From NCBI GenBank assembly GCA_949788275.1, contig OX460916.1, positions 2,418,001 to 2,482,000 of the forward strand: a DNA stretch of 64,000 nt, written 5' to 3'. The notes below the pieces were generated by a model, which worked only from the letters and a program-made list of their open reading frames with translations, was not told the origin of the DNA and searched no databases. This document shows positions 1 through 64,000 of this stretch, in pieces. Origin of the DNA: Weeksellaceae bacterium. Its GTDB lineage: Bacteria; Bacteroidota; Bacteroidia; Flavobacteriales; Weeksellaceae. How positions within the stretch are numbered: the stretch's first letter is position 1; each line of letters starts with the position of its first letter. A program made the translations under genes and the position numbers.

Positions 1-86
1 TCTTTGCTATTCAACGGGCGATGGAGCAAGAACCCCTGTTAAAAGTGACATTACCCAATTTAGTGGATGAAAAGTTATTAAAATAA
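1..86 (+). CDS. C-terminal end of an unidentified protein (partial)
   Basis: An open frame enters from the left edge in frame 3 and ends with TAA at 84-86. The last residues read QRAMEQEPLLKVTLPNLVDE followed by KLLK. The fragment is too short to assign to a family. It is followed directly by a strong hairpin with a T run, which supports a real gene end here. Confidence 0.6.
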   Translation, partial: FAIQRAMEQEPLLKVTLPNLVDEKLLK

Positions 87-93
87 AACCTTT

Positions 94-128
94 AAAAAGT
101 GCTTCAAATAATTGAAGCACTTTTTTTT
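94..128 (+). terminator. Intrinsic terminator
   Basis: Perfect 11-bp stem (97-107 pairs with 112-122), four-base loop, A-rich 5' side and a T run. It lies 10 bases after the stop of the partial gene. Confidence 0.85.
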
Positions 129-165
129 GCCCAATTATCTTCTAATCGGTATTGATATAATCATT

Positions 166-173
166 TATATTTG
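166..173 (+). promoter_or_regulatory. Candidate -7 box TATATTTG
   Basis: Matches the Bacteroidota -7 consensus TAnnTTTG and lies 22 bases before the ATG at 195. Its last three bases are the TTG that could be mistaken for an upstream start codon. No clear -33 TTG is present at the usual spacing. Confidence 0.5.
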
Positions 174-194
174 TGCTTTTATTCTTATTTCCAT

Positions 195-1277
195 ATGCAA
201 TCTAGAAAACACTTTCATACATTTGAGGCACTCCGATTCTTTGCTTGCTTTGCTGTATTTTTAGCCCATTTACCTTTTCCTTCAAATATTTTATTTAAAT
301 ATATTAAAGGTATAGGAAGCGCTGGTTTAATATTCTTTTTTGTATTGAGTGGTTTCTTAATTACGTACATCTCACTAATTGATAAAATTAACAATCGTTT
401 TACTCTTAAACGATTCTTTGGGAATCGGATGCTTCGTATTGTTCCCTTATTCTACTTAATGATATTGTTTGCCTTTATAATGAGTCATCTCCTTGATTTT
501 TTGTCCATTCCTACAAATGATGAAGGTTATCAACCAAATTGGCTTTTATCTTTATTGTTTTTGGAAAATTATCAAATGATGATAAAAAACGATTTTCCTG
601 ATGGAGCTCCACTTCGAGTAATGTGGTCTTTATGCATTGAATTACACTTCTACATATTGTGGGGAATTCTTTTTAATTTCTTATCGATAAAGAATATTAA
701 GACAATGCTTCATATCTCCATTTTAATAGGATTCTTTTCTCGCATTATCTATCATATTTACGATATTCCGACCATAGATGTAATCACTCACTTAGATTTA
801 ATAGGTCTTGGTAGTTTAGTAAGTTATTATTTAATCACAAAAGAAAGCCAGACACTTAAGTTAATCGGCAGCATTAGTTATACTCAACAACTTCTATTCC
901 TCGGCTTTACTTTTTTACTTGTAATTTTCTTTACACTAATCAATACTGCTCATTCAGAGATATATACTACTCCAATAACAGCTGTATGTTTAACAATTCT
1001 ACTTCTTTTTACTTTACCATTAAAAACACAGTTTAAAATAAATGATAATAGTCCATTTAGTAAACTAGGTGTATACGCGTATGGATTTTATCTTTTCCAT
1101 ACAATTGCTATAGGCGTATTACTTACGCTTTTTAAATATTTAGGTTTATCATTAGACAATATATTATTTGCTTCCGTTTTTATTTTTCTTTCCTTTTTTA
1201 TCTCCATTGTTTGTAGTGGTCTATCGTTTCATTATTATGAAAAACCTTTTTTAAAGCTTCGCAGATACTTTTTATAA
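195..1277 (+). CDS. Acyltransferase family 3 membrane protein
   Basis: This 360-residue integral membrane protein resembles OafA/YrhL-type acyltransferase-3 enzymes, which move acyl groups onto surface sugars or lipids. The N-terminus reads HTFEALRFFACFAVFLAHL, with the conserved first-helix His at about residue 25, followed by FFFVLSGFLITY near residue 55. About ten hydrophobic segments follow, and the length is normal for the family. I chose the ATG at 195 because the TTG at 171 falls inside a TAnnTTTG promoter box. It stands alone between a terminator and the pirin gene. The acceptor substrate cannot be told from sequence. Confidence is high for the family and low for the role. Confidence 0.85.
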   Translation: MQSRKHFHTFEALRFFACFAVFLAHLPFPSNILFKYIKGIGSAGLIFFFVLSGFLITYISLIDKINNRFTLKRFFGNRMLRIVPLFYLMILFAFIMSHLLDFLSIPTNDEGYQPNWLLSLLFLENYQMMIKNDFPDGAPLRVMWSLCIELHFYILWGILFNFLSIKNIKTMLHISILIGFFSRIIYHIYDIPTIDVITHLDLIGLGSLVSYYLITKESQTLKLIGSISYTQQLLFLGFTFLLVIFFTLINTAHSEIYTTPITAVCLTILLLFTLPLKTQFKINDNSPFSKLGVYAYGFYLFHTIAIGVLLTLFKYLGLSLDNILFASVFIFLSFFISIVCSGLSFHYYEKPFLKLRRYFL

Positions 1278-1353
1278 GGTTGAAACAATTTTGAGGTAAA
1301 GCTAGCCCAATACTTCTTATCCTACATCAAGGAGAACCAACTGGTTGGTGTTG

Positions 1354-1361
1354 TAAATTTG
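1354..1361 (+). promoter_or_regulatory. Candidate -7 box TAAATTTG
   Basis: A TAnnTTTG match 24 bases before the pirin ATG at 1386. The TTG at 1359 is part of this box and is therefore an unlikely start codon. Confidence 0.5.
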
Positions 1362-1385
1362 TATAACAATTTAAAACAGACAGCC

Positions 1386-2258
1386 ATGAATATTAAACCA
1401 ATTGAATTAATCGCAGCACCAAGAGAAGCTCACTTTGTAGGTGATGGATTTCGGGTACACAATTTTATTCCATCGGGTTATCATTTAGATATGCAACGAA
1501 TGGATCCATTTATCATGTTAGATTATAACTCAAAATTTCATTTTCCACCAACGGATACTCCAAAAGGTGTTGGTGTACACCCACACCGGGGGTTTGAAAC
1601 CGTAACGATTGCCTACGAGGGTAGCGTTGCTCACCATGATAGTAGTGGTGGTGGTGGAATCATTGGGCAAGGAGATGTTCAGTGGATGACCGCAGCTTCA
1701 GGCGTTCTTCATAAAGAATACCACGAGGAAGAGTTCAGTAAAAATGGAGGTATATTTCAGATGGTCCAGCTATGGGTTAATTTACCAGCCAAGGATAAAA
1801 TGTCGACACCTAAATACCAAGCCATCGAGCATGGTAGTATACCAACCGTCGAAGTACAAAATGGAATAGTTGAAGTCATTGCGGGTGAATACCAATCTAC
1901 CAAGGGGCGTGCATCAACTTTTAGTCCTGTACATATGTTAAATGTAAAATTAGATCCAAATGGGTATGGCGAATTTGCTTATCCAGCACATTACAACACC
2001 GCATTATTGGTCATTGAAGGTGAAATTATCGTTAACCATGAACAGCAGGTTGCTACGGATCATTTGGTTCTTTTTGAGAACAACGGGGAAGATTTTACGA
2101 TTCAAGCAACGAATAACGCGACTGTTTTAGTAATTAGTGGAGAGCCTTTAAATGAGCCGATTGCGGCCCATGGTCCCTTTGTAATGAATACGAAACAAGA
2201 ATTAATTGACGCATTCAATGATTTTAATAACGGGAAATTTGGTAAATTAGATGATTAA
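1386..2258 (+). CDS. Pirin family protein
   Basis: This bicupin of 290 residues belongs to the pirin family. The N-terminal cupin carries the metal-ligand pattern seen in pirins: HPH at residues 65-67 and H109-x-E111 in SGVLHKEYHEEE. Family members bind iron or a related metal; some act as quercetin dioxygenases or redox-linked regulators, but the substrate here is unknown. The HPHRGFET motif and the C-terminal segment ending in GPFVMNTKQEL are typical. The start at 1386 is preferred over an in-frame TTG at 1359 that overlaps a promoter box. A small GNAT gene follows 23 bases downstream, probably in the same transcript. Confidence 0.92.
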   Translation: MNIKPIELIAAPREAHFVGDGFRVHNFIPSGYHLDMQRMDPFIMLDYNSKFHFPPTDTPKGVGVHPHRGFETVTIAYEGSVAHHDSSGGGGIIGQGDVQWMTAASGVLHKEYHEEEFSKNGGIFQMVQLWVNLPAKDKMSTPKYQAIEHGSIPTVEVQNGIVEVIAGEYQSTKGRASTFSPVHMLNVKLDPNGYGEFAYPAHYNTALLVIEGEIIVNHEQQVATDHLVLFENNGEDFTIQATNNATVLVISGEPLNEPIAAHGPFVMNTKQELIDAFNDFNNGKFGKLDD

Positions 2259-2281
2259 CCCATATTAAAAAACGACAAATT

Positions 2282-2563
2282 ATGGATATTATTCAAGAAG
2301 ACGATACAAAAAAAGGGGCTTTTAAAGCTATAGAAGCAGGAAAAGAAGCGGGCGTTTTAAGTTATACTTGGGCAGGCAGTGATAAATTTATTATTGATAG
2401 CACCCATGTAGATGATGCTTATGGCGGACAAGGAGTCGGAAAAAAAATGGCGATGAAGGCAGTTGAATTTGCACGTGAGAAAAATGTAAAAATTATCCCA
2501 CTTTGCCCATTCGCAAAAGCACTTTTTGACAAGACCCCTGAATTAGCTGATGTAAAAGCGTAA
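2282..2563 (+). CDS. Small GNAT-family N-acetyltransferase (YidJ/COG2388 type)
   Basis: This 93-residue protein matches the short stand-alone GNAT class. It has a beta-rich N-terminal half and the acetyl-CoA loop YGGQGVGKKM at about residues 47-56, followed by a helix and the segment VKIIPLCPFAKALFDKTPE typical of this class. The acceptor is unknown for the family. It lies 23 bases after the pirin stop and ends at a strong terminator, so the two genes probably form a two-gene operon. Confidence 0.9.
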   Translation: MDIIQEDDTKKGAFKAIEAGKEAGVLSYTWAGSDKFIIDSTHVDDAYGGQGVGKKMAMKAVEFAREKNVKIIPLCPFAKALFDKTPELADVKA

Positions 2564-2570
2564 AATAAAT

Positions 2571-2613
2571 AAAAGGGGGCGATGTATAATTATTTACATC
2601 GCCCCTTTTTTAA
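2571..2613 (+). terminator. Intrinsic terminator after the pirin/GNAT genes
   Basis: A stem of about 16 bp (2571-2586 with 2595-2610, one G-T pair), loop of 8, GC-rich centre, A tract before and T tract after. It could work in both directions. Confidence 0.9.
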
Positions 2614-2987
2614 ATGAAATAGTTTAGGTTGGTTAAGAAAAATCCTTGGTTGGTTATATTAATTATATTTCACATTCCCTACTTGTGAGTTCTCCATCAA
2701 AAAAAGCTTTCAAATTCTTTTAATCAGATTATGTGTAGCGAGGGATAGTTATAAATTCTCTCTTATAAATAACGCGTTCTTCTTAACCGTTAATCAAATT
2801 AACTAAAAATATAAACATCAAAATTTTTCTCTTTCTCAAAATTCTTGAAATTTGAGAAAGTAGCTACCCAAAAAAAGAGTTAACCTCTTTTTTACAAATA
2901 AGTTAACTCTTTTTCAAAATGATATGTTTATGAGGGGAAAATTCCGATATTATAAAGAATTATGCCCTATTGATTTATTGTTTTTAA
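2614..2987. other. Convergent intergenic region with two hairpins, no gene
   Basis: I see no coding frame here. It lies between the + strand GNAT gene and the - strand ggt. It holds a perfect 10-bp inverted repeat (2831-2840 with 2851-2860) and, nearer ggt, a perfect 13-bp inverted repeat (2872-2884 with 2902-2914). Confidence 0.7.
2870..2914 (-). terminator. Likely terminator of ggt
   Basis: Perfect 13-bp stem with a 17-base loop; on the - strand it ends in a run of seven T. It is about 75 bases beyond the ggt stop. Confidence 0.65.
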
Positions 2988-4661
2988 TTAAAATCCTTCT
3001 GTTCTATCGTCACCACGATGATCCGCACCGGCTTGATAGGTTCCATCTGCATTCAATAATATCCCATTAACACGTCCATAAGTCGAACGTTCTTTCAAGG
3101 AATACCCTTTTAATTTTAATGTTTCACGAACATTTTCGTTAACGGCTTTAGGCTCTAAATCGATACGATCTGGTAACCATTGGTGATGAAAACGGGGAGC
3201 AGAAACTGCCTCTTGCATGGTCATATCAAATTCGATCACGTTTAAGATCGTTTGAAAAACCGATGTAATAATCGTTGATCCACCAGGTGTTCCCACTACC
3301 ATAAACAATTGATTATTTTTTTCAACAATGGTTGGCGACATAGAGCTTAACATTCTTTTATAAGGTTCTATAGCGTTGGCTTTTCCTCCTACTAAACCAT
3401 ACATGTTGGGAACACCAGGTTTAACCGAAAAATCGTCCATTTCATTATTCATAATAAAACCAGCACCACCAACAATAACAAGTGAGCCATAAGATCCATT
3501 TAATGTTGTTGTTGCAGAAACAGCATTTCCTTGTGCATCAACAATGGAATAATGCGTTGTTTCTTCCGATTCTTTCCCACTAAGTTCACCTGCTTTCACA
3601 GAGGCGCTCGGAGTTGCATTCGCAAATGAAAAATCGTTCATTCGCCCTACATTGTAATTCTGATTGAGTAATTGTTTTTGGGGAACATTGTAGAACGCGG
3701 GATCTCCAAGGTGTTCGGCACGATCAGCGTAGACTCTTCTTTCGGCTTCTACCATAACTTGAATAGTCGAATCCGCTTGAAAGCCCCATTGTTTTAAAGG
3801 AAATTTTTCGATCGATTGAAAAAGTGAAACTAAAGCAATACCGCCACTACTTGGTGGTGGCATAGAAATAACTTTATATCCTTTATAATTTCCAGAAACG
3901 GGTGTACGCCAAACGGCTTGATATTTTTTTAAATCTTCATGAGATATAATCCCGTTACCACGTTTCATTTCTTTCACGATTTGATTGGCGACTTTCCCTT
4001 CATAAAATCCTTTTCGTCCTTTTTTCTGAATCAGCTTAAGGGTCTTACCGAGGTCTTTTTGAATAAAAGTATCCCCTGCAACCCAAGTCGATTTTGCTGT
4101 AAAAGCATTCGCTACTTGGTTATATTTCTTAAAATCGGCGTGTTTCTTCGTCAATTCATTTGCTTGCATTGCCGTAATCGCATACCCGTTATTCGCTAAA
4201 TCGATCGCTGGCTGAACTAAATCTTTCCATGCTAATTGGCCATACTTTTCATGTGCCTTCACCATTCCATCTACTGTGCCAGGAATACCAGAAGCAAACT
4301 GACCATATAGACTAAGATCTGTAACTGCATCCCCATTTTTATCCCAATACATTTTCTCTGAAGCCTGAGAAGGGGCTGTTTCACGGTAATCCAATGCATC
4401 TACATTACCCTTTGCATCACGATAGATTAAGAATCCACCACCACCAATATTCCCCGCGTTTGGGTAAACCACCGCTAATGAAAACTCAACAGCAATAGCT
4501 GCATCAATTGCATTTCCTCCTTTCTTCAATATTTCGACACCTACTTTTGATGCTTCGGGATGTGCCGTGACCACTACGCCATTTTTATATGAGGTAGGGG
4601 TTTGTGCATTCATTTGCCCAGCAACAAAAAATGTAAAAATAAACACTGCTATTCTCTTCAT
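2988..4661 (-). CDS. ggt: Gamma-glutamyltransferase
   Basis: This 557-residue secreted enzyme cleaves or transfers the gamma-glutamyl group of glutathione and related compounds. It has a signal peptide (MKRIAVFIFTFFVAGQMNAQ) and the family motifs GGNAIDAAIA (48-57) and GNIGGGGFLIY (70-80). The autoprocessing nucleophile is Thr368 in EETTHYSIVD, where the precursor is cut into large and small subunits. The small subunit also has the oxyanion region MSSMSPT near residue 440. Length is normal. A TAnnTTTG box (TATTTTTG) lies 18 bases upstream of the start. It is likely periplasmic, supplying cysteine and glutamate. It is a single gene, divergent from the carotenoid operon. Confidence 0.95.
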   Translation of the reverse strand: MKRIAVFIFTFFVAGQMNAQTPTSYKNGVVVTAHPEASKVGVEILKKGGNAIDAAIAVEFSLAVVYPNAGNIGGGGFLIYRDAKGNVDALDYRETAPSQASEKMYWDKNGDAVTDLSLYGQFASGIPGTVDGMVKAHEKYGQLAWKDLVQPAIDLANNGYAITAMQANELTKKHADFKKYNQVANAFTAKSTWVAGDTFIQKDLGKTLKLIQKKGRKGFYEGKVANQIVKEMKRGNGIISHEDLKKYQAVWRTPVSGNYKGYKVISMPPPSSGGIALVSLFQSIEKFPLKQWGFQADSTIQVMVEAERRVYADRAEHLGDPAFYNVPQKQLLNQNYNVGRMNDFSFANATPSASVKAGELSGKESEETTHYSIVDAQGNAVSATTTLNGSYGSLVIVGGAGFIMNNEMDDFSVKPGVPNMYGLVGGKANAIEPYKRMLSSMSPTIVEKNNQLFMVVGTPGGSTIITSVFQTILNVIEFDMTMQEAVSAPRFHHQWLPDRIDLEPKAVNENVRETLKLKGYSLKERSTYGRVNGILLNADGTYQAGADHRGDDRTEGF

Positions 4662-4678
4662 GAATTGTTATTTAAACA

Positions 4679-4686
4679 CAAAAATA
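4679..4686 (-). promoter_or_regulatory. Candidate -7 box of ggt
   Basis: TATTTTTG on the - strand, matching TAnnTTTG, 18 bases before the ggt ATG. Confidence 0.5.
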
Positions 4687-4948
4687 CCAAACCTTTTACA
4701 TTTTCACTTAGTAGAACAAGATTATGTTTTAGGAATTTATGCAGGGATTAATCTATAATTTCTCATTCGTTTTTTTAATCCATTACAATAGGTTCGTGGT
4801 TAGGATAACACACCCATGTTTTCTATATATCATTTTTTTAAAACTATGAAAAATTCTTGTCTAATGATACGATTCTAACAACCATTGAATCCGCAATAGA
4901 AAAGGCATATGGTATTAAACAATACCTAACATGAACTATTTTAGGATT

Positions 4949-4983
4949 AAAATATACTTTATATCAAAATAATAGTATATTTT
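4949..4983 (+). promoter_or_regulatory. Inverted repeat over the probable marR-crt promoter
   Basis: Arms AAAATATACT (4949-4958) and AGTATATTTT (4974-4983) are perfect 10-bp complements separated by 15 bases, ending 20 bases before the marR start. The right arm contains TATATTTT, one base off the -7 consensus TAnnTTTG. A regulator bound here would cover the promoter, which fits autoregulation by the MarR protein. This is inference; AT-rich sequence gives such repeats by chance more often. Confidence 0.4.
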
Positions 4984-5003
4984 TACACCAAATAATCCGC
5001 CAT

Positions 5004-5678
5004 ATGAATTATCGTTTACTCGAAGAAGTCATCCATCTAATGGAAAACTTTGAAAAGGATACCCCAACAGGACCCTATTCAGGAAGTGTAGAAGGCTTTA
5101 AGAAATGGGTATACAGGAAGATTTCGTTGGAAAATTCAACGATAGAAGAACCATCTTGGGATGGAAAGGAAAACGGACGAAGTCCAGATAGCACCATTAA
5201 TACACTTTTAATCCATATGAATAACTATGCGAAAACCTTTTCAAAGTCGGCCATAGAAAATTCTGATTTTTCGACACAAGAAGAGTTTATATTCTTAATT
5301 AACCTGAAGGCCTATGGAGCGATGAGCAAGATGGCTTTGATTCGAAAAAATATTCAAGATAAGCCAACCGGTATACAAATCATTAATCGCTTATTGAAGC
5401 AAGAATGGGTAATTCAGCGAGATTCGGAAATTGATAAACGAAGTAAAATAGTTTCTATCACTGAAAAAGGATTAATGGTATTGGATGCACAAATGGATAA
5501 AATAAGAATGGCGACTAGACTTGTCACGGGTGATTTAACAACGCTCGAAAAAATGGAGTTAATTAAATTATTAACCAAGTTGGAGAATTTTCACCAACCA
5601 ATTTATGAACAGAATTTAAAGTCGGCAAACTTGCTTGATGTTGTCAACTCAACCTACTCACCTTCTAAAATTGACTAA
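5004..5678 (+). CDS. MarR-family transcriptional regulator of the carotenoid operon
   Basis: This 224-residue protein has a winged helix-turn-helix of MarR type. A helical N-terminal region precedes the DNA-binding part, roughly residues 95-165, including YGAMSKMALIRKNI, GIQIINRLLKQEWVIQRDSEIDKRS (wing with the D-x-R-S signature) and VSITEKG. Flavobacterial carotenoid clusters often begin with such a gene. It is followed by crtI after a single base, so it is the first gene of the operon and probably controls it. An inverted repeat at 4949-4983 is a candidate autoregulatory site. The ligand is unknown. Confidence 0.85.
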   Translation: MNYRLLEEVIHLMENFEKDTPTGPYSGSVEGFKKWVYRKISLENSTIEEPSWDGKENGRSPDSTINTLLIHMNNYAKTFSKSAIENSDFSTQEEFIFLINLKAYGAMSKMALIRKNIQDKPTGIQIINRLLKQEWVIQRDSEIDKRSKIVSITEKGLMVLDAQMDKIRMATRLVTGDLTTLEKMELIKLLTKLENFHQPIYEQNLKSANLLDVVNSTYSPSKID

Positions 5679-5679
5679 G

Positions 5680-7176
5680 ATGCAAAAAAAAATAGCCATT
5701 ATAGGCGCAGGTTTCTCGGGGATATCGGCTGCGGCATATGCTGCTGCGGCAGGCCATAAAGTTGATGTGTATGAAAAAAACGATCGTTTAGGTGGTAGAG
5801 CCCGCCAATTTAAAACGGAAAACGGTTTTACTTTCGACATGGGACCAAGTTGGTATTGGATGCCTGACATTATAGAAAAATTCTTTCAGGATTTTGGCGT
5901 TTCATCGCATGATTATTATCCGTTAATTCCATTGAATCCCCAATTCGAAATGGTCTTTGACGATGAGGTTATTGCGATTCCCGAAGATTACGAAGACCTG
6001 AAGATTTTGTTTGAAATTATAGAAGGAGGCGCAGGAAAAAAACTGGATCGCTTTATGGCTGAAGCGCAGTACAAATACGAAGTGGGTATGCAAGATTTTG
6101 TTCAAAAACCCTGTCATTCATGGTTTGAATTTGTTTCCTTGAAGATTGCTAAAAGTGCACTAAAACTTGATTTACTAACCAATTTTCAAAAGCATGTACG
6201 CCATTACTTTTCAAATCCAAAATTGATTGCTCTCATGGAATTTCCAGTTATTTTCTTGGGTGCAATGCCCGAAGACATTCCTGCGCTGTATAGTTTAATG
6301 AATTATGGAGGTTATAAACTAGGAACCTGGTACCCGATGGGTGGATTTATTTCTGTAGTGAATGCCATGGTGGATGTTGCCGAACGTCAAGGCGCTGTTT
6401 TTCATACCAAAGCCAATGTTGAAAAAATTGATGTGGTTGGCCATGTTGCCGATAGCATCACTGTAAATGGTGAGATTATTTTGGTGGATGCCTTAATTGC
6501 TTCATCCGATTATCACCATACAGAGGCCAAGTTGTTAGCAAAAGAATACCGTAATTATACCGAAGATTATTGGGAGAGCAGAACATTTGCACCCTCTTGT
6601 TTAATTTTCTACTTAGGTATTTCTGACAAGATTCCCCATTTAACCCATCACACCTTATTTTTTGAACACGATTTAAAAATCCATTCCAATGAAATTTATA
6701 AAACGAAAGAGTGGCCAAGCAAACCTTTGTTTTATGTCTGTTGTCCATCCCAAACAGATCCTGATGTAGCTCCGGAAGGCCAGGAAAATCTATTTTTATT
6801 AATGCCCATTGCCACGGGCATTGAAGACAATGAAAATCTACGTGAACATTACTTTTTAGAAATGATTTCACGGCTAGAACAACATACATCAACATCGCAT
6901 TTGATTGATAAAATAATCTATAAGAAAAGTTATTGCCTGAACGATTTTGTAGCAGATTACAATGCGTACCAAGGAAATGCTTATGGGTTAGCCAATACCC
7001 TTTCGCAAACGGCGGTTCTAAAGCCGACTATTCGAAATAAAAAAGTGAAGAATTTATATTATACCGGGCAATTAACTGTACCCGGCCCTGGTGTTCCCCC
7101 ATCGATTATATCGGGTAAAATTGTTGCCAACGAAATCAATCAATTAAAATCCATGCGCTATGAAACAACTATTTGA
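5680..7176 (+). CDS. crtI: Phytoene desaturase CrtI
   Basis: This 498-residue FAD-dependent desaturase turns phytoene into lycopene. The N-terminal dinucleotide-binding motif is GAGFSG (residues 9-14) in KKIAIIGAGFSGISAAAYA, followed by the acidic end of the second strand (VYEKNDRLGGRA). The C-terminus has the CrtI signature region NLYYTGQLTVPGPGVPPSIISG. Length is normal. The ATG at 5680 sits one base after the marR stop; an in-frame TTG at 5635 would overlap marR and add unrelated residues. The 3' end overlaps crtB by 17 bases, suggesting coupled translation. Confidence 0.96.
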   Translation: MQKKIAIIGAGFSGISAAAYAAAAGHKVDVYEKNDRLGGRARQFKTENGFTFDMGPSWYWMPDIIEKFFQDFGVSSHDYYPLIPLNPQFEMVFDDEVIAIPEDYEDLKILFEIIEGGAGKKLDRFMAEAQYKYEVGMQDFVQKPCHSWFEFVSLKIAKSALKLDLLTNFQKHVRHYFSNPKLIALMEFPVIFLGAMPEDIPALYSLMNYGGYKLGTWYPMGGFISVVNAMVDVAERQGAVFHTKANVEKIDVVGHVADSITVNGEIILVDALIASSDYHHTEAKLLAKEYRNYTEDYWESRTFAPSCLIFYLGISDKIPHLTHHTLFFEHDLKIHSNEIYKTKEWPSKPLFYVCCPSQTDPDVAPEGQENLFLLMPIATGIEDNENLREHYFLEMISRLEQHTSTSHLIDKIIYKKSYCLNDFVADYNAYQGNAYGLANTLSQTAVLKPTIRNKKVKNLYYTGQLTVPGPGVPPSIISGKIVANEINQLKSMRYETTI

Positions 7177-7996
7177 TGAACTATCATTCCAGATCAGTAA
7201 AGCGACGACTAAAAAATACAGCACGAGCTTCTCTTTAGGTATACTCGCATTGGATGCAAAAATTCGTCCTGCCATTTATGCCATTTATGGATATGTCCGT
7301 TTAGCCGATGAGATTGTGGATAGCTTCCACGGCTACAACAAGGAAGAGTTAATGCGCCGATTACGTTTACAAACGACCCAAGCCATTGAAGAAGGAATCG
7401 CTATAAACCCCATTTTACACTCGTTTCAAGATACTGTGAATACCTATAAGATCGATTGGAATCTAATCGATACTTTTCTAAAGAGTATGGAAATGGATTT
7501 ACAGAAAGTGAATTATAACGATCATCTTTATCAAGAATACATCTTAGGATCGGCAGAAGTGGTGGGCTTAATGTGTTTACAGGTTTTTGTGAACGGGGAT
7601 AAACAAGAATATGAACGACTTAAATATTCGGCCAGGCAATTGGGATCGGCCTTTCAAAAAGTAAATTTCTTACGCGATCTTAAAGACGATTACGAAGTTT
7701 TAGGAAGAACCTATTTCCCAAACGTGGATATGAAGACCTTTAATACAGTCGTTAAAAAGGAAATTGAAACGGAAATCGATAGAGAATTTAAAGAAGCACT
7801 CGTTGGGATTAAGACTTTACCGATAACTGCCCGTTTCGGTGTTTATTTAGCCTATACCTATTATATATCGTTATTTAAAAAAATTAAAAAAACAGCTGCA
7901 CACGAAATTATTAATGAACGTATTCGCATTAACAATGGACAAAAACTATCGTTGATGATGAGTAGTTATTTACAATTTAAAATAGCGAAACTATGA
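7160..7996 (+). CDS. crtB: Phytoene synthase CrtB
   Basis: This 278-residue squalene/phytoene synthase-type enzyme condenses two geranylgeranyl diphosphates to phytoene. Both Mg-binding aspartate motifs are visible: DEIVD at residues 50-54 and DLKDD at 173-177 within NFLRDLKDDYEVLGRTYFP. It overlaps crtI upstream by 17 bases and the next gene by ATGA, so expression is likely stoichiometric and coupled. Length is normal for the short flavobacterial form. Confidence 0.96.
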   Translation: MKQLFDELSFQISKATTKKYSTSFSLGILALDAKIRPAIYAIYGYVRLADEIVDSFHGYNKEELMRRLRLQTTQAIEEGIAINPILHSFQDTVNTYKIDWNLIDTFLKSMEMDLQKVNYNDHLYQEYILGSAEVVGLMCLQVFVNGDKQEYERLKYSARQLGSAFQKVNFLRDLKDDYEVLGRTYFPNVDMKTFNTVVKKEIETEIDREFKEALVGIKTLPITARFGVYLAYTYYISLFKKIKKTAAHEIINERIRINNGQKLSLMMSSYLQFKIAKL

Positions 7997-8487
7997 AGAT
8001 GATTCTCTTTTATCTGTTTTTCATTCCATGTATTCCATTAGCCGCCAAAAGTATGGATATTCATCAGGTGAGGGAAAATTACCCCTTAGCTGTCGACAAT
8101 AAAAAGATATGCAAAACGACCCTCAATGCGTTAATTCACATGCCTCAATCGGCCATTGTTATGGTTTATTTAGGGGCCTATCAAGCCATGTTAGCAAAAC
8201 ACCTTTTCAATCCGATAGAAAAATTAAACAGTTTTTCGAAAGGTAAAAAGAACATTGAAAAAGCCGTCACTATGGCACCAAACAGTCTTGAGGTTCGCTT
8301 TATTCGTTTAAGTATTCAGGCGAATAGTCCACGAATACTGAACTATAGATCGGCTATTGAAGTCGATAAAAATTATGTTATCAAGGGCTTTTCATCTATA
8401 GAGAATAATCACCTAAAAACCCTTGTTCAAGAACTTTCGAAATCGAGTACTTTATTCACCCCCGATGAAAAAAAACAACTAAAATGA
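7993..8487 (+). CDS. Uncharacterised exported protein of the carotenoid operon
   Basis: I do not recognise a named family. The 164-residue product has a signal peptide (MKMILFYLFFIPCIPLAAKS), so it is likely periplasmic. The mature part is helical, with segments such as SAIVMVYLGAYQAMLAKH and KKNIEKAVTMAPNSLEVRFIRL that look like one or two TPR-type helical hairpins. It starts in the ATGA overlapping the crtB stop and its own stop overlaps the next start in the same way. This placement inside the operon suggests a role in carotenoid synthesis, delivery to the envelope or enzyme assembly, but no function is shown. Confidence 0.8.
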   Translation: MKMILFYLFFIPCIPLAAKSMDIHQVRENYPLAVDNKKICKTTLNALIHMPQSAIVMVYLGAYQAMLAKHLFNPIEKLNSFSKGKKNIEKAVTMAPNSLEVRFIRLSIQANSPRILNYRSAIEVDKNYVIKGFSSIENNHLKTLVQELSKSSTLFTPDEKKQLK

Positions 8488-8942
8488 TATACCACCTATA
8501 TAGAGAACAGCAATTAAATTGCGATGTTCAAACCGCTTGGGATTTTTTCTCTTCAGCCAATAACTTAGCTGAAATTACGCCAAAAGAAATGAACTTTACG
8601 GTATTAACCGCGATGGAAAACGATGAAATATACCCCGGTATGCTAATCGATTATCATGTATCGCCCTTATTTGGTATAAAACTGAACTGGCAAACCGAAA
8701 TAACCCAAGTCAACAATGGCATTAGTTTTACCGACAGTCAAAAAAAAGGTCCTTTTAAGCAATGGATACACTTTCACGAATTTATCCCCAACGAACAAGG
8801 TGTATTTATGCGGGATCTCGTCACCTACGAATTACCATTTGGACCTTTAGGAGACCTTGTACATACGATGATCGTTAAAAATAAGCTCAAAACTATATTC
8901 AATTTTCGGCACCATTTTTTAACGCATAAATTTAACCAATGA
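8484..8942 (+). CDS. SRPBCC (START-like) protein of the carotenoid operon
   Basis: This 152-residue protein has the SRPBCC fold pattern: an N-terminal strand, then DVQTAWDFFSSANNLAEITP, the usual helix and ligand-cavity entrance, and alternating strands ending in a long C-terminal helix (LKTIFNFRHHFLTHKF). Family members bind hydrophobic ligands or act as cyclases. Here it is coupled to both neighbours by 4-base overlaps, so it may hold a carotenoid or its precursor between CrtI, CrtZ and the cyclase. That role is inference. It has no signal peptide and is probably cytoplasmic. Confidence 0.82.
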   Translation: MIYHLYREQQLNCDVQTAWDFFSSANNLAEITPKEMNFTVLTAMENDEIYPGMLIDYHVSPLFGIKLNWQTEITQVNNGISFTDSQKKGPFKQWIHFHEFIPNEQGVFMRDLVTYELPFGPLGDLVHTMIVKNKLKTIFNFRHHFLTHKFNQ

Positions 8943-9391
8943 ACCTATTCATTGTTTGCATCACCTTTTGTATCATGGAAGGCCTTACATGGCTCACCCA
9001 CAAATACATTATGCATGGACTTTTATGGTCTTTACACAAAGACCATCACGATCACAGCAATAACGGAAACTTAGAACGAAACGACTATTTCTTTCTCATT
9101 TTTGCCCTACCTACCATAATGCTCATGTATTATGGCTCTAGTCAGGGATATAACCATTGGTTTTACATTGGCCTAGGCATCACCTTGTATGGGTTGGCCT
9201 ATTTTTTTGTACACGATATGTTTATCCATCAACGCATTAAATTACTTCGTACAACCAAGAATCCCTATTTATTAGGCATACGAAGGGCCCATAAACAACA
9301 CCATCGCCACTTGGGCAAAGAAAATGGTGAGTGCTTTGGTTTTTTATGGGTGCCGATAAAATATTTCAAAATCTACTTCAAAAAAAAATAA
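8939..9391 (+). CDS. crtZ: Beta-carotene hydroxylase CrtZ
   Basis: This 150-residue di-iron membrane hydroxylase adds 3-OH groups to beta-carotene, giving zeaxanthin. All the histidine motifs are visible: HKYIMH (21-26), HKDHHDH (33-39), HDMFIH (92-97) and HKQHHRH (118-124). There are about four hydrophobic segments. It overlaps the SRPBCC gene by ATGA and is four bases from the lycopene cyclase gene. No ketolase (crtW) is in the cluster, so zeaxanthin is the expected end product. Confidence 0.96.
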   Translation: MNLFIVCITFCIMEGLTWLTHKYIMHGLLWSLHKDHHDHSNNGNLERNDYFFLIFALPTIMLMYYGSSQGYNHWFYIGLGITLYGLAYFFVHDMFIHQRIKLLRTTKNPYLLGIRRAHKQHHRHLGKENGECFGFLWVPIKYFKIYFKKK

Positions 9392-9395
9392 CGAG

Positions 9396-10085
9396 ATGCA
9401 ACAATATACCTACATAATCATTAATTTTCTAACCATTAGTATTTGTTTCATTTATTCATTTCATCCCAGAATAAAATTTAACCGCTATTTTATTTCCTTT
9501 CTTAAGGCGAGTATTCTAGTAGCTATTCCCTTTATTATTTGGGATGCATGGTTTACATCTATAGGCGTATGGTGGTTTAATAACACCTACTTATTAGGAT
9601 TAAGAATTGTTGGTTTACCCCTAGAAGAACTCCTTTTTTTTATCTGTATCCCCTTCTCCTGTGTATTCACCTATTATTGCATTACCAAATTTTATACCCT
9701 ACAATGGTCGGTAAGAACGGAGCATTATTTTACAGGACTATCCATTGTATTATGTGCAGTTATGTGTTTGTTTTTTAGCGATAAATTATACACTTTTATC
9801 ACGTTTTTTATCACAGGATTAAGTTTAGTCTATTTAAAATACATTGCTAAAGTTGATTGGATTTGTACGGTATCCCTTATTTACACCATTCTCTTACCCG
9901 GTTTTTTAATGGTGAATGGGGTCTTAACGGGTACTGGATTAGCACACCCCATTGTGAATTATAATTCGGATTATTTTCTTAACATTCGCCTAGGAACAAT
10001 CCCTATAGAAGATGCCGTTTATGGGTATACCATGATTGCTTGGAACATCTATTTCTTTAAAAAATTCACGAAAAGCGTGCACTAA
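9396..10085 (+). CDS. Lycopene cyclase, fused CrtYc-CrtYd type
   Basis: This 229-residue membrane protein of about seven hydrophobic segments contains two lycopene-cyclase domains in one chain. The first has IWDAWFTSIGVWWF and the motif LPLEELLFFICIPFSC near residues 70-90. The second has the matching NYNSDYFLNIRLGTIPIEDAVYGY near residues 190-215. Such fusions are known from archaea and Flavobacteriia, whereas actinobacteria use separate CrtYc and CrtYd. It cyclises both ends of lycopene to beta-carotene. It is the last gene of the operon and is followed by a strong terminator. Confidence 0.9.
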   Translation: MQQYTYIIINFLTISICFIYSFHPRIKFNRYFISFLKASILVAIPFIIWDAWFTSIGVWWFNNTYLLGLRIVGLPLEELLFFICIPFSCVFTYYCITKFYTLQWSVRTEHYFTGLSIVLCAVMCLFFSDKLYTFITFFITGLSLVYLKYIAKVDWICTVSLIYTILLPGFLMVNGVLTGTGLAHPIVNYNSDYFLNIRLGTIPIEDAVYGYTMIAWNIYFFKKFTKSVH

Positions 10086-10122
10086 AAAACCCCCAATGAT
10101 TAAGTCATTGGGGGTTTTTATT
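10086..10122. terminator. Bidirectional terminator after the carotenoid operon
   Basis: Perfect 14-bp stem (10086-10099 with 10105-10118) and 5-base loop, with T runs on both strands. It starts right after the cyclase stop and could also stop transcription from the TonB receptor gene, 170 bases away on the other strand. Confidence 0.9.
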
Positions 10123-10290
10123 TCAATATCAATCGCATTAAATGTTTAAAAAAAGAACATTCGATACTTGCTTTTAGATAAAATTCGATTTGTGGATCCG
10201 GCGAAATTTTAAACAATTGCGGTCATTGAGTCGATGTATTTATCAAGTCTTCTTCATCTGATCTCTATGAGGGGATATGGATTGGCTAAA

Positions 10291-13083
10291 CTATAAATTC
10301 AACGCCAAACGCGCAAAGGCGAAACGCCCGCCCATTCCGAATTGTTGACCCGTTCGAGAGTATAAGAAATACCCCGCACCTTGTAAGGTACCTGCCTTTG
10401 TTTTATCGGGATAAATATCAAACAGATTATTTGCCCCCATACTCAGGCCGATATTTTTAGTCAATTGGTAGGTAACAGTCGCATCGGTAATCACTTTTGA
10501 CGAAAAAACCTGGTCATTTTCAACCACATTGGTCGCCCCATCTACCTGACCAAAATACACGTTACGTACATAGAAATTCCATTTGTCTACACTATAGCTC
10601 ATTGAAAGGTTCACTTTCGTTCGAGGCACAGCCGACTCTAACAATAAACGACTAGCACGATCGAAATAAATAGATTCTTTCCCTTCCAACAAAGGAGAGG
10701 CATGGACATTCCCTACCACATTGGTCTTGTTTAAAGTAGCGGCCAGATCGGCTCTAAATCGACCATTCCCCAAGCGCTCTTGATAGGTCAACACTACATC
10801 AATTCCTTTGGTCTCTGTATCGATGGCATTGGCAAAAAAGCGCGCTGAAGTAGCATTTGCTTGCTGTAAAAGGGTATAAATCTGCTGGTCTTGTTCTGTT
10901 GCGTTAGGGCCATTACTCCCTGCAAAATAACCTGTATAGACAATACGATCATCGATACGAATAAAGTACCCATCGACAGTTAATTTAAATTTCCCCATAT
11001 TGGCTGTAAACCCTCCACTTATATTCTTTGATTTTTCTTCCTTTAATTTCGGAATGCCTAATAATTTAGCGACCCTACTTTCATTGGTAAACGTACCTGA
11101 GTTTTGAATAACTCCATCTAAAAATAAACTAGACGTTGCACTAAAGTTAGATTGGTGTAAGGAAGGTGCTCTAAAACCTGTACTTGCAGCCGCTCTAAAA
11201 ACAAGGTTTCCTATCTTATAGCGAGTTGCTAACTTTCCATTCACCGTTGAACCAAAATCGGAGAAATTTTCAAAACGAGCTGCGGCGGTCACCATCCATT
11301 CAGGTGATAAATTCAATTCGGTATCGATATAAGCTGCTAATGCTGTACGAGAAGCATTGACAGCATTTTCAGGTAAAAATCCGGGGAATGCTTGTGCCCC
11401 TCCAATTAAAGCTTTCCCGTTTAATCCGAATAAGGTATCGATATTCCCATTGGTATCGGGTAATAATATATCCTTTCCATTGGCATCAATACCAATTTTT
11501 CTCGCTTTACCATAATTGGTATAGGAAGCTTCTTCGCCCGCTTCGATCTGATAGTTCTCGTAACGGTATTCAGCTCCAAAAGCGATATTCAATCCATCCA
11601 TGACATCATCGAAATACCGTGAAAAATCGATATTGGTCGTATTTTGCGTGAAGCGATATCCACCTGCCTCAAAGGAAGTGGGCGATGCTTCACGCATTGA
11701 AGCATTAACCGTATTTTTAGCCTTAAAATCGAGTGTATTATTCCCGTAGGTATTCGAAAAATCCACTTTCCAATCGTTGATTTCGCTACGAATTCCGGCC
11801 GATAATGATCGATCGTAATTATTGGTTTCAATTAATGGCAAGTAACCATTTGGAAAAATGGATTGCACCGACTGATGGAATTGAGCGGGTTGACGGCGAA
11901 AAGCAGCCGATTCTCCATTTCTGTAATTAAGTCCCCCAAAGGCATACACCTCGGTCTTATCATTTACGGGTAAAACGCTGTTCAGAAACAAGGCTCCGCC
12001 TTTTGTTTTGGCCTGTCCAACACGTGAAATATAATCTGCACGGGTCTCCCCGCGGCGAGCCAATTCCTCGTCCGTTATATCCATACCGGTTGGATTCATG
12101 TATAAATCTGGGCGATTATAATCGGTAAAGATGGTTCCTGTGAACGTTTTTTGGCGATTGAAATAATCGCGTTGATCGAAAGAAGCTGATAAATTGACAA
12201 AGCCCCCTTTCTCTCCTACTTTAACCCCATAATTTAGGTTGGCTTGTACTTGCTCACCATCGAAATTATCGGTCGCATTTTTCGACCAGTTACCACCATA
12301 AGAGATCATGGCCTTTACTTGATCGGTCGCATCTTCCAACACGATATTAATTACTCCGGCAATCGCATCCGAACCATATTGGGCAGAAGCACCATCGCGT
12401 AGAATCTCGATTCGTTTAATAGCGGAAGTAGGAATCGCATTTAAATCGGTTCCGACCGAACCTTTTCCAAAGGTTCCATTGACGTTAATTAAAGACGTTG
12501 TATGCCTTCTTTTTCCATTGATAAGCACAAGAACCTGATCGGGACCAAGACCTCTTAAAGAAGCTGGATCGATGTGATCAGTTCCGTCGGATATGACTTG
12601 GGTATTTGAACTAAACGAAGGAACTACGTAATTTAAGATTTGGTTTAGAGAAACCTGGCCCACCTCTTTGGTGACTTGAGAGATATCGATGACATCAATG
12701 GGTGCCACAGCATCCATAATAGAACGCGCTTTGCCCCGGCTTCCCACCAAGACCACTTCATTTAGATTAAGGGATGTAAAATCGAAGTCGATCGATTGTT
12801 CATTGTCCGACAGCACTTCGATATGTTCTGTTAAAGGCTCGTGACCAATAATCACGGCACTTAGGGTATAACTTCCAGGTTGTACATCGAATGTATAATA
12901 CCCTTCTGCATTGGTGATGGTCGATATCGTTGTTCCTTCAATAGTCACCACCGCATTCGCCATGGGCTTATTATCCTGAACGATATAGCCCGATAACTTG
13001 GCTTGTTGAGCCATTAAGAAGCTACTTCCTAACAACAAAAAAGAAGCAATTAATTGCTTCAAACGAGTCGTGTTTTTAATCAT
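10291..13083 (-). CDS. TonB-dependent outer-membrane receptor
   Basis: This 930-residue receptor has a signal peptide ending near SSFLMAQQ, a carboxypeptidase-regulatory-like domain at about residues 27-105 (KLSGYIVQDNKPMANAVVTI), a plug domain at about 120-250 with LRGLGPDQVLVLINGKRRH and IKRIEILRDGASAQYGSDAI, and a 22-strand barrel ending in an aromatic/leucine C-terminus. It lacks a SusD partner nearby and looks like a general TonB receptor rather than SusC. The substrate is unknown; metal chelates, vitamins or peptides are possible. A -7 box lies 17 bases upstream. Confidence 0.93.
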   Translation of the reverse strand: MIKNTTRLKQLIASFLLLGSSFLMAQQAKLSGYIVQDNKPMANAVVTIEGTTISTITNAEGYYTFDVQPGSYTLSAVIIGHEPLTEHIEVLSDNEQSIDFDFTSLNLNEVVLVGSRGKARSIMDAVAPIDVIDISQVTKEVGQVSLNQILNYVVPSFSSNTQVISDGTDHIDPASLRGLGPDQVLVLINGKRRHTTSLINVNGTFGKGSVGTDLNAIPTSAIKRIEILRDGASAQYGSDAIAGVINIVLEDATDQVKAMISYGGNWSKNATDNFDGEQVQANLNYGVKVGEKGGFVNLSASFDQRDYFNRQKTFTGTIFTDYNRPDLYMNPTGMDITDEELARRGETRADYISRVGQAKTKGGALFLNSVLPVNDKTEVYAFGGLNYRNGESAAFRRQPAQFHQSVQSIFPNGYLPLIETNNYDRSLSAGIRSEINDWKVDFSNTYGNNTLDFKAKNTVNASMREASPTSFEAGGYRFTQNTTNIDFSRYFDDVMDGLNIAFGAEYRYENYQIEAGEEASYTNYGKARKIGIDANGKDILLPDTNGNIDTLFGLNGKALIGGAQAFPGFLPENAVNASRTALAAYIDTELNLSPEWMVTAAARFENFSDFGSTVNGKLATRYKIGNLVFRAAASTGFRAPSLHQSNFSATSSLFLDGVIQNSGTFTNESRVAKLLGIPKLKEEKSKNISGGFTANMGKFKLTVDGYFIRIDDRIVYTGYFAGSNGPNATEQDQQIYTLLQQANATSARFFANAIDTETKGIDVVLTYQERLGNGRFRADLAATLNKTNVVGNVHASPLLEGKESIYFDRASRLLLESAVPRTKVNLSMSYSVDKWNFYVRNVYFGQVDGATNVVENDQVFSSKVITDATVTYQLTKNIGLSMGANNLFDIYPDKTKAGTLQGAGYFLYSRTGQQFGMGGRFAFARLALNL

Positions 13084-13099
13084 TTATCTTTATTTTGCA

Positions 13100-13107
13100 C
13101 AAAGCTA
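13100..13107 (-). promoter_or_regulatory. Candidate -7 box of the TonB receptor gene
   Basis: TAGCTTTG on the - strand (TAnnTTTG), 17 bases before the start codon. Confidence 0.5.
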
Positions 13108-13191
13108 TATAAACTCTACTGATTTAGTAGGCTAATAGCTGCTGTTTTTATAACTGATCTTTATCAGGAATTAAATGAATAATCTTTAATT

Positions 13192-13224
13192 AAAAAAACA
13201 ATGCAACTATATACAACTGCATTG
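13192..13224 (-). terminator. Terminator of the SPFH/zinc-ribbon pair
   Basis: Seven-bp stem (13199-13205 with 13218-13224) followed on the - strand by a seven-T run. It lies just past the stop of the zinc-ribbon gene. Confidence 0.65.
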
Positions 13225-13227
13225 ATT

Positions 13228-14301
13228 TTAAGAAGCGATTAAAAGCAAAATAAAAAGGAAAAAGAGTATAAAAAAGATCATCATAAGAATCTTACTCGTG
13301 CTATAAGGCCTATCGCCTGTTATTTTTCCATTTCTACCATTGACATAAAAATGGTATAATTTATTTTTATAACGGTAAGAAGAGACATAAACAGGAACTA
13401 AAATATGTTTAAACGAAATAGCATTGTATTGGGTAGAGATACGTCTAATTTTTTGGGTATTTCCACCAATATCTTTTCGAACATGATCTCTGATGTTATG
13501 GTCTATGATTTTTTTAGCCTGCTGAAATCCATCGGCTAAATTGACCATGTATTTTTCGGTTATAAAACCACTTAAATATTCATTATTGAAAGGGGTTAGT
13601 TTATCTTTATCCCAAGGTTCAAGTTTATTTAGGGTAGCCGAATTTAGGCTTCCTGAAGCAGGAATCATCACATCGTCATAAAAAACGGATACATCACCTG
13701 AAGCATTAAACCATCTTGTTTTGGTTTCTGTCCGCTGTCCATTATCTGTTTTCACCACGACTTTATAGTATTCACCTCTTTCTCCGACATAAGATGATAC
13801 GGTATTGGTATCGTAAGTCCAATAAGGGATATAAACACCTTGCAAAGCTAATGGGTCCAGAGCTGCTTTAGCCAAATCGGTTGGTTTAAACCATAATTGA
13901 TCGACCCATTTGGATAATTTTTTATGCACATCGTCTTGGTTGACGATAAAAGGGAGCAAGGAGGCTGGTCGAATTAAGCGTTCTTCATGCACATCCGATT
14001 CGATTAATGAAGTGCTGCAATTGGGGCAGTTCAATGATTTTAAGTTTCCTTGGACACAGGAAGAGGCTCCACAGTTTTTGCATTCAACTACTTTTTCTTT
14101 GACCAGGTTTTCATTGCCTACATTGGTTAAAAAGGCATGATAATCTAATTCTAAAATAGGGGTATTGGTTGTATTTTCTATTTTAGTTATTCCACCACAA
14201 TAGGCACAACTCAATGCATCAGTGCCAGGTTTATATTTAAGCACAGCGCCGCAGTCCGAGCAGTTGTATGCCTCGGTTAATCTATCAATTGTATCAGTCA
14301 A
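13228..14301 (-). CDS. Zinc-ribbon membrane protein paired with an SPFH protein
   Basis: The 357-residue protein opens with two zinc ribbons: Cys14/17/32/35 (a TFIIB-like ribbon, CSDCG...CAYCGG) and Cys74/77/92/95 (CKNCG...CPNCS). A long middle domain follows with no family I can name, and the C-terminus is one hydrophobic helix (about residues 336-355), so it is likely tail-anchored in the inner membrane. It is 18 bases downstream of the SPFH gene on the same strand. The arrangement resembles YdjG (zinc ribbon) next to YdjI (SPFH) in the Bacillus subtilis membrane-stress set that works with PspA. No PspA gene is seen here. Confidence 0.75.
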   Translation of the reverse strand: MTDTIDRLTEAYNCSDCGAVLKYKPGTDALSCAYCGGITKIENTTNTPILELDYHAFLTNVGNENLVKEKVVECKNCGASSCVQGNLKSLNCPNCSTSLIESDVHEERLIRPASLLPFIVNQDDVHKKLSKWVDQLWFKPTDLAKAALDPLALQGVYIPYWTYDTNTVSSYVGERGEYYKVVVKTDNGQRTETKTRWFNASGDVSVFYDDVMIPASGSLNSATLNKLEPWDKDKLTPFNNEYLSGFITEKYMVNLADGFQQAKKIIDHNIRDHVRKDIGGNTQKIRRISTQYNAISFKHILVPVYVSSYRYKNKLYHFYVNGRNGKITGDRPYSTSKILMMIFFILFFLFILLLIAS

Positions 14302-14319
14302 AATGATTCGAATTTAGCT

Positions 14320-15423
14320 TTATAAAGAAGGAATATTCGGTGGTGTATTGTTCCACAAAGATTGTAATTCGGTCTGATTTTCGGCTTTATCCCAAGCAGC
14401 TAAACCTTGTTTCCAGACTAACGAATCTCTTTTTAAATCGCCTTTCACGACCAATTCGTGTAATTGTTGTTCGTTAAAGGGACCATTTTGCTGATTATTT
14501 ATTGCAACAAAATAAGAAATTGAAGCGCCTAAAGGCGGTGGTGTGGCTAAAGGAGCATTTGGGGTTGAGGGGTTGTTAAATGTTTGAGCCATTTGATTGG
14601 CCATCGCAAAACCAGCACCCATTCCTACTCCAGCACCAGCGGCACCCGATGGATTAGCGGCTGCAATTTCCATGGCTTTGGCAGCTTTCATTTGAGCTAA
14701 TTTATTTAAATCGACCACATTTAAGCGGCTTAATTCGAAAATTTCTTTTTTGATATCCTCGGGCATGGACACATTTTCGATAAGGAATTTAGTGACCTCA
14801 ATTCCATAAAGAAGAAAATCATTTTGCATAAAATTGAAAATATTCAATGATAAATCATTGAGATTTGCTGCATAATTTTCAATAGGAAGATTAATTTGCC
14901 CCACTGCATTTGTAAAGCGAGTAACGATAAGGCTTTTTAGTTGTTGATCAATATCTTCGGTTGTAAAAATCCCTTTGGTTCCGACAATTTCTCGGATGAA
15001 TTTTTCCAATTCAATAATTTTAAACGTATAGGTTCCAAATGCTCGAATTTCTAGCATTCCAAAACGAGAGTCATTCAGGATTATAGGGGTTTTAGTTCCC
15101 CATTTTTGATCGATGAATGTTTTGGTATTGAGGAAATAGACTTCGGCTTTAAAAGGGCTATTAAAGCCATATTTCCACCCTTTCAGCGTAGCAAGTATGG
15201 GTAAGTTTTCAGTTGTTAAGGTATAGGTTCCTGGGTTAAAGACATCCGCAATTTTACCCTCATTCAAAAAAACAGCTTGTTGTCCTTCTCTAACAATTAA
15301 TTTAGCTCCGTTTTTTATTTCATTTTTATATCGTTCAAAACGATAAATTATGGTGTTATTACTATTGTCTAGGAATTCAACAATGTCTACAAATTCTGCT
15401 CTAAGTTTATCAAAAAAGCCCAT
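14320..15423 (-). CDS. SPFH-domain protein with C-terminal GYF_2 domain (YdjI-like)
   Basis: This 367-residue protein has an SPFH/Band-7-like domain over about residues 25-245 of the YdjI class, lacking an N-terminal membrane helix. A short glycine/alanine linker follows (near 258-275). Residues about 303-355 form a GYF_2 domain (YFVAINNQQNGPFNEQQLHE and ...GDLKRDSLVWKQGLAAW), a proposed peptide-binding module. SPFH proteins build membrane-associated oligomers. With the downstream zinc-ribbon membrane protein it probably forms a membrane-stress or scaffold complex. A -7 box is found 82 bases upstream. Confidence 0.85.
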   Translation of the reverse strand: MGFFDKLRAEFVDIVEFLDNSNNTIIYRFERYKNEIKNGAKLIVREGQQAVFLNEGKIADVFNPGTYTLTTENLPILATLKGWKYGFNSPFKAEVYFLNTKTFIDQKWGTKTPIILNDSRFGMLEIRAFGTYTFKIIELEKFIREIVGTKGIFTTEDIDQQLKSLIVTRFTNAVGQINLPIENYAANLNDLSLNIFNFMQNDFLLYGIEVTKFLIENVSMPEDIKKEIFELSRLNVVDLNKLAQMKAAKAMEIAAANPSGAAGAGVGMGAGFAMANQMAQTFNNPSTPNAPLATPPPLGASISYFVAINNQQNGPFNEQQLHELVVKGDLKRDSLVWKQGLAAWDKAENQTELQSLWNNTPPNIPSL

Positions 15424-15504
15424 GCGTTAAATTAATTAAAGTTGGTGTAAATTATAAGGAGTTCATGGCGAATTTCAGATGAACATACAGCCATAAATCA
15501 CTTT

Positions 15505-15512
15505 CAAATATA
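15505..15512 (-). promoter_or_regulatory. Candidate -7 box of the SPFH gene
   Basis: TATATTTG on the - strand, 82 bases before the SPFH start. Confidence 0.45.
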
Positions 15513-15640
15513 ACTAAAATCAATAACTATATGTATTTGTTGCTGCTAAGATCTTACCCGTTTATAGGAAGGTTATAAAAACCCGTTTGGTTTAGTAGGC
15601 CATGAACTGTAGATGAAACGGTGCAGGGATGAGCCCGCGG

Positions 15641-15730
15641 CAGGGATTGAAGCGTTTGTTTGAGCTTTTTTGAGGCCATGAAGTGGCTTAAAAAAGCGAG
15701 TGCGGAAAGCCCGGTGCGTAGCAGCCGCCC
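15641..15730 (+). repeat. Dispersed structured intergenic repeat, copy A
   Basis: This is one of five related elements in the window and the most degenerate at its 5' end (GGATTGAAGCG instead of GGATAGnAGCG). The 3' end reads AGCCCGGTGCGTAGCAGCCG then CCC, with the small hairpin TGC-GTA-GCA at 15715-15723. Between the ends is a long stem: GCTTTTTT near 15664 pairs with AAAAAAGC near 15690. It lies downstream of infB, in the opposite orientation to that gene. The surrounding 15424-15821 region holds no gene. Confidence 0.75.
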
Positions 15731-15766
15731 AAAAGGAATGTTGCTATAAGTCGTTAAAAATAGGTC

Positions 15767-15799
15767 AAAAAAAAGCCCACTCAATTCCTTGAGTGGGCT
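15767..15799 (-). terminator. Terminator of rimP-nusA-infB
   Basis: Perfect 11-bp GC-rich stem (15774-15784 with 15789-15799), TTCC loop, followed on the - strand by eight T. It is 23 bases past the infB stop. Confidence 0.9.
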
Positions 15800-15821
15800 G
15801 TATAAAGTGCAATTGAATTGC

Positions 15822-18800
15822 TTATTTTAATTTTTTCTTCACCTCTACGGTTTCGAATGCTTCAATGATATCACCGATTTGGATATCGTTAAAGTTTTTA
15901 ATGTTTAAACCACATTCGTACCCTTTGGCTACTTCTTTCACGTCATCTTTGAAACGTTTTAATGAAGCTAACTCACCTTCGTGAATAACAACACCGTCGC
16001 GGATGATGCGAATTTTAGAAGAACGGTAAACTTTACCATCTAAGACCATACAACCTGCAATAGTCCCCACCTTAGAAACTTTAAATGTTTCACGGATTTC
16101 GATATTACCCGTTACTTGTTCTTTTAATTCTGGAGATAACATACCTTCCATTGCTTCTTTGATGTCGTTGATGGCATCATAGATAATTGAGTAAGTACGG
16201 ATTTCGATTTCTTCTTTGTCAGCGATTTCACGAGCAGAAACACCGGGTCTCACATTGAAACCAATGATGATTGCATCGGAAGCCGAGGCTAAAAGAACGT
16301 CGGATTCTGTAATTTGTCCAACTCCTTTATGAAGCATGTTTACATGGATTTCGTCGGTAGACAATTTCTGTAAAGAATCGGTTAATGCTTCTACAGAACC
16401 ATCCACATCTCCTTTTAAGATAATGTTTAACTCTTGGAAGTCACCTAAAGCGATACGACGACCAATCTCATCTAATGTAATATGTTTCTGTGTACGGATT
16501 GTTTGCTCACGTTGAAGTTGCTCTCTACGAGATGCAATTTGTTTTGCTTCGCGTTCGTCTTCGTACACTTTTAATTTATCACCGGCAGTAGGTGCGCCGT
16601 CAAGACCAAGGATAGTAACTGGTGTAGAAGGACGAGCCTCTAACACGTTTTTACCACGTTCATCTAACATTGCTCTTACTTTACCATGATGGCTACCTGC
16701 AAGCAAGTAATCGCCGATACGTAATGTACCGTTTTGAACCATGATGGTTGATACGTATCCACGTCCTTTATCTAAGGCAGCTTCAACCACTGTACCAGTT
16801 GCGTTACGGTTAGGGTTAGCTTTTAGGTCTAACACTTCCGCTTCTAATAATACTTTTTCTAAAAGTTCGTCAACACCTAAACCTGTTTTAGCAGAAATTT
16901 CTTGCGATTGGTAAGTACCACCCCAGTCTTCTACGAGTAAGTTCATTTGTGCTAATTGCTCTTTTACTTTTTCTGGAAGCGCGGTAGGCTTATCGACTTT
17001 GTTAATCGCAAAGATGATAGGAACACCGGCAGCTTGAGCGTGAGAAATTGCTTCACGTGTTTGAGGCATGATTTGATCATCGGCCGCGATAACGATAATA
17101 ACAATATCGGTTACTTGAGCTCCACGAGCACGCATAGCCGTAAAGGCCTCGTGACCAGGAGTATCTAAGAAGGCTACACGTTTACCATTGGCCAACGTTA
17201 CGTTGTAAGCACCAATATGTTGTGTAATACCACCCGACTCACCAGCGATGACGTTTGCTTTACGCACGTAATCTAATAAAGATGTTTTACCGTGATCGAC
17301 GTGTCCCATAACGGTTACGATTGGTGCACGGAATTCAAGGTCTTCTTCTTTATCGATTTCGTCTTCTTCAATTGATAAATCTTCTTCAGCACTAGAGAAA
17401 ACGACTTCGTATCCGAAATCATCAGCTACCAATTGAATGGTATCGGCTTCTAAACGTTGGTTCATGGTAACCATGATTCCTAAAGACATACATGCAGAGA
17501 TTACTTCTGTAACCATTACATCCATTAACGAAGCCAATTCATTCACGGTAACGAATTCGTTCACGTTTAATGTTTTGTCTTTGTCCATTGCTTCTTGCTC
17601 TAAATCGGCAATTTCACGACGTTCTTTACGTTTATCACGACGGTGCTTAGCTCCTTTAGCTCCCTTCCCTTTGTTGGTCAGTTTGTCTAAAGTATCTTTA
17701 ATTTGTTTTTTAACATCTTCATCACTCAATTCAGCTTGAGGGACGCGCGGTGCACCAGGGCGGTTGTTTCCAAAACGGTTCTGACCACCTGGGCGGTTAG
17801 GACCACCAGGACGGTTAGGACCACCTCCGGGACGGTTAGGACCACCACCAGGGCGATTCGGACCACCACCAGGACGGTTTACACCACCTTGTTGGGTACC
17901 AGCAGGACGGTTAGCGGCGGCATCACCTGGCTTAACATCTTCTGGTTTAACATTTTTCTGAATGCGTTTACGCTTCTTTTTGTCAGCAGCTTGGCTGATC
18001 TTTTGGGATTTTTTATCTTCGGCTTTCTTTTTATCTTTTTCGAAAATAGATAAATCAATTTTAGCACCCGTAAAATTCGGCCCATCTAGTTTTGTATAAA
18101 CTGTCTCAATCTTCTGAGTTTCAGCAGATACTTCTTCTATCTCTTCTTTCTTCACTTCAGGCTTAGCTTCTTCCTTTTTAATTTCAGGTTTTTTTACCTC
18201 TTTCGCCTTATGATCTTCTCCTTTCTTTTCTTCTTTTTTGGGAGAAGATTTTGGTGAAGCTTCCGGTTTAACAGACTCTTTTTCTTTCACTTTAGAATCT
18301 TTCTTCTTCTCCGATGGAGAATTTTCTTTTTTCGGTTTACCTGCTTTATTTATTTTATCAAGATCGACGGTTCCGATAACACGAGGATGTTGCGATTCAT
18401 CGGGTTTAATGATGATATCGTTGGTTTCCTTTTTGCTTTCGACCACTACAGGGACAACTGAAGGTTCAGTTGGCGCTGGTTCGTCTTGCTTCTTTTCTAT
18501 CTGAACTTCTGCTTTCACAGGTTGTTCTTGTGATTCCACTTCTGGTTTTTCAACTTTCTTTGGACCTTCTAATTCTATTTTTGTAGGTTTTATAACCTCT
18601 GGTTTGGCAGGTACTTCAGCAGCCTTTTCTTCGGCTTCTTTTTTCTCTTGTGCTTTAATATCAGAAATTTTATTAATCACTACTTCCCCGGAAGCTTGCT
18701 TTTGTTTGGCATCTGACCGGAATTCATTAACTAAAATATCATAAGTTGGCCGATCGATCTTAGAGTTGGGATTTTTCTCAATAGTTTCACCCTTTCCCTC

Positions 18801-18875
18801 TAAAAAATCAACAGCTCTATCCATCGATATATTTAATTCTTTTAATACTTTACTTAATCTTATTGTTTCCGGCAT
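15822..18875 (-). CDS. infB: Translation initiation factor IF-2
   Basis: This 1017-residue GTPase brings initiator tRNA to the 30S subunit. The N-terminal 500 residues are a charged low-complexity region rich in Lys, Glu and Pro with a short IF2-N segment at the start ([21 protein letters not shown]) and an Arg/Pro/Gly repeat near residues 330-375. The G domain follows with [12 protein letters not shown] (G1), DTPGHEAF (G3) and NKVDKP (G4), then domains II to IV. It is the last gene of rimP-nusA-infB but also has its own -7 box upstream, and it ends at a strong terminator. Confidence 0.98.
17752..17890 (-). repeat. Internal repeat coding for the IF-2 Arg/Pro/Gly linker
   Basis: Imperfect tandem units of about 18-24 bases encode repeated [15 protein letters not shown] in IF-2. 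Such linkers are common in IF-2 of Bacteroidota and vary in copy number. Confidence 0.8.
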
Positions 18876-18905
18876 ATGACAGCTAATCGTTTATTTTTAT
18901 TTTTG

Positions 18906-18913
18906 CAAATGTA
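18906..18913 (-). promoter_or_regulatory. Candidate internal -7 box of infB
   Basis: TACATTTG on the - strand in the 63-base nusA-infB gap, 30 bases before infB. Confidence 0.4.
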
Positions 18914-18938
18914 CTAATTGTTTGTGATTTGAAAGGTA

Positions 18939-20174
18939 TTAATCTTCAAACTCTTCTTTCAAGATGTTTATGACGTCTTGAATCGTCTCCTCTTCAAGGT
19001 CTGTTCTCTTGATTAAATCTTCCACATCCTGCTCTAAAATACTCTTTGCAGTATCTAGACCAATTTCCTTGAACGCTTGGATAACCCAAGAATCAATTTC
19101 ATCAGAAAACTCGGTCAATTCAACATCTTCATCTTGAACGCCTTCACGGAAAATATCAATTTCCATTCCAACTAACTTAGAAGCTAATCGAACATTATAC
19201 CCTCCTTTACCAATGGCTTTAGAAACCTCATCTGCATTGACATAAACCAAGGCTTTATTATCCTCTTCATTGATTTCAATTTTAGAGATTTTAGCAGGGT
19301 TTAAAGCACGAGAAATATAAAGGCTTTGGTTGTTGGTATAGTTAATCACATCGATGTTTTCGTTGCGTAATTCGCGAACGATTGAATGGATTCTTGATCC
19401 TTTCATTCCCACACAAGCTCCAACAGGATCGATACGATCATCGTATGATTCAACGGCTACTTTGGCTTTATCACCAGGGATACGGACCACGTTTTTAATG
19501 GTGATTAAACCATCAAAGATCTCTGGAATTTCTTGTTCGAATAATTTCTCCAAGAATTTAGGAGAAGTACGCGATAAGATAATTTGAGGTTTCGCCCCTT
19601 TCAGTTTCACATCGTCAACAACAGCGCGTAAGGTTTCACCTTTACGGAAGAAATCAGACGGGATTTGATTTTCTTTTGGAAGAATCATTTCATTTTGTTC
19701 ATCATCAACAATGATAACATGTTTGTGGCGTACATGGTGAATTTCACCGGTTACGATTTCCCCAACTAGTCCTTTAAATTTATCATAAAGGTTGGCGTTA
19801 TCGTATTCCATTACCTTAGATACTAAGGTTTGTCTTAACGTTAAAATAGCACGACGACCTAATGTTTCAATGGGAATTTTTTCAGTTACAGCCTCACCGA
19901 TTTCAAAATCAGGTTCGATTAAACGAGCTTCCGCCAGTTCAATTTCTGCACTATCATCTTCAGAGAATCCATCTTCCACAACAATACGGTTGTGCCAGAT
20001 CTCTAAATCTCCCTTATCCGGATTAACGATAATATCAAAGTTATCGTCTGATCCATATTTTTTACGAAGAACACTTTTTATGGCGTCTTCTAAGATTGCC
20101 ATTAGGGCAATACGGTCTATATTTTTATCGTCTTTAAAATCTCCAAAAGATTCAATTAATGCAAGATTGTCCAT
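18939..20174 (-). CDS. nusA: Transcription termination/antitermination factor NusA
   Basis: This 411-residue RNA-binding factor joins RNA polymerase and controls pausing, termination and antitermination. It has the NusA N-terminal domain (MDNLALIESFGDFKDD...), an S1 domain at about 135-200 and two KH domains (DPVGACVGMKGSRIHSI and YVNADEVSKAIGKGGYN). It lacks the two acidic repeats of the E. coli protein (495 residues), as in other Bacteroidota. It lies 12 bases after rimP in the conserved ribosome/transcription operon. Confidence 0.98.
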   Translation of the reverse strand: MDNLALIESFGDFKDDKNIDRIALMAILEDAIKSVLRKKYGSDDNFDIIVNPDKGDLEIWHNRIVVEDGFSEDDSAEIELAEARLIEPDFEIGEAVTEKIPIETLGRRAILTLRQTLVSKVMEYDNANLYDKFKGLVGEIVTGEIHHVRHKHVIIVDDEQNEMILPKENQIPSDFFRKGETLRAVVDDVKLKGAKPQIILSRTSPKFLEKLFEQEIPEIFDGLITIKNVVRIPGDKAKVAVESYDDRIDPVGACVGMKGSRIHSIVRELRNENIDVINYTNNQSLYISRALNPAKISKIEINEEDNKALVYVNADEVSKAIGKGGYNVRLASKLVGMEIDIFREGVQDEDVELTEFSDEIDSWVIQAFKEIGLDTAKSILEQDVEDLIKRTDLEEETIQDVINILKEEFED

Positions 20175-20186
20175 TACATTTTATTT

Positions 20187-20651
20187 TTAAAAGGTGACTT
20201 TGATAATTGCTTTTTTGATATCAGCGTAATTTACTAATTCTTGTTTCTCTACTGTTATATTCCCTTTACCTATTGGTTTAGGTTCACGGGCCTCCCAGAA
20301 AAGTTCAACACCTTCCTCGTCGGCCATAACAATTTCTCCTTCGATGACTTGGTTATCGGTTAAAGTCACTTCCAATGTGCGTCCGACATTTTTCGCAAAC
20401 TGTCTTGGCATGGTCAATGGGCTTCCAACACCTGGCGAAGAAACTTCCAACGCGAAATCAACTTCTTCACTGTCTAGGCTGTTTTCCACATATCGACTGA
20501 TACGAACCACTTCTTCGATGGAAAGACCTTCGTCTCCATCAACTGAAATTAAAATTTTGTCATCGGTTGAAATAGTCCAATCGATAAGAAACAATGACGG
20601 ATTCACCGCCAACGCTTCGTCTATTAATGTTTTTACTTTATTAGAATCCAT
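20187..20651 (-). CDS. rimP: Ribosome maturation factor RimP
   Basis: This 154-residue protein is needed for 30S subunit maturation. The N-terminal domain has the conserved LEVSSPGVGSPLTMPRQFAKNVGR segment, split here as LEVSSPGVGSPL and MPRQF, near residues 68-90. The C-terminal part is an SH3-like Sm fold. It is the first gene of rimP-nusA-infB, with a -7 box 62 bases upstream. Confidence 0.96.
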   Translation of the reverse strand: MDSNKVKTLIDEALAVNPSLFLIDWTISTDDKILISVDGDEGLSIEEVVRISRYVENSLDSEEVDFALEVSSPGVGSPLTMPRQFAKNVGRTLEVTLTDNQVIEGEIVMADEEGVELFWEAREPKPIGKGNITVEKQELVNYADIKKAIIKVTF

Positions 20652-20712
20652 ACAGAACGAAAAAGAGAGCTATAGCCAGCCCTCCTCCATTTTAGTTTTA
20701 TTAAATTCTTTG

Positions 20713-20720
20713 CAAAATTA
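20713..20720 (-). promoter_or_regulatory. Candidate -7 box of rimP-nusA-infB
   Basis: TAATTTTG on the - strand, 61 bases before rimP. Confidence 0.5.
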
Positions 20721-20767
20721 CAAAATATTATTTAATATGCCTAATGTAGAATCCTTTAATATTGTTA

Positions 20768-21247
20768 TTACATTAAATTCCACACAAACACACCGATAAA
20801 AAACAAGGTGAGGATTACATCATAGCCCGTGGTTAAAATAAATCCGACAAAAGACCCTAAGGCGGCTTTGAAAGCTGCTTTAGGCTGTTGAGAATTAGCC
20901 CATAATTCGGCGAGAAAAGCGCCGATAAATGGCCCGATTAAAAAACCGACCGGCGGAAAAAAAATTCCGACGATTAAACCAATAATCGATCCCCATACGG
21001 CATACTTGCTTCCGCCAAGCTTTTTCGTCATGTAGATGGGGAGTAAATAATCTAAAATAGCGCCGATCATAACCAAAACACCCGCTATAATAATTAATCC
21101 CCAACCATAGTCAGCCACACTGCTAAACTTAAAGACAACCAAGCCTGCTAAAGCTAAAGGTGCCCCAGGGAGGACGGGTAAAATTGTTCCAATCAATCCG
21201 ATCAGTAATAGAATTCCGCTAATAATGGCTAGCGTAGAATCGTCCAT
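20768..21247 (-). CDS. DUF456 family membrane protein
   Basis: This 159-residue protein has about four to five hydrophobic segments and the DUF456 pattern: LIGLIGTILPVLPGAPLALA at about residues 17-36, then glycine-rich helices GLIVGIFFPPVGFLIGPFIGAFLAEL. The function of the family is not known. It is monocistronic and divergent from the mechanosensitive channel gene, sharing a 67-base promoter region. Confidence 0.9.
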   Translation of the reverse strand: MDDSTLAIISGILLLIGLIGTILPVLPGAPLALAGLVVFKFSSVADYGWGLIIIAGVLVMIGAILDYLLPIYMTKKLGGSKYAVWGSIIGLIVGIFFPPVGFLIGPFIGAFLAELWANSQQPKAAFKAALGSFVGFILTTGYDVILTLFFIGVFVWNLM

Positions 21248-21285
21248 ATTTTTGGGTTTTTAATCAATTATTAAACAACAAGCAG

Positions 21286-21293
21286 TACATTTG
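21286..21293 (+). promoter_or_regulatory. Candidate -7 box TACATTTG
   Basis: TAnnTTTG match 21 bases before the ATG at 21315. The TTG at 21291 belongs to the box, so it is unlikely to be the start codon. Confidence 0.5.
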
Positions 21294-21314
21294 TCTAGAC
21301 AATGTATAACCACT

Positions 21315-22604
21315 ATGATGAAGTTTCTACTGCAAGATAAATCTTTTTATGAAGAATTTGCGGATGGCGTAAAGATATTTTTCCACAGTAAATTACAAAT
21401 TAATTTATCCGAAAGTCTATTCACCACCCTGGAATTAATTTCTTGGGTAGGCATCTTACTCGTCATTGACTATATCTTACGTGCTGCCATTTTTCCGGTT
21501 TTGCGCAAAGGGGTGAAAATAACCCAAAGCGAATGGGGCGAAGCGCTGTATCGCCATAAAGTTTTTATGGCTGCATTGCATTTAATTCCCTTGGGGTTTG
21601 CGTCGAATATGAATCCGATTCTTTTCTTAAAAGATCCCAGTTTATTTTACCTCGTAAATAAAGCCACACAACTACTGTATATTATTGTTTTTACCCAATT
21701 GGTTTTCCGTTTGGTTAATACAACCCTCAGCATGTATAGTCAAGAAAATAGTTATACCACCGTAGGTATACGGACTTTTGGCCAAATGTTGAAGTTTATT
21801 ATTGCCTTTTTCGCCCTCTTAAGTGGGATTATGGTTCTATTTACGGTAAACACCAACACCATTATTACCGTATTAGGGGCATTAACCGCAGCAGTTTTAT
21901 TAATTTTCCGGGATGCCATCTTTGGTTTTGTCTCTGGCTTACAGATCTCTTATTCTCGAATTGTAAAAATTGGCGATTGGATTACCATATCGAAGGGGGA
22001 TATCGAAGGAATTGTTCGGGAGATCAACATCAACTTGGTGAAAATTGAAAAATTTGACAAAACCATTGCTACTGTTCCTACCGTTGATTTAGTTTCGTCT
22101 CAGGTGACCAATCATATGGCAATGCTCGCCACTGGAACCCGCCAAATAAAAAGAGGGATCTCCTTTAATGTTAATTCATTTCGGTTTTGTGATGAAGAGC
22201 TCTTAAACCGGTTTGAAAACATCTTATTAATTAAAGACTATATTCATCAGAAACGCATTGAGATTGGTCAATACAATGAATCTATTTCATTGGGAGAAAT
22301 CGACATCAACGGAAGACAACTAACCAATATTGGGGTATTTAGGATTTATGTACAACATTATCTAGCTAAGCAAAAATTAATTTCGAAGATAGACCCTATT
22401 ATTGTCAAACAATTATCGGTGACCACCCAAGGCATGCCTTTGGAGATTTCATGTTTCGTGAATGTAACCACCAACCAGGACTACGAAGCGATACAAGCCG
22501 ACATCTTCGATCACTTATTAACGGCCTGCCGCAAATTTGATTTAGAGATTATGCAGGCCATTACCCTTTCCGATTTACATTATTCAAATTCAATAAAATC
22601 ATGA
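21315..22604 (+). CDS. Mechanosensitive ion channel family protein (MscS/YbdG type)
   Basis: This protein of about 429 residues has several N-terminal membrane helices, then the pore-lining helix and beta domain of MscS: LGALTAAVLLIFRDAIFGFVSGLQISYSRIVKIGDWI, of which the FRDAIFGFVSG part marks the pore-to-beta junction near residue 210. It probably opens during osmotic downshift. The C-terminal cytoplasmic domain is longer than in E. coli MscS (286 residues), as in YbdG. The ATG at 21315 is preferred to a TTG at 21291 inside the promoter box. The stop overlaps pdxJ by ATGA. Confidence 0.9.
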   Translation: MMKFLLQDKSFYEEFADGVKIFFHSKLQINLSESLFTTLELISWVGILLVIDYILRAAIFPVLRKGVKITQSEWGEALYRHKVFMAALHLIPLGFASNMNPILFLKDPSLFYLVNKATQLLYIIVFTQLVFRLVNTTLSMYSQENSYTTVGIRTFGQMLKFIIAFFALLSGIMVLFTVNTNTIITVLGALTAAVLLIFRDAIFGFVSGLQISYSRIVKIGDWITISKGDIEGIVREININLVKIEKFDKTIATVPTVDLVSSQVTNHMAMLATGTRQIKRGISFNVNSFRFCDEELLNRFENILLIKDYIHQKRIEIGQYNESISLGEIDINGRQLTNIGVFRIYVQHYLAKQKLISKIDPIIVKQLSVTTQGMPLEISCFVNVTTNQDYEAIQADIFDHLLTACRKFDLEIMQAITLSDLHYSNSIKS

Positions 22605-23326
22605 CTAAATTAAGTGTTAATATAAATAAACTAGCCACAATTCGTAATGCAAGAGGTGGCGTAACACCTAATCTTGTAGAGGCTGCTATTAAAATTCAGG
22701 GCTTTGGAGGGCAAGGAATAACGGTTCATCCAAGACCCGACGAGCGTCATATTCGGTATCGAGATGTGTATGATTTAAAACCAGTGGTCACCGAAGAGTT
22801 TAACATTGAAGGAAATCCCGTTCAAAAATTCATGGATTTAGTCCTTGATATTTGTCCAGCCCAAGTGACATTGGTTCCTGATGCTGATGATGCCATTACA
22901 TCGAACGCAGGCTGGGATACGGTAAAGCACTTGGATTACCTAACCGATATTATTGCTGAATTTAAACGCGCAGGAATTCGTACCTCTATCTTTCTCGATC
23001 CCAATCCGGCATTGGTAGAAGCAGCAGCCAAAACAGGTGCCGATCGCATTGAATTATACACCGAGTTATTTGCTTCGGAATATGAAAAAGGAAATCTGAC
23101 GGCTATTACACCTTATAAAGAAACGGCCCGTGTAGCAACAGCCAATGGATTGGTGTTGAATGCTGGTCACGATTTAAGCTTAGATAACATCCAGTACTTC
23201 ATTCAAGAAATTCCAGAAATAGCCGAGGTATCTATTGGCCATGCGTTAATTTCGGAAGCCTTGTACTTGGGATTAGAGAATACCATTCAGGCCTATTTAC
23301 GTAAAATAGAACTAGCTCAATTATAA
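22601..23326 (+). CDS. pdxJ: Pyridoxine 5'-phosphate synthase
   Basis: This 241-residue TIM-barrel enzyme condenses 1-deoxyxylulose 5-phosphate with 3-amino-2-oxopropyl phosphate to pyridoxine 5'-phosphate, the last ring-forming step of vitamin B6 synthesis. Characteristic segments are LSVNINKLATIRNARGG at the N-terminus, ITVHPRPDERHIRYRDV (residues 39-55) and LNAGHDLSLDN with SIGHALISEAL near the C-terminus. It overlaps the mscS-type gene by four bases and is five bases from the esterase gene, so the three are co-transcribed. Confidence 0.97.
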   Translation: MTKLSVNINKLATIRNARGGVTPNLVEAAIKIQGFGGQGITVHPRPDERHIRYRDVYDLKPVVTEEFNIEGNPVQKFMDLVLDICPAQVTLVPDADDAITSNAGWDTVKHLDYLTDIIAEFKRAGIRTSIFLDPNPALVEAAAKTGADRIELYTELFASEYEKGNLTAITPYKETARVATANGLVLNAGHDLSLDNIQYFIQEIPEIAEVSIGHALISEALYLGLENTIQAYLRKIELAQL

Positions 23327-23331
23327 AAACG

Positions 23332-24102
23332 ATGAACGAAGTATTACATAGTAAAATTGTAGGCGAAGGATCGGAGCATTTACTGATTTTTCACGGACTA
23401 TTTGGGCAACTGGATAACTGGAATACGTTAGGAAAGAAGTTTGGCGAACACTTTACGACCCATTTAATCGATTTACGCAATCATGGTCGTAGTTTTCATT
23501 CGGACGATAATTCGTTTGATGCCATGGTGAACGATATCGTTACGTATATGGATGCGCATCACTTAAATAAGATTCATTTATTAGGGCATTCTTTAGGCGG
23601 ACGTGTGGCGATTGAATTTGCGATGAAGCACCCAGACAAACTAGATCATTTAATTGTAGCGGACATGGCTCCGAAAGCCTATCCGCCCCATCACAACGCC
23701 ATTATGAAAGCGCTGCATCTGGTCGATTTTACAAAAATTGACAAACGCAGTGAAGTGGATGATGTTTTAAAACAGTATATCCCCGAAATGGGCGTTCGTC
23801 AGTTCTTACTCAAGAATGTGTACAATACGCCAGAAGGGAAGTATGCTTTTCGCTTTAATTTAGAGGTGTTATCGGCTAATTACAACGCCTTGGTTGGCAC
23901 CGATTTAACCGCAGGCGTTTTTAATGGGCCTACGCTATTCTTGGGTGGAGCCAATTCGGATTATATTTTACCCGAAGACGAAGTGGTTATCCACCAACGC
24001 TTTCCGCTAGCACTAATAAAAGAAATTAAAAATGCAGGTCATTGGCTACATGCCGAAAATCCGGTCGACTTTTCAGAGGCTGTTTTGGAATTTCTTCTTT
24101 AA
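23332..24102 (+). CDS. Alpha/beta-hydrolase (YbfF-like esterase)
   Basis: This 256-residue alpha/beta hydrolase has the HGLFGQLDNW oxyanion segment at residues 21-30, the nucleophile elbow GHSLGG with Ser87, and a late His in AGHWLHAENP near residue 240. These features match the YbfF class of acyl-CoA/ester hydrolases; the natural substrate is unknown. It ends the three-gene unit with the channel and pdxJ. Confidence 0.93.
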   Translation: MNEVLHSKIVGEGSEHLLIFHGLFGQLDNWNTLGKKFGEHFTTHLIDLRNHGRSFHSDDNSFDAMVNDIVTYMDAHHLNKIHLLGHSLGGRVAIEFAMKHPDKLDHLIVADMAPKAYPPHHNAIMKALHLVDFTKIDKRSEVDDVLKQYIPEMGVRQFLLKNVYNTPEGKYAFRFNLEVLSANYNALVGTDLTAGVFNGPTLFLGGANSDYILPEDEVVIHQRFPLALIKEIKNAGHWLHAENPVDFSEAVLEFLL

Positions 24103-24326
24103 AAGTTCAATTTTAGATCTTAGATAAATACAGATGTAAGATTGTATAGAAGCTTATTTTATACCATCTTACATCTATTGATATAGACTAGGCCCACTTC
24201 ATTCTAGGGTGCATTTACACTTTAAATGCGGTTTAAAGTAAAGGATTCGATTGAGTCCACGTCGTTTTGCTATAACCTATCATCCCATGTCTATTGACAT
24301 ATAGACTAATAAAAAACGTTTTTGAA
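24103..24326. other. Structured convergent intergenic region
   Basis: No gene is visible. It has an imperfect 17-bp inverted repeat (24132-24148 with 24160-24176, one mismatch), an 8-bp hairpin (24219-24226 with 24232-24239), and a near-identical direct repeat: TCTATTGATATAGACTA at 24174-24190 and TCTATTGACATATAGACTA at 24290-24308. The first hairpin may act as a terminator but has no T run. Confidence 0.6.
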
Positions 24327-25310
24327 TTACCCTACGATTAATCGATTGTGAACGATATCAAAGGCAATAGCCGTTCCTTCTGGGTACTTTTGATCTGAAA
24401 AAGCCACCACTTCCACACCATGAACACTTAATTTAATTAAATAATCTCTTCCTTGAAATTTGGATTGAATAACTTCTGCATGGATTTTACCATGGGAATG
24501 AATTTTTATTTCTTCGGGGTAAACAATATAGATTCCTTTTGCCAACGAGTTATCGGCGGTAATTAACGTTAATTGAGCTTCAGACAAGACATTGACATAG
24601 CCAAACAACTGAGCCACATAAGGCGATTTTGGAAAATTACGCACTTGTTCAACTTCGTCGAACTGAATCATCTTTCCTTCTTTTAGCACGAGAATTTTAT
24701 CGGACGTATACAAAGCGTCTTGTAAATCGTGGGTTGTAAAAATCACCGTTATATGATGAGCTCTACACCAGTCGATAATTCTTTCACGAATACGGAGTTT
24801 CAACATTTGATCTAAGTTCGAAAACGGTTCGTCTAACAAAAGAATTTCTGGTTGTTGGGCTAGCGATCGGGCAATAGAAACGCGTTGGCGTTGACCACCA
24901 CTTAATTTATTCGGAAATTCGTCTTTGTAAGCCAGCATATCAACCACCTCTAATGCTTGGATTATTTGTTCTTGTTTTCGCTGAAGATCGAAATTACTGA
25001 GGTATTTTCCGACGTTTTCGCCTACGGTTACAAAATCGAGCAAATCGTAGTCTTGGGCGACGTATTTCATCATAGAATGCCCAGGTATTAGATTAAACGA
25101 CGGGCCTTTGAGTTGTTTACTTCCATAAACAATTTGGCCATCTTTAAAGTCTACAAGACCATAGATCAGCTTTAATAGGGTAGATTTTCCACTTCCACTT
25201 TCTCCAATAACACTAATAACTTCAGCGCGTTGTACACCGAAGTTAATCTGATGTAGCGCTGGTTGTTTAGCGTTGGGGTAGGAAAAATTAAGATCGATAA
25301 TATTTAACAC
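24327..25310 (-). CDS. ABC transporter ATP-binding protein with TOBE domain (orphan)
   Basis: This 327-residue ATPase has Walker A GESGSGKST (36-44), the ABC signature LSGGQRQRVSIARSL near residue 136, Walker B ILLLDEPFSNLD and the switch His in FTTHD. The C-terminal 90 residues look like the TOBE domain of the CUT1/Fe3+/polyamine importer group. No permease or binding protein is next to it in the window, so it probably serves a transporter encoded elsewhere. The substrate is unknown. It is single-gene and divergent from yceI. Confidence 0.9.
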   Translation of the reverse strand: MLNIIDLNFSYPNAKQPALHQINFGVQRAEVISVIGESGSGKSTLLKLIYGLVDFKDGQIVYGSKQLKGPSFNLIPGHSMMKYVAQDYDLLDFVTVGENVGKYLSNFDLQRKQEQIIQALEVVDMLAYKDEFPNKLSGGQRQRVSIARSLAQQPEILLLDEPFSNLDQMLKLRIRERIIDWCRAHHITVIFTTHDLQDALYTSDKILVLKEGKMIQFDEVEQVRNFPKSPYVAQLFGYVNVLSEAQLTLITADNSLAKGIYIVYPEEIKIHSHGKIHAEVIQSKFQGRDYLIKLSVHGVEVVAFSDQKYPEGTAIAFDIVHNRLIVG

Positions 25311-25378
25311 GGTGCTAGAATTAATTTCTGCAAATTTGATACTTTAATTTAGAATTATTATTTTTAACGTTCGTTTAA

Positions 25379-25392
25379 TTGATGTACATCAA
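25379..25392 (+). promoter_or_regulatory. Perfect FNR-consensus palindrome upstream of yceI
   Basis: TTGATGTACATCAA is an exact match to the FNR box TTGAT-N4-ATCAA. Its centre (25385.5) lies about 43 bases upstream of the expected transcription start that follows the -7 box at 25415-25422, which is the usual class II activator position. The Crp/Fnr protein encoded at 49768-50475 is a candidate ligand. Confidence 0.55.
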
Positions 25393-25414
25393 GTCATCCT
25401 ATCAATTAAAGTCT

Positions 25415-25422
25415 TAATTTTG
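25415..25422 (+). promoter_or_regulatory. Candidate -7 box of yceI
   Basis: TAATTTTG (TAnnTTTG), 23 bases before the yceI ATG. Confidence 0.55.
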
Positions 25423-25445
25423 TATAAATTATTAATGAAATCATT

Positions 25446-26123
25446 ATGAAAAAACTTTTTTTAAGCCTAGCAGTTGTTTCTGCAGTAGCGCTAACATCTT
25501 GTGGAGGAAAAACAGAAACAGTTGAAGCTACAGAAGCACAAGAAGGTGCAGCAACATCTGAAGGTGCAGCAGCTTATACAGTTGATGCAGCAACATCTAC
25601 TGTGAACTGGAAAGGAGGAAAAACTTACGAAGACATCAATAAACCAGAAGATGGTCACTACGGTGTTGTTAAATTAAAAGAAGGAACCGTTTCTTTAATG
25701 GACGGTAAATTAGAATCTGGAAAATTCATTGCTGATTTCACCACGTTTGAATCGAAAGATTTAGATGCAGACGCTGAATCAAAAGGAAAATTAGATGGTC
25801 ACTTAAAATCAGCTGATTTCTTAGATGTTGAAAAATTCCCAACAGCTGAATTTGAAATTACAAGCGCTAAAACCATCGAAGGACAAGATTACAACACAGA
25901 AATTTCTGGTAACTTAAACTTCCGTGGCGTTCCTAAGAATGTTACTTTTAAAGCGAATGTTAATGTAGACGGTGATGTTGTAAGCATCAAGTCGGAAGAG
26001 TTTGCCATTAATCGTCAAGATTTCGGAATTGTCTTCTCTGCAGGGAAAGGATCTATTATTAAAGATGAAGTTTTATTACAAATCGACTTAGCAGCTAAAA
26101 CTGCAACAGCGGTTGCTCAATAA
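25446..26123 (+). CDS. YceI family lipoprotein
   Basis: This 225-residue protein carries a lipoprotein signal with lipobox LTSC (Cys19), then an Ala/Glu-rich linker to about residue 42 and a YceI domain (YTVDAATSTVNWKGGKTYED ... LKSADFLDVEKFPTAEFEI ... LNFRGVPKNVTF). YceI domains are lipocalin-like barrels that bind isoprenoid or other hydrophobic ligands. It probably sits in the envelope facing the periplasm. Upstream lie a -7 box and a perfect FNR-type palindrome, which suggests oxygen- or redox-linked control. It ends at a strong terminator. Confidence 0.94.
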   Translation: MKKLFLSLAVVSAVALTSCGGKTETVEATEAQEGAATSEGAAAYTVDAATSTVNWKGGKTYEDINKPEDGHYGVVKLKEGTVSLMDGKLESGKFIADFTTFESKDLDADAESKGKLDGHLKSADFLDVEKFPTAEFEITSAKTIEGQDYNTEISGNLNFRGVPKNVTFKANVNVDGDVVSIKSEEFAINRQDFGIVFSAGKGSIIKDEVLLQIDLAAKTATAVAQ

Positions 26124-26148
26124 TAAAAATCTAGGCATAGATAAATGG

Positions 26149-26184
26149 AAAACCACGTCAAAATGACGTGGTTTTTCGTTTTTT
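26149..26184 (+). terminator. Terminator of yceI
   Basis: Perfect 12-bp stem (26149-26160 with 26164-26175), AAA loop, T-rich tail. Confidence 0.9.
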
Positions 26185-26231
26185 TACCGAATAAAAGGGT
26201 TGGGAACGAATTAATTGCTTTTTTTTCAGGA

Positions 26232-26260
26232 ATATTCGTGGAACTTATTTATATTCGTGG
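26232..26260 (+). repeat. Two direct copies of ATATTCGTGG before an acidic-protein gene
   Basis: Exact 10-base copies at 26232-26241 and 26251-26260, with 19-base spacing, 27-55 bases before the start of the gene at 26287. They could be regulator half-sites or promoter parts. Confidence 0.45.
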
Positions 26261-26286
26261 TAAAATAATAATACAGATACAATACA

Positions 26287-26787
26287 ATGAAAACAATTAA
26301 GTTCTTCCACCCGGAAGAGACATTTATTTATCATATTGATAAATGCCTATGTAAAGTCGTTTATCAGGGAAAAAAGAAATGTTTGTTAGTTGAAATCCAC
26401 TCAAATGATGACTTAGATCATGTAGAGGCAGACTCTCTACAGAATGACTATCCTCAGTTGGCTATGTTTATTGATGACTTCCCAGTGGAAGTAGATACCG
26501 TAGAACAATTGGCTGGAAAAGTCGTGTCTATTCCTTATGGATTCGTCGAAGAAGAAGACGAAGATGGAGATTTACAAGAGATCTATTACACTAGTTTAAA
26601 TGTAGCCGAAGGCGACTATGAAATGGTAGGTAATGACTTAACATTTTCTCAGAACGAGCAAGGTGTACTAACATTGAAGTGGAAAGGAAACGTACAAGAT
26701 TTCACAGAGAATGTGGATACAGATGTACCCTTTGAAGTGGAGTGTACTTTTGATGGGTTCGCCTATAAAGAAGAAGATTTCGATTAA
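26287..26787 (+). CDS. Uncharacterised acidic cytoplasmic protein
   Basis: I do not recognise a family. The 166-residue product has no signal peptide or membrane segment. It is acidic, with a run EEEDEDGD near residue 97, and appears beta-rich. Basic residues cluster only in the first 35 residues (VVYQGKKKCLLVE). It is monocistronic, flanked by two strong terminators, and has a pair of direct repeats in its promoter region. Codon use resembles its neighbours. Confidence 0.8.
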   Translation: MKTIKFFHPEETFIYHIDKCLCKVVYQGKKKCLLVEIHSNDDLDHVEADSLQNDYPQLAMFIDDFPVEVDTVEQLAGKVVSIPYGFVEEEDEDGDLQEIYYTSLNVAEGDYEMVGNDLTFSQNEQGVLTLKWKGNVQDFTENVDTDVPFEVECTFDGFAYKEEDFD

Positions 26788-26804
26788 ACTTTATCTATAC
26801 GGAT

Positions 26805-26843
26805 AAAAAAAGGTTTCAAAACAATTGTTTTGAAACCTTTTTT
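26805..26843. terminator. Bidirectional terminator (38-bp perfect palindrome)
   Basis: 26806-26843 is an unbroken palindrome (19 + 19) with T runs on both strands, between the convergent acidic-protein gene and the DUF423 gene. Confidence 0.9.
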
Positions 26844-26865
26844 ATGCGCTCTATACTTGTATTTT

Positions 26866-27246
26866 TTATTTCTTTATAAAAATCCACATTAAAGCAGCCC
26901 AACCAACAATCATCCCTAAGCCTCCTAAAGGAGTAATAGGGCCTAACCATTTTAAGTTTACGCCCCAGTGGTCAGCAAATGCTAACAAGTAAATACTACC
27001 CGAGAACACAAGCGTACCTAAAATCATAGACCAAGCGACCGTTTTCTCTAACCCATTGGTAAATTGAAAATAGAGACCAATCGCCAATAAGACAATCGCA
27101 TGATACATTTGGTATCGTACACCGACTTCAAAACTCGCTAACTTTTCTAGCGGTAAAAATTTCTTAAAGGCATGAGCACCAAAAGCGCCCAAGATAACAG
27201 ACATCATTCCGTAGAATGCTGCAATAATTACGACAAGATTTTTCAT
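26866..27246 (-). CDS. DUF423 family membrane protein
   Basis: This 126-residue protein has four hydrophobic helices and the DUF423 signatures VILGAFGAHAFKKFL (about 17-31), RYQMYHAIVLLA and GSIYLLAF...PITPLGGLGMIVGWAAL. The function of the family is unknown. It is convergent with the acidic-protein gene, sharing its terminator. Confidence 0.93.
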   Translation of the reverse strand: MKNLVVIIAAFYGMMSVILGAFGAHAFKKFLPLEKLASFEVGVRYQMYHAIVLLAIGLYFQFTNGLEKTVAWSMILGTLVFSGSIYLLAFADHWGVNLKWLGPITPLGGLGMIVGWAALMWIFIKK

Positions 27247-27330
27247 ATGTTGTTTTATTTTTTTAATCGTTTATTCGTCTACATTTTGGTCACCGAACTA
27301 AAGACCCCTATCTAACTAGAAAATTGGTAT

Positions 27331-28011
27331 CTATTGACCGTTTTTAGGCTTTTTCTGAAGAGCGACAAACTCTTTTAAATAATACGGTTCAAAATACGCT
27401 ATATCTTCGAATTTCTTGGCCTGATAGTGGTCATAAGCCAAACGATTCATATCCTTTGCCGACGGAAATACTTGAACAAAATCGGCCTCTAAAAAGCCTA
27501 GCATTTCTTTACACTTATCGGCACCATCGCCAATAAAAACAATTTTCTTCCCTTTTAGTTCAAGATAAGAATTTTCATCAATAATTTTTGCTTCGGTTTC
27601 AGAAAGTTGTTCACCCAAGTTATTGTACAAAGCCGTATAGACTTCCATACGTCTCGCATCGATCATTGGAATAATATAATCATAGCCCTTGTTAATTTGT
27701 TGCTCTACCAAAACCGCTAAAGAATCAACCGCTAAAAGCGGAATAGATAAACCATAAGCAAACCCTTTTGCCGATGAAACCCCTATACGTAAACCCGTGT
27801 AAGAACCGGGTCCCTTAGATACACAAACCGCATCTAATTCTTGTAATTTAATTTCTGCACCTGTGGCACACCATTCTATAAATTGGTTTAATTTTTCACC
27901 GTGCGCATAGCCTGTATCGGCTTCTTCGACTAAACAAAGTTGTTTACCATCTTGTGCTATGGAAACAGAACAATTTTTTGTCGATGTCTCTATCGTTAAT
28001 ATCATTGCCAT
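27331..28011 (-). CDS. tsaB: tRNA threonylcarbamoyladenosine biosynthesis protein TsaB
   Basis: This 226-residue ASKHA-fold protein is the partner of TsaD in making t6A37 on ANN-decoding tRNAs. It shows LTIETSTKNCSVSI at the N-terminus, VCVSKGPGSYTGLRIGVSSAKGF at about 62-84 (given here as GPGSYTGLRIG) and MIDARRMEVYTAL near 117. Two in-frame ATGs exist (28011 and 28005). A -7 box at 28016-28023 is so close that transcription would start near 28009, which favours the second ATG or a leaderless message. Length is normal. Confidence 0.93.
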   Translation of the reverse strand: MAMILTIETSTKNCSVSIAQDGKQLCLVEEADTGYAHGEKLNQFIEWCATGAEIKLQELDAVCVSKGPGSYTGLRIGVSSAKGFAYGLSIPLLAVDSLAVLVEQQINKGYDYIIPMIDARRMEVYTALYNNLGEQLSETEAKIIDENSYLELKGKKIVFIGDGADKCKEMLGFLEADFVQVFPSAKDMNRLAYDHYQAKKFEDIAYFEPYYLKEFVALQKKPKNGQ

Positions 28012-28015
28012 AAGG

Positions 28016-28023
28016 CAAAGATA
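28016..28023 (-). promoter_or_regulatory. Candidate -7 box of tsaB
   Basis: TATCTTTG on the - strand, only four bases upstream of the first tsaB ATG. Confidence 0.35.
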
Positions 28024-28066
28024 AGCGGTAAAAGGAAGAATTATTTATTTTTTAACGATCAATTTT

Positions 28067-28173
28067 GGGCGGCCGCTTCGCGCCAGGCTATACGCTCTAT
28101 CTTTGCTGCAAGAACGTTTCGGTTTGTGGAAAATTGAGGTGGCAGCAAAGGATGCCGCTGCTATCCTTGCCGC
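28067..28173 (-). repeat. Dispersed structured intergenic repeat, copy B
   Basis: Read on the - strand: GGATAGCAGCGGCATCC (28150-28166, with GGAT/ATCC able to pair), then TTTGCTGC (28142-28149 complement) pairing with GCAGCAAA (28102-28109 complement), then GATAGAGCGTATAGCCTGG and the mini-hairpin CGC-GAA-GCG (28074-28082) before GGCCGCCC. It lies downstream of the TolC-type gene, in the same orientation. Confidence 0.8.
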
Positions 28174-28175
28174 AG

Positions 28176-28224
28176 AACCCTTTCCGATAAAATGTTCTCA
28201 AAGAACATTTTATCGGAAAGGGTT
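28176..28224. repeat. Perfect 23-bp inverted repeat with 3-base loop
   Basis: Bases 28176-28198 are the exact reverse complement of 28202-28224; the loop is CAA. It abuts repeat copy B. There is no long T run on either side, so it is not a typical terminator. Confidence 0.85.
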
Positions 28225-28390
28225 TAAGGATTAAGACAATCTAAAGGTGTAATCCCTTTTTATTCAATATTCAGCCGTATAATACTAATGTAAAGGCAGT
28301 CTTATAAACACGTGTAGACTTGCCACTCGAGTAGGTTTTAGATTAAATTCTGTGTAGGAAAGCCTCTGGAAGTTGATCCTACGCGCGAGC

Positions 28391-28410
28391 TTCGCTCAAA
28401 TTCGCTCAAA
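28391..28410. repeat. Exact tandem duplication of TTCGCTCAAA
   Basis: Two adjacent identical 10-base units (28391-28400, 28401-28410) just before repeat copy C. Confidence 0.8.
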
Positions 28411-28432
28411 TTCCACTTTTCGAGTAGGATTT

Positions 28433-28544
28433 GCGCCAGGGATAGAAGTGGAAATCCTTGACAACATTCGCGATGTTCATTTGGAATCTGTTTTTTCATT
28501 GCCAAGATTGGGAACGGATAGCCCGACCCGTTAGGGTGGCGCCC
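28433..28544 (+). repeat. Dispersed structured intergenic repeat, copy C
   Basis: GGATAGAAGTGGAAATCC at 28440-28457 (GGAT/ATCC stem), a long variable middle, then GGATAGCCCGACCCGTTAGG with the mini-hairpin CCC-GTTA-GGG at 28527-28536 and GGCGCCC at the end. Opposite orientation to copy B. The rest of the 610-base gap 28012-28621 holds no gene that I can see. Confidence 0.7.
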
Positions 28545-28621
28545 AAAAGGAAGAGTTGCATCCCAGTAAAACGAAGTGTTATAATTCGCTATCTAAAATA
28601 GACCATTGTCTAGCACGCCTA

Positions 28622-29938
28622 TTAATCCAACGACAAAGGAATGCCCGCATAGAAGTCGAGTACTTTTTCCTTAAAGATAAAGTTGTATTTGGCTTGCAGC
28701 ATTTTTGATTGAGCACTCAACAGATCGTTTCGGGAACGATTAAAATCGTAGAGGTTAATCACCCCTGCATTGAACGATTTCTGGGCATAATCGAACGATA
28801 TCTCTGCATAGCGCACTGCTTCTTTAGACGCTTCGAAGGAAGCAAAGGAAGAATTGACCTCGAAATAGGCCGATTGAACATTTTCTAAGATAAGTTGCTT
28901 TTCTTTGGCCAAACGATTCTTAGCAATATCCTCGTTGATTAAGGATTTTTGGACATTGATTTTATTTGAATATTGATTCCAAATGGGGAAATTAACAGAA
29001 ACCCCCAAAACTTGCACAATGTTTTCGCGCCATTGTCTAAGCCAAGCATCTTGGTGAAGGCCTTTATTGAAATAATCCATATAATTTGTTCCCAGACTGT
29101 AATTGGCTGTAATTTTTGGTTTTAAATAGGTTTCGGCAATTCTGGTCGATTTTACAGCGGATTCAATTTTTAGTTGGGCATAGTGAATAGCGGGTTGTTT
29201 GTTGTAAGCCACTTCAAGCACATCATCCAGATTGTGAAGGCCTGGCTGCAAGGTGTTGGGCAACTGTACATCGGTTACCGAAAAATTACGGTAGTCATTT
29301 AGTTGTAGTAACATAGCCAGATTAAAAGACGAGCGATCAATTTCAATTTGAGCATTGGTCACCTCGCGCACCGCATTGGCTAATTCCGATTCGGCTTGGA
29401 CCAAATCGGCCTTGGCTATAGCGCCTGCATTGAATTTAAGACGGGCTTGTTCCACCAATTGTTTCGCTATACTCTGATTTCCTTGGGCCACCTTGCGCAA
29501 TTCTTTATTCAATAAAATAGCCAAATAGTAATTGGCAATCTGTAAAGAAATATCGTTCATGGTGGTGGCGGTAGTAATCTGAGCGGCTTGTAAGTCGAGA
29601 GCGGCTTTTTCTTTGTTCAACTTTACCACACCTCCACTGTATACATTCATGGAAGATTGTATACCGTATGAATTGGTAAATTGATAATACCCTTTTTCTA
29701 TTTTAGGGTTATAGGAACCTAAAGTGATGTTGTTATCGAAGTATCCCGATACAGTTGGTAAACCACTATAGTTAGCCTGTAGTTGATCTTGTTCTGAAAG
29801 CTGTTGATTGAGTTGATTCTCTTTTACAGTCAGGTTGTGTTGAGCCGCATAAGCGATACATTCTTCAATAGACCAATTTTGTTGTCCGAAAACCGAAACC
29901 ATGATGACGCTGGCCAAACCAACTAAGTACTTTTTCAT
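28622..29938 (-). CDS. TolC-family outer-membrane protein
   Basis: This 438-residue protein has a signal peptide (MKKYLVGLASVIMVSVFG), then the repeated helical-hairpin pattern of TolC family channels (WSIEECIAYAAQHNLTVKENQ at the mature start; LVEQARLKFNAGAIAKADLVQAESELANA in the first half and its counterpart FDYAQKSFNAGVINLYDFNRSRNDLLSAQ in the second, quoted as NAGAIAKADL and NAGVINLYDF). It would form the outer-membrane tunnel of an efflux or secretion system. No membrane-fusion or inner-membrane pump gene is adjacent, so its partners are elsewhere. Confidence 0.93.
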   Translation of the reverse strand: MKKYLVGLASVIMVSVFGQQNWSIEECIAYAAQHNLTVKENQLNQQLSEQDQLQANYSGLPTVSGYFDNNITLGSYNPKIEKGYYQFTNSYGIQSSMNVYSGGVVKLNKEKAALDLQAAQITTATTMNDISLQIANYYLAILLNKELRKVAQGNQSIAKQLVEQARLKFNAGAIAKADLVQAESELANAVREVTNAQIEIDRSSFNLAMLLQLNDYRNFSVTDVQLPNTLQPGLHNLDDVLEVAYNKQPAIHYAQLKIESAVKSTRIAETYLKPKITANYSLGTNYMDYFNKGLHQDAWLRQWRENIVQVLGVSVNFPIWNQYSNKINVQKSLINEDIAKNRLAKEKQLILENVQSAYFEVNSSFASFEASKEAVRYAEISFDYAQKSFNAGVINLYDFNRSRNDLLSAQSKMLQAKYNFIFKEKVLDFYAGIPLSLD

Positions 29939-29965
29939 ATAACAAGCTAATAATAGGATTTATAA

Positions 29966-30012
29966 AAATAAGTCGAAAAAAGATGGGATATGTTACTTTT
30001 TTCGACTTATTT
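29966..30012 (-). terminator. Terminator of gldB-gldC
   Basis: Perfect 17-bp stem (29966-29982 with 29996-30012) with a 13-base loop, one base past the gldC stop, T-rich on the - strand. Confidence 0.85.
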
Positions 30013-30013
30013 A

Positions 30014-30340
30014 TTAACCTTTAATTTTAGAAGCGTAGGCAAACTCTTCGGCAAAGGCAGCAATTTTCTGTGCTACATCTTCCTCGTCGGTTGCTTTATG
30101 GTACGAGCTTGACATAGAAACCAGGATCTGGTGAAAGAAACGTTTCATATCATCATGCGTCATATCCTTGGTCCAAAGATCAATTCTTAAGGCTTCTTTT
30201 GCTTTTTCATCCCAGACAGAAAGCATTAACGCTTTGGTTTCTTCATGGCTAACGCCACCATCAGGTGCATTCCATGTCATCTTTTCTGGTACATGATTCT
30301 CATCCAATTCGATTTCGATCGAAATATTTGTTTTTCTCAT
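30014..30340 (-). CDS. gldC: Gliding motility protein GldC
   Basis: This 108-residue soluble protein matches GldC: it opens RKTNISIEIELDENHVPEKM, has WNAPDGG at about 24-30 and a helical C-terminal half (MKRFFHQILVSMSSSYHKAT). In Flavobacterium johnsoniae GldC supports gliding together with GldB. It lies 15 bases downstream of gldB and shares its transcript. Confidence 0.95.
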   Translation of the reverse strand: MRKTNISIEIELDENHVPEKMTWNAPDGGVSHEETKALMLSVWDEKAKEALRIDLWTKDMTHDDMKRFFHQILVSMSSSYHKATDEEDVAQKIAAFAEEFAYASKIKG

Positions 30341-30355
30341 ACGATTTATCTTATG

Positions 30356-31408
30356 TTATTCTGCGTAATGATATAATTCGTTTACGCCCTCTTTTTTCTT
30401 GGTTTGATATTTAGTTGTGCTGTCTCCGTTAATGGTAGGTTTGTATTTAGCGCCTTTAAATATTTTTTGACTATCCATATCCATTAAAAAGTCTTGCAAA
30501 GATACATCAGGATTTTCTTTTAAGTAGCTTCTTGCGATTTGCCATCCTAACCATGCGCCAATTCGACCTGGTGATTCTTGTTCAATTTCGTTGTTAAATT
30601 TCGAAAAGGGCGCAATATCTAAAAATCGTCTTTGCAACGTATTGTCGGTACTAAACACATAATTCTGTTCTACGAAAAAATTCCATACTTGCCCTTCGTT
30701 GGCGATACACCAAGCTAATTGTGTAGGCGTATACCCTATTTTATATTCATCGGGTGTATTGATTAATAAAGCATCTTGCAGAATTAATTTTTTCCCTTCA
30801 AAAAGAATTTTATCTAAGAATTGTTGATGAGTAGGGCTAAACGATACAATGTTATTGGCAATGGCTTCTACAGCCTGTGATGGTACGCGATCTTTAAATA
30901 GATTTGCACGTAAATAGCGATCTACCCCAACACTGTCATACAATTTATGATCAGGGCCAAGAAAACCATCCATGGCGACAAACATTAAGCCATCTGGAGC
31001 ACTAAACATCACTGGATAATCTAAATTTTGCAAGCCCGACGAATAGGTATAGACAATGGGTACTTTAAAATTTGGAAAATAATGGTGGTATCTAGCCAAC
31101 ATGGGCGATAATTGCTGATCGAGTTCGTTAAAATCACCAAACAGGGCACGGGCTTTTTTGTAAATACTGATTTCGGTTGCATCTAGTCGTTGTCTCGCCC
31201 AAGTAGAATCTGCTACTTTATCGTCAAAGAAGAACGGATAGTCTGTTTGTAATTGCTGTAAAGAAACCGAAGGATCAAAAAAGTTTTTGCTAATGTCGTG
31301 AATCACTAAATCAACCGAAGTTGAAGGAACATCATCCCATTGACGTTCTTTTTTACAAGCAGTAAAAAGAACCAGAACAATTAGAGAGAGGTATGCACTA
31401 AATTTCAT
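30356..31408 (-). CDS. gldB: Gliding motility lipoprotein GldB
   Basis: This 350-residue lipoprotein is required for gliding and type IX secretion-linked surface motility in flavobacteria. It has a lipoprotein signal with lipobox FTAC (Cys18). Recognisable segments are PFFFDDKVADSTWARQR and YTPTQLAWCIANEGQVWNFF, and PGRIGAWLGWQIARSYL near the C-terminus. I use the ATG at 31408: an upstream in-frame extension to 31510 would run through the promoter and hide the signal peptide. A -7 box is 19 bases upstream. It is divergent from nadE and followed by gldC. Confidence 0.95.
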   Translation of the reverse strand: MKFSAYLSLIVLVLFTACKKERQWDDVPSTSVDLVIHDISKNFFDPSVSLQQLQTDYPFFFDDKVADSTWARQRLDATEISIYKKARALFGDFNELDQQLSPMLARYHHYFPNFKVPIVYTYSSGLQNLDYPVMFSAPDGLMFVAMDGFLGPDHKLYDSVGVDRYLRANLFKDRVPSQAVEAIANNIVSFSPTHQQFLDKILFEGKKLILQDALLINTPDEYKIGYTPTQLAWCIANEGQVWNFFVEQNYVFSTDNTLQRRFLDIAPFSKFNNEIEQESPGRIGAWLGWQIARSYLKENPDVSLQDFLMDMDSQKIFKGAKYKPTINGDSTTKYQTKKKEGVNELYHYAE

Positions 31409-31427
31409 GTTGAATGTTTTTATGGCA

Positions 31428-31435
31428 CAAAAATA
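31428..31435 (-). promoter_or_regulatory. Candidate -7 box of gldB
   Basis: TATTTTTG on the - strand, 19 bases before the gldB ATG. Confidence 0.5.
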
Positions 31436-31485
31436 TAAATTTAAGATTGATTTCGCTATGATAAAAATTTTTGTGGTTAGATTAC

Positions 31486-31493
31486 TACCTTTG
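31486..31493 (+). promoter_or_regulatory. Candidate -7 box of nadE
   Basis: TACCTTTG (TAnnTTTG), 18 bases before the nadE ATG at 31512. Confidence 0.5.
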
Positions 31494-31511
31494 AGTATAA
31501 ATAGATTCATT

Positions 31512-32303
31512 ATGCAGACAGAAAAAGTAGTTGAACATATTGTTAAATGGTTAAAAGATTACCTGGAGAGCAACCATCAAAAAGGATTTGTGATTGGTAT
31601 CTCTGGCGGTATAGATTCAGCAGTTACTTCGACCCTTTGTGCCATGACGGGTTATCCGCTATTAAATTTAGAAATGCCTATTCACCAAGAAGCGTCCCAA
31701 GCTTTACGAGCAAAGGAACACATTGCCTGGTTAAAGAATACATTTAATTCGCCTATTGAAACCTTGGAAGTTGATTTATCAACGACTTTTGATCATTTCG
31801 TAAAAGCATTACCCCAAGTTGATGCTTCGGATCGTGTGCATTTAGCCTTGGCAAATACCCGTGCGCGTCTGCGGATGACGACCCTGTATTACTTTGCTGG
31901 TTTAAATAGTTATTTAGTGGCGGGAACCGGTAATAAAATTGAAGATTTTGGCGTTGGTTTCTTTACCAAATATGGAGATGGTGGGGTTGATTTAAGTCCT
32001 ATAGCCGATTTAATGAAATCGGAGGTTTACGAAATCGCTGCTTTTCTAGGGATTAAAACGTCGATTCAAAAAGCGAAACCTACTGATGGTCTCTTTGGTG
32101 ATGACCGTTCAGATGAAGATCAATTGGGAGCCAATTACGATGAATTAGAATGGGCGATGAAAGCTGTTGAAAATGGGGAGCAGCCTGATCATTTTGATGA
32201 TAGACAAAAAGAAGTCTATGAGATCTTCACCCGATTGAATAAAATCAATCAACATAAAATAAATCCGATTCCGGTTTGTTTAATTCCTTCAAACATTCAA
32301 TAA
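31512..32303 (+). CDS. nadE: NAD+ synthase (ammonia-dependent)
   Basis: This 263-residue enzyme converts nicotinic acid adenine dinucleotide to NAD+. The ATP-pyrophosphatase P-loop SGGIDS is at residues 31-36. GTGNKIEDFGVGFFTKYGDGG (here split as GTGNKIEDFGVG and FFTKYGDGG) and KPTDGLFGDDRSDEDQLG are also conserved. There is no glutaminase domain, so it uses free ammonia. The ATG at 31512 fits the -7 box at 31486; an extension to 31407 would overlap gldB and both promoters. nadE next to gldB-gldC is a known flavobacterial arrangement. Confidence 0.96.
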   Translation: MQTEKVVEHIVKWLKDYLESNHQKGFVIGISGGIDSAVTSTLCAMTGYPLLNLEMPIHQEASQALRAKEHIAWLKNTFNSPIETLEVDLSTTFDHFVKALPQVDASDRVHLALANTRARLRMTTLYYFAGLNSYLVAGTGNKIEDFGVGFFTKYGDGGVDLSPIADLMKSEVYEIAAFLGIKTSIQKAKPTDGLFGDDRSDEDQLGANYDELEWAMKAVENGEQPDHFDDRQKEVYEIFTRLNKINQHKINPIPVCLIPSNIQ

Positions 32304-32323
32304 ATTAGAATTCATTATAAAGA

Positions 32324-32356
32324 AAAAAACCGAAGCATTAGCTTCGGTTTTTTTTA
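32324..32356. terminator. Bidirectional terminator nadE/vanZ
   Basis: Perfect 13-bp stem (32324-32336 with 32341-32353). Three of its four loop bases (32338-32340) are the stop codon of the convergent vanZ-like gene. Confidence 0.9.
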
Positions 32357-32718
32357 TAATATAGAACCAATTGTATCACAAAATAGGCTGTGACAATCCC
32401 TGAAAGATTCGCTGCTAAATCCCAAACATCGTAACTTCGGTTAAATGGTAATACGCCTTGAAGCACTTCGATAAGGAAGCTAATTGCAAAAGGGATTAAA
32501 ATCAAATACCACGAACGTATACGATAAGCTTGGTAAAGGAGCATACTCAAACAAAAGAATAAGCCGTAATGCACTACTTTGTCTATGTTTTCAATTTGTA
32601 TAAAACGTGAAAGTCCTCTGTATTTGTTCAGTTTATTAAAACCATCACTCGGCATTAATGTTAAATAAAACACCAATGATAAGTATACAAAGAAAAGTAT
32701 TTTATAAAGTCTACGCAC
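32338..32718 (-). CDS. VanZ-family membrane protein
   Basis: This 126-residue protein has about four hydrophobic helices and the VanZ-like pattern [14 protein letters not shown] near 14-27, [19 protein letters not shown], and [27 protein letters not shown] (quoted as EVLQGVLP and [11 protein letters not shown]). The function in this group is unknown; VanZ itself gives teicoplanin resistance. It overlaps gcvH by eight bases and is the last gene of ruvA-sprA-gcvH-vanZ. Confidence 0.9.
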
Positions 32719-33091
32719 CGATTAATTCACCATAAGCAGCTGCATCTAAAAGAGCATCTACTTGTGTTGCATCATCCATTTTTACTTTAATAATCCACCC
32801 TTTTCCGTAAGGATCGGTATTGATTAATTCTGGCTCACTTTCTAAAGCTGTGTTAAATTCAACAACTTCTCCTGAAAGAGGCATGAATAAATCAGAAACT
32901 GTTTTTACAGCTTCTACTGTACCGAAAACTTCTTCATTCGCTAAAGTTTCCCCTTCTGTTTCTACATCTACATAAACGATGTCTCCTAGTTCACCTTGTG
33001 CAAAAGCGGTAATACCGATTGTTGCAACATCACCTTCAACTAAAATCCACTCGTGATCTTTACTGTACTTTAAATTGTTTGGAATGCTCAT
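32711..33091 (-). CDS. gcvH: Glycine cleavage system H protein
   Basis: This 126-residue lipoyl carrier shuttles the aminomethyl group between the P and T proteins. The lipoyl lysine is Lys63 in [20 protein letters not shown] at the start and GIIKVKMDD-like segments near the end are typical. It lies 28 bases after sprA, an arrangement conserved in flavobacteria but with no obvious functional link. Confidence 0.97.
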
Positions 33092-33119
33092 AATTTGTTC
33101 TTGTTTTTATTGTTTTTCT

Positions 33120-36100
33120 TTAATTTCCGAATGTAAATGTAGCACTAAATCCTGCACGAATCTGAGAAATTGGAAAGGCGGTTGAAATTTTATATTCACT
33201 CAGCATTTGATCCCAAAAGAAACGAACATTTAGATTTTGACTAACACTGTAATCTGCCGACACTTTAAATGACATGATGCGTTGCCCTCCTGTAATCTGA
33301 ACATCCTCAGCGTCAATTAAATTCACTGGGATTCGACGAATACGTGTTTCATTATCACGCACTGAAAAATCACCACGAATATTTAAATCACCTTTGATTG
33401 TTTTTTCATTTCCTTGGTAGCGCATCTTTATTTTAAAATCTTTAAAAATATACCCAAATCCTACAATATACTCTGAACCATAATCTTCAGACATCGTATA
33501 GTTACTCATGCTTAAAGAAATCATACGATCGCGGTTATATTGCGCACGGAATTGCATACTGTTTCGAAAGGTCAAATCGAATCCTAATAAGGGTGAAAAA
33601 GATTCAATCATGGCTACTGTTCCGTATAAGTTTTTCGTATACACATTCCCATTCAAATCACGTCCTGTAACCGATGCATCCGCAAAATAGTAATTGGGAT
33701 TGGATTGAATACTATTCACGGTATAACTCGAATTATAACCATGAGATACCTCGATTTGATCGAAGTACTTATTTAAGAAAGGAACTGCTTTTAAACCCGT
33801 ATAGGCGATACGCCAGTTTGGTAAAGGTATTCGCATATTATACCCCAAACGAGATTTACTCGCATTCTTCCCTTCCACAGCAGAGACGAAAGCAGGTAAT
33901 AAAACATCTGCACTCGCCATGCCATACCCATCAGCATACCCGTCTGTACCTACTAAACTAGAAAGACGTGAAGAGATGGTTTTGGTATTTTTTATAAAAT
34001 CGCTGTAAATGGCGTTACCATCTTTGAATGCCGTCGCAATATTAATATTCGACACATTTAAATTCCCTAACTGATCCATATAAGGATTTGGGGCGTGAAC
34101 ATAAATTTCTTGCCCTGGGTTTAGCGGGTCTTCAATCCATTTAAAGGTATTAAACCCTGAATGGAACTGACGGTAATCTTTGGTACGCTTCGCATTTAAA
34201 TCGATACGTAAATCGGGGATTGGTTCAATTAAGGCATTCGCATTAAAATTACTTCCTCTCGATACTTGGTAAGGATCCATCATCAATTGGTCTTTTACAA
34301 TTAATCCTTTCTCTATTAACTGTCTTTTAATATCGAATTCGGTACCGTAAACAAAACCAAATGATGGTCCTTTAGAACCATTTACACCGAAGAATCCAGG
34401 TTCGTATAACAATCCAGGAATAACGGCACCATTGGTTTGGTTATAATTAAAATTTGCACGCTTTAAGGAAGACAGAATCATCCAACCGTAATCTTTAGCC
34501 GCAAAATTATTTTTGAATTTATATTTCTTATTCGATGTACTACGTCTTTTTTTAGACGCTAAATCGGCATAGACGTTATTTAACGAGTCCACTTCCGAAC
34601 GTCGACCTCTTAAAATGGAATCATACCGCTGGTAACCTTTAAACTCGGGGTAAAATTTTGTAAAATCCAATTCACCAACTAAACTAATTGAGTTTGCATT
34701 TTGGGCGACACCATTCCCGAGGTTGATTTCTTGGTTATCATCATTAATGTAATTGCTTAAGGCCGATGAATTCGATTGCCAATTGTAATTTGAGGTAAAA
34801 CCGACTTCCATATTCACCCAATTTAAATAAGGCATAAACTTAAATGGGAGTTTATAATTCAATTGAAATTGTTGATCGTAATGAACAGGGCGTCCCACTT
34901 TAAATAAGTCTTGCCAAATCATGGATTGATCAGCGCGATAATAGTTAGCCCCATCGTTTACGGTGGTTGTCATTGCTGTTAAGTCTAAACGTAAAGAACG
35001 CGTTAAATCGAACCCTAAGTTATATTGCCAAGAGAATAAAAAATTATTACTTGATAGTGGTGCCATTTGATTGGCATTACCACCTAAGTACTGATTTAAG
35101 TCTCGGTATTGTCTCTCGCTATATGTTCTGGCCACTTCTGTTCTAAAAGAAAAACGAGCAGGAATTGGGTTGATATTAAATTCTTTTAGGAACTGTAAAT
35201 ATGTACTCGATTTTTCTTGAGTCTGAGCTGCGCGCCAGTTTTTAAGCGGTTCTATGTACTTCGGTTTAAAAGCGAACGAATAATTCACCGAAGCTCTTAA
35301 TTGTTGATCAATTTGGTATTGAGTATAAATATCTCGAAAATAATTATTCGAATACATCATTGACAAGGAGAAATTCGAAACATCGTAAAAACGTTGCGGA
35401 CCTTTCGATTTTTTAATTTTACGAATATTATTAAATGCAAAACTTTTATACTGTTGATAGGTACGAACGACATCTTTTAATTCTTCTTTATTAGGCGCTT
35501 CTTTAAAAATGATATCGTCATCTAATGGATTGTATTTAGGATCCACAAAACGTTCTTGCATAGCAAAGTTAAATGGAATTTCTAATCCCCATTTCTCCGG
35601 TAAAAACTTATCTAATTTCACTTCGGCGTTAATGGCATATTCTTTCGTTTCATCTTGATTACGACCTGAAGGTCCTTGATCGATTGCACCAAAACCAACC
35701 GAACTCATGCTTCCTGAAAGTTGAACATTTGCAAAATCACCTAAGTTGAATTGTAAACTTGCCGCAGCGGCATAACCACCTTCATTATCAATTTCACTTA
35801 AGCGCAATTCATTCACCCATAATAAAACCTCTTTGTCACTCGCACCACCTACGTTACGAACACCGATCATTAACGAAGAAACATTCCCTAAACTAGGGCG
35901 TCCTTTTACGTAAAATGATTTATCGGGATCGGCTCCGTCTACAGTGTAAGCAAAACGTTGCAAGGTGTTAAAACTTTCTTGATCACGTAATTTTTTGGCA
36001 TCTGTAAAATAATCGGTATTAATATTAATAAAGTTTTCATCAGGCCATATTTCGCGTTCAGAGATTGCGCTTTGTGGGGTATATTTTAAAGGAATTTCAT

Positions 36101-39100
36101 ATTCGTAATAGTTGTCGGTATAATCACTACCCATACGAACGAATAATTTGGTATCCTTATCCAATTGATTGTTTGCACGATTCAATAAATCTTGTGCAGA
36201 AACAAACATTTCTAATTTCTTATAGCGTCTTAAATCTAAATTAACACTTTTATAGACCGCCTTTGATACACTTCCACCTCTAAATTTTGCTTTTAAAGTC
36301 ATGGAAGCCTCATTCTGACTTTGTAGTCCTGTAGTCCCTTGGGTTTGTTCTCTATTTACACCGGGTGGTATACGGTAAGGAGGTCGATTGGTCGAGTTTT
36401 GTTCAATACTAACTTCACCGATTTCAAAGTCACCTATATTGGCATCTTCTTGAGATCCCTCTTGGTTGCTCACCAATAATGGATAAATATTTTTAGAATA
36501 ACGTCTCCATTCAGAGCGAACTAAATCGAACGTTCCTAAACGAATGGTGGTTTCTTTTTCAAAACCATGCATGACCATACGCATAAAACGAGCTGATGTT
36601 AATACACTTTCTGCTTGGTCGACGTTTATTTTCGAACCATTTATTTCTTGATCGTAATTATCTACTGGAATTCGAACTTGATACCATTTTACCCGATTAT
36701 TTTTTGATTTATCGGCAAAAACAGCGTCCACTTCTTTACGAGCTACAATAAATTTATTTTCAGGATCCTCAAGACTTTGCTTATTAATCTTCAAGGTATA
36801 CTGATTGTAATTCTCAGTTTGATCTAAGTTAAAATCACCATTAATATCCTCAACATCTGGTGTTAAACTAGAGGCATGCAAAGGATTGTCTGTTGAATTA
36901 TTTCCTTGTGGGTTACGAAAGTAGCGGTATCGACCAGTAACTGTTTTCCCAAAATCGTGACCTCTGTATCGATCGTCGAGGTAAAAAACATAATTATCAT
37001 TGGCCGGATCAAGTTCATTTGTAATTGGATTATTGGCCGTAATCCCATAAAATTGAGCTTCTTCCGTATCCGTTAATCCATTGTAACCGAGATCTTGTTC
37101 TTTCCGAGATTGACCTTCCGTATCAAATGCATATAAGATAGGATTTAGCGATGGTTGTTTTCCCCAAAGCGTAGTTGATGTTTTGGTCTGGTTTCCACTA
37201 TGTGGCATTCCATTCTCGTACATCATTTCACCATCCTTCAGGATGTCTTCTGAAACATTTCCAAGATGGAATAATAGTTCACCCTCACCCCCATCACCAT
37301 CGGCATAGGGATCCATCATCCAAAACTCAATATATTCAATATTGGAATCTTTGAAATTAGAGACCGAGATTGGTCGCATCATAGCTCCCCAGTTCTTCGT
37401 ATCGTTAACGGTTGGATTGACGTTATAGGGACCTCTTTCATCGGGATAAAAAGTCATATCCAGGGTTGAAATATAAGAATTGGTTCCTGCGATAGCATCG
37501 CGCTGATCAAATAACTCTTTTAGTAATACACGTCTTGATTTATGATTAGAGATGTCTTTATCCGATAAAGGTGAACTTCCGCCTAAGCCATAGAAACGCG
37601 GATCGATGGTATACCACGAAAGCATTTTACGGCCATTGTTAAATGAAAGATCGTTTGATTTCATTCCATTTGGAAACAAAGGGTGGAAAGAATTCGCTGA
37701 ATACCCTGCGGGTTTACCTGGCGTTGAACCAAACTTCCATGAAGCAACATCGAGTAAGCTAATGCGGGATTGCGCATCTTCAAAATCGTCGATATACGAA
37801 TAGCCACTCGTTGTTTTATTCACTCCTGGCAATAAATAGGCTCCTTCGGCTTGAAAATTAATAGAAGACGTTTGATCGGTTTTTATTCCAGGTATTTTAT
37901 TGGTCATTCGTGTTAACCATTCAGATTCGTCATTATATTGAGTATTAACGCCGAAAATAGTATTGTTTACTGGTTCACTTCCAAATTGCGTTTTACGGGT
38001 AACCGGTCGCTCTTGGTAATTTATCATGGTACCACCAACCATAAATTTATCGGAAAACTTATGTTCCACATTTAACCCAATAAAACGTTTCTTTTGAAGG
38101 TTAAAAGTCGATTGGTTTTCTAGACTAATATTAATCGGAACGCCTGAATTTTTTAATCGGTCATTAATAATCTTCACCCGGCCTAATTGGTAATCGACGG
38201 TATAATCGATACCTTCCACTAGCGCGACTCCTCCAGAAGTCACCACAACAGAACCTTGGGGTACATTAAAAGCACCTAATGAAATTCCATCACCCATTGA
38301 ACCTTTAAAGCGTCCTGTTAAATGATAACGATTAGCTAATTTTTCAGAATCAAGCGTATTGGGTAATTTGGTATATATCTCTTTAAAGACATATTCTGGG
38401 TTTTGATTATTTAATTTCGCTTTTAAATAATCTCCAAAAGGTTCAACCGAAGTAAAAATTACGGCTCCGCGTTCAGGATCAATGGTGATTCCAGGTTGAA
38501 AATCAAACATACCATCACCTTGTGGGGCATTAGCATCGTTAGAAACCTGTCCGTTTTGGTTTAGACGGTCCATGTTCAACACTTGCAGCAGCGGTTTATC
38601 TGCTACAGCGCTATTGGGTAAGTAATTTATGGTACCAGAAGAATTTTCACTGTTATCTTTAAAATCGATATTTAGCGTAAAATCTTCGGCCGAAACCCCA
38701 AAAGCATTTAATGAATAAATATTCTTCATCATTAAATTCCACATGGGCGAAGCAACATTCACGGCGGCGTTGGGTTTAATCAACTTCGTAATTAAAGTTT
38801 CGTGTCCTTCATCCGACATTTCACCAACGGTAAAAATTTGTCCATCTAATGTATATTGAAAAGCGATTGCTAACAAATCTTCCCCATCAATTAAGGGTGA
38901 ATTAAGGGTGACATACCCTAATTTCTCATCAAAAGAAAACTCAGAGGCATCTAATTTTCGTACATTATCACCGATAATATATTGTTCTCCTTCCCTTTGA
39001 CCTTCTTTAAAATTTGTATAAGTATTTAAATACTGACGAGCTTGACTCGTTGTTCTTACATTACTCCCTACAGACAAATCGTTATAAAGTTGATTTGTCT

Positions 39101-40247
39101 TATTATTTGGGGCAGCATTTCCATTATCTGCTAAATCCCGAATGGCAACGATAGAGCGTCTATTTTCTTGATTTCCTCCAGAACGATCAACCTTCCACAC
39201 CTCCATACGGGTAATATTGACACGGCTGTTGATCATGGGGTATTTAGCCAATGCTTTATCGTAATTCCCGCGAAAATAATCGCCAATAAAGAAGTGCTTA
39301 TTGTATTCGTATTTTTCAGCGGCAATCTTAAATGTATTCATCACTCCTCCACCTTGAACCGTAATATTTTTAGATTCTGAACGTTGTTCAGAAAAAACGG
39401 TTGAAACGTTTGTACGTCCAAACTTTAAATCGGTACGAACACCAAACAATGATTGAGCTCCAGTAATTAAAGAAGTACTTAAAGGCATACTGATATTCCC
39501 AACTTCAATATTTTGAAGAATATCGTCTTCACCACCAAACGGATCCGATTTTGTTTTCAGCGCTTTGCGCCATTGCAGCTTCATTTGGTTTTCAAAACCA
39601 AAACCTGCTTGGGTATCGTAGTTAACTTTTAATTGTAAGTTTTCACCCACTTTCCCCAAAACACTTAATTGCATACGTTGTTGCAAGTCCATGGTTAGGG
39701 TTTGTCGATTCTGAGGTAGTAGTGAGGGGTTATCTATTTTTTGAAGAAAGACACCTAGATCTAAATTAGCATACCCCTGCGGGATTAATTGAATTTCAGT
39801 TCCACCAAAGATGGTTTCAAACGCTTTCGATTTAACTTTAAAAGAAGGAAGAATACTCCCCGCCTTTTTCTTTTCTTTATCGCCAAACTGACTTTCACGG
39901 AAATACTGATCATTGGTTTGCGATTTCAAACGATAATAAGCTTTCAAGTCTTGATTTTGAACCAATTCTAAATATTCTTTCCGAGATAGGTAAATGGGTG
40001 CGTCAACTAGTGTATCACCAATTTTGGGATACATTACATATTGACGAGTAATGGCATCATATACCACATCGTACGTGATTTGATTATCCAAGAATAACCC
40101 ACCCGTTTGATGACGAATAGGAAATTTTATGGTATCGTTATCATCTTGCCCAAACACTGCATTTGATCCGAAGAGAGCGATGAAAACGCCTAATGCAATC
40201 ACGGAAGAACGTTTTTGTAAAGGTATTCTGGGGCGATATATGTTCAT
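33120..40247 (-). CDS. sprA: Type IX secretion translocon / gliding protein SprA
   Basis: This 2375-residue outer-membrane protein is the largest gene in the window. SprA is the single-chain 36-strand barrel through which type IX secretion substrates cross the outer membrane; in F. johnsoniae it is needed for gliding and adhesin export. A signal peptide (GVFIALFGSNAVFGQ) begins the protein. Motifs seen include LDLGVFLQKIDNPSLLPQNR near residue 160, the LNVEHKFSDKFMVGGTM strand region, and YEPGFFGVNGSKGPSFGFVYG in the C-terminal barrel. Length is close to the F. johnsoniae protein (about 2400). Its start overlaps the ruvA stop as TAATG. Confidence 0.97.
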   Translation of the reverse strand: MNIYRPRIPLQKRSSVIALGVFIALFGSNAVFGQDDNDTIKFPIRHQTGGLFLDNQITYDVVYDAITRQYVMYPKIGDTLVDAPIYLSRKEYLELVQNQDLKAYYRLKSQTNDQYFRESQFGDKEKKKAGSILPSFKVKSKAFETIFGGTEIQLIPQGYANLDLGVFLQKIDNPSLLPQNRQTLTMDLQQRMQLSVLGKVGENLQLKVNYDTQAGFGFENQMKLQWRKALKTKSDPFGGEDDILQNIEVGNISMPLSTSLITGAQSLFGVRTDLKFGRTNVSTVFSEQRSESKNITVQGGGVMNTFKIAAEKYEYNKHFFIGDYFRGNYDKALAKYPMINSRVNITRMEVWKVDRSGGNQENRRSIVAIRDLADNGNAAPNNKTNQLYNDLSVGSNVRTTSQARQYLNTYTNFKEGQREGEQYIIGDNVRKLDASEFSFDEKLGYVTLNSPLIDGEDLLAIAFQYTLDGQIFTVGEMSDEGHETLITKLIKPNAAVNVASPMWNLMMKNIYSLNAFGVSAEDFTLNIDFKDNSENSSGTINYLPNSAVADKPLLQVLNMDRLNQNGQVSNDANAPQGDGMFDFQPGITIDPERGAVIFTSVEPFGDYLKAKLNNQNPEYVFKEIYTKLPNTLDSEKLANRYHLTGRFKGSMGDGISLGAFNVPQGSVVVTSGGVALVEGIDYTVDYQLGRVKIINDRLKNSGVPINISLENQSTFNLQKKRFIGLNVEHKFSDKFMVGGTMINYQERPVTRKTQFGSEPVNNTIFGVNTQYNDESEWLTRMTNKIPGIKTDQTSSINFQAEGAYLLPGVNKTTSGYSYIDDFEDAQSRISLLDVASWKFGSTPGKPAGYSANSFHPLFPNGMKSNDLSFNNGRKMLSWYTIDPRFYGLGGSSPLSDKDISNHKSRRVLLKELFDQRDAIAGTNSYISTLDMTFYPDERGPYNVNPTVNDTKNWGAMMRPISVSNFKDSNIEYIEFWMMDPYADGDGGEGELLFHLGNVSEDILKDGEMMYENGMPHSGNQTKTSTTLWGKQPSLNPILYAFDTEGQSRKEQDLGYNGLTDTEEAQFYGITANNPITNELDPANDNYVFYLDDRYRGHDFGKTVTGRYRYFRNPQGNNSTDNPLHASSLTPDVEDINGDFNLDQTENYNQYTLKINKQSLEDPENKFIVARKEVDAVFADKSKNNRVKWYQVRIPVDNYDQEINGSKINVDQAESVLTSARFMRMVMHGFEKETTIRLGTFDLVRSEWRRYSKNIYPLLVSNQEGSQEDANIGDFEIGEVSIEQNSTNRPPYRIPPGVNREQTQGTTGLQSQNEASMTLKAKFRGGSVSKAVYKSVNLDLRRYKKLEMFVSAQDLLNRANNQLDKDTKLFVRMGSDYTDNYYEYEIPLKYTPQSAISEREIWPDENFININTDYFTDAKKLRDQESFNTLQRFAYTVDGADPDKSFYVKGRPSLGNVSSLMIGVRNVGGASDKEVLLWVNELRLSEIDNEGGYAAAASLQFNLGDFANVQLSGSMSSVGFGAIDQGPSGRNQDETKEYAINAEVKLDKFLPEKWGLEIPFNFAMQERFVDPKYNPLDDDIIFKEAPNKEELKDVVRTYQQYKSFAFNNIRKIKKSKGPQRFYDVSNFSLSMMYSNNYFRDIYTQYQIDQQLRASVNYSFAFKPKYIEPLKNWRAAQTQEKSSTYLQFLKEFNINPIPARFSFRTEVARTYSERQYRDLNQYLGGNANQMAPLSSNNFLFSWQYNLGFDLTRSLRLDLTAMTTTVNDGANYYRADQSMIWQDLFKVGRPVHYDQQFQLNYKLPFKFMPYLNWVNMEVGFTSNYNWQSNSSALSNYINDDNQEINLGNGVAQNANSISLVGELDFTKFYPEFKGYQRYDSILRGRRSEVDSLNNVYADLASKKRRSTSNKKYKFKNNFAAKDYGWMILSSLKRANFNYNQTNGAVIPGLLYEPGFFGVNGSKGPSFGFVYGTEFDIKRQLIEKGLIVKDQLMMDPYQVSRGSNFNANALIEPIPDLRIDLNAKRTKDYRQFHSGFNTFKWIEDPLNPGQEIYVHAPNPYMDQLGNLNVSNINIATAFKDGNAIYSDFIKNTKTISSRLSSLVGTDGYADGYGMASADVLLPAFVSAVEGKNASKSRLGYNMRIPLPNWRIAYTGLKAVPFLNKYFDQIEVSHGYNSSYTVNSIQSNPNYYFADASVTGRDLNGNVYTKNLYGTVAMIESFSPLLGFDLTFRNSMQFRAQYNRDRMISLSMSNYTMSEDYGSEYIVGFGYIFKDFKIKMRYQGNEKTIKGDLNIRGDFSVRDNETRIRRIPVNLIDAEDVQITGGQRIMSFKVSADYSVSQNLNVRFFWDQMLSEYKISTAFPISQIRAGFSATFTFGN

Positions 40248-40828
40248 TAAATTTTCTTCAAGGTTTCTTTTACTAAAAATTCGACATCTGCGTCAGGAGA
40301 AATAGAAATAATTTTATCCATAATTTTTTCAGCAGATTTTTTAGAAATTCCTAAAACTTCTAAAGCAGATAACGCTTCATTTTTAGATTTATTTTTAAGA
40401 CTTGATGAATTAACATCATCCATTAGATTTGGATCCAATTTATCTTTCAAATCGATAATAATTCGCTGAGCTGTTTTAGCACCAATTCCTTTAACCGATT
40501 GTAAGAGTTTATCGTCTTCTGATGAAATTGCTGTGGCAATTTCTTTTGAAGATAAGGTTGAAACCATCATCATTCCAGAAGCTGGACCAACGCCATTGAC
40601 ACTTATTAATTTTTGGAAAATTTCTCTTTCCAATTTTGTAGCAAAACCATAGAGCAATTGTGCGTCTTCACGGACAACCATATGGGTATATATAAGTATA
40701 TTCTCTTGGTGTTCTAGGGTTGAAAAAGTCATCAGAGAAATATTCATCCAATAGCCAACACCGTTACAATCAATGACTGCATGAGTTGGATGGATTTCGA
40801 CTAATTTACCGCGTAATTGTGTTATCAT
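40247..40828 (-). CDS. ruvA: Holliday junction branch-migration protein RuvA
   Basis: This 193-residue protein binds four-way DNA junctions and recruits the RuvB motor. The N-terminal OB domain (MITQLRGKLVEIHPTHAVIDCNGVGYWM), the two helix-hairpin-helix motifs (KLISVNGVGPASGMMMVS, LLQSVKGIGAKTAQRIIIDLKDKL, quoted as SVNGVGP and SVKGIGAKTA) and the C-terminal UBA-like domain III are all present. It is the first gene of the sprA transcript, with a -7 box 40 bases upstream. Confidence 0.97.
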   Translation of the reverse strand: MITQLRGKLVEIHPTHAVIDCNGVGYWMNISLMTFSTLEHQENILIYTHMVVREDAQLLYGFATKLEREIFQKLISVNGVGPASGMMMVSTLSSKEIATAISSEDDKLLQSVKGIGAKTAQRIIIDLKDKLDPNLMDDVNSSSLKNKSKNEALSALEVLGISKKSAEKIMDKIISISPDADVEFLVKETLKKI

Positions 40829-40868
40829 TATAAAGCTGGTTATCGATTTAATTTAAACGATATAGCGT

Positions 40869-40876
40869 CAAAAATA
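40869..40876 (-). promoter_or_regulatory. Candidate -7 box of ruvA-sprA-gcvH-vanZ
   Basis: TATTTTTG on the - strand, 40 bases before ruvA. Confidence 0.45.
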
Positions 40877-40925
40877 CAATTTTTTATTAATGAAATTAGA
40901 AAATGAAGTTAAAAGCGGTAAAGAA

Positions 40926-41642
40926 TTACTGACAATGTTCATCAGAACTATTTAATTCTAAAGCTGTTGAGGAAGGCGATATATAGGGTATATTGAGTTC
41001 TAATCCTCTAAGAATGAATAAAAGTCCTAAAATAATGGTAATAATAGGTAAAACTTTCAATATTTTTTGACGTTGAGAAACATTGAGGAAATTTCCAAAT
41101 AAAACAGTCGCAAACATTAGTGGAAGAGTTCCTAAGCCAAAGAAAAACATAAATAGGGCACTTTTAGTGATGCTTCCCATTGCAATTGCCGCTGTTAAAG
41201 AGGCATAAACGGCTCCACAAGGAAGTAGACCATTTAAGACACCCACAATATATAAAGACGAAGTATCTTTGCGAATAAGGTATTTGCCTAAGCCACGCTT
41301 TACTTTACTCATTAAATGGTTAATGGGGCGCAAAGAAGTCGCTCCACTTTCATAAAACTTTGGCAGACAAACTAAAATAATCATACAAACACCAATAACA
41401 ATGCTTAATATGTTTTGAAAACCAGCAAAAGAAAAAGATTGACCGATGATTCCCAAAAGAGCACCAAGAATAGTGTAGGTTGTTATCCGCCCGAATTGAT
41501 AGGTTAAATTACGCATTGAAAAGCGGAGCTTATTTTTAGCATCCAATCCAAGCGATAAAGCAATAGGACCACACATTCCTACGCAATGTAGAGATGAAGT
41601 TAGTCCTATCGTTAAAGCGATTAATATTATTGTGAAATCCAT
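40926..41642 (-). CDS. SafE/TauE-like membrane protein of the cbb3 operon
   Basis: This 238-residue protein has six hydrophobic segments. The first contains HCVGMCGP (His19, Cys20, Met23, Cys24), a motif typical of the UreH/SafE branch of this family and suggestive of a metal-binding site. Genes of this type close cbb3 oxidase operons in many Bacteroidota, where a role in copper delivery or export is suspected but not established here. It overlaps the fixH-like gene by 16 bases. Confidence 0.85.
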   Translation of the reverse strand: MDFTIILIALTIGLTSSLHCVGMCGPIALSLGLDAKNKLRFSMRNLTYQFGRITTYTILGALLGIIGQSFSFAGFQNILSIVIGVCMIILVCLPKFYESGATSLRPINHLMSKVKRGLGKYLIRKDTSSLYIVGVLNGLLPCGAVYASLTAAIAMGSITKSALFMFFFGLGTLPLMFATVLFGNFLNVSQRQKILKVLPIITIILGLLFILRGLELNIPYISPSSTALELNSSDEHCQ

Positions 41643-42079
41643 CGAATGGATTTTTTAATCAGGTATTCTTTATCGTTAATTATCCAGCTAAGGTTTAATT
41701 CATATACGCCATCCTGTAGTTTAACTGAAGGCACTAAAAATTGGTTGCGCGATTGTAATTTAATCGGTAAACGCACATCTTTGGTGTCATCTTCGTTTCT
41801 CAACAGATACACTTCGCCTTTAAATTTCGAAGGGTCTATTGAATTTGGAAAAGCAAAATTAATTCCGTTTGCCTGCATAATCACTTCGGGTTGCTCCTCG
41901 GCAGGTAAAGCTTTAGCGCTTCTTAAGGCATCAATCTCATTTTGGAAAGTTAATTCTTTTTCATAATAATTTTCTGTTACTAAAGAACCAGTATCTCCGG
42001 CGGAGAATAACAGTGCTAAAATAAATATCATAAAACTCACTAATGCAATTGCAATACCGTGTCCCCAATCTAATTTCAT
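41627..42079 (-). CDS. FixH/CcoH family protein
   Basis: This 150-residue protein has one N-terminal membrane helix (LDWGHGIAIALVSFMIFILALLF) and a periplasmic domain with a predicted Ig-like fold; the segment LVTENYYEKELTFQNEID is the FixH signature. FixH/CcoH assists assembly of cbb3 oxidase. The ATG at 42079 gives the typical start MKLDWGHGI and lies one base past the ccoG stop; ATGs further upstream would run into ccoG. Confidence 0.88.
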   Translation of the reverse strand: MKLDWGHGIAIALVSFMIFILALLFSAGDTGSLVTENYYEKELTFQNEIDALRSAKALPAEEQPEVIMQANGINFAFPNSIDPSKFKGEVYLLRNEDDTKDVRLPIKLQSRNQFLVPSVKLQDGVYELNLSWIINDKEYLIKKSIRWISQ

Positions 42080-42080
42080 A

Positions 42081-43538
42081 TCATTCATATTTATAAGGAG
42101 CTGAAAAGCTCGTTTCGTATCGGTCGATGATTTGACCATTTTCATTCACAAGACCGATGATTATTTTCTCTTTGTACGAAGTTACTTCATCCATGGGAAT
42201 CTTTAAATAGAACCTTCCCTGAATAATCTCACCTTTGCTTAAAGTTAAGGCATTTTCACCTGCAAACATTAAAACTTTAGCTTTTTTATGAGACAGAAGT
42301 CTAATTTTAACGTCCTGATTAGCGTTAGTTTTATTGTATAAAGTATATTCGAATTGATTCACATAAAAATCGCCTTCTACTTTATAATCTGTTCCAGGGA
42401 CTTTGAGGTATTTAGATTCTACATCGGGTCGCGTTAAGATAAAAGACGACATGGCAACCAACAAAAGGATTAATGCAAAAGTATAAACGGCCAATCGTTT
42501 GGTGAATTTAAATTTTTCGCCTTTTATGATATTATCTTCCGAAGCATATCGAATTAATCCTAAAGGTAAACCTACTTTTTCCATCACATCGTCGCATGCA
42601 TCAATACATGCTGTACAATTGACACATTCTAACTGAATACCATTTCGAATGTCGATTCCTGTAGGGCACACTACAACGCACTGTCCACAATCAATACAAT
42701 CTCCTTTTCCTAGAGTTTTACGATCTTCATGGCGTTTGAACTTCGCACGTCCAGTGGTAGATTCTCCACGTTTAAAGTCATAGGTTACATTTATGGTTTG
42801 GGAATCAATTAACACTCCTTGTAAACGTCCATAAGGGCAAACCATGGTACAAGCTTGTTCACGAAACCAAGCAAAGACAAAATAAAAAGCGCCTGTGAAA
42901 ATTAATAAACCAAAAAATGCACTGAAATTTTCAATAGGACCATTGACCATTAAATCGTATAAAGCATCAAGACCAATGATGTACGCAAGAAAAACATTGG
43001 CGATTAGAAACGAAATCAAGGTGAATAAAGTCCATTTTAGAAGGCGTTTCCTAATCTTTTCTTCATCCCATTCTTGTTTATCTAAGCGCATTTGTTTAGC
43101 ACGATCACCTTCAATGGCATATTCAATTTTACGAAAGACCATTTCTAAAAAGATGGTCTGAGGGCAAATCCAACCGCAAAATAGCCGTCCATACGCCATG
43201 GTAAATAAAACAATAAAAATAATTGACGTAATCATTCCAATAGCCAATAGAAAGAAATCGGAGGTAAAAAATGGAAAGCCAAAAAGAATAAATTCCCGTG
43301 CTAAGATATCAAACTTAAACAAGGGATTTCCATTGGGTAACTTTATAAAAGGTAAAATAACTAAAATCGCTAATAAGAAATAAGCGACATAAGATCGATA
43401 GTTCGTAAATTTTCCTGAAGGTTTCTTAGGGTAAACCCAACGTCGTTTTCCCGACTTTTCCATGGTACCGATATTGATACGGAAAGCCTCTTCGTTATCG
43501 TATTCAAAATTCGATTGATTCTTACCTGTGGGCTGCAT
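42081..43538 (-). CDS. ccoG: Cytochrome c oxidase accessory protein CcoG
   Basis: This 485-residue membrane ferredoxin-like protein is a cupric reductase needed for cbb3 assembly in other bacteria. It has about five helices, the cysteines of CGWICPQ and CTMVCPYG, and two 4Fe-4S motifs: CIDCGQCVVVCP and CVNCTACIDACD. A C-terminal Ig-like domain (FixG_C) follows the last helix. The ATG at 43538 (MQPTGKNQ) is used; extending to 43598 adds a hydrophobic stretch read from the intergenic hairpin. Confidence 0.95.
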   Translation of the reverse strand: MQPTGKNQSNFEYDNEEAFRINIGTMEKSGKRRWVYPKKPSGKFTNYRSYVAYFLLAILVILPFIKLPNGNPLFKFDILAREFILFGFPFFTSDFFLLAIGMITSIIFIVLFTMAYGRLFCGWICPQTIFLEMVFRKIEYAIEGDRAKQMRLDKQEWDEEKIRKRLLKWTLFTLISFLIANVFLAYIIGLDALYDLMVNGPIENFSAFFGLLIFTGAFYFVFAWFREQACTMVCPYGRLQGVLIDSQTINVTYDFKRGESTTGRAKFKRHEDRKTLGKGDCIDCGQCVVVCPTGIDIRNGIQLECVNCTACIDACDDVMEKVGLPLGLIRYASEDNIIKGEKFKFTKRLAVYTFALILLLVAMSSFILTRPDVESKYLKVPGTDYKVEGDFYVNQFEYTLYNKTNANQDVKIRLLSHKKAKVLMFAGENALTLSKGEIIQGRFYLKIPMDEVTSYKEKIIIGLVNENGQIIDRYETSFSAPYKYE

Positions 43539-43578
43539 AACACTTCGTTTAAGGTGTATGGTATAGATATAAAATAGG

Positions 43579-43610
43579 AAAAGAGAGTTTCTATACAAGA
43601 ACTCTCTTTT
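43579..43610 (-). terminator. Hairpin between ccoP and ccoG
   Basis: Perfect 11-bp stem (43579-43589 with 43600-43610) and only four T on the - strand. It may reduce transcription into ccoG or stabilise the ccoNOQP message rather than end it fully. Confidence 0.5.
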
Positions 43611-43633
43611 AACCTATGAAATTATATTCAATT

Positions 43634-44581
43634 TTATTTTCGTTTCCAGTCCTCGACTAAATCACCTTGAGGTTCTGCTGCACCATCATCTTTTGACAAT
43701 TCAGCTTCCGCTTGGTTGATATGGTAAACATAGGCTGCAATTTTTTCAATAGCTAAACCAGATAATTCTTTACGTTGTCCGAAAGCACGCATCTGAGGGT
43801 TTTTTGGAGAACCGTCATAAATGATATGGTAAATATTTTTGAACAAGCTATCTTCTTCGTGATTTACCCAGTACCCATCTGTTAAGTTAGGTCCAATTCC
43901 TCCACGTCCACCATCAAGGTGACATTGTGTACAGTTTTGGTCGAATAATTTTTTACCGTCAGCAACAACAGCAGGGTCATTGGCTTTATTGATCGCTCCA
44001 GTGATATCGATATCATTGGCTTTCGACCAAGCATCAAATTTTTCATCTAGATAAGCCATTTCTTCTTCGTATTCAGCATCTGAATGCGCAAAGCTGGTAA
44101 AACTATACGATAAGATATAGGTAATACAGAAAACTACGCCGAAGTAAAAAAGAGATAACCACCACTGAGGTAATGAGTTATCCAGCTCTGTAATTCCGTC
44201 AAAACCGTGATCAAGAATCATTGCTTCTTCTTCTTCAGCAGTTTGTTGTTTGTAAGAACTACTAATTAAGCGTTTGAAATAACCAATTTTACTTTCCTCT
44301 AAGTATTCTGATTGTTCTTCAGCAGAAAGTTTTTTAAAATTATGAGATTCAACCACTTTGTTAAGCGCGTTAATAATCATTAACATCACCAAAGAAATAG
44401 CTAAGACAGCCCAAACAATTCCTTGTTTTAGGACATGACTTAAATGAACGACTAGGTTGTTCACCATTCCTCTGAAACCTTCTTCAGGGACAACATCAAC
44501 AGGCGTTACCATTGTAAACGCTAAAACAATTGTTAAAAGCGTTAATGGAATAAATATATAAGCTGGGGTACGTTGTTTCAT
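43634..44581 (-). CDS. ccoP: cbb3 oxidase cytochrome c subunit CcoP (monoheme)
   Basis: This 315-residue subunit passes electrons to the cbb3 catalytic core. Two hydrophobic helices near 10-25 and 52-72, then a third near 140-162, anchor it. The periplasmic cytochrome c domain has a single heme-binding motif, Cys217-x-x-Cys220-His221. Proteobacterial CcoP has two hemes; the single-heme form is usual in Bacteroidota. Its start overlaps ccoQ by four bases. Confidence 0.93.
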   Translation of the reverse strand: MKQRTPAYIFIPLTLLTIVLAFTMVTPVDVVPEEGFRGMVNNLVVHLSHVLKQGIVWAVLAISLVMLMIINALNKVVESHNFKKLSAEEQSEYLEESKIGYFKRLISSSYKQQTAEEEEAMILDHGFDGITELDNSLPQWWLSLFYFGVVFCITYILSYSFTSFAHSDAEYEEEMAYLDEKFDAWSKANDIDITGAINKANDPAVVADGKKLFDQNCTQCHLDGGRGGIGPNLTDGYWVNHEEDSLFKNIYHIIYDGSPKNPQMRAFGQRKELSGLAIEKIAAYVYHINQAEAELSKDDGAAEPQGDLVEDWKRK

Positions 44582-44778
44582 TGTTTCGTATTTTTTTCGC
44601 TTTCTTCAACTTCGAAATCAAGTGGTGATTCTTCCAGTGTCTTATAAAAGCCTTTCGGTTTTTTAAAGACACTGTAAAACATGACGACAAAAAAAGTCAA
44701 CATTGCTATAAGAGTCACGGTCTGTAAGACACTTGAAAATTCGTAACCTGAAAAAAATTCTTTATAATATTTTAACAT
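44578..44778 (-). CDS. ccoQ: CcoQ-like small subunit
   Basis: The 66-residue product has one membrane helix (SSVLQTVTLIAMLTFFVVMFYSVF, about residues 15-38) and a charged tail, as in CcoQ/FixQ. It stabilises the cbb3 complex in other bacteria. It overlaps the ccoNO stop by one base and the ccoP start by four, so translation is coupled. Confidence 0.85.
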   Translation of the reverse strand: MLKYYKEFFSGYEFSSVLQTVTLIAMLTFFVVMFYSVFKKPKGFYKTLEESPLDFEVEESEKNTKQ

Positions 44779-47054
44779 TAGTTACTAACTGTCTCTATTT
44801 TATCTGCACTAATATCTGTTCCTAGACGCTGTAAGTAAGCGATAAGTGCTGTAATCTCACGATCACGTAATGGAACAAACTTTTTACCTTCCGCTTTCGC
44901 TTCAGCCTCTTTCTTAGCATACAAGTCTTTTAAATCTTTTGCATCGTTAAAGATACTTTGTTCAATTGCTAAAGCTTGTTTTGCCATAGATACTTCCATA
45001 CTATCAAGATCTTCTTGTTGGTAAGGGACACCTAACATGGCCATCGATTTTAACTTATCTTTCGTTAAATCCTTGTTTAATGTATTTTCAATTAACCAAG
45101 GGTAACGTGGCATAATCGATCCATCTGATGTAGAACGAGGGTTCCACATATGCTTGTAATGCCAAGCATCTGGGTTTTTAGCCCCCTGACGATGTAAATC
45201 TGGACCCGTTCTTTTAGACCCCCATAAGAATGGGTGATCATAAACGAATTCACCTGCTTTTGAATATTCACCGTAACGTTTTACTTCATCACGGAAAGGA
45301 CGAATCATTTGCGTATGACAGGCGTTACATCCTTCACGAATATATAAATCACGACCTTCTAATTCTAAAGGTGTATAAGGTTTAACGCTAGATATTGTTG
45401 GAATATTTGACTTAATAACAATGGTTGGGACAATTTCAACAAGTCCACCTACAGCCAGTGTAATTACAGCAGCAATCGTTAAAACGATAGGCGTTCTTTC
45501 AACCCAAGTATGAACAGTTTCGCCCTCTACTCTAGATGAAGATTTAGGTGCTAAAGCTGGAGCTTCGGCTTCTTCATTAGCGACAAACGTACCTGCTTTA
45601 ACGGTTTTAATCACGTTGATAATCATCAGGATTGAACCGATTAAGTAAAGCGTACCACCGAAAGCTCTCATAGGGTATAACCATACCTTAAGAATTGTTA
45701 CCGTTTGTAAGAAGTTACTGTATTCTAAAGTTCCATCATCTGAAAATTGTTTCCACATTAATCCTTGAGTCCATCCAGCAACATACATTGGGATTACCCA
45801 GAACAAGATTCCAAAGGTAGCAATCCAGAAGTGAGCATTAGCCAACTTGATAGACGCCAATTTTGTATTGAATAACTTAGGGATTAAATAATAGACAATA
45901 CCAAAGGCCATAAACCCATTCCAACCTAAAGTTCCAACGTGAACGTGTGCAGGAACCCAGTCTGTAAAGTGACCAATTTTATTTAATGTTTTTGTTGCTA
46001 ATAGAGGGCCTTCAAAAGTAACCATACCATAACTTGTAAGGGCTACTACGAAGAATTTCAATACGGGATTTTCACGTACTTTATCCCAAGCACCACGTAA
46101 GGTTAACAGTCCATTTAGCATTCCTCCCCAAGAAGGAGCGATTAACATAATCGAGAACCCAGTACCAAGGGCTTGAGCCCAACCAGGTAAAGCGGTGTAA
46201 ATTAAGTGGTGAGGTCCTGCCCAGATATAAATAAAGATTAACGACCAGAAGTGGACAATCGATAATTTATATGAGAATACAGGTCTATTCGCAGCTTTAG
46301 GAACGAAGTAATACATTAATCCTAAGATAGGAGTAGTCAGGAAGAATGCAACCGCATTGTGTCCATACCACCATTGTACTAACGCATCTTGAACACCCGA
46401 ATAAATAGAGTATGATTTAGGTGCTGTTAAGCTAAAAGTTACTGGTAATTCTAAGTTATTGAACACGTGTAACATGGTAATACCCGCCCAAGTTCCAATA
46501 AAGAACCAGATTGCTACGTATAAGTGACGTACACGTCGCTTAGAAATCGTCAAGAACATTTGAACTCCGAAAAGTACCCAAACTACGGCGATTAATAAAT
46601 CAATTGGCCATTCATGCTCGGCATACTCTTTCGAGGTATTGTACCCTAGTATAAATGTCACAAAAGACAAGATTATAAATAATTGCCACCCCCAAAATAC
46701 AATCCAGCTCAGAACGTCGCTGTACATACGGGTTTTTAACAATCTTTGGAGAGAATAGTAAGCTCCGGCAAAGAAAATATTTCCCACAAAAGCGAAAACC
46801 GCAAAAGTGGTGTGTATCATCCTTAACCTACCAAAGCCTAATTTTCCTTGCGAGTTTACTAAGCCTTGAATACCTCCACCGATACCCCCTACACTTCCAT
46901 CATCGGTTCCGAAGATCCATTCTGGTAATGTTGGGAAGAAAAGTAAAGTTGCTACTAAAACCCCAAAGAAAAATGCCAGTACTGCCCAAAACAATGTGGC
47001 ATAAACGAAATACTTTACGATCTTATTGTCGTAACTAAAAGTCTGCATTTGCAT
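44778..47054 (-). CDS. ccoN: Fused cbb3 oxidase subunits CcoN-CcoO
   Basis: This 758-residue chain joins the heme-copper oxidase subunit I (CcoN, about residues 1-480, twelve helices; heme/copper histidines in WWYGHNAVAFF, AGPHHLIYTALP and VPAHVHVGTLG) to the membrane-bound cytochrome c CcoO (one helix near 515-535, then heme motif Cys576-x-x-Cys579-His580 in REGCNACHTQ). Such fusion is characteristic of Bacteroidota. The enzyme reduces oxygen with high affinity and pumps protons. The upstream ccoS stop overlaps the start. Confidence 0.96.
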   Translation of the reverse strand: MQMQTFSYDNKIVKYFVYATLFWAVLAFFFGVLVATLLFFPTLPEWIFGTDDGSVGGIGGGIQGLVNSQGKLGFGRLRMIHTTFAVFAFVGNIFFAGAYYSLQRLLKTRMYSDVLSWIVFWGWQLFIILSFVTFILGYNTSKEYAEHEWPIDLLIAVVWVLFGVQMFLTISKRRVRHLYVAIWFFIGTWAGITMLHVFNNLELPVTFSLTAPKSYSIYSGVQDALVQWWYGHNAVAFFLTTPILGLMYYFVPKAANRPVFSYKLSIVHFWSLIFIYIWAGPHHLIYTALPGWAQALGTGFSIMLIAPSWGGMLNGLLTLRGAWDKVRENPVLKFFVVALTSYGMVTFEGPLLATKTLNKIGHFTDWVPAHVHVGTLGWNGFMAFGIVYYLIPKLFNTKLASIKLANAHFWIATFGILFWVIPMYVAGWTQGLMWKQFSDDGTLEYSNFLQTVTILKVWLYPMRAFGGTLYLIGSILMIINVIKTVKAGTFVANEEAEAPALAPKSSSRVEGETVHTWVERTPIVLTIAAVITLAVGGLVEIVPTIVIKSNIPTISSVKPYTPLELEGRDLYIREGCNACHTQMIRPFRDEVKRYGEYSKAGEFVYDHPFLWGSKRTGPDLHRQGAKNPDAWHYKHMWNPRSTSDGSIMPRYPWLIENTLNKDLTKDKLKSMAMLGVPYQQEDLDSMEVSMAKQALAIEQSIFNDAKDLKDLYAKKEAEAKAEGKKFVPLRDREITALIAYLQRLGTDISADKIETVSN

Positions 47055-47218
47055 TATGAGTCGATTTTATCTTTTATTTTTTTGTCATCCTTTAACATTC
47101 GAACTGCGGGAGATTCATCATCATCAAATTGGCCTTTTTTATATCCGATAAAAAAGAACAGCAAAAAAATTGCTCCGAGCGAAACGCTCACCATAATCAT
47201 CAATAATAATATTCCCAT
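47054..47218 (-). CDS. ccoS: cbb3 oxidase maturation protein CcoS
   Basis: This 54-residue protein has one membrane helix (GILLLMIMVSVSLGAIFLLF) followed by GYKKGQFDDDESPAVRML, the CcoS/FixS signature. It is needed for heme or copper insertion into CcoN in other bacteria. I place the start at the ATG at 47218; an extension to 47314 would add a cysteine-containing stretch not seen in the family. The gap to ccoI is short. Confidence 0.88.
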   Translation of the reverse strand: MGILLLMIMVSVSLGAIFLLFFFIGYKKGQFDDDESPAVRMLKDDKKIKDKIDS

Positions 47219-47298
47219 AGCTTTTACAAAATTACAAAGCTGAGACTTCATATCACAATGATTTTGGTCACAGCTCATTTTATTCTGCCAATTTAAAA

Positions 47299-49692
47299 TC
47301 ATTCTAAATTCCACTTTGTGCGATAATCCATCCAGCGGGTACTAATTGTGGCAAATAACAAGACCGAAATTGAACTAATCGGCATTAAAATAGCAGCAAC
47401 AACAGGCTGTAAATATCCAGAAACGGCAAAGGACAAACCAACAATATTATAGAGAAAACTAATTGCGAAAGCGATCTTCACTAAGCGCATAGAACGGGTA
47501 GAAAGTTTTAAAAATAATGGAATTGCTTTAAAGTTTCGCGCATCTAAAATTCCGTCGCACGAAGGCGAAAAACTATTCATATCGTCTGATATAGAGACCC
47601 CAACTGTACTTTGCTTTAATGCACCCGCATCATTTAACCCATCGCCAAGCATTAATACTTTTCGATTTTGATCTTCCAATGATTTCACATAATTCAATTT
47701 ATCGCTGGGCGATTGATTAAATTGCAGTGAAGCTCCCATGGGGAAAATGGTGGTTAAAAATGGTTTTTCCGAATCATTATCACCCGACAAAATATGAAGT
47801 TGATAATTTCCTAATTCCTTTAACATTTCATCGAGCCCTTTTCGGTATCGATTGTTATAAACATATTTCCCAAAGACATTTCCGTCGATAGAAATATATA
47901 CTTCTGTTTGATTTATGGATGATTTACCCTCCGCATCGACAAAACTTCGCGATCCCACCTTCACTAATTGACCATTTACGACACCTTGTTGTCCTTTTCC
48001 TACAAATTCTTGATAGTTGCTAACAGGGGCTATACTTTCCGTTTTTATTTTTTTATACAACGCTCTGCTTAAAGGGTGGTTAGAGTTGTGCAACACCGAC
48101 CGTATAAGCAATTGTTCTTCGCTCCTTAAAGCTTTACCCTCATAAGCGATTTGAGCATCATCGCTTTCCGTGATGGTTCCTGTTTTATCAAAAACAACAT
48201 CTGTAATTTTGGCTAAATTTTCAATGGTCGCAGTATTCTTAACATACAGTCGTTTGTTTCCAAAAATACGCATCATATTTCCCAAAATAAATGGCGATGA
48301 GAGTCCTAAGGCACACGGGCAAGCGATAATTAAGATAGCCGTAACCACTTCCAAGACTTTAGAACTATCGTAATATGCCCAGAAAAGAGCAGATAGGCCA
48401 GCGATAATTAAGATGACAATGGTAAAGTAATGACTGATGTAATTGGTTAATGCATTCAGTTCTGATTCTTCCTTTTTAAAGGCATCATTGTTCCATAATT
48501 GGGTTAAATAACTCTGGTTGACTTCTGAAATAATTTCTAATTCAATCGCATTACCCGATTGTTTTCCACCAGCAAAGATTTTATCGCCTGTTTTTTTAGA
48601 AATCAAACGAGATTCACCGGTTACAAAAGAATTATCGATCATGGCGTCGCCTTTCATTAAAATGGCATCCGCAGGGATTAATTCTTCGTTACGTATTAGA
48701 ATTCGATCCCCTTTCTGAAGTTCTGATAACAGGATTGGCATTTCTATACCTGCCTCTAAACGGGCCACTGCAATAGGATAGAATGATTTATAATCTCGAT
48801 CGAAGGCCAAAGACTGCATGGTTTGTTGCTGGAACCACTTACCGGTTAACATTAAAAACAATAGCATGGCCAAGGTATCGAAATAACCTGGTGACAAATC
48901 GAAAATGATATCATAGGTCGATTTGAAGAAGATTACAAAAATCCCTAAAGCGATAGGCACGTCGATGTTGATGTACTTATTTTTAATTCCTTGCCATGCC
49001 GAATGAAAATAGTCGGTTGAAGAATAGAAAAACACTGGTAGTGATAGGGCAAACATGGCCCAACGGAAATACCCTTTATTATCTTCTAGCCACTGTTCTT
49101 TTACACTTCCAAATACTTCGACGTATTCGGGAAAGGAGAGCAGCATAATATTTCCAAAGCAAAAGCCAGCAACCACAAGTTTACTAACCAGGGATCGGTC
49201 TACTTTTTTCGTTTGTTTTTTATCGATTGATTTTAAATTGATCGATGGTTTATAGCCTAAGTTCGTCATTAAACGGGCTAAATCGCCTAGTTTTATTTCT
49301 TCTTGGCGAAAAGTAACTTGCACTGTTTTTTGGGTAAAGTTAACATGGGAAGCCATAATCGCAGGATTAATGGTTTCCAAACTTTCTAACAACCATACAC
49401 AGGATGTACAATGCATTACGGGTACGTAAAAACTAACCACCGTAACGCCATCGTCGGAAAAGTCGACGACTTCATTAAAAATCTCAGCCGTGTTTAAAAA
49501 ATCAAACTGATGTACACTCTTTTCATCGGGTCGTACACCGGCATTTCGATTAAGTTCATAAAAGTCTTTGAGATCGTTGGTATTCAAAATCTCATAAACC
49601 GTTTTACAGCCCTGACAACAGAACTCTTTTTGATCGAAAATAATTTTTTCTTCTTCAACCAATTGTCCACAATGAAAACAATTCTCTCCCAT
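47299..49692 (-). CDS. ccoI: Copper-type P1B ATPase CcoI
   Basis: This 797-residue heavy-metal P-type ATPase supplies copper for cbb3 oxidase assembly. An N-terminal cysteine-rich region (CFHCG, residues 5-9; CCQGC, 25-29) precedes an HMA domain with Cys95/Cys98 in MHCTSCVW. The membrane CPC motif is at 458-460, the phosphorylated Asp in DKTGT at 502-506, and GDGLNDAGAL marks the P domain. The DUF-type N-terminus is typical of CcoI/FixI. It is the first gene of the cbb3 operon, with a -7 box 10 bases upstream. Confidence 0.95.
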   Translation of the reverse strand: MGENCFHCGQLVEEEKIIFDQKEFCCQGCKTVYEILNTNDLKDFYELNRNAGVRPDEKSVHQFDFLNTAEIFNEVVDFSDDGVTVVSFYVPVMHCTSCVWLLESLETINPAIMASHVNFTQKTVQVTFRQEEIKLGDLARLMTNLGYKPSINLKSIDKKQTKKVDRSLVSKLVVAGFCFGNIMLLSFPEYVEVFGSVKEQWLEDNKGYFRWAMFALSLPVFFYSSTDYFHSAWQGIKNKYINIDVPIALGIFVIFFKSTYDIIFDLSPGYFDTLAMLLFLMLTGKWFQQQTMQSLAFDRDYKSFYPIAVARLEAGIEMPILLSELQKGDRILIRNEELIPADAILMKGDAMIDNSFVTGESRLISKKTGDKIFAGGKQSGNAIELEIISEVNQSYLTQLWNNDAFKKEESELNALTNYISHYFTIVILIIAGLSALFWAYYDSSKVLEVVTAILIIACPCALGLSSPFILGNMMRIFGNKRLYVKNTATIENLAKITDVVFDKTGTITESDDAQIAYEGKALRSEEQLLIRSVLHNSNHPLSRALYKKIKTESIAPVSNYQEFVGKGQQGVVNGQLVKVGSRSFVDAEGKSSINQTEVYISIDGNVFGKYVYNNRYRKGLDEMLKELGNYQLHILSGDNDSEKPFLTTIFPMGASLQFNQSPSDKLNYVKSLEDQNRKVLMLGDGLNDAGALKQSTVGVSISDDMNSFSPSCDGILDARNFKAIPLFLKLSTRSMRLVKIAFAISFLYNIVGLSFAVSGYLQPVVAAILMPISSISVLLFATISTRWMDYRTKWNLE

Positions 49693-49701
49693 ATTCTTTT
49701 A

Positions 49702-49709
49702 CAAAATTA
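49702..49709 (-). promoter_or_regulatory. Candidate -7 box of the cbb3 operon
   Basis: TAATTTTG on the - strand, nine bases before the ccoI ATG, so the leader would be very short. Confidence 0.4.
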
Positions 49710-49733
49710 CTTTCCTTTTATCAGAATAAACGT

Positions 49734-49741
49734 TAACTTTG
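49734..49741 (+). promoter_or_regulatory. Candidate -7 box of the Crp/Fnr gene
   Basis: TAACTTTG (TAnnTTTG), 26 bases before the ATG at 49768 and directly followed by a palindrome. Confidence 0.55.
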
Positions 49742-49757
49742 TATGACTTAAGTCATA
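49742..49757. promoter_or_regulatory. Perfect 16-bp palindrome between Crp/Fnr gene and cbb3 operon
   Basis: TATGACTTAAGTCATA is an unbroken palindrome right after the -7 box of the Crp/Fnr gene. Its half-site ATGAC shares the TGA core of Crp/Fnr sites. From this position it could repress its own gene and, lying about 50 bases upstream of the ccoI start site, act on the oxidase operon. This is inference. Confidence 0.55.
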
Positions 49758-49767
49758 ACAAGAAGCT

Positions 49768-50475
49768 ATGTCAGAATATAATGATAATGTGAAGACAATC
49801 AAAGAATTGTTCGAGAATCCTGAATCTTTAGGTGTGTTTAGCAAAGAAGAGATTTTAGAGTTTGAACAGGAGAAAAGAGTCTTAACATTGAAGAAAGGCG
49901 AGGAGATTATTCAAGAGGGTGCCACCCCAAAAGGGATTTACTGCTTGATGAAGGGAACGGCAAAGCTGTTTAAAATTGGATTTAACGGGAAAGAGCAAAT
50001 TTTACGATTTGCAAATGAAGGCGATATCATTGGATATCGATCGATCTTAAGTCAAGAAGTTTTCGGGGCTTCGGCAACGGTAATGACTCCTTGTGAGATT
50101 TTCTATATTCCAGAGAAGTTCTTTATAAAACTACTGGAAGTGAACCCTAAATTAGCCTTTAACATTTTACAGCGCATTGCTAGAGACCTAGGCGAGTATG
50201 CCCGTGCAATTACTTACTTGGCTCAAAAAACTGTTCGCGAGCGCTTAGCAGAAGTTCTTCTTTTATTGGAAGGGAAGTTAGGGACTGATAAAGATGGCTT
50301 TATTCACATTTCTTTAACCAGAGAAGAAATGGCCAACTTAATTGGAACTGCAACGGAATCTGCTATTCGATTAATTTCGGAGTTCAAAACCGATGAGTTA
50401 ATTGAAGTAGAAGGACGAAGAATTAAAATTCTGGATCATCAGAAATTGACCAAATTAGGGCATGTTATTTTATAG
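49768..50475 (+). CDS. Crp/Fnr-family transcriptional regulator
   Basis: This 235-residue regulator has a cyclic-nucleotide-binding-like beta roll (about 30-140; KKGEEIIQEGATPKGIYCLM), a dimer helix, and a winged HTH near 180-205 (SLTREEMANLIGTATESAIR). The recognition helix keeps the Glu and Arg of E. coli FNR (VETISR) as TESAIR but has Ile in place of Ser. The N-terminal cysteines that bind the FNR iron-sulphur cluster are absent, so it does not sense oxygen in that way. Divergence from the cbb3 operon suggests control of microaerobic respiration. Confidence 0.93.
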   Translation: MSEYNDNVKTIKELFENPESLGVFSKEEILEFEQEKRVLTLKKGEEIIQEGATPKGIYCLMKGTAKLFKIGFNGKEQILRFANEGDIIGYRSILSQEVFGASATVMTPCEIFYIPEKFFIKLLEVNPKLAFNILQRIARDLGEYARAITYLAQKTVRERLAEVLLLLEGKLGTDKDGFIHISLTREEMANLIGTATESAIRLISEFKTDELIEVEGRRIKILDHQKLTKLGHVIL

Positions 50476-50523
50476 CAGCATTGAATTTTAATTAAAGCCC
50501 TTATTTTCAATTTTATAGGATTT

Positions 50524-50597
50524 GCAGCAGGGATAGAAGCGGCATCCTTTGCGACTAGCAAAGATAGAGCCTATAGCCCGGCGCGTAGCGGCTGCCC
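50524..50597 (+). repeat. Dispersed structured intergenic repeat, copy D (shortest)
   Basis: The compact form of the element: GGATAGAAGCGGCATCC (50531-50547), stem TTTGC (50548-50552) with GCAAA (50558-50562) closed by GACTA, GATAGAGCCTATAGCCCGG, mini-hairpin CGC-GTA-GCG (50582-50590), then GCTGCCC. It lies 49 bases after the Crp/Fnr stop, in the same orientation, and 58 bases before a terminator, so it would be in that transcript's 3' end. The rest of 50476-50783 holds no gene. Confidence 0.85.
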
Positions 50598-50654
50598 TAA
50601 AAAACAATATAGAAATAAACGTTTTATCTTCCGAAAGAAGATTTAACGCAATTC

Positions 50655-50684
50655 AAAGTCTGGACAGAGTTCGGACTTTTTTAT
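50655..50684 (+). terminator. Terminator downstream of Crp/Fnr gene and repeat D
   Basis: Eleven-pair stem (50655-50665 with 50669-50679, two G-T pairs), AGA loop, T-rich tail. Confidence 0.75.
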
Positions 50685-50783
50685 TTTTAGGGTTTTAGTT
50701 TTTGACGAATGGCATTTGTGCATTGACCAACGGTATATAAGAATGAATGATTTTGCGTATTTTTACTGTTAAATTTATGCGAA

Positions 50784-51788
50784 GTGAAAGATCACTTAAT
50801 CCGTTATTACAACACTTTTGTAGGCCTTCTTTGGCTATTACTTTTTTTTACTTTGTGGGGCCAATTTATCTTTAATTCGGAGGAAGCTCCAGGGATTTCT
50901 TTTGTCGTTTCGTTGGTATTTATTGGAATTTGCTTTGCTTTTGTCACTTTCACCAGCCGATTTTTATTGCCAAAAGCTATTGGTAAACTTAAAATTAAAC
51001 GGTTTATTGTACAAGCGCTTATCTTGGCGATGTTTCTTGCGTTAATCAATGCTTTTTTTCTGGCGAAGTTTTCACCCACGGAATACCCGAATGCAAAAAC
51101 CGATTTTTCTTACTATTTATTTAGCTTAGTACCAACGTCTTTTATGTTGATGATTGGTTTTTGTGGTTTAGAGGTTTTTAGAATTTACATGGTCCAACAG
51201 CGAATTCATTTGGAAGAAAAGTTACGATTTTTACAAAATCAGATGAATCCCCATATTATGTTTAACGTGCTCAATCACATTCATATTTTAATGAATAGAG
51301 ACGTTGAACTGGCATCGGATTTACTGTTGCAGTTTTCAGGGATACTTCGCTATCAACTCTATGAGTGCAATCAAGAACGAGTTCGTTTAGGGAAAGAAAT
51401 TCAGTACCTGAAAGATATTGCCGAAGTGGAGCATATTCGATGGGGAAATGAGTTGGAGGTTTGTTTTACGGAGCTCATTGAAGACCCAACGAAAACTATT
51501 CGTCCACTATTACTCATTACTTTTATAGAAAACGCCTTTAAGCACGTAGACCGCCTTCCAATGCAACAGAGTTTTGTGCATATAAAAATTGAACAGAAAG
51601 CGAATTTACTCACGTTAGAGGTAAAAAACTCGACAACCGATTACCCCGTTAGAAAAAGCGAAAGTTCGGGACTTGGCTTAGACAACACCATTAAACGCTT
51701 AGAAATGATGTATCCCGATAAGCATCAGTTAAAAATAAATAAGGATGCTTTATGGTATAGCGTCACATTAACCATCGATCTTAATTAA
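50784..51788 (+). CDS. LytS/YehU-type sensor histidine kinase
   Basis: This 334-residue kinase has four membrane helices (about 10-30, 38-60, 72-95, 108-130) and no large sensory domain. The cytoplasmic His_kinase domain has the phospho-accepting His157 in QNQMNPHIMFNVLNHIH and an N box in ITFIENAFKH; the G box is in SSGLGLDNTIKRLEMMY. It starts at GTG 50784; the nearby ATG at 50777 is in another frame. The response regulator gene follows after one base, forming a two-component pair. The signal is unknown. Confidence 0.92.
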   Translation: MKDHLIRYYNTFVGLLWLLLFFTLWGQFIFNSEEAPGISFVVSLVFIGICFAFVTFTSRFLLPKAIGKLKIKRFIVQALILAMFLALINAFFLAKFSPTEYPNAKTDFSYYLFSLVPTSFMLMIGFCGLEVFRIYMVQQRIHLEEKLRFLQNQMNPHIMFNVLNHIHILMNRDVELASDLLLQFSGILRYQLYECNQERVRLGKEIQYLKDIAEVEHIRWGNELEVCFTELIEDPTKTIRPLLLITFIENAFKHVDRLPMQQSFVHIKIEQKANLLTLEVKNSTTDYPVRKSESSGLGLDNTIKRLEMMYPDKHQLKINKDALWYSVTLTIDLN

Positions 51789-51789
51789 T

Positions 51790-52521
51790 ATGCAGTTGAC
51801 TCCTATTTTAAAATGTCTTGTAGTGGACGATGAACCAATCGCCATAGAAGGGATCATTGATTTTATTGCTAAAGTTGATTTTTTAGAATTTACCCATCGT
51901 TGTTCATCAGCCTTACAAATTGAAGAAATTCTGAAAACAGAAACCATTGATTTAATGTTTTTAGACATTAATATGCCGTATTTATCGGGATTAGAGTTTC
52001 TAGAAACGGTAAAAAACCCGCCTATAACCATTATTACAACCGCTTATTCTGAATATGCTTTAGAGGGGTATCGTTTACAGGTGGAAGATTACTTACTAAA
52101 ACCCATTGCTTTTAATCGGTTTTATCAGGCTGTTAATAAGGCTTTTAATACATTTAAATTGAATGAACCCAATACACCAAGCATTTTACCTGAAGATGAT
52201 TTTGTTTATATACGGCAGACCGATGGTTTTGAGAAGATTGATTTAAAAAAACTGCGCTATATAGAGTCCATGCAAAATTATGCGGTTTTTCATTTTGCAG
52301 ATAAGAAGAAAATTGTTCATCAGACTATGATTTCTTTAGAAGAAATTCTACCGAAGACTATTTTTTTTAGGGTGCATAAATCCTATATTATTAATTTAAA
52401 TCACATTGAGTCAATTCAGGGATTTCAAGTGCTTATGCAAGGAATTAGAATTCCTATTTCGCGCACAAAAAAAGACGAACTGCTTCATCATGTCGTCTAT
52501 CAAAAACTAATTAGTAAATAA
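51790..52521 (+). CDS. LytTR-type response regulator
   Basis: This 243-residue regulator has a receiver domain with Asp59 in MFLDINMPYLSG, Asp13/Asp14 in VVDDE and Lys in YLLKPI, followed by a LytTR DNA-binding domain (about 135-240; FVYIRQTDGFEKIDL ... FFRVHKSYIINLNHIESI). It pairs with the upstream kinase. Its targets are not known; the outer-membrane protein genes beyond its 3' end are possible. Confidence 0.94.
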   Translation: MQLTPILKCLVVDDEPIAIEGIIDFIAKVDFLEFTHRCSSALQIEEILKTETIDLMFLDINMPYLSGLEFLETVKNPPITIITTAYSEYALEGYRLQVEDYLLKPIAFNRFYQAVNKAFNTFKLNEPNTPSILPEDDFVYIRQTDGFEKIDLKKLRYIESMQNYAVFHFADKKKIVHQTMISLEEILPKTIFFRVHKSYIINLNHIESIQGFQVLMQGIRIPISRTKKDELLHHVVYQKLISK

Positions 52522-52568
52522 AATAAAAGCCAAGACGAACTTGACTTTTACACTTTAACTACAACAGA

Positions 52569-53183
52569 TTAAAACTGGTATCCTAGACCTAGGATAAAGA
52601 AATTTGCACGATTATCATAACGTAACTCGGTATTGGTTACTTTGTTTATAAACGAACGCTGATCTTTTGAAAAGGCACTTTCGTAACGCGCGTTAATTAA
52701 TAACTTCGATAATTTAACATTAGCTCCCAATTGATACCCCAAAGAAAAACCGTCTTTACCGCTTTCGATAAAATCATTAAAACGACCATCTTTTTCAATA
52801 TTAAATGAGGCTACTGGTCCTACAAATGCACTTACCATATTACCTAAGAACTGGTAACCAACCATGACAGGAATATCGATACGATTACTTTTGGCATCAA
52901 TATCGACCCCGTCTATGGTCACTGAATTTTTAAAGTGGGTATAGTATAATTCGGGCATTACAAATAAGTCGGTCACAGGTAATTCTATGCGGGCTCCAAG
53001 ACCAACATTATACCCAACAGAATTATCACCTTTTGTTTTAAACGCTTCGGTGGCCGACCCTTTCAATTCTTTCCAAGAAGCCGATTTTGCGTTAAACAAT
53101 ACATTCGCTTTTGCTTCTACATTAATTTGAGCTTGGGTGATACTTGCCCCAGCAATAACAAGTAATAAGATTAATTTTTTCAT
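52569..53183 (-). CDS. Outer-membrane beta-barrel protein (porin-like)
   Basis: This 204-residue protein has a signal peptide (MKKLILLLVIAGASITQAQ) and repeated amphipathic strands, ending with the aromatic terminus NFFILGLGYQF that is typical for barrel insertion. It fits the OmpA/PorT-size 8-strand barrels. The ATG at 53183 starts the signal peptide; an extension to 53231 adds an unrelated stretch. No specific substrate can be given. It lies 22 bases after the DUF6268-like gene. Confidence 0.85.
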   Translation of the reverse strand: MKKLILLLVIAGASITQAQINVEAKANVLFNAKSASWKELKGSATEAFKTKGDNSVGYNVGLGARIELPVTDLFVMPELYYTHFKNSVTIDGVDIDAKSNRIDIPVMVGYQFLGNMVSAFVGPVASFNIEKDGRFNDFIESGKDGFSLGYQLGANVKLSKLLINARYESAFSKDQRSFINKVTNTELRYDNRANFFILGLGYQF

Positions 53184-53205
53184 GAGATTATATAAATTTA
53201 TTGTT

Positions 53206-54108
53206 TTAAAAATTATACTTAAAACCAACATTCAACAACAACGAAGGTTGGAAATATGAGTTGGGTTTATCGTCTTCGGAAAACGATTTAAACAGGGTTT
53301 TTAATGATCTTTCTTGCACCTCTGCCGACCGCATCCAAGTAGCGCCCGCACCAAAATGAAAAATAGCCTTTTTTCCTAAATTGAATTCTGGGCTTAAAAA
53401 AGAGCGCAGCGAATTAGATCCAAAAATCATGGATGTATCATCCACTTTAATCACCGAAGTTATTCCATCCATTTCAAAAGCCACTAAACGAAGCTTTAAA
53501 AAATCGGTAAATTTAACCGATGCAGCTAATTCAACCGAATTCATCATGGTTGCACTAATTTCATACATACCATCTTTCTTCCACTTTAAATAAACCATGG
53601 GCATAACCATAGGAACCCCAAAAGCATTCGAAACACCAGCCCCAATTCCTACATCAAAATTTTCGAGCCAATGATAAATGAAAACCGCCCCACCACTAGC
53701 CAAAATAGCATCAGCACTCAGCTGATCGGGATCAGCATACAAACCAACGCCAGCAGAGGCCAGCAAAGACCAACGATCACTAATTGGACGCAAATACAAC
53801 CCTGCAACATTGGCGTTAATAACTTCATCAGGGAAATTTCGATCAGCTAAATCTTTATGATTAAACTTCGCATAAGCCCCCGACAGATTAATGGCCCACA
53901 TAGTTATTTGCTTATTGGCATGCTGCTTTACATAAAGAGGAACAAGTACACCCATTTGAGCTTTTAACATATCCCCTTTTCCATCAACTTTCTCGCCATT
54001 CTTATCTACATAATGCGAAGTACTCGTATAGTCGGTTTTAAAATAATTTTGCGCACTATTCTTTGTGTAAACAAGTAAGAAAAGCAGCCCTAAGATGAAT
54101 CGTTGCAT
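53206..54108 (-). CDS. DUF6268-like outer-membrane protein
   Basis: This 300-residue exported protein has a signal peptide (MQRFILGLLFLLVYTKNSAQ) and a beta-barrel pattern, with the C-terminal LLLNVGFKYNF typical of outer-membrane proteins. It resembles the DUF6268 family seen in Bacteroidota, whose role is unknown. The ATG at 54108 begins the signal peptide. A -7 box (TACTTTTG) lies 29 bases upstream. It is followed closely by another barrel gene. Confidence 0.75.
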   Translation of the reverse strand: MQRFILGLLFLLVYTKNSAQNYFKTDYTSTSHYVDKNGEKVDGKGDMLKAQMGVLVPLYVKQHANKQITMWAINLSGAYAKFNHKDLADRNFPDEVINANVAGLYLRPISDRWSLLASAGVGLYADPDQLSADAILASGGAVFIYHWLENFDVGIGAGVSNAFGVPMVMPMVYLKWKKDGMYEISATMMNSVELAASVKFTDFLKLRLVAFEMDGITSVIKVDDTSMIFGSNSLRSFLSPEFNLGKKAIFHFGAGATWMRSAEVQERSLKTLFKSFSEDDKPNSYFQPSLLLNVGFKYNF

Positions 54109-54137
54109 AATGTGTTCTTTAAATAAATAATTGAACA

Positions 54138-54145
54138 CAAAAGTA
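54138..54145 (-). promoter_or_regulatory. Candidate -7 box of the two barrel genes
   Basis: TACTTTTG on the - strand, 29 bases before the ATG at 54108. Confidence 0.45.
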
Positions 54146-54262
54146 CACGGAGTCCTTTTCTAGGCTAAATTTTATTGACGTACTGCACCTGGGTTATGAT
54201 ATATGGAAAATACGCCTTTGATATCGAATTGAAACAAGACGATAAATTCATAGACTATGGTT

Positions 54263-54382
54263 GGGCGCCTCCCTACGGGCCAGGCTATTCGCTAAATCTT
54301 TGTAGGCTTATAGATTTGGAGATGGCATTCGCCAAGAAAATCCCAGTAGGCCTACAAAGGATATCGCTGCTATCCTTGGCGC
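54263..54382 (-). repeat. Dispersed structured intergenic repeat, copy E
   Basis: On the - strand: GGATAGCAGCGATATCC (54359-54375), stem TTTGTAGGC (54350-54358 complement) with GCCTACAAA (54299-54307 complement), GCGAATAGCCTGG, mini-hairpin CCC-GTA-GGG (54271-54279), then AGGCGCCC. It is downstream of the barrel gene at 54411 in the same orientation. An open frame across it (54175-54414) is not a gene. Confidence 0.8.
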
Positions 54383-54410
54383 GGTTAGAGGTTTATTGGA
54401 AATTGATTGT

Positions 54411-55193
54411 TTAAAACAAATAAGCAAAGCCTACATTGAGGTAAATAGGATACATATTAAACGTAATGGTTTCGAAATCCTTCTTAAAGACATCGTTTAT
54501 ACCCCAGGTTAAGTCGGTATAAACACTAAGGTGCGTAAAGGCTTGCCATTCGCCACCAACTTGAAGGCCAAATTGAGTTTTTCTTAGGCTATGACTAAAA
54601 TCGTAACTCGCCGTATTTCCATCTTGAAAAACAACCTTCGGACCCGTTGGACCACCTTCGCGAAGGTAACCTTCGTAGACATGACCCGTAAACGCTTGAT
54701 CGATTAAGTAGGAAAAGAACACCCCCCCCGAAACACTCCACCGTGGGGCTAATTTATAAACCGCTAAAACAGGAACACTTAGATAGGAATTATCCATAAC
54801 TGTCATCACATTTCCGGTCCAATTACCAGCTACTCTTTCGCCTTTCTCCCCAATAATTTCCATGCCGTAGTTTTTTACGCGAGCATCGGTTTTCATGCCT
54901 TTATTTTCTAGCCTTAAACCTGTTCTTATTCCCCACTTCTCATCAACACCAAGCCATTTAGTCACGTTAGCGTCCATCGTAAAATTAAGCAAAGGATTGA
55001 ATTGATTGATTTTTCTAATTTCTTTTGGGATTGGGATTGGGGCAGCCCCACCAAGACTTAAGCCCGCCTTCAGCTGATAGGTGATACCATTAAAAAAGTG
55101 TGTATATTGAATAGAATCTACTGATTGAGCTTGTGCGCAAGCACAAACTAGAAGGAGATAACAAAAGGGGATAATAGTGCGCATTGTTTTCAT
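54411..55193 (-). CDS. Outer-membrane beta-barrel protein paired with PCMD lipoprotein
   Basis: This 260-residue protein has a signal peptide (MRTIIPFCYLLLVCACAQAQ), amphipathic strands and the C-terminal aromatic end MYPIYLNVGFAYLF. It belongs to the broad PorT-like/outer-membrane-beta-barrel group. It starts one base after the stop of the PCMD lipoprotein gene, so they are made together and may form a complex. The role is unknown. Confidence 0.85.
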   Translation of the reverse strand: MKTMRTIIPFCYLLLVCACAQAQSVDSIQYTHFFNGITYQLKAGLSLGGAAPIPIPKEIRKINQFNPLLNFTMDANVTKWLGVDEKWGIRTGLRLENKGMKTDARVKNYGMEIIGEKGERVAGNWTGNVMTVMDNSYLSVPVLAVYKLAPRWSVSGGVFFSYLIDQAFTGHVYEGYLREGGPTGPKVVFQDGNTASYDFSHSLRKTQFGLQVGGEWQAFTHLSVYTDLTWGINDVFKKDFETITFNMYPIYLNVGFAYLF

Positions 55194-55194
55194 T

Positions 55195-56289
55195 TTAATT
55201 GTCGCCGTGTATTAATTCTACTTCATCAATGAGCAATGTGCTGCCCTCTGCACCTTTAAAAGTATCTCCATCGATACTTGAGGTAAAAACAATAGTTAAA
55301 CTATATTGTCCATTTTTTAATTTCTGAGGATCAATCACTTTACCTTCTTTGGTGACAAAAGGAATGTGAAATGTTTGCCATTGATTGGTTTCTATGCGGT
55401 CTTTTTCGGCTATGCGTGCAATGGAAATAATATTAGGATGGGTAAATTGATTTGTTCCATCGAGGTATCTTAATCTTTTGTCGGTTTCAAAAAACACGGC
55501 ATAGACATCCCAACGATCTTTCTTAGATGGATTAACAACATTGACCTCTTTGTAGACAGCTCCTGCTTCATATTTAAAATAACCTTTTATAGCTTGAGGA
55601 GTGGATTCAAATGGCATTCCCAATTTTAAACTTTTCAAAGGATTAATAATTGAAATTCCTAAATCAAATTCACCCATAAATAAATTACCCGCCGCGATAG
55701 GTTTACCCATTCCACCTCCGAAATCGCCCGTAGATAAGGTAACAAGCTTTAACCCTTTCCCTATCTTACCTTCCAATAAAGAAGAAGTTGGGTATTGCTC
55801 GGGTGATGCAGCAACACCTGTTAGGCTGTACCCTGCATTTCCACTAGCCCAATCCATCACTGTTTGACCCTGGTCATCCATTTCATAAAAAATATCGTAT
55901 CGATCTTGGTAGCGTTTTACATGTTCAAAATGATAGATCGACCCAATTCCTGAAGAGACATAAGCCACTTCATAGGTCTTCCTAGAAAAACCATCTTCAG
56001 AAATTACGGTATAAGTTTGTGGGGTTGTAAAATCGCGAACGGTTCCATTGGCTGGTGATATCGTCGCCCCTGGTGTAAGACGAAAAGAAGGCGCTTGCTG
56101 GCGCAAATCCACATCTGCTTTTACCAGAATGGTTATTTTATCATTGGTAATAATCGGTTCTTTCTTTAATATAGAAAGATCGACTATGCATTCTTCAATA
56201 TCTGCTTCAGCATTCAGCGCTTCATCTTGAATGCAACTGGTTAGTAGTAAAAGTGGGATAATCCACCAAAAGAGAATTCTATAGTTCAT
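55195..56289 (-). CDS. PCMD-domain lipoprotein
   Basis: This 364-residue lipoprotein has lipobox LTSC with Cys19, an Ig-like N-terminal domain (about 35-110; ITILVKADVDLRQQAPSFRL, TPGATISPANGTVRDF) and a C-terminal PCMD (putative carbohydrate metabolism) domain over about 150-360. Proteins of this layout are found beside outer-membrane barrels in Bacteroidota and are thought to bind surface glycans, without direct proof. No polysaccharide-degrading gene is near. It is the first gene of a two-gene operon. Confidence 0.85.
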   Translation of the reverse strand: MNYRILFWWIIPLLLLTSCIQDEALNAEADIEECIVDLSILKKEPIITNDKITILVKADVDLRQQAPSFRLTPGATISPANGTVRDFTTPQTYTVISEDGFSRKTYEVAYVSSGIGSIYHFEHVKRYQDRYDIFYEMDDQGQTVMDWASGNAGYSLTGVAASPEQYPTSSLLEGKIGKGLKLVTLSTGDFGGGMGKPIAAGNLFMGEFDLGISIINPLKSLKLGMPFESTPQAIKGYFKYEAGAVYKEVNVVNPSKKDRWDVYAVFFETDKRLRYLDGTNQFTHPNIISIARIAEKDRIETNQWQTFHIPFVTKEGKVIDPQKLKNGQYSLTIVFTSSIDGDTFKGAEGSTLLIDEVELIHGDN

Positions 56290-56448
56290 TGATCGATTTT
56301 AATAACGACATAAAAGATATTTTAAAAAGTAATTAATTCAATATATTGTTATAGTAAATATACAAAAGAAATTGACTTTGGCTCATTCGACACTTTATAA
56401 AAAAGGCGTTGAAAAGTGAAAACTATGGATTGAAAATCGTTAAAAACA

Positions 56449-56480
56449 AAAAAGGCAGCTATCTTACGAAAGCTACCTTT
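56449..56480 (-). terminator. Terminator of tRNA-Leu
   Basis: Ten-bp stem with one mismatch (56451-56460 with 56471-56480), followed on the - strand by a T run, six bases past the tRNA 3' end. Confidence 0.65.
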
Positions 56481-56485
56481 TAATT

Positions 56486-56570
56486 TGGTACGGGCGGGGA
56501 GACTCGAACTCCCACACCTTGCGGCACTAGATCCTAAGTCTAGCGTGTCTACCAATTCCACCACGCCCGC
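56486..56570 (-). tRNA. tRNA-Leu(TAG)
   Basis: An 85-base type II tRNA with a long variable arm. The acceptor stem GCGGGCG pairs with CGCCCGT (one G-T), the anticodon loop is CTTAGGA (anticodon TAG), the T loop is TTCGAGT, and CCA is encoded. The identity as leucine rests on the anticodon and the variable arm. Confidence 0.97.
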
Positions 56571-56658
56571 ATTATCACTGAATTGGACTGCAAATATACA
56601 GTAATTTTTAAAGTAACAAAATTTATGAATAAAATTTTTTAAATCTTTTTTTTAAAAT

Positions 56659-56666
56659 TAAATTTG
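56659..56666 (+). promoter_or_regulatory. Candidate -7 box of the DUF3127 gene
   Basis: TAAATTTG, 18 bases before the ATG at 56685. A TTG at 56664 inside it is not the start. Confidence 0.5.
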
Positions 56667-56684
56667 CAGAAAGCATTTACAAAT

Positions 56685-57056
56685 ATGGAAATCACAGGAA
56701 GAATAAAAAAAGTATTTGACACACAGGATATTACTCCTAGTTTTAAGAAGAGAGAACTTGTTGTAACTACGCAAGAACAGTATCCACAAGATATCTTAAT
56801 TGAGTTCACTCAAGACAAGACAGACTTGTTAAATGCTTACCAAGCGGGTTCAGAAGTGAAAGTTTCAATCAATATTCGCGGTCGCGAATGGATCAACCCA
56901 GAAGGGGTAGCGAAATACTTCAACTCGATTCAAGGATGGAGAATAGAAAATGCAGTTTCTGCTGAACAAGGAAGTGCTAGCGGTTACGCTGATTTCGCAC
57001 CAGCGCCTCCAGTAGATACCTTAAGCAATGATGGTGATGACGATTTACCATTTTAA
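56685..57056 (+). CDS. DUF3127 protein with SSB-like C-terminal tail
   Basis: This 123-residue protein matches DUF3127, a Bacteroidota family with an OB-fold-like core (MEITGRIKKVFDTQDIT ... INIRGREWINPEGVAKYFNS). After a flexible Ala/Pro segment it ends in DGDDDLPF, the acidic tip with terminal Pro-Phe that in SSB binds partner repair proteins. This suggests a single-strand DNA binding or SSB-partner role. The ATG at 56685 is used because the TTG at 56664 lies in the -7 box. Confidence 0.88.
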   Translation: MEITGRIKKVFDTQDITPSFKKRELVVTTQEQYPQDILIEFTQDKTDLLNAYQAGSEVKVSINIRGREWINPEGVAKYFNSIQGWRIENAVSAEQGSASGYADFAPAPPVDTLSNDGDDDLPF

Positions 57057-57082
57057 TTCTTAGTAAAGAATAATTTTTTTTT

Positions 57083-57112
57083 AAAACGTGTTCGCAAGAG
57101 CACGTTTTTTTA
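57083..57112 (+). terminator. Terminator after the DUF3127 gene
   Basis: Eleven-pair stem (57083-57093 with 57098-57108, one G-T) closed by a GCAA tetraloop, followed by a T run. Confidence 0.88.
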
Positions 57113-57147
57113 CTTAAAAAACGATTTACTCAAAATAAATTCAATCA

Positions 57148-57780
57148 ATGTATTGGCTTAGTCACGATTTAATCTTCCCAGCACACGAGGAAGTTACCGA
57201 GGATGGTATTATTGCTATTGGAGGAGATCTATCTCCTGAACGCCTATTATTAGCTTACAAGAAGGGAATATTCCCTTGGTTCAATGAAGATGATCCCATT
57301 TTGTGGTGGTTTCCTTTAGAACGCTTCGTATTATTTCCAGAAAAGTTAAATGTTTCCAAATCGATGAAAAAAGTATTCAGAGACGAAGAGTTTACCTATT
57401 CAGAAAATAAGGCATTTCGAGAAGTGATTACCAATTGCTCTGCAGCTTACCGCAAAGGGCAAGATGGAACTTGGATAACGAATGATATGATTGAAGCGTA
57501 TTGCCAACTACACGAATTAGGGCATGCAAAAAGTATTGAAGTTTGGAAAGATGGTGAACTCGTTGGTGGTTTCTATGGGGTAGAATCGGGTAATATATTC
57601 TGTGGAGAAAGTATGTTTGCCAAAGTGAGCAATGCATCGAAAGCTGGATTTATTCAGTTCGTTGCAAAATACCATAAAAAATATACGTTGATCGATTGCC
57701 AGGTTTACAGTGAACATTTAGCTAGTCTAGGGGCTGAAGAAATTGATAGCGCTTTATTCCTAGACTATCTAAGTTCGTAA
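57148..57780 (+). CDS. aat: Leucyl/phenylalanyl-tRNA-protein transferase
   Basis: This 210-residue enzyme attaches Leu or Phe to proteins with N-terminal Arg or Lys, marking them for ClpAP/ClpS degradation. Motifs seen are GGDLSPERLLLAYKKGIFPWF (split as GGDLSPERLL and YKKGIFPWF), WWFPLERFVLFPEKL and SGNIFCGESMF. Length is normal. It is separated from the convergent DUF3108 gene by three bases. Confidence 0.97.
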   Translation: MYWLSHDLIFPAHEEVTEDGIIAIGGDLSPERLLLAYKKGIFPWFNEDDPILWWFPLERFVLFPEKLNVSKSMKKVFRDEEFTYSENKAFREVITNCSAAYRKGQDGTWITNDMIEAYCQLHELGHAKSIEVWKDGELVGGFYGVESGNIFCGESMFAKVSNASKAGFIQFVAKYHKKYTLIDCQVYSEHLASLGAEEIDSALFLDYLSS

Positions 57781-57783
57781 AAA

Positions 57784-58548
57784 TTATTTACTGAATTTAA
57801 TTGGGGATTTAAGGTTTCTATAATCATAAATATCGGCTTTTAAAGACCCCACCATTAAGCCTGCCTTAATTTGAACAGGCATTAGATTATCATCATCTGT
57901 TACCCACATCGTTACACTTTCTGAAGCTTTAAACACACGTCCTGACTGTACAAAAGGTTGAATTTTAATAGTATTCACCGTTCCATACTTTGTTTTTTTC
58001 ATTTCTCTACCTAGTACTTTAAGTTTAAAAGCATATACCTCATCTACTATAAATACATTTTCACTTAAAAAATCACCCGTTTTCAATTTGGCATGATCTG
58101 CATTTCTCATACTATAGAAAGCGGATAAAATATCCTGAATACTTATATTAACTGAAACCGTTTTTTTAGAGCCAGCTTTAATATCATTAACGAAAATAGT
58201 CCCCTTACTTCGATCGTAGGTATATTCTTCGTGGCGTTTATACCCCCCCTCAGAAACATTCCTCACAAATTTTGAAGGAAAACTATCCGATTTTTTTATA
58301 TAGGTTTCATAGCGATCATCGACTTTAAAAAAAGCCCGAACAGCACCACTTGAGCTCCCCTCTCCAACAACATGGAAGTGATCTTGTCCATTTAATTTAA
58401 CATTTTTCACTTGAATCGTTGCAAAACCTGCGTTCAAACCACCATAATGAATACGGTACTTTAAATATTCTCCGGCTTGGTAATTGGCTTTCTGCGCATT
58501 AGCATTACTAACAAGTAGTATGCTGAAAAATAAAATGATTTTCTTCAT
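57784..58548 (-). CDS. DUF3108 exported protein
   Basis: This 254-residue protein has a signal peptide (MKKIILFFSILLVSNANA) and a beta-rich body with the DUF3108 pattern (GEYLKYRIHYGGLNAGFATI near residue 27-46, VTMWVTDDDNLMPVQIKAGL near the end, quoted as DDDNLMPVQI). The family function is unknown; it may be periplasmic. Convergent with aat. Confidence 0.9.
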   Translation of the reverse strand: MKKIILFFSILLVSNANAQKANYQAGEYLKYRIHYGGLNAGFATIQVKNVKLNGQDHFHVVGEGSSSGAVRAFFKVDDRYETYIKKSDSFPSKFVRNVSEGGYKRHEEYTYDRSKGTIFVNDIKAGSKKTVSVNISIQDILSAFYSMRNADHAKLKTGDFLSENVFIVDEVYAFKLKVLGREMKKTKYGTVNTIKIQPFVQSGRVFKASESVTMWVTDDDNLMPVQIKAGLMVGSLKADIYDYRNLKSPIKFSK

Positions 58549-58582
58549 ATAGATTTTAAATTCAAATTGTTTGCCAAAAATA

Positions 58583-58625
58583 AAAAAACCCGTTCCTACT
58601 GGATTTTACAATAAGAACGAGTTTA
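58583..58625 (-). terminator. Terminator of mrp-nfu
   Basis: An imperfect stem (CGTTC/GAACG core) and a run of seven T on the - strand, about 30 bases past the nfu stop. Confidence 0.65.
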
Positions 58626-58653
58626 AATTTATTCAATTATGGGAAAGTTGAAA

Positions 58654-58956
58654 TTATCTTTCAACAATATCGTCGGGATCAAGACTAGGAATATAATCTG
58701 CTTCAGTAGAATCTTCTAATTCAGAAACATTCACTACACTTAAAATTTCAGGAACATATTTCTTGATGGTCATTTCAACCCCAGATTTTAAGGTCATTTG
58801 ATTCACAGAACAAGCTACACAAGCACCTGTCAATCTGACCTTCACCACATTTTCTACAACCGAAATTAATTCGATATCGCCACCATCCGAATTTAAAAAC
58901 GGACGAATTTCAGCTAATGCTTTTTGTACTTCTGAAAATTTTTCTTCTTGTGTCAT
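58654..58956 (-). CDS. NifU-type iron-sulphur scaffold protein (Nfu)
   Basis: This 100-residue protein is a NifU C-terminal-domain (Nfu) protein with LNSDGGDIELI and the cluster-binding CVAC (Cys46, Cys49) in GACVACSVNQMTLKSGVE. It carries 4Fe-4S clusters to target proteins. It lies 15 bases downstream of the mrp gene and is likely co-transcribed, forming an iron-sulphur delivery unit. Confidence 0.95.
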   Translation of the reverse strand: MTQEEKFSEVQKALAEIRPFLNSDGGDIELISVVENVVKVRLTGACVACSVNQMTLKSGVEMTIKKYVPEILSVVNVSELEDSTEADYIPSLDPDDIVER

Positions 58957-58971
58957 TGGATTGTTATTATG

Positions 58972-60066
58972 TTATTTTGCTGAACATCCAGCCATGGTTG
59001 TAATACGAACAGCTTCTGTAGGAGGCAAGGTCGTATTTCTTTCCACAAGGCTTTGAACAACGTTTTTAGCAATTTCTTTATAAATATTTGCTACCACAGA
59101 ATCTTCTTGCATAGCAGCAGGACGACCAATATCAGCAGCTTCTCTAATCGACTGAACAATAGGAACTTCTCCTAAGAAAGGGACACCAATTTGTTCAGCT
59201 AAATTTCTAGCCCCATTTTGTCCAAAAATATAGTATTTATTATTGGGCAATTCAGCAGGTGAAAAGTAAGCCATATTTTCAACAATTCCTAATACAGGAA
59301 CATTAATTGCTTCCATTTGGAACATTCCCACCCCTTTACGCGCATCAGCTAAAGCAATGGTCTGGGGAGTAGAAACAACGACAGCACCTGTGATTGGCAC
59401 TTGTTGTACAATTGATAGATGAATATCTCCTGTTCCTGGAGGTAAATCGATTAATAGAAAATCTAAATCGCCCCAATACGCATCACGTGTCATTTGGTTC
59501 AAGGCCTTAGCAGCCATAGGTCCACGCCATACAATGGCTTGGTCTGTATCCGCAAAGAAACCAATCGATAAGATTTTAATTCCATAACTTTCCACCGGTT
59601 TAATCTTTGTTTTCCCGTTTACTTCAACCGAGTAAGGTTTTCCGTCTTCACAGTCGAACATAATCGGCATCGATGGTCCATAAATATCGGCATCTAATAT
59701 CCCAACTTTAAAGCCCATTTGTGAAAGACTAACGGCTAAATTGGATGTTACGGTAGATTTCCCTACTCCTCCTTTTCCTGAAGCAACCGCAATAATATTT
59801 TTGACCCCTGGCAATTCAGAACCTTTTATTTCTTGTTTAGGTTCTGGTGCATCAACAGAAATTGTTAATTTTAAATTTGAACCGGGTAAATTTTCAGCAA
59901 AAGCATTTTTTAAAGCCACTTCCAATCGCTTTCTTTCGTGCATTGCTGGGGAAGGTGAAACAATATCTAAAATAATATCGTCTCCCATCACTTGAGCATT
60001 ACGCATCCAGTTTCGGATACCTAATTCCTCTAATACTTCATATATTTGATCTCTTGTATATGCCAT
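58972..60066 (-). CDS. Mrp/NBP35-family ATP-binding iron-sulphur carrier
   Basis: This 364-residue P-loop ATPase belongs to the Mrp/ApbC family. Residues 1-80 form a DUF59/MIP18-like domain. The ATP site is GKGGVGKST (97-105). The segment ENMAYFSPAELPNNKYYIFG replaces the CxxC seen in E. coli-type ApbC, a change common in Bacteroidota as I recall, and the C-terminus has a lone Cys in MAGCSAK. It probably delivers iron-sulphur clusters with the downstream Nfu protein. A -7 box lies 21 bases upstream. Confidence 0.93.
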   Translation of the reverse strand: MAYTRDQIYEVLEELGIRNWMRNAQVMGDDIILDIVSPSPAMHERKRLEVALKNAFAENLPGSNLKLTISVDAPEPKQEIKGSELPGVKNIIAVASGKGGVGKSTVTSNLAVSLSQMGFKVGILDADIYGPSMPIMFDCEDGKPYSVEVNGKTKIKPVESYGIKILSIGFFADTDQAIVWRGPMAAKALNQMTRDAYWGDLDFLLIDLPPGTGDIHLSIVQQVPITGAVVVSTPQTIALADARKGVGMFQMEAINVPVLGIVENMAYFSPAELPNNKYYIFGQNGARNLAEQIGVPFLGEVPIVQSIREAADIGRPAAMQEDSVVANIYKEIAKNVVQSLVERNTTLPPTEAVRITTMAGCSAK

Positions 60067-60087
60067 TTTTCAATTCGTTATATTCTA

Positions 60088-60095
60088 CAAAATTA
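60088..60095 (-). promoter_or_regulatory. Candidate -7 box of mrp-nfu
   Basis: TAATTTTG on the - strand, 21 bases before the mrp ATG. Confidence 0.5.
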
Positions 60096-60168
60096 TTAAG
60101 AATTAAGAACTTTCAGAAATATAGTCTGATGATTTAAATTCTTTTATACATAATTTTAATAATCCACT

Positions 60169-60176
60169 TATTTTTG
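60169..60176 (+). promoter_or_regulatory. Candidate -7 box of the DinB-like gene
   Basis: TATTTTTG (TAnnTTTG), 28 bases before the ATG at 60205. Confidence 0.45.
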
Positions 60177-60204
60177 CTGTATATTTATCGTTCAAACCGA
60201 ATAT

Positions 60205-60666
60205 ATGGAAGAGCAGATTATCTATCTAAACACACTTAGAAAGCAGATAATTGATGAAATTTCTCAACATTCTCTTGAACAACTAATCTACATCCCTGTT
60301 GGCTATAAAAATAATTTATTTTGGAATGCAGCTCATGTTTTAGCTACACAACAACTAATTCATTACTATTTAACCGACAATCGAATGTTAGTGGACATTA
60401 AATTTATACAAAAGTACAAAAAAGGAACCATAGGATTAGATCATGTAACAGAAGAAGAGGTAAAAGAGCTTATCGAAATGTTAGTCTCTACACCCATGCA
60501 GTTACATAAAGATTATCGTGCGGAAAAATTAGCCTATTATCGTGCTTACAACACTAACCTAGGTATAAAATTAAATTCAATTGAAGATGCTATCGTGTAT
60601 AATAACATTCATGAAGCTATGCATTTAGGTTATATGCTATCGATGAAAAAAAATATCCCTTTTTAA
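60205..60666 (+). CDS. DinB-family protein
   Basis: This 153-residue protein has the four-helix DinB/YfiT pattern: LRKQIIDEI at the start, NNLFWNAAHVLATQQLIHYYLT near residues 35-56 (quoted as FWNAAHVLATQQ), and HEAMHLGYMLSMKK at the C-terminus. The three metal-ligand histidines of the superfamily are plausible at His43 (AAHV) and in the HEAMHLG segment. Enzymes of this group include thiol transferases; the role here is unknown. It ends at a terminator shared with the convergent nitroreductase. Confidence 0.88.
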   Translation: MEEQIIYLNTLRKQIIDEISQHSLEQLIYIPVGYKNNLFWNAAHVLATQQLIHYYLTDNRMLVDIKFIQKYKKGTIGLDHVTEEEVKELIEMLVSTPMQLHKDYRAEKLAYYRAYNTNLGIKLNSIEDAIVYNNIHEAMHLGYMLSMKKNIPF

Positions 60667-60692
60667 AAAGCTTCCGATTGGAAGCTTTTATT
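60666..60692. terminator. Bidirectional terminator (DinB / nitroreductase)
   Basis: Perfect 10-bp stem (60666-60675 with 60680-60689) and GATT loop; it overlaps the last base of the DinB stop. Confidence 0.85.
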
Positions 60693-61263
60693 ATAAATCG
60701 ATGTAACGAATTTTTTCTTGAACAGGCTTACGGGCGCCTTCCATTAGGGGAGTATCTATTTTACCCATATAAAAAATACCCACACATTTCTCACCTTCTT
60801 CCATAGGCGTAAACTCATCCATATTTGAAATGATATTTAATGGTGAAGACCAATACCCTCCAATATTCAGTGCCGTACACATTAACCACATATTCTGAAC
60901 AGCCATAGCTGTCGCAGCTAATTCTTCCCATTCAGGAACTTTATAAGTATCTAATAAGTTAATCAGTACTATTTTATCCGATTTATCGCACTTTTCCATC
61001 ATGGCATTGATCTTACGATCACTTAATTGCTCTGGTGGAGTCGATTGCACATAAACGCGTTTAATAAATTCACGAAAACGGTCTTTTGCGGGTCCTTCAA
61101 TAACAACAAAACGCCAAGGCTCTGTCTTCTTGTGCGTAGGTGCCCAATTGGCTGCTTCAAAAACTTGCGCTAACTCCTCTCGGGTAACCTCACCTTTTGC
61201 ATACTGAGCAGGGAAAACCGATCGCCTTTTTTTTACTAAGGCTAGTAATTCTTCTGAATTCAT
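60691..61263 (-). CDS. Nitroreductase-family FMN protein
   Basis: This 190-residue FMN-dependent oxidoreductase of the nitroreductase family has KKRRSVFPAQY (FMN phosphate site, about 11-21), AANWAPTHKKTEPWRFVVIEG (quoted as APTHKKTEPWRFVV), and NIGGYWSSPLN in the second half. The substrate is unknown. A -7 box lies 33 bases upstream. Confidence 0.93.
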   Translation of the reverse strand: MNSEELLALVKKRRSVFPAQYAKGEVTREELAQVFEAANWAPTHKKTEPWRFVVIEGPAKDRFREFIKRVYVQSTPPEQLSDRKINAMMEKCDKSDKIVLINLLDTYKVPEWEELAATAMAVQNMWLMCTALNIGGYWSSPLNIISNMDEFTPMEEGEKCVGIFYMGKIDTPLMEGARKPVQEKIRYIDL

Positions 61264-61296
61264 GGAAAAAATTTATTTAAAACAATAATTATCTTA

Positions 61297-61304
61297 CAAA
61301 ATTA
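61297..61304 (-). promoter_or_regulatory. Candidate -7 box of the nitroreductase gene
   Basis: TAATTTTG on the - strand, 33 bases before the start codon. Confidence 0.45.
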
Positions 61305-61332
61305 CGCTAATTTCAGCGCAAACTTCTAATTT

Positions 61333-62100
61333 ATGAAAACTTTAGACTATCAAAAGCTGGAACGAGCTTCTCAACAGAAATTTAATTTCAATATTGGCGA
61401 TTATATCAATCGTGCGTATCAAATCTTTTCCAAAGAATGGGTGAACTTCGTTTTTTACTCCTTTGTTATGATCGGTATCTTAATCTTCTCTATGATAACC
61501 ATCATTGGTCCTTATCTACTGATGTATCCATTGATAATGGGCTATTTTGTAGTGGCTGAAAAAATTGAAAACAACGAACAAGTGTCTTTCAATGACTTTT
61601 TCGGTGGCATGAAAAATTATGGACAATATTTTGTGTTTATGCTTATTCAAGCCCTGTGTTCATTACTCCTAATTATTCCATTCATCGTCTGGGCTATCAG
61701 TTTAGGTGTTTTTAGTAATACGCTATCAGGCGATATATCAGAAGGTGCTGGAGCACTCTTCGCAAGTTCAATTCTTATACTAATTCCCTTCTTTATATTG
61801 GGGAGTATCGCAATACAAGTATTTACATTTCTTACCCCTTTCTTAATTCATTATGGAAATCTATCGGCTATTGAAGCCTTTAAGCTATCCATCCAAATCG
61901 GGAAGAAAAACTTCTGGTACATCTTATTGTTCATCGTGGTCAATAGCTTTATTTCTAGCTTAGGTGTCGTTGCTTGTTACGTGGGTTTACTCGTCACTAT
62001 TCCAATCGCCTATCTAATGATTTATTCAATGGTAGACGACCTCCTTTTAGATACTAAAACAGAGTTGGATACTATTGGCACAGATGAATTATCATACTAA
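61333..62100 (+). CDS. Uncharacterised membrane protein, tandem paralogue 1
   Basis: This 255-residue protein has about six membrane helices and no family I can name. It opens MKTLDYQKLE and has the conserved middle segment PLIMGYFVVAEKIEN followed by FNDFFGGMKNY near residues 70-100. The next gene encodes a protein of the same length that shares these segments and most helices, so this is a tandem duplication. It ends with its own terminator. Confidence 0.85.
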   Translation: MKTLDYQKLERASQQKFNFNIGDYINRAYQIFSKEWVNFVFYSFVMIGILIFSMITIIGPYLLMYPLIMGYFVVAEKIENNEQVSFNDFFGGMKNYGQYFVFMLIQALCSLLLIIPFIVWAISLGVFSNTLSGDISEGAGALFASSILILIPFFILGSIAIQVFTFLTPFLIHYGNLSAIEAFKLSIQIGKKNFWYILLFIVVNSFISSLGVVACYVGLLVTIPIAYLMIYSMVDDLLLDTKTELDTIGTDELSY

Positions 62101-62135
62101 ATAATACAGATTAATCCTGTTTTTTTAACGGATCG

Positions 62136-62164
62136 AAAGGGAACGCAATGCGTTCCCTTTTTTT
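62136..62164 (+). terminator. Terminator of paralogue 1
   Basis: Perfect 11-bp stem (62136-62146 with 62150-62160), AAT loop, T run. It resembles the hairpin after paralogue 2. Confidence 0.9.
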
Positions 62165-62323
62165 ATTCAAACACTAAAAAACAACCTTTATTTGTTTTTT
62201 AATAACCTCATTATCTGTATATTGCCTTAAAAGCCCTTTCTTATTTTGGAGAAAAACAATCCATCTACATACACTTAAATAAATAATTTACAATGATACA
62301 AACTCAATTAAAAACTCAATTTT

Positions 62324-63091
62324 ATGAAAACTTTAGACTACCAAAAACTGGAACAAGTTTCAGCGCAAAAATTTAAATTTAGGATAGGGGATTATCTTTC
62401 AGATGCGTATCAAATATTTACACAACAATGGATGAATTTTGTGTTATACACCTTAGCCTTGGTATTTATCTTAGGCCTATCTTCCATTACACTTATAGGC
62501 CCTTATTTATTAACATATCCCCTCATTATGGGCTATTTTGTAGTAGCTGAAAAAATTGAAAACAAAGAAGAAGTTCGTTTCAACGATTTCTTCGGAGGCA
62601 TGAAAAACTACGACCAATACTTTATCTTTATGCTCGTCTTGCTCTTGTGTTCGTTCATTTTGTTTATCCCCCTTATTATATGGGCTATAACGGCTGGGTT
62701 ATTTACCGAAACCATGAATAACGAGGCGACGGCTGAAGCTCTTTCTACGCTCTTTGCAGGGTCCTTTTTTCTTCTTTTCCCATATCTATTGATCGGTAGT
62801 GTTCTTTTACAAGTTCTATTCTTTTTAGTACCTTACCTTATACATTATGGGAATTATAAAGCGATAGAAGCCCTGAAGATTTCCATTAAAGTCGCTAAAA
62901 CAAACGTATTGTATTTGGCATTATTTGTCATCATATGCAGTATTATTTCCTCTTTAGGCGCTATTATCTGCTATGTAGGCCTACTTGCAACAATTCCTTT
63001 CGGTTATCTAATGATTTACTCCTTTTTAAAAGATTTTATATTAACCAAGAATTCTGCGATTGATGGCATTGGTACAAACCAAGAATTATAG
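62324..63091 (+). CDS. Uncharacterised membrane protein, tandem paralogue 2
   Basis: This 255-residue, about six-helix protein is the sister of the gene 991 bases upstream. The first ten residues are identical (MKTLDYQKLE), and PLIMGYFVVAEKIEN and FNDFFGGMKNY are conserved; the helices near residues 110-140 and the tail differ. The family and role are unknown. It has its own upstream region of 223 bases and is followed 42 bases later by pabB. Confidence 0.85.
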   Translation: MKTLDYQKLEQVSAQKFKFRIGDYLSDAYQIFTQQWMNFVLYTLALVFILGLSSITLIGPYLLTYPLIMGYFVVAEKIENKEEVRFNDFFGGMKNYDQYFIFMLVLLLCSFILFIPLIIWAITAGLFTETMNNEATAEALSTLFAGSFFLLFPYLLIGSVLLQVLFFLVPYLIHYGNYKAIEALKISIKVAKTNVLYLALFVIICSIISSLGAIICYVGLLATIPFGYLMIYSFLKDFILTKNSAIDGIGTNQEL

Positions 63092-63133
63092 TATTTTTAT
63101 AGCATGTTAACAACACATTCAATTTTTGATAAA

Positions 63134-64000
63134 ATGAATGAATTGGGAGCGTTAAACGTTCCCTTTTTTTTTATGATCGATTTCCTCAAAGAACAAGGCG
63201 AAGTTATTCCGCTTGATGCCTTGGATCCTTCGATTCAATTTTCAATCGATCAACGAGAGGTTATCACTCATCCACCTATATTTCATTGGAAAAAAATGCC
63301 TATTGACCGAGCCACTTATGAACAACAATTCGCTATTGTTCATAAGCATCTACGTTTAGGCAACTCCTACCTCACTAATCTTACATGTAAAACTGCCATT
63401 GACACTAACCTGACATTACACGATATCTATACTTACGCTCAGGCAAAATATAAACTCGTCTACAAAAATGATTTTGTGTGTTTTTCACCGGAACGATTTG
63501 TTAAAATAACCAATGGAATTATTTCAACAAACCCCATGAAAGGAACAATTGATGCGGCGACACCAAATGCTGCGGAAACAATTTTAAACGACGAAAAAGA
63601 AACGGCTGAACACGCTACAATTGTCGATTTACTAAGAAACGACTTAAGTTTAGTGGCCACCCATGTAAAAGTGACCAACTACCGCTATATCGAAGAAGTA
63701 AGAACCAACGACCAAACGTTATTGCAAGTAAGTTCAGAGATACAGGGTTCTTTAAGGCCGCACTACAACCAACAGCTAGGCGATATTTTTAATCAGCTCT
63801 TACCTGCGGGCTCCATCTGTGGTGCACCCAAAAAGAAGACCCTTGAAATTATTCAAGAAGCCGAATCTTACCAACGCAATTTCTATACGGGTGTCTTTGG
63901 GGTATTCGATGGAAAGAATCTTGATTCAGCGGTGATGATTAGATTTATAGAAAATGAAGACCAGCAAATGTACTTCAAAAGCGGTGGTGGTATTACAGCC
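63134..64000 (+). CDS. pabB: Para-aminobenzoate synthase component I (partial)
   Basis: This open frame of 289 codons runs off the right edge. It is a chorismate-binding enzyme of the short PabB type, making aminodeoxychorismate for folate. Motifs: TNPMKGT, IVDLLRNDLS, LPAGSICGAPK, YTGVFGVFDG, SAVMIRF and GGGITA. It is too short to be full TrpE and lacks the TrpE N-terminal domain. I use the ATG at 63134: the resulting start MNELGALNVPFFFMIDF matches the ELGxxxxPFLFIIDF pattern I recall for PabB, although an ATG at 63173 is also possible. A terminator-like hairpin lies inside codons 4-10. Confidence 0.92.
   Translation, partial: MNELGALNVPFFFMIDFLKEQGEVIPLDALDPSIQFSIDQREVITHPPIFHWKKMPIDRATYEQQFAIVHKHLRLGNSYLTNLTCKTAIDTNLTLHDIYTYAQAKYKLVYKNDFVCFSPERFVKITNGIISTNPMKGTIDAATPNAAETILNDEKETAEHATIVDLLRNDLSLVATHVKVTNYRYIEEVRTNDQTLLQVSSEIQGSLRPHYNQQLGDIFNQLLPAGSICGAPKKKTLEIIQEAESYQRNFYTGVFGVFDGKNLDSAVMIRFIENEDQQMYFKSGGGITA
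63145..63172 (+). terminator. Terminator-like hairpin inside the pabB start
   Basis: GGGAGCGT (63145-63152) pairs with ACGTTCCC (63156-63163, one G-T), TAA loop, followed by nine T. It could end the paralogue 2 message or attenuate pabB. It is in frame with pabB as LGALNVPFFF. Confidence 0.65.

Follow-up and report, generated by a model that had tools for sequence, protein, structure and literature searches.

The window analysed here, a stretch of 64,000 nucleotides from a Weeksellaceae bacterium, holds five copies of an intergenic repeat whose stems vary in sequence yet stay paired, and it raises the question of whether this fold matters as RNA or as DNA. The preliminary description left the choice between a REP/MITE-like element, a 3'-UTR element and a small RNA. 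Our analysis favours a REP-like repeat that folds as single-stranded DNA, the mobiliser of which was not found. Three features support the REP-like part of that proposal: the copies are dispersed and number about 290, their sites are specific to the lineage, and their orientation is random. The MITE part was not upheld, and the two RNA options are disfavoured because orientation is random relative to transcription, G-T pairs are nearly absent and the loops are of DNA type.

The five copies and their family

Each copy is built of a terminal stem (P1), a long irregular hairpin (P2) and a mini-hairpin (P3), and the repeat unit runs from P1 arm to P1 arm plus CC(C). The positions and strands first given for all five were confirmed, with P1 of copy A beginning 4 bases 5' of the start originally assigned.

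Copy A, 15637..15730, + strand: inner-stem type T3, unmatched by the Rfam model at E<=0.1; P1 (GCGGC/GCCGC) 15637-15641 pairs with 15724-15728; P3 TGC-GTA-GCA at 15715-15723
Copy B, 28067..28173, - strand: type T1, Flavo-1 44.6 bits; P1 (GCGGC/GCCGC) 28169-28173 pairs with 28069-28073; P3 CGC-GAA-GCG at 28074-28082
Copy C, 28433..28544, + strand: type T2, Flavo-1 44.8 bits, in the same gap as copy B; P1 (GCGCC/GGCGC) 28433-28437 pairs with 28538-28542; P3 ACCC-GTTA-GGGT at 28526-28537
Copy D, 50524..50597, + strand: type T1 with a short apex, Flavo-1 41.7 bits; P1 (GCAGC/GCTGC) 50524-50528 pairs with 50591-50595; P3 CGC-GTA-GCG at 50582-50590
Copy E, 54263..54382, - strand: type T1 with a long apex, Flavo-1 46.6 bits; P1 (GCGCC/GGCGC) 54378-54382 pairs with 54265-54269; P3 CCC-GTA-GGG at 54271-54279

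Although no named family had been recognised, the repeat belongs to one, Flavo-1 (RF01705 in Rfam), which goes back to Weinberg et al. 2010. Copies E, C and B score above the Rfam gathering score of 42 bits, and D falls just below it. Our own covariance model R1, built from 34 copies with A-E among them, recovers all five window copies, which are part of its training set, and also recovers copies of A's type outside the 34. We consider it probable that the five are a three-way-junction variant of Flavo-1, a high-copy interspersed repeat that acts as DNA.

Covariation and the chemistry of the fold

The claim that the stems covary was borne out. Both sides had changed at 19 of 26 pairs, and the covariation score of 0.392 was far above the controls (0.127 for shuffles, at most 0.112 for slid partners). 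This covariation supports P1, P2 and P3 alike, with P2 an irregular hairpin whose inner modules are exchangeable. P1 was part of neither the plan first drawn for the repeat nor the Rfam model; in the four alignments shown the latter stops inside P3, so that P1 lies outside it. Most copies are three-way junctions of 73-127 nt beginning with GCGnn. The proposed GGAT/ATCC hairpin was rejected: the G that opens GGAT changes together with a partner in AGCC, where 5 of its 8 departures in this genome are compensated, while ATCC, judged by eye, is constant.

The kind of pair that is kept argues for DNA. Three variable pairs could be read in 167 copies out of 189, parsing having failed for the other 22; they gave 484 Watson-Crick, 2 G-T and 5 A-C pairs, against 216, 23 and 0 in the stems of 20 tRNAs (Fisher p 6e-10). 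The P3 triloop was GNA in all 51 copies of this genome in which it was parsed, and among seven four-base loops five were GNYA and none GNRA. GNA and GNNA loops are described as giving extraordinarily stable DNA mini-hairpins (PMC4686876). Together with random orientation, the ratio of 2 G-T to 484 Watson-Crick pairs and the GNA triloops lead us to favour DNA over RNA.

Several observations weigh against this reading. The GNA rule is weaker outside this genome, holding in 5 of 9 parsed triloops in genome sample A4 and in 1 of 1 in A3 under a stricter filter that covers 38 of the 75 copies of this genome, 13 of 28 in A3 and 22 of 86 in A4. Folding z-scores are modest (-1.9 to +0.7 as DNA, both strands), and the minimum-energy folds of copies B and C depart from the consensus. 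In copy D the opposite strand takes the same fold as the element strand. No mobilising enzyme was found. The absence of G-T pairs could instead reflect protein contact on an RNA.

Copy number and placement

Searching an 864 kb sample of the genome with R1 gave 75 copies, or about 290 genome-wide by extrapolation. With the Rfam model at least 150 Flavo-1 matches were obtained, as opposed to 4-22 in each of 13 congeners, where 89 candidates were scored per genome; 141 of the 150 matches listed for this genome pass the gathering score. Copies B and C share a gap that is conserved in the congeners yet contains no copy in any of the 12 where the genes on both sides were seen, the 13th being interrupted by a contig end. 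None of the 13 carries a copy after the orthologue of the gene preceding copy D, but there the following gene is a different one. Between three T3 copies from unrelated sites (L074:9159, L090:16357 and L093:2222) identity is 93.8-95.8%, and their agreement extends over the whole unit from one P1 arm to the other.

Copies are almost always intergenic, with only 1 of 75 inside an ORF of at least 100 aa called by a simple ORF caller; convergent gaps are favoured and divergent ones avoided. The preliminary description placed all five window copies after the 3' end of a gene, which is correct, but their gaps are all codirectional, so that each copy also lies upstream of another gene's start. It is also correct that none of the five occupies a divergent promoter; in the wider sample, 72 copies have called genes on both sides, and 6 of these lie in divergent gaps. 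Copies B, D and E are sense, and A and C antisense. Codirectional gaps contain 18 sense and 24 antisense copies in this genome, and 23 and 22 in named genomes (41 and 46 pooled, p 0.67). Strand bias between chromosome halves, with the origin not located, was not significant (84 of 150 listed matches, p 0.16).

Two copies used as queries had no match in plasmids, and one copy used as a query had none in phages. One exact pattern occurs in 8 stretches of viral contigs and in at least 120 stretches of bacterial contigs. Several Flavobacterium copies adjoin the same genes in different species, a hint of retention and perhaps of function.

Is a Y1 transposase the mobiliser?

One rival reading is a REP-type element that a Y1 transposase (RAYT/TnpA-REP) encoded elsewhere moves in trans, and a link to such an enzyme had been suggested. 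No RAYT gene was found beside Flavo-1 in this genome, whose lone Y1 match lies within an array of another palindrome. Across this and related genomes, Flavo-1 was found within about 1.5 kb of 0 of 30 Y1 loci (R1, E<=0.01), and the Rfam model placed it near 1 of 15 (L335). The distribution among 40 genomes speaks for a Y1 enzyme, with a Y1 match in 6 of 6 genomes that have at least 24 Flavo-1 matches, in 9 of 19 with 4-22 and in 2 of 15 with none; however, 10 of the 25 Flavo-1-bearing genomes have no Y1 match, and Flavo-1-free genomes also tend to be smaller. At L331 a Y1 gene is flanked by repeats with CCCGATAG, the string with which many class II Flavo-1 copies begin as well. A search of this genome for relatives of the L111 (YIHQNP) protein gave no match at E<=0.001. 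On balance we regard a Y1 enzyme acting in trans as unlikely. One weak Flavo-1 match (E 0.046, R1) was seen among the 30 Y1 loci.

RNA, SINE-like and MITE explanations

A functional RNA as filed in Rfam, with selection acting on the folded transcript of a small RNA or 3'-UTR element, would account for the strong covariation, for the discovery of the family with RNA models and for the few copies in divergent gaps. A table of Weinberg et al. 2010 enters Flavo-1 as RNA 'y' and cis-regulatory 'n' (PMC2864571), and several matches in F. psychrophilum coincide with transcribed 5' regions (PMC9723704). The same F. psychrophilum study, however, found matches 'indistinctly' sense and antisense, many of them outside transcribed regions. 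The balance of sense and antisense copies in this genome and in others, G-T pairs no commoner than A-C, unlike in tRNA, the GNA and GNYA rather than GNRA loops of P3, and some 290 copies adjoining varied genes all argue in the same direction, and we judge this explanation improbable. An intrinsic terminator was rejected, as the flanks have the wrong polarity (the right A-rich and T-poor, the left T-rich and not A-rich) and no T-tract follows the hairpin in the flanks of the copies.

A SINE-like repeat, copied via RNA by a reverse transcriptase and ending in an A-rich 3' tail, would fit the right flank (A 0.83, 0.80 and 0.71 at +1 to +3) and the preference for gene 3' ends, but the genome is AT-rich anyway (GC 0.363), and near-absent G-T pairs and DNA-type loops make it quite improbable. 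A MITE, the internally deleted derivative of a DDE transposon, is very improbable: the copies are short, structured, dispersed and high-copy, but border matches are as long as in shuffled pairs, with no direct-repeat excess and hence no target-site duplication (66 of 75 copies), terminal complementarity is merely about 5 bp, and no recurrent transposase was recognised beside copies except IS110 inserts. Among 586 neighbouring ORFs, that of IS110 was the only transposase or recombinase recognised, by eye from the first residues, in clusters present at three or more loci, and a noisy half-element search for an autonomous parent recognised none.

IS110 elements inserted in the repeat

All 13 IS110-family matches of the genome lie inside Flavo-1, at two fixed points, and two distinct elements use two points of one stem. 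Both recombinases have DEDD_Tnp_IS110 and Transposase_20 domains. In the leader of IS-b, one arm of a stem carries GCTTCTATCC and the other GCAGGGAT, which equal both target halves. Matches of both lengths were reached by 0 of 4000 base shuffles; in the predicted minimum-energy fold the two putative guides are partly paired with each other. The leader of IS-a has one 8-nt match, equalled by 33 of 300 shuffles. No relative of the IS110 recombinase was confirmed in the named genomes, a set that possibly leaves out this genome.

A proposed mechanism and its implications

HUH enzymes are thought to move REPs as folded single strands, and are known to do so for IS200/IS605 ends. By analogy, a folded single strand of Flavo-1 with its GNA loops may be the form recognised by a trans-acting enzyme, which would copy or paste the repeat without target-site duplication. 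IS110 elements may later have matched their bridge RNA to Flavo-1, as IS621 did with the E. coli REPs, perhaps because the target is abundant and harmless. Extended to the whole family, we tentatively suggest, as a possibility short of an even chance, that Flavo-1 comprises phylum-wide mobile three-way-junction repeats that fold as single-stranded DNA, with interchangeable modules, a RAYT-independent enzyme and a role as landing site for IS110 bridge RNAs, and is not an RNA.

In one review Flavo-1 appears as one of the most abundant families of bacterial sRNA (PMC9029176). If Flavo-1 is truly a DNA repeat, both that entry and many genome annotations mislead, and a family supported by covariation would be an example of a DNA-level structure passing as RNA. 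The question would then become which enzyme spreads it, and the copies would provide natural target sites at which IS110 bridge-RNA pairing is directly testable.

Comparison with known systems

REP elements are defined as palindromes of 20-40 nt with a GTAG or CGTC tag at one end (PMC3733652). Flavo-1 resembles REPs and REPINs in being high-copy (75 copies in 864 kb), dispersed, intergenic and palindromic, in showing no target-site duplication and in being a target of the IS110 family. It differs in mostly forming a three-way junction of about 73-127 nt that begins GCGnn, and in lacking a RAYT neighbour at all 30 loci by R1 and at 14 of 15 by the Rfam model. IS621 is an IS110-family recombinase whose guides match a repeated palindromic REP target at a fixed insertion point (PMC11208160). 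The inserts described here share insertion at a fixed point and putative guides matching a repeated palindrome, but they are other IS elements, in a Flavobacteriaceae-like genome, their target is Flavo-1, and two distinct elements use two points of one stem.

With RF01705 itself the window copies share the irregular hairpin, the GAT/AGC frame and paired internal loops, and B, C and E pass its gathering score. They differ in that the inner modules T1, T2 and T3 alternate, the T3 copy A escaping the Rfam model; classic Flavo-1 copies (class II, judged by eye) have AGC/GCT near their ends and mostly lack P3. By size and structure the repeat is like bcr1, ERIC and RUP, dispersed structured bacterial DNA repeats of about 100 bp. 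Rfam files Flavo-1 as an sRNA, whereas the present evidence favours DNA.

Identity, abundance and site occupancy of the repeat

The preliminary description knew no named family for the five copies in the window, but they belong to Flavo-1 (Rfam RF01705): B, C and E score at or above the Rfam gathering score, D falls 0.3 bits under it, and A gave no match to the Rfam model at E<=0.1. The family itself is already known. It was proposed by Weinberg et al. in 2010, in a table rating it 'y' for RNA and 'n' for cis-regulatory (PMC2864571), and a review names it among abundant sRNA families (PMC9029176). In F. psychrophilum, matches are described as sense or antisense indistinctly, many of them outside transcribed regions and several overlapping 5' regions (PMC9723704). 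The new parts are a variant with stems P1 and P3 and interchangeable modules, a DNA-like signature, and a role as landing site for IS110 elements; none of these was stated in a paper found by our search of openly accessible main texts.

Further copies were abundant. R1, a covariance model built from 34 copies of this genome, found 75 in a sample of 864 kb, or 26% of the genome (the window plus 40 systematic stretches, the last ending at 2.165 Mb), which extrapolates to about 290 copies. This estimate is low, since a motif search recovered a few extra T3 copies missed by R1 (L063:12222, L079:7832). The Rfam model gave at least 150 matches, the best 150 evenly spread along the chromosome. With 89 candidates scored per genome, 13 congeners had 4-22 Rfam-model matches each, and three more distant genomes had 84, at least 89 and at least 89. 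An exact motif occurs in named genomes including Flavobacterium, Chryseobacterium, Polaribacter, Pedobacter, Cyclobacterium and a Chitinophaga MAG, and 17 of 118 genomes drawn evenly over the phylum, this one included, matched at E<=0.001.

The gap holding B and C has no copy in 12 of 13 congeners, those with both flanking genes found; in the thirteenth the locus ends about 400 bases upstream. No copy follows the gene preceding D in any of the 13, and this site is weaker evidence because the gene after D differs in the congeners. At three loci (L174, L187, L192) from three Flavobacterium species, copies with differing apex stems lie just upstream of, or overlap the called start of, one same gene, presumably encoding prephenate dehydrogenase, which suggests an old and retained site.

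Architecture, covariation and borders

In the alignment of the 34 copies, all from this genome, a 5-bp terminal stem (P1) accompanies an irregular hairpin (P2), whose internal loops are conserved while its apex varies, and a mini-hairpin (P3). P3 is mostly of 3-4 bp, but in seven of the copies parsed it is lengthened to 13-16 bp. The Rfam model stops within P3 in the four alignments shown, so P1 is not modelled by it. The covarying stems claimed earlier were borne out: 19 of 26 pairs changed on both sides, 95.8% of cells across the 26 paired, and the covariation score was 0.392 against 0.127 for shuffled alignments. P1 occurs as GCGGC, GCGCC, GCAGC, GCGTT, GCGCT, GCGGT, GCAGT and GCGCA, each with copies bearing its complement. 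Inner P2 takes the form of one of at least three alternative modules on one common outer frame:

Flavo-1 copies in the window and their inner P2 modules
A, 15637-15730, + strand, module T3
B, 28067-28173, - strand, module T1
C, 28433-28544, + strand, module T2
D, 50524-50597, + strand, module T1
E, 54263-54382, - strand, module T1

A fourth module, GTGAAAAGCCC...GGACTTGCAACG, sits on the same frame at L177:153-240. At L164, L175 and L188 the P2 apex holds another palindromic repeat ending GGGTGACA, suggestive of one repeat inserted into a second.

For A, D and E the minimum-energy DNA fold includes P1, the P2 base and P3; the folds of B and C do not, and on the opposite strand only that of D does. 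Folding z-scores were unexceptional (DNA -1.9 to +0.7; RNA -1.9 to 0.0), and the structural case therefore rests on covariation.

Three T3 copies at unrelated places are 93.8-95.8% identical, and their agreement extends from one P1 arm to the other plus CCC, beyond which the sequences diverge; a 97% identical pair in L080 shares its flanks and may be a duplication. Direct repeats at the borders were no more frequent than chance in 66 of 75 copies, the nine with unparsable borders being dropped. The flanks are A-rich on the right and T-rich on the left, which is not the polarity of a terminator. Directly adjoining copy B, at 28176-28224, two perfectly complementary 23-bp arms enclose a 3-nt loop; this inverted repeat may be a terminator or a palindrome of its own. 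Tandem 7-bp repeats of TTAAACC type were seen near Flavo-1/IS110 copies (L075:8034-8153; flank of the IS110 copy L099:9655-11011).

DNA versus RNA

A strand-specific RNA function is disfavoured, and the evidence favours DNA. With genes defined as ORFs of at least 100 aa by a simple caller, codirectional gaps held 18 sense and 24 antisense copies in this genome, and 23 and 22 in the named genomes. Convergent gaps held 24 of 72 copies against 0.168 of intergenic bases, and divergent gaps 6 of 72 against 0.231; one of 75 copies lay within an ORF and two at ORF edges. Three variable pairs at the P2 base could be parsed in 167 of 189 copies, giving 484 Watson-Crick cells of all four types, 2 G-T, 5 A-C and 10 others, and copy set A1 had 5 G-T and 6 A-C in 782 cells. 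In 20 tRNAs of the sampled genomes, the acceptor and T stems, with the 3' offset picked for best pairing, gave 216 Watson-Crick, 23 G-T and no A-C.

The P3 loops point the same way. P3 was parsed in 68 of 75 copies of this genome: all 51 triloops were GNA, five of seven four-base loops were GNYA, and ten loops were longer. Elsewhere, parsed triloops were GNA in 5 of 9 (set A4, the other four all TTG) and 1 of 1 (set A3). In the literature, DNA mini-hairpins that combine G-C pairs with a GNA or GNNA loop are described as extraordinarily stable (PMC4686876); Weinberg et al. likewise argued from loop type, in the opposite direction, that another motif was RNA (PMC2864571).

Search for a mobiliser

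A mobiliser of Flavo-1 was not found. The copies used as queries matched no plasmid or phage, and neighbour-ORF clusters contained no recurrent transposase that we recognised except IS110. The TnpA-REP link suggested earlier was looked for among Y1 genes. The genome's one Y1 match (L031, G000 718685-722029; a 155-aa transposase with DHIH and YILNQEIHH) is surrounded by a dense array of other palindromes, GCCCC...GGGG, and none of 30 Y1 loci from this and related genomes had a Flavo-1 neighbour by R1 at E<=0.01; by the Rfam model, one of 15 did (L335). By eye this transposase resembles subclass 1.2 of PMC6006769, for which the table there reports no REP. A Y1 acting in trans is conceivable, since Y1 frequency rises with Flavo-1 richness (matches in 6/6 rich genomes, 9/19 with 4-22 copies and 2/15 without Flavo-1), but 10 of 25 Flavo-1 genomes lack any Y1 match, and we consider it unlikely.

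The Y1 genes at L331 and L333, whose proteins are 66% and 49% identical to that of L111 (YIHQNP motif), are both repeat-flanked, the former by CCCGATAGCGCGGATTTGCAATCCGTG and the latter by a relative without CCCGATAG. Many classic (class II) Flavo-1 copies also begin with CCCGATAG.

Flavo-1 as a landing site for IS110 elements

All 13 DEDD_Tnp_IS110 matches in this genome lie in Flavo-1, although the repeat makes up just about 0.9% of the genome. They represent two elements, both with a Transposase_20 domain:

IS110-family elements inserted in Flavo-1
IS-b, 8 copies, 1337 bp
IS-a, 5 copies, 1377 bp by chosen borders

IS-b inserted after GCGGCAGGGAT in 8/8 cases, hitting T1, T2 and T3 copies alike, and IS-a after ATAG of ATAGCCC in 5/5. 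In the 222-nt IS-b leader, a 12-bp stem encloses GCTTCTATCC, complementary to GGATAGAAGC, and GCAGGGAT; these segments correspond to both target halves across the insertion point, and both guide lengths were matched in none of 4000 base shuffles. In the predicted fold the two putative guides are partly paired with each other. The IS-a leader has one 8-nt target match, equalled in 33 of 300 shuffles, which as a guide would be no better than suggestive. One congener (G004) has 14 IS110 matches, and none of the nine loci examined there had a Flavo-1 match. The insertion of IS110 elements into Flavo-1 finds a parallel in IS621 and REPs, as described in PMC11208160.
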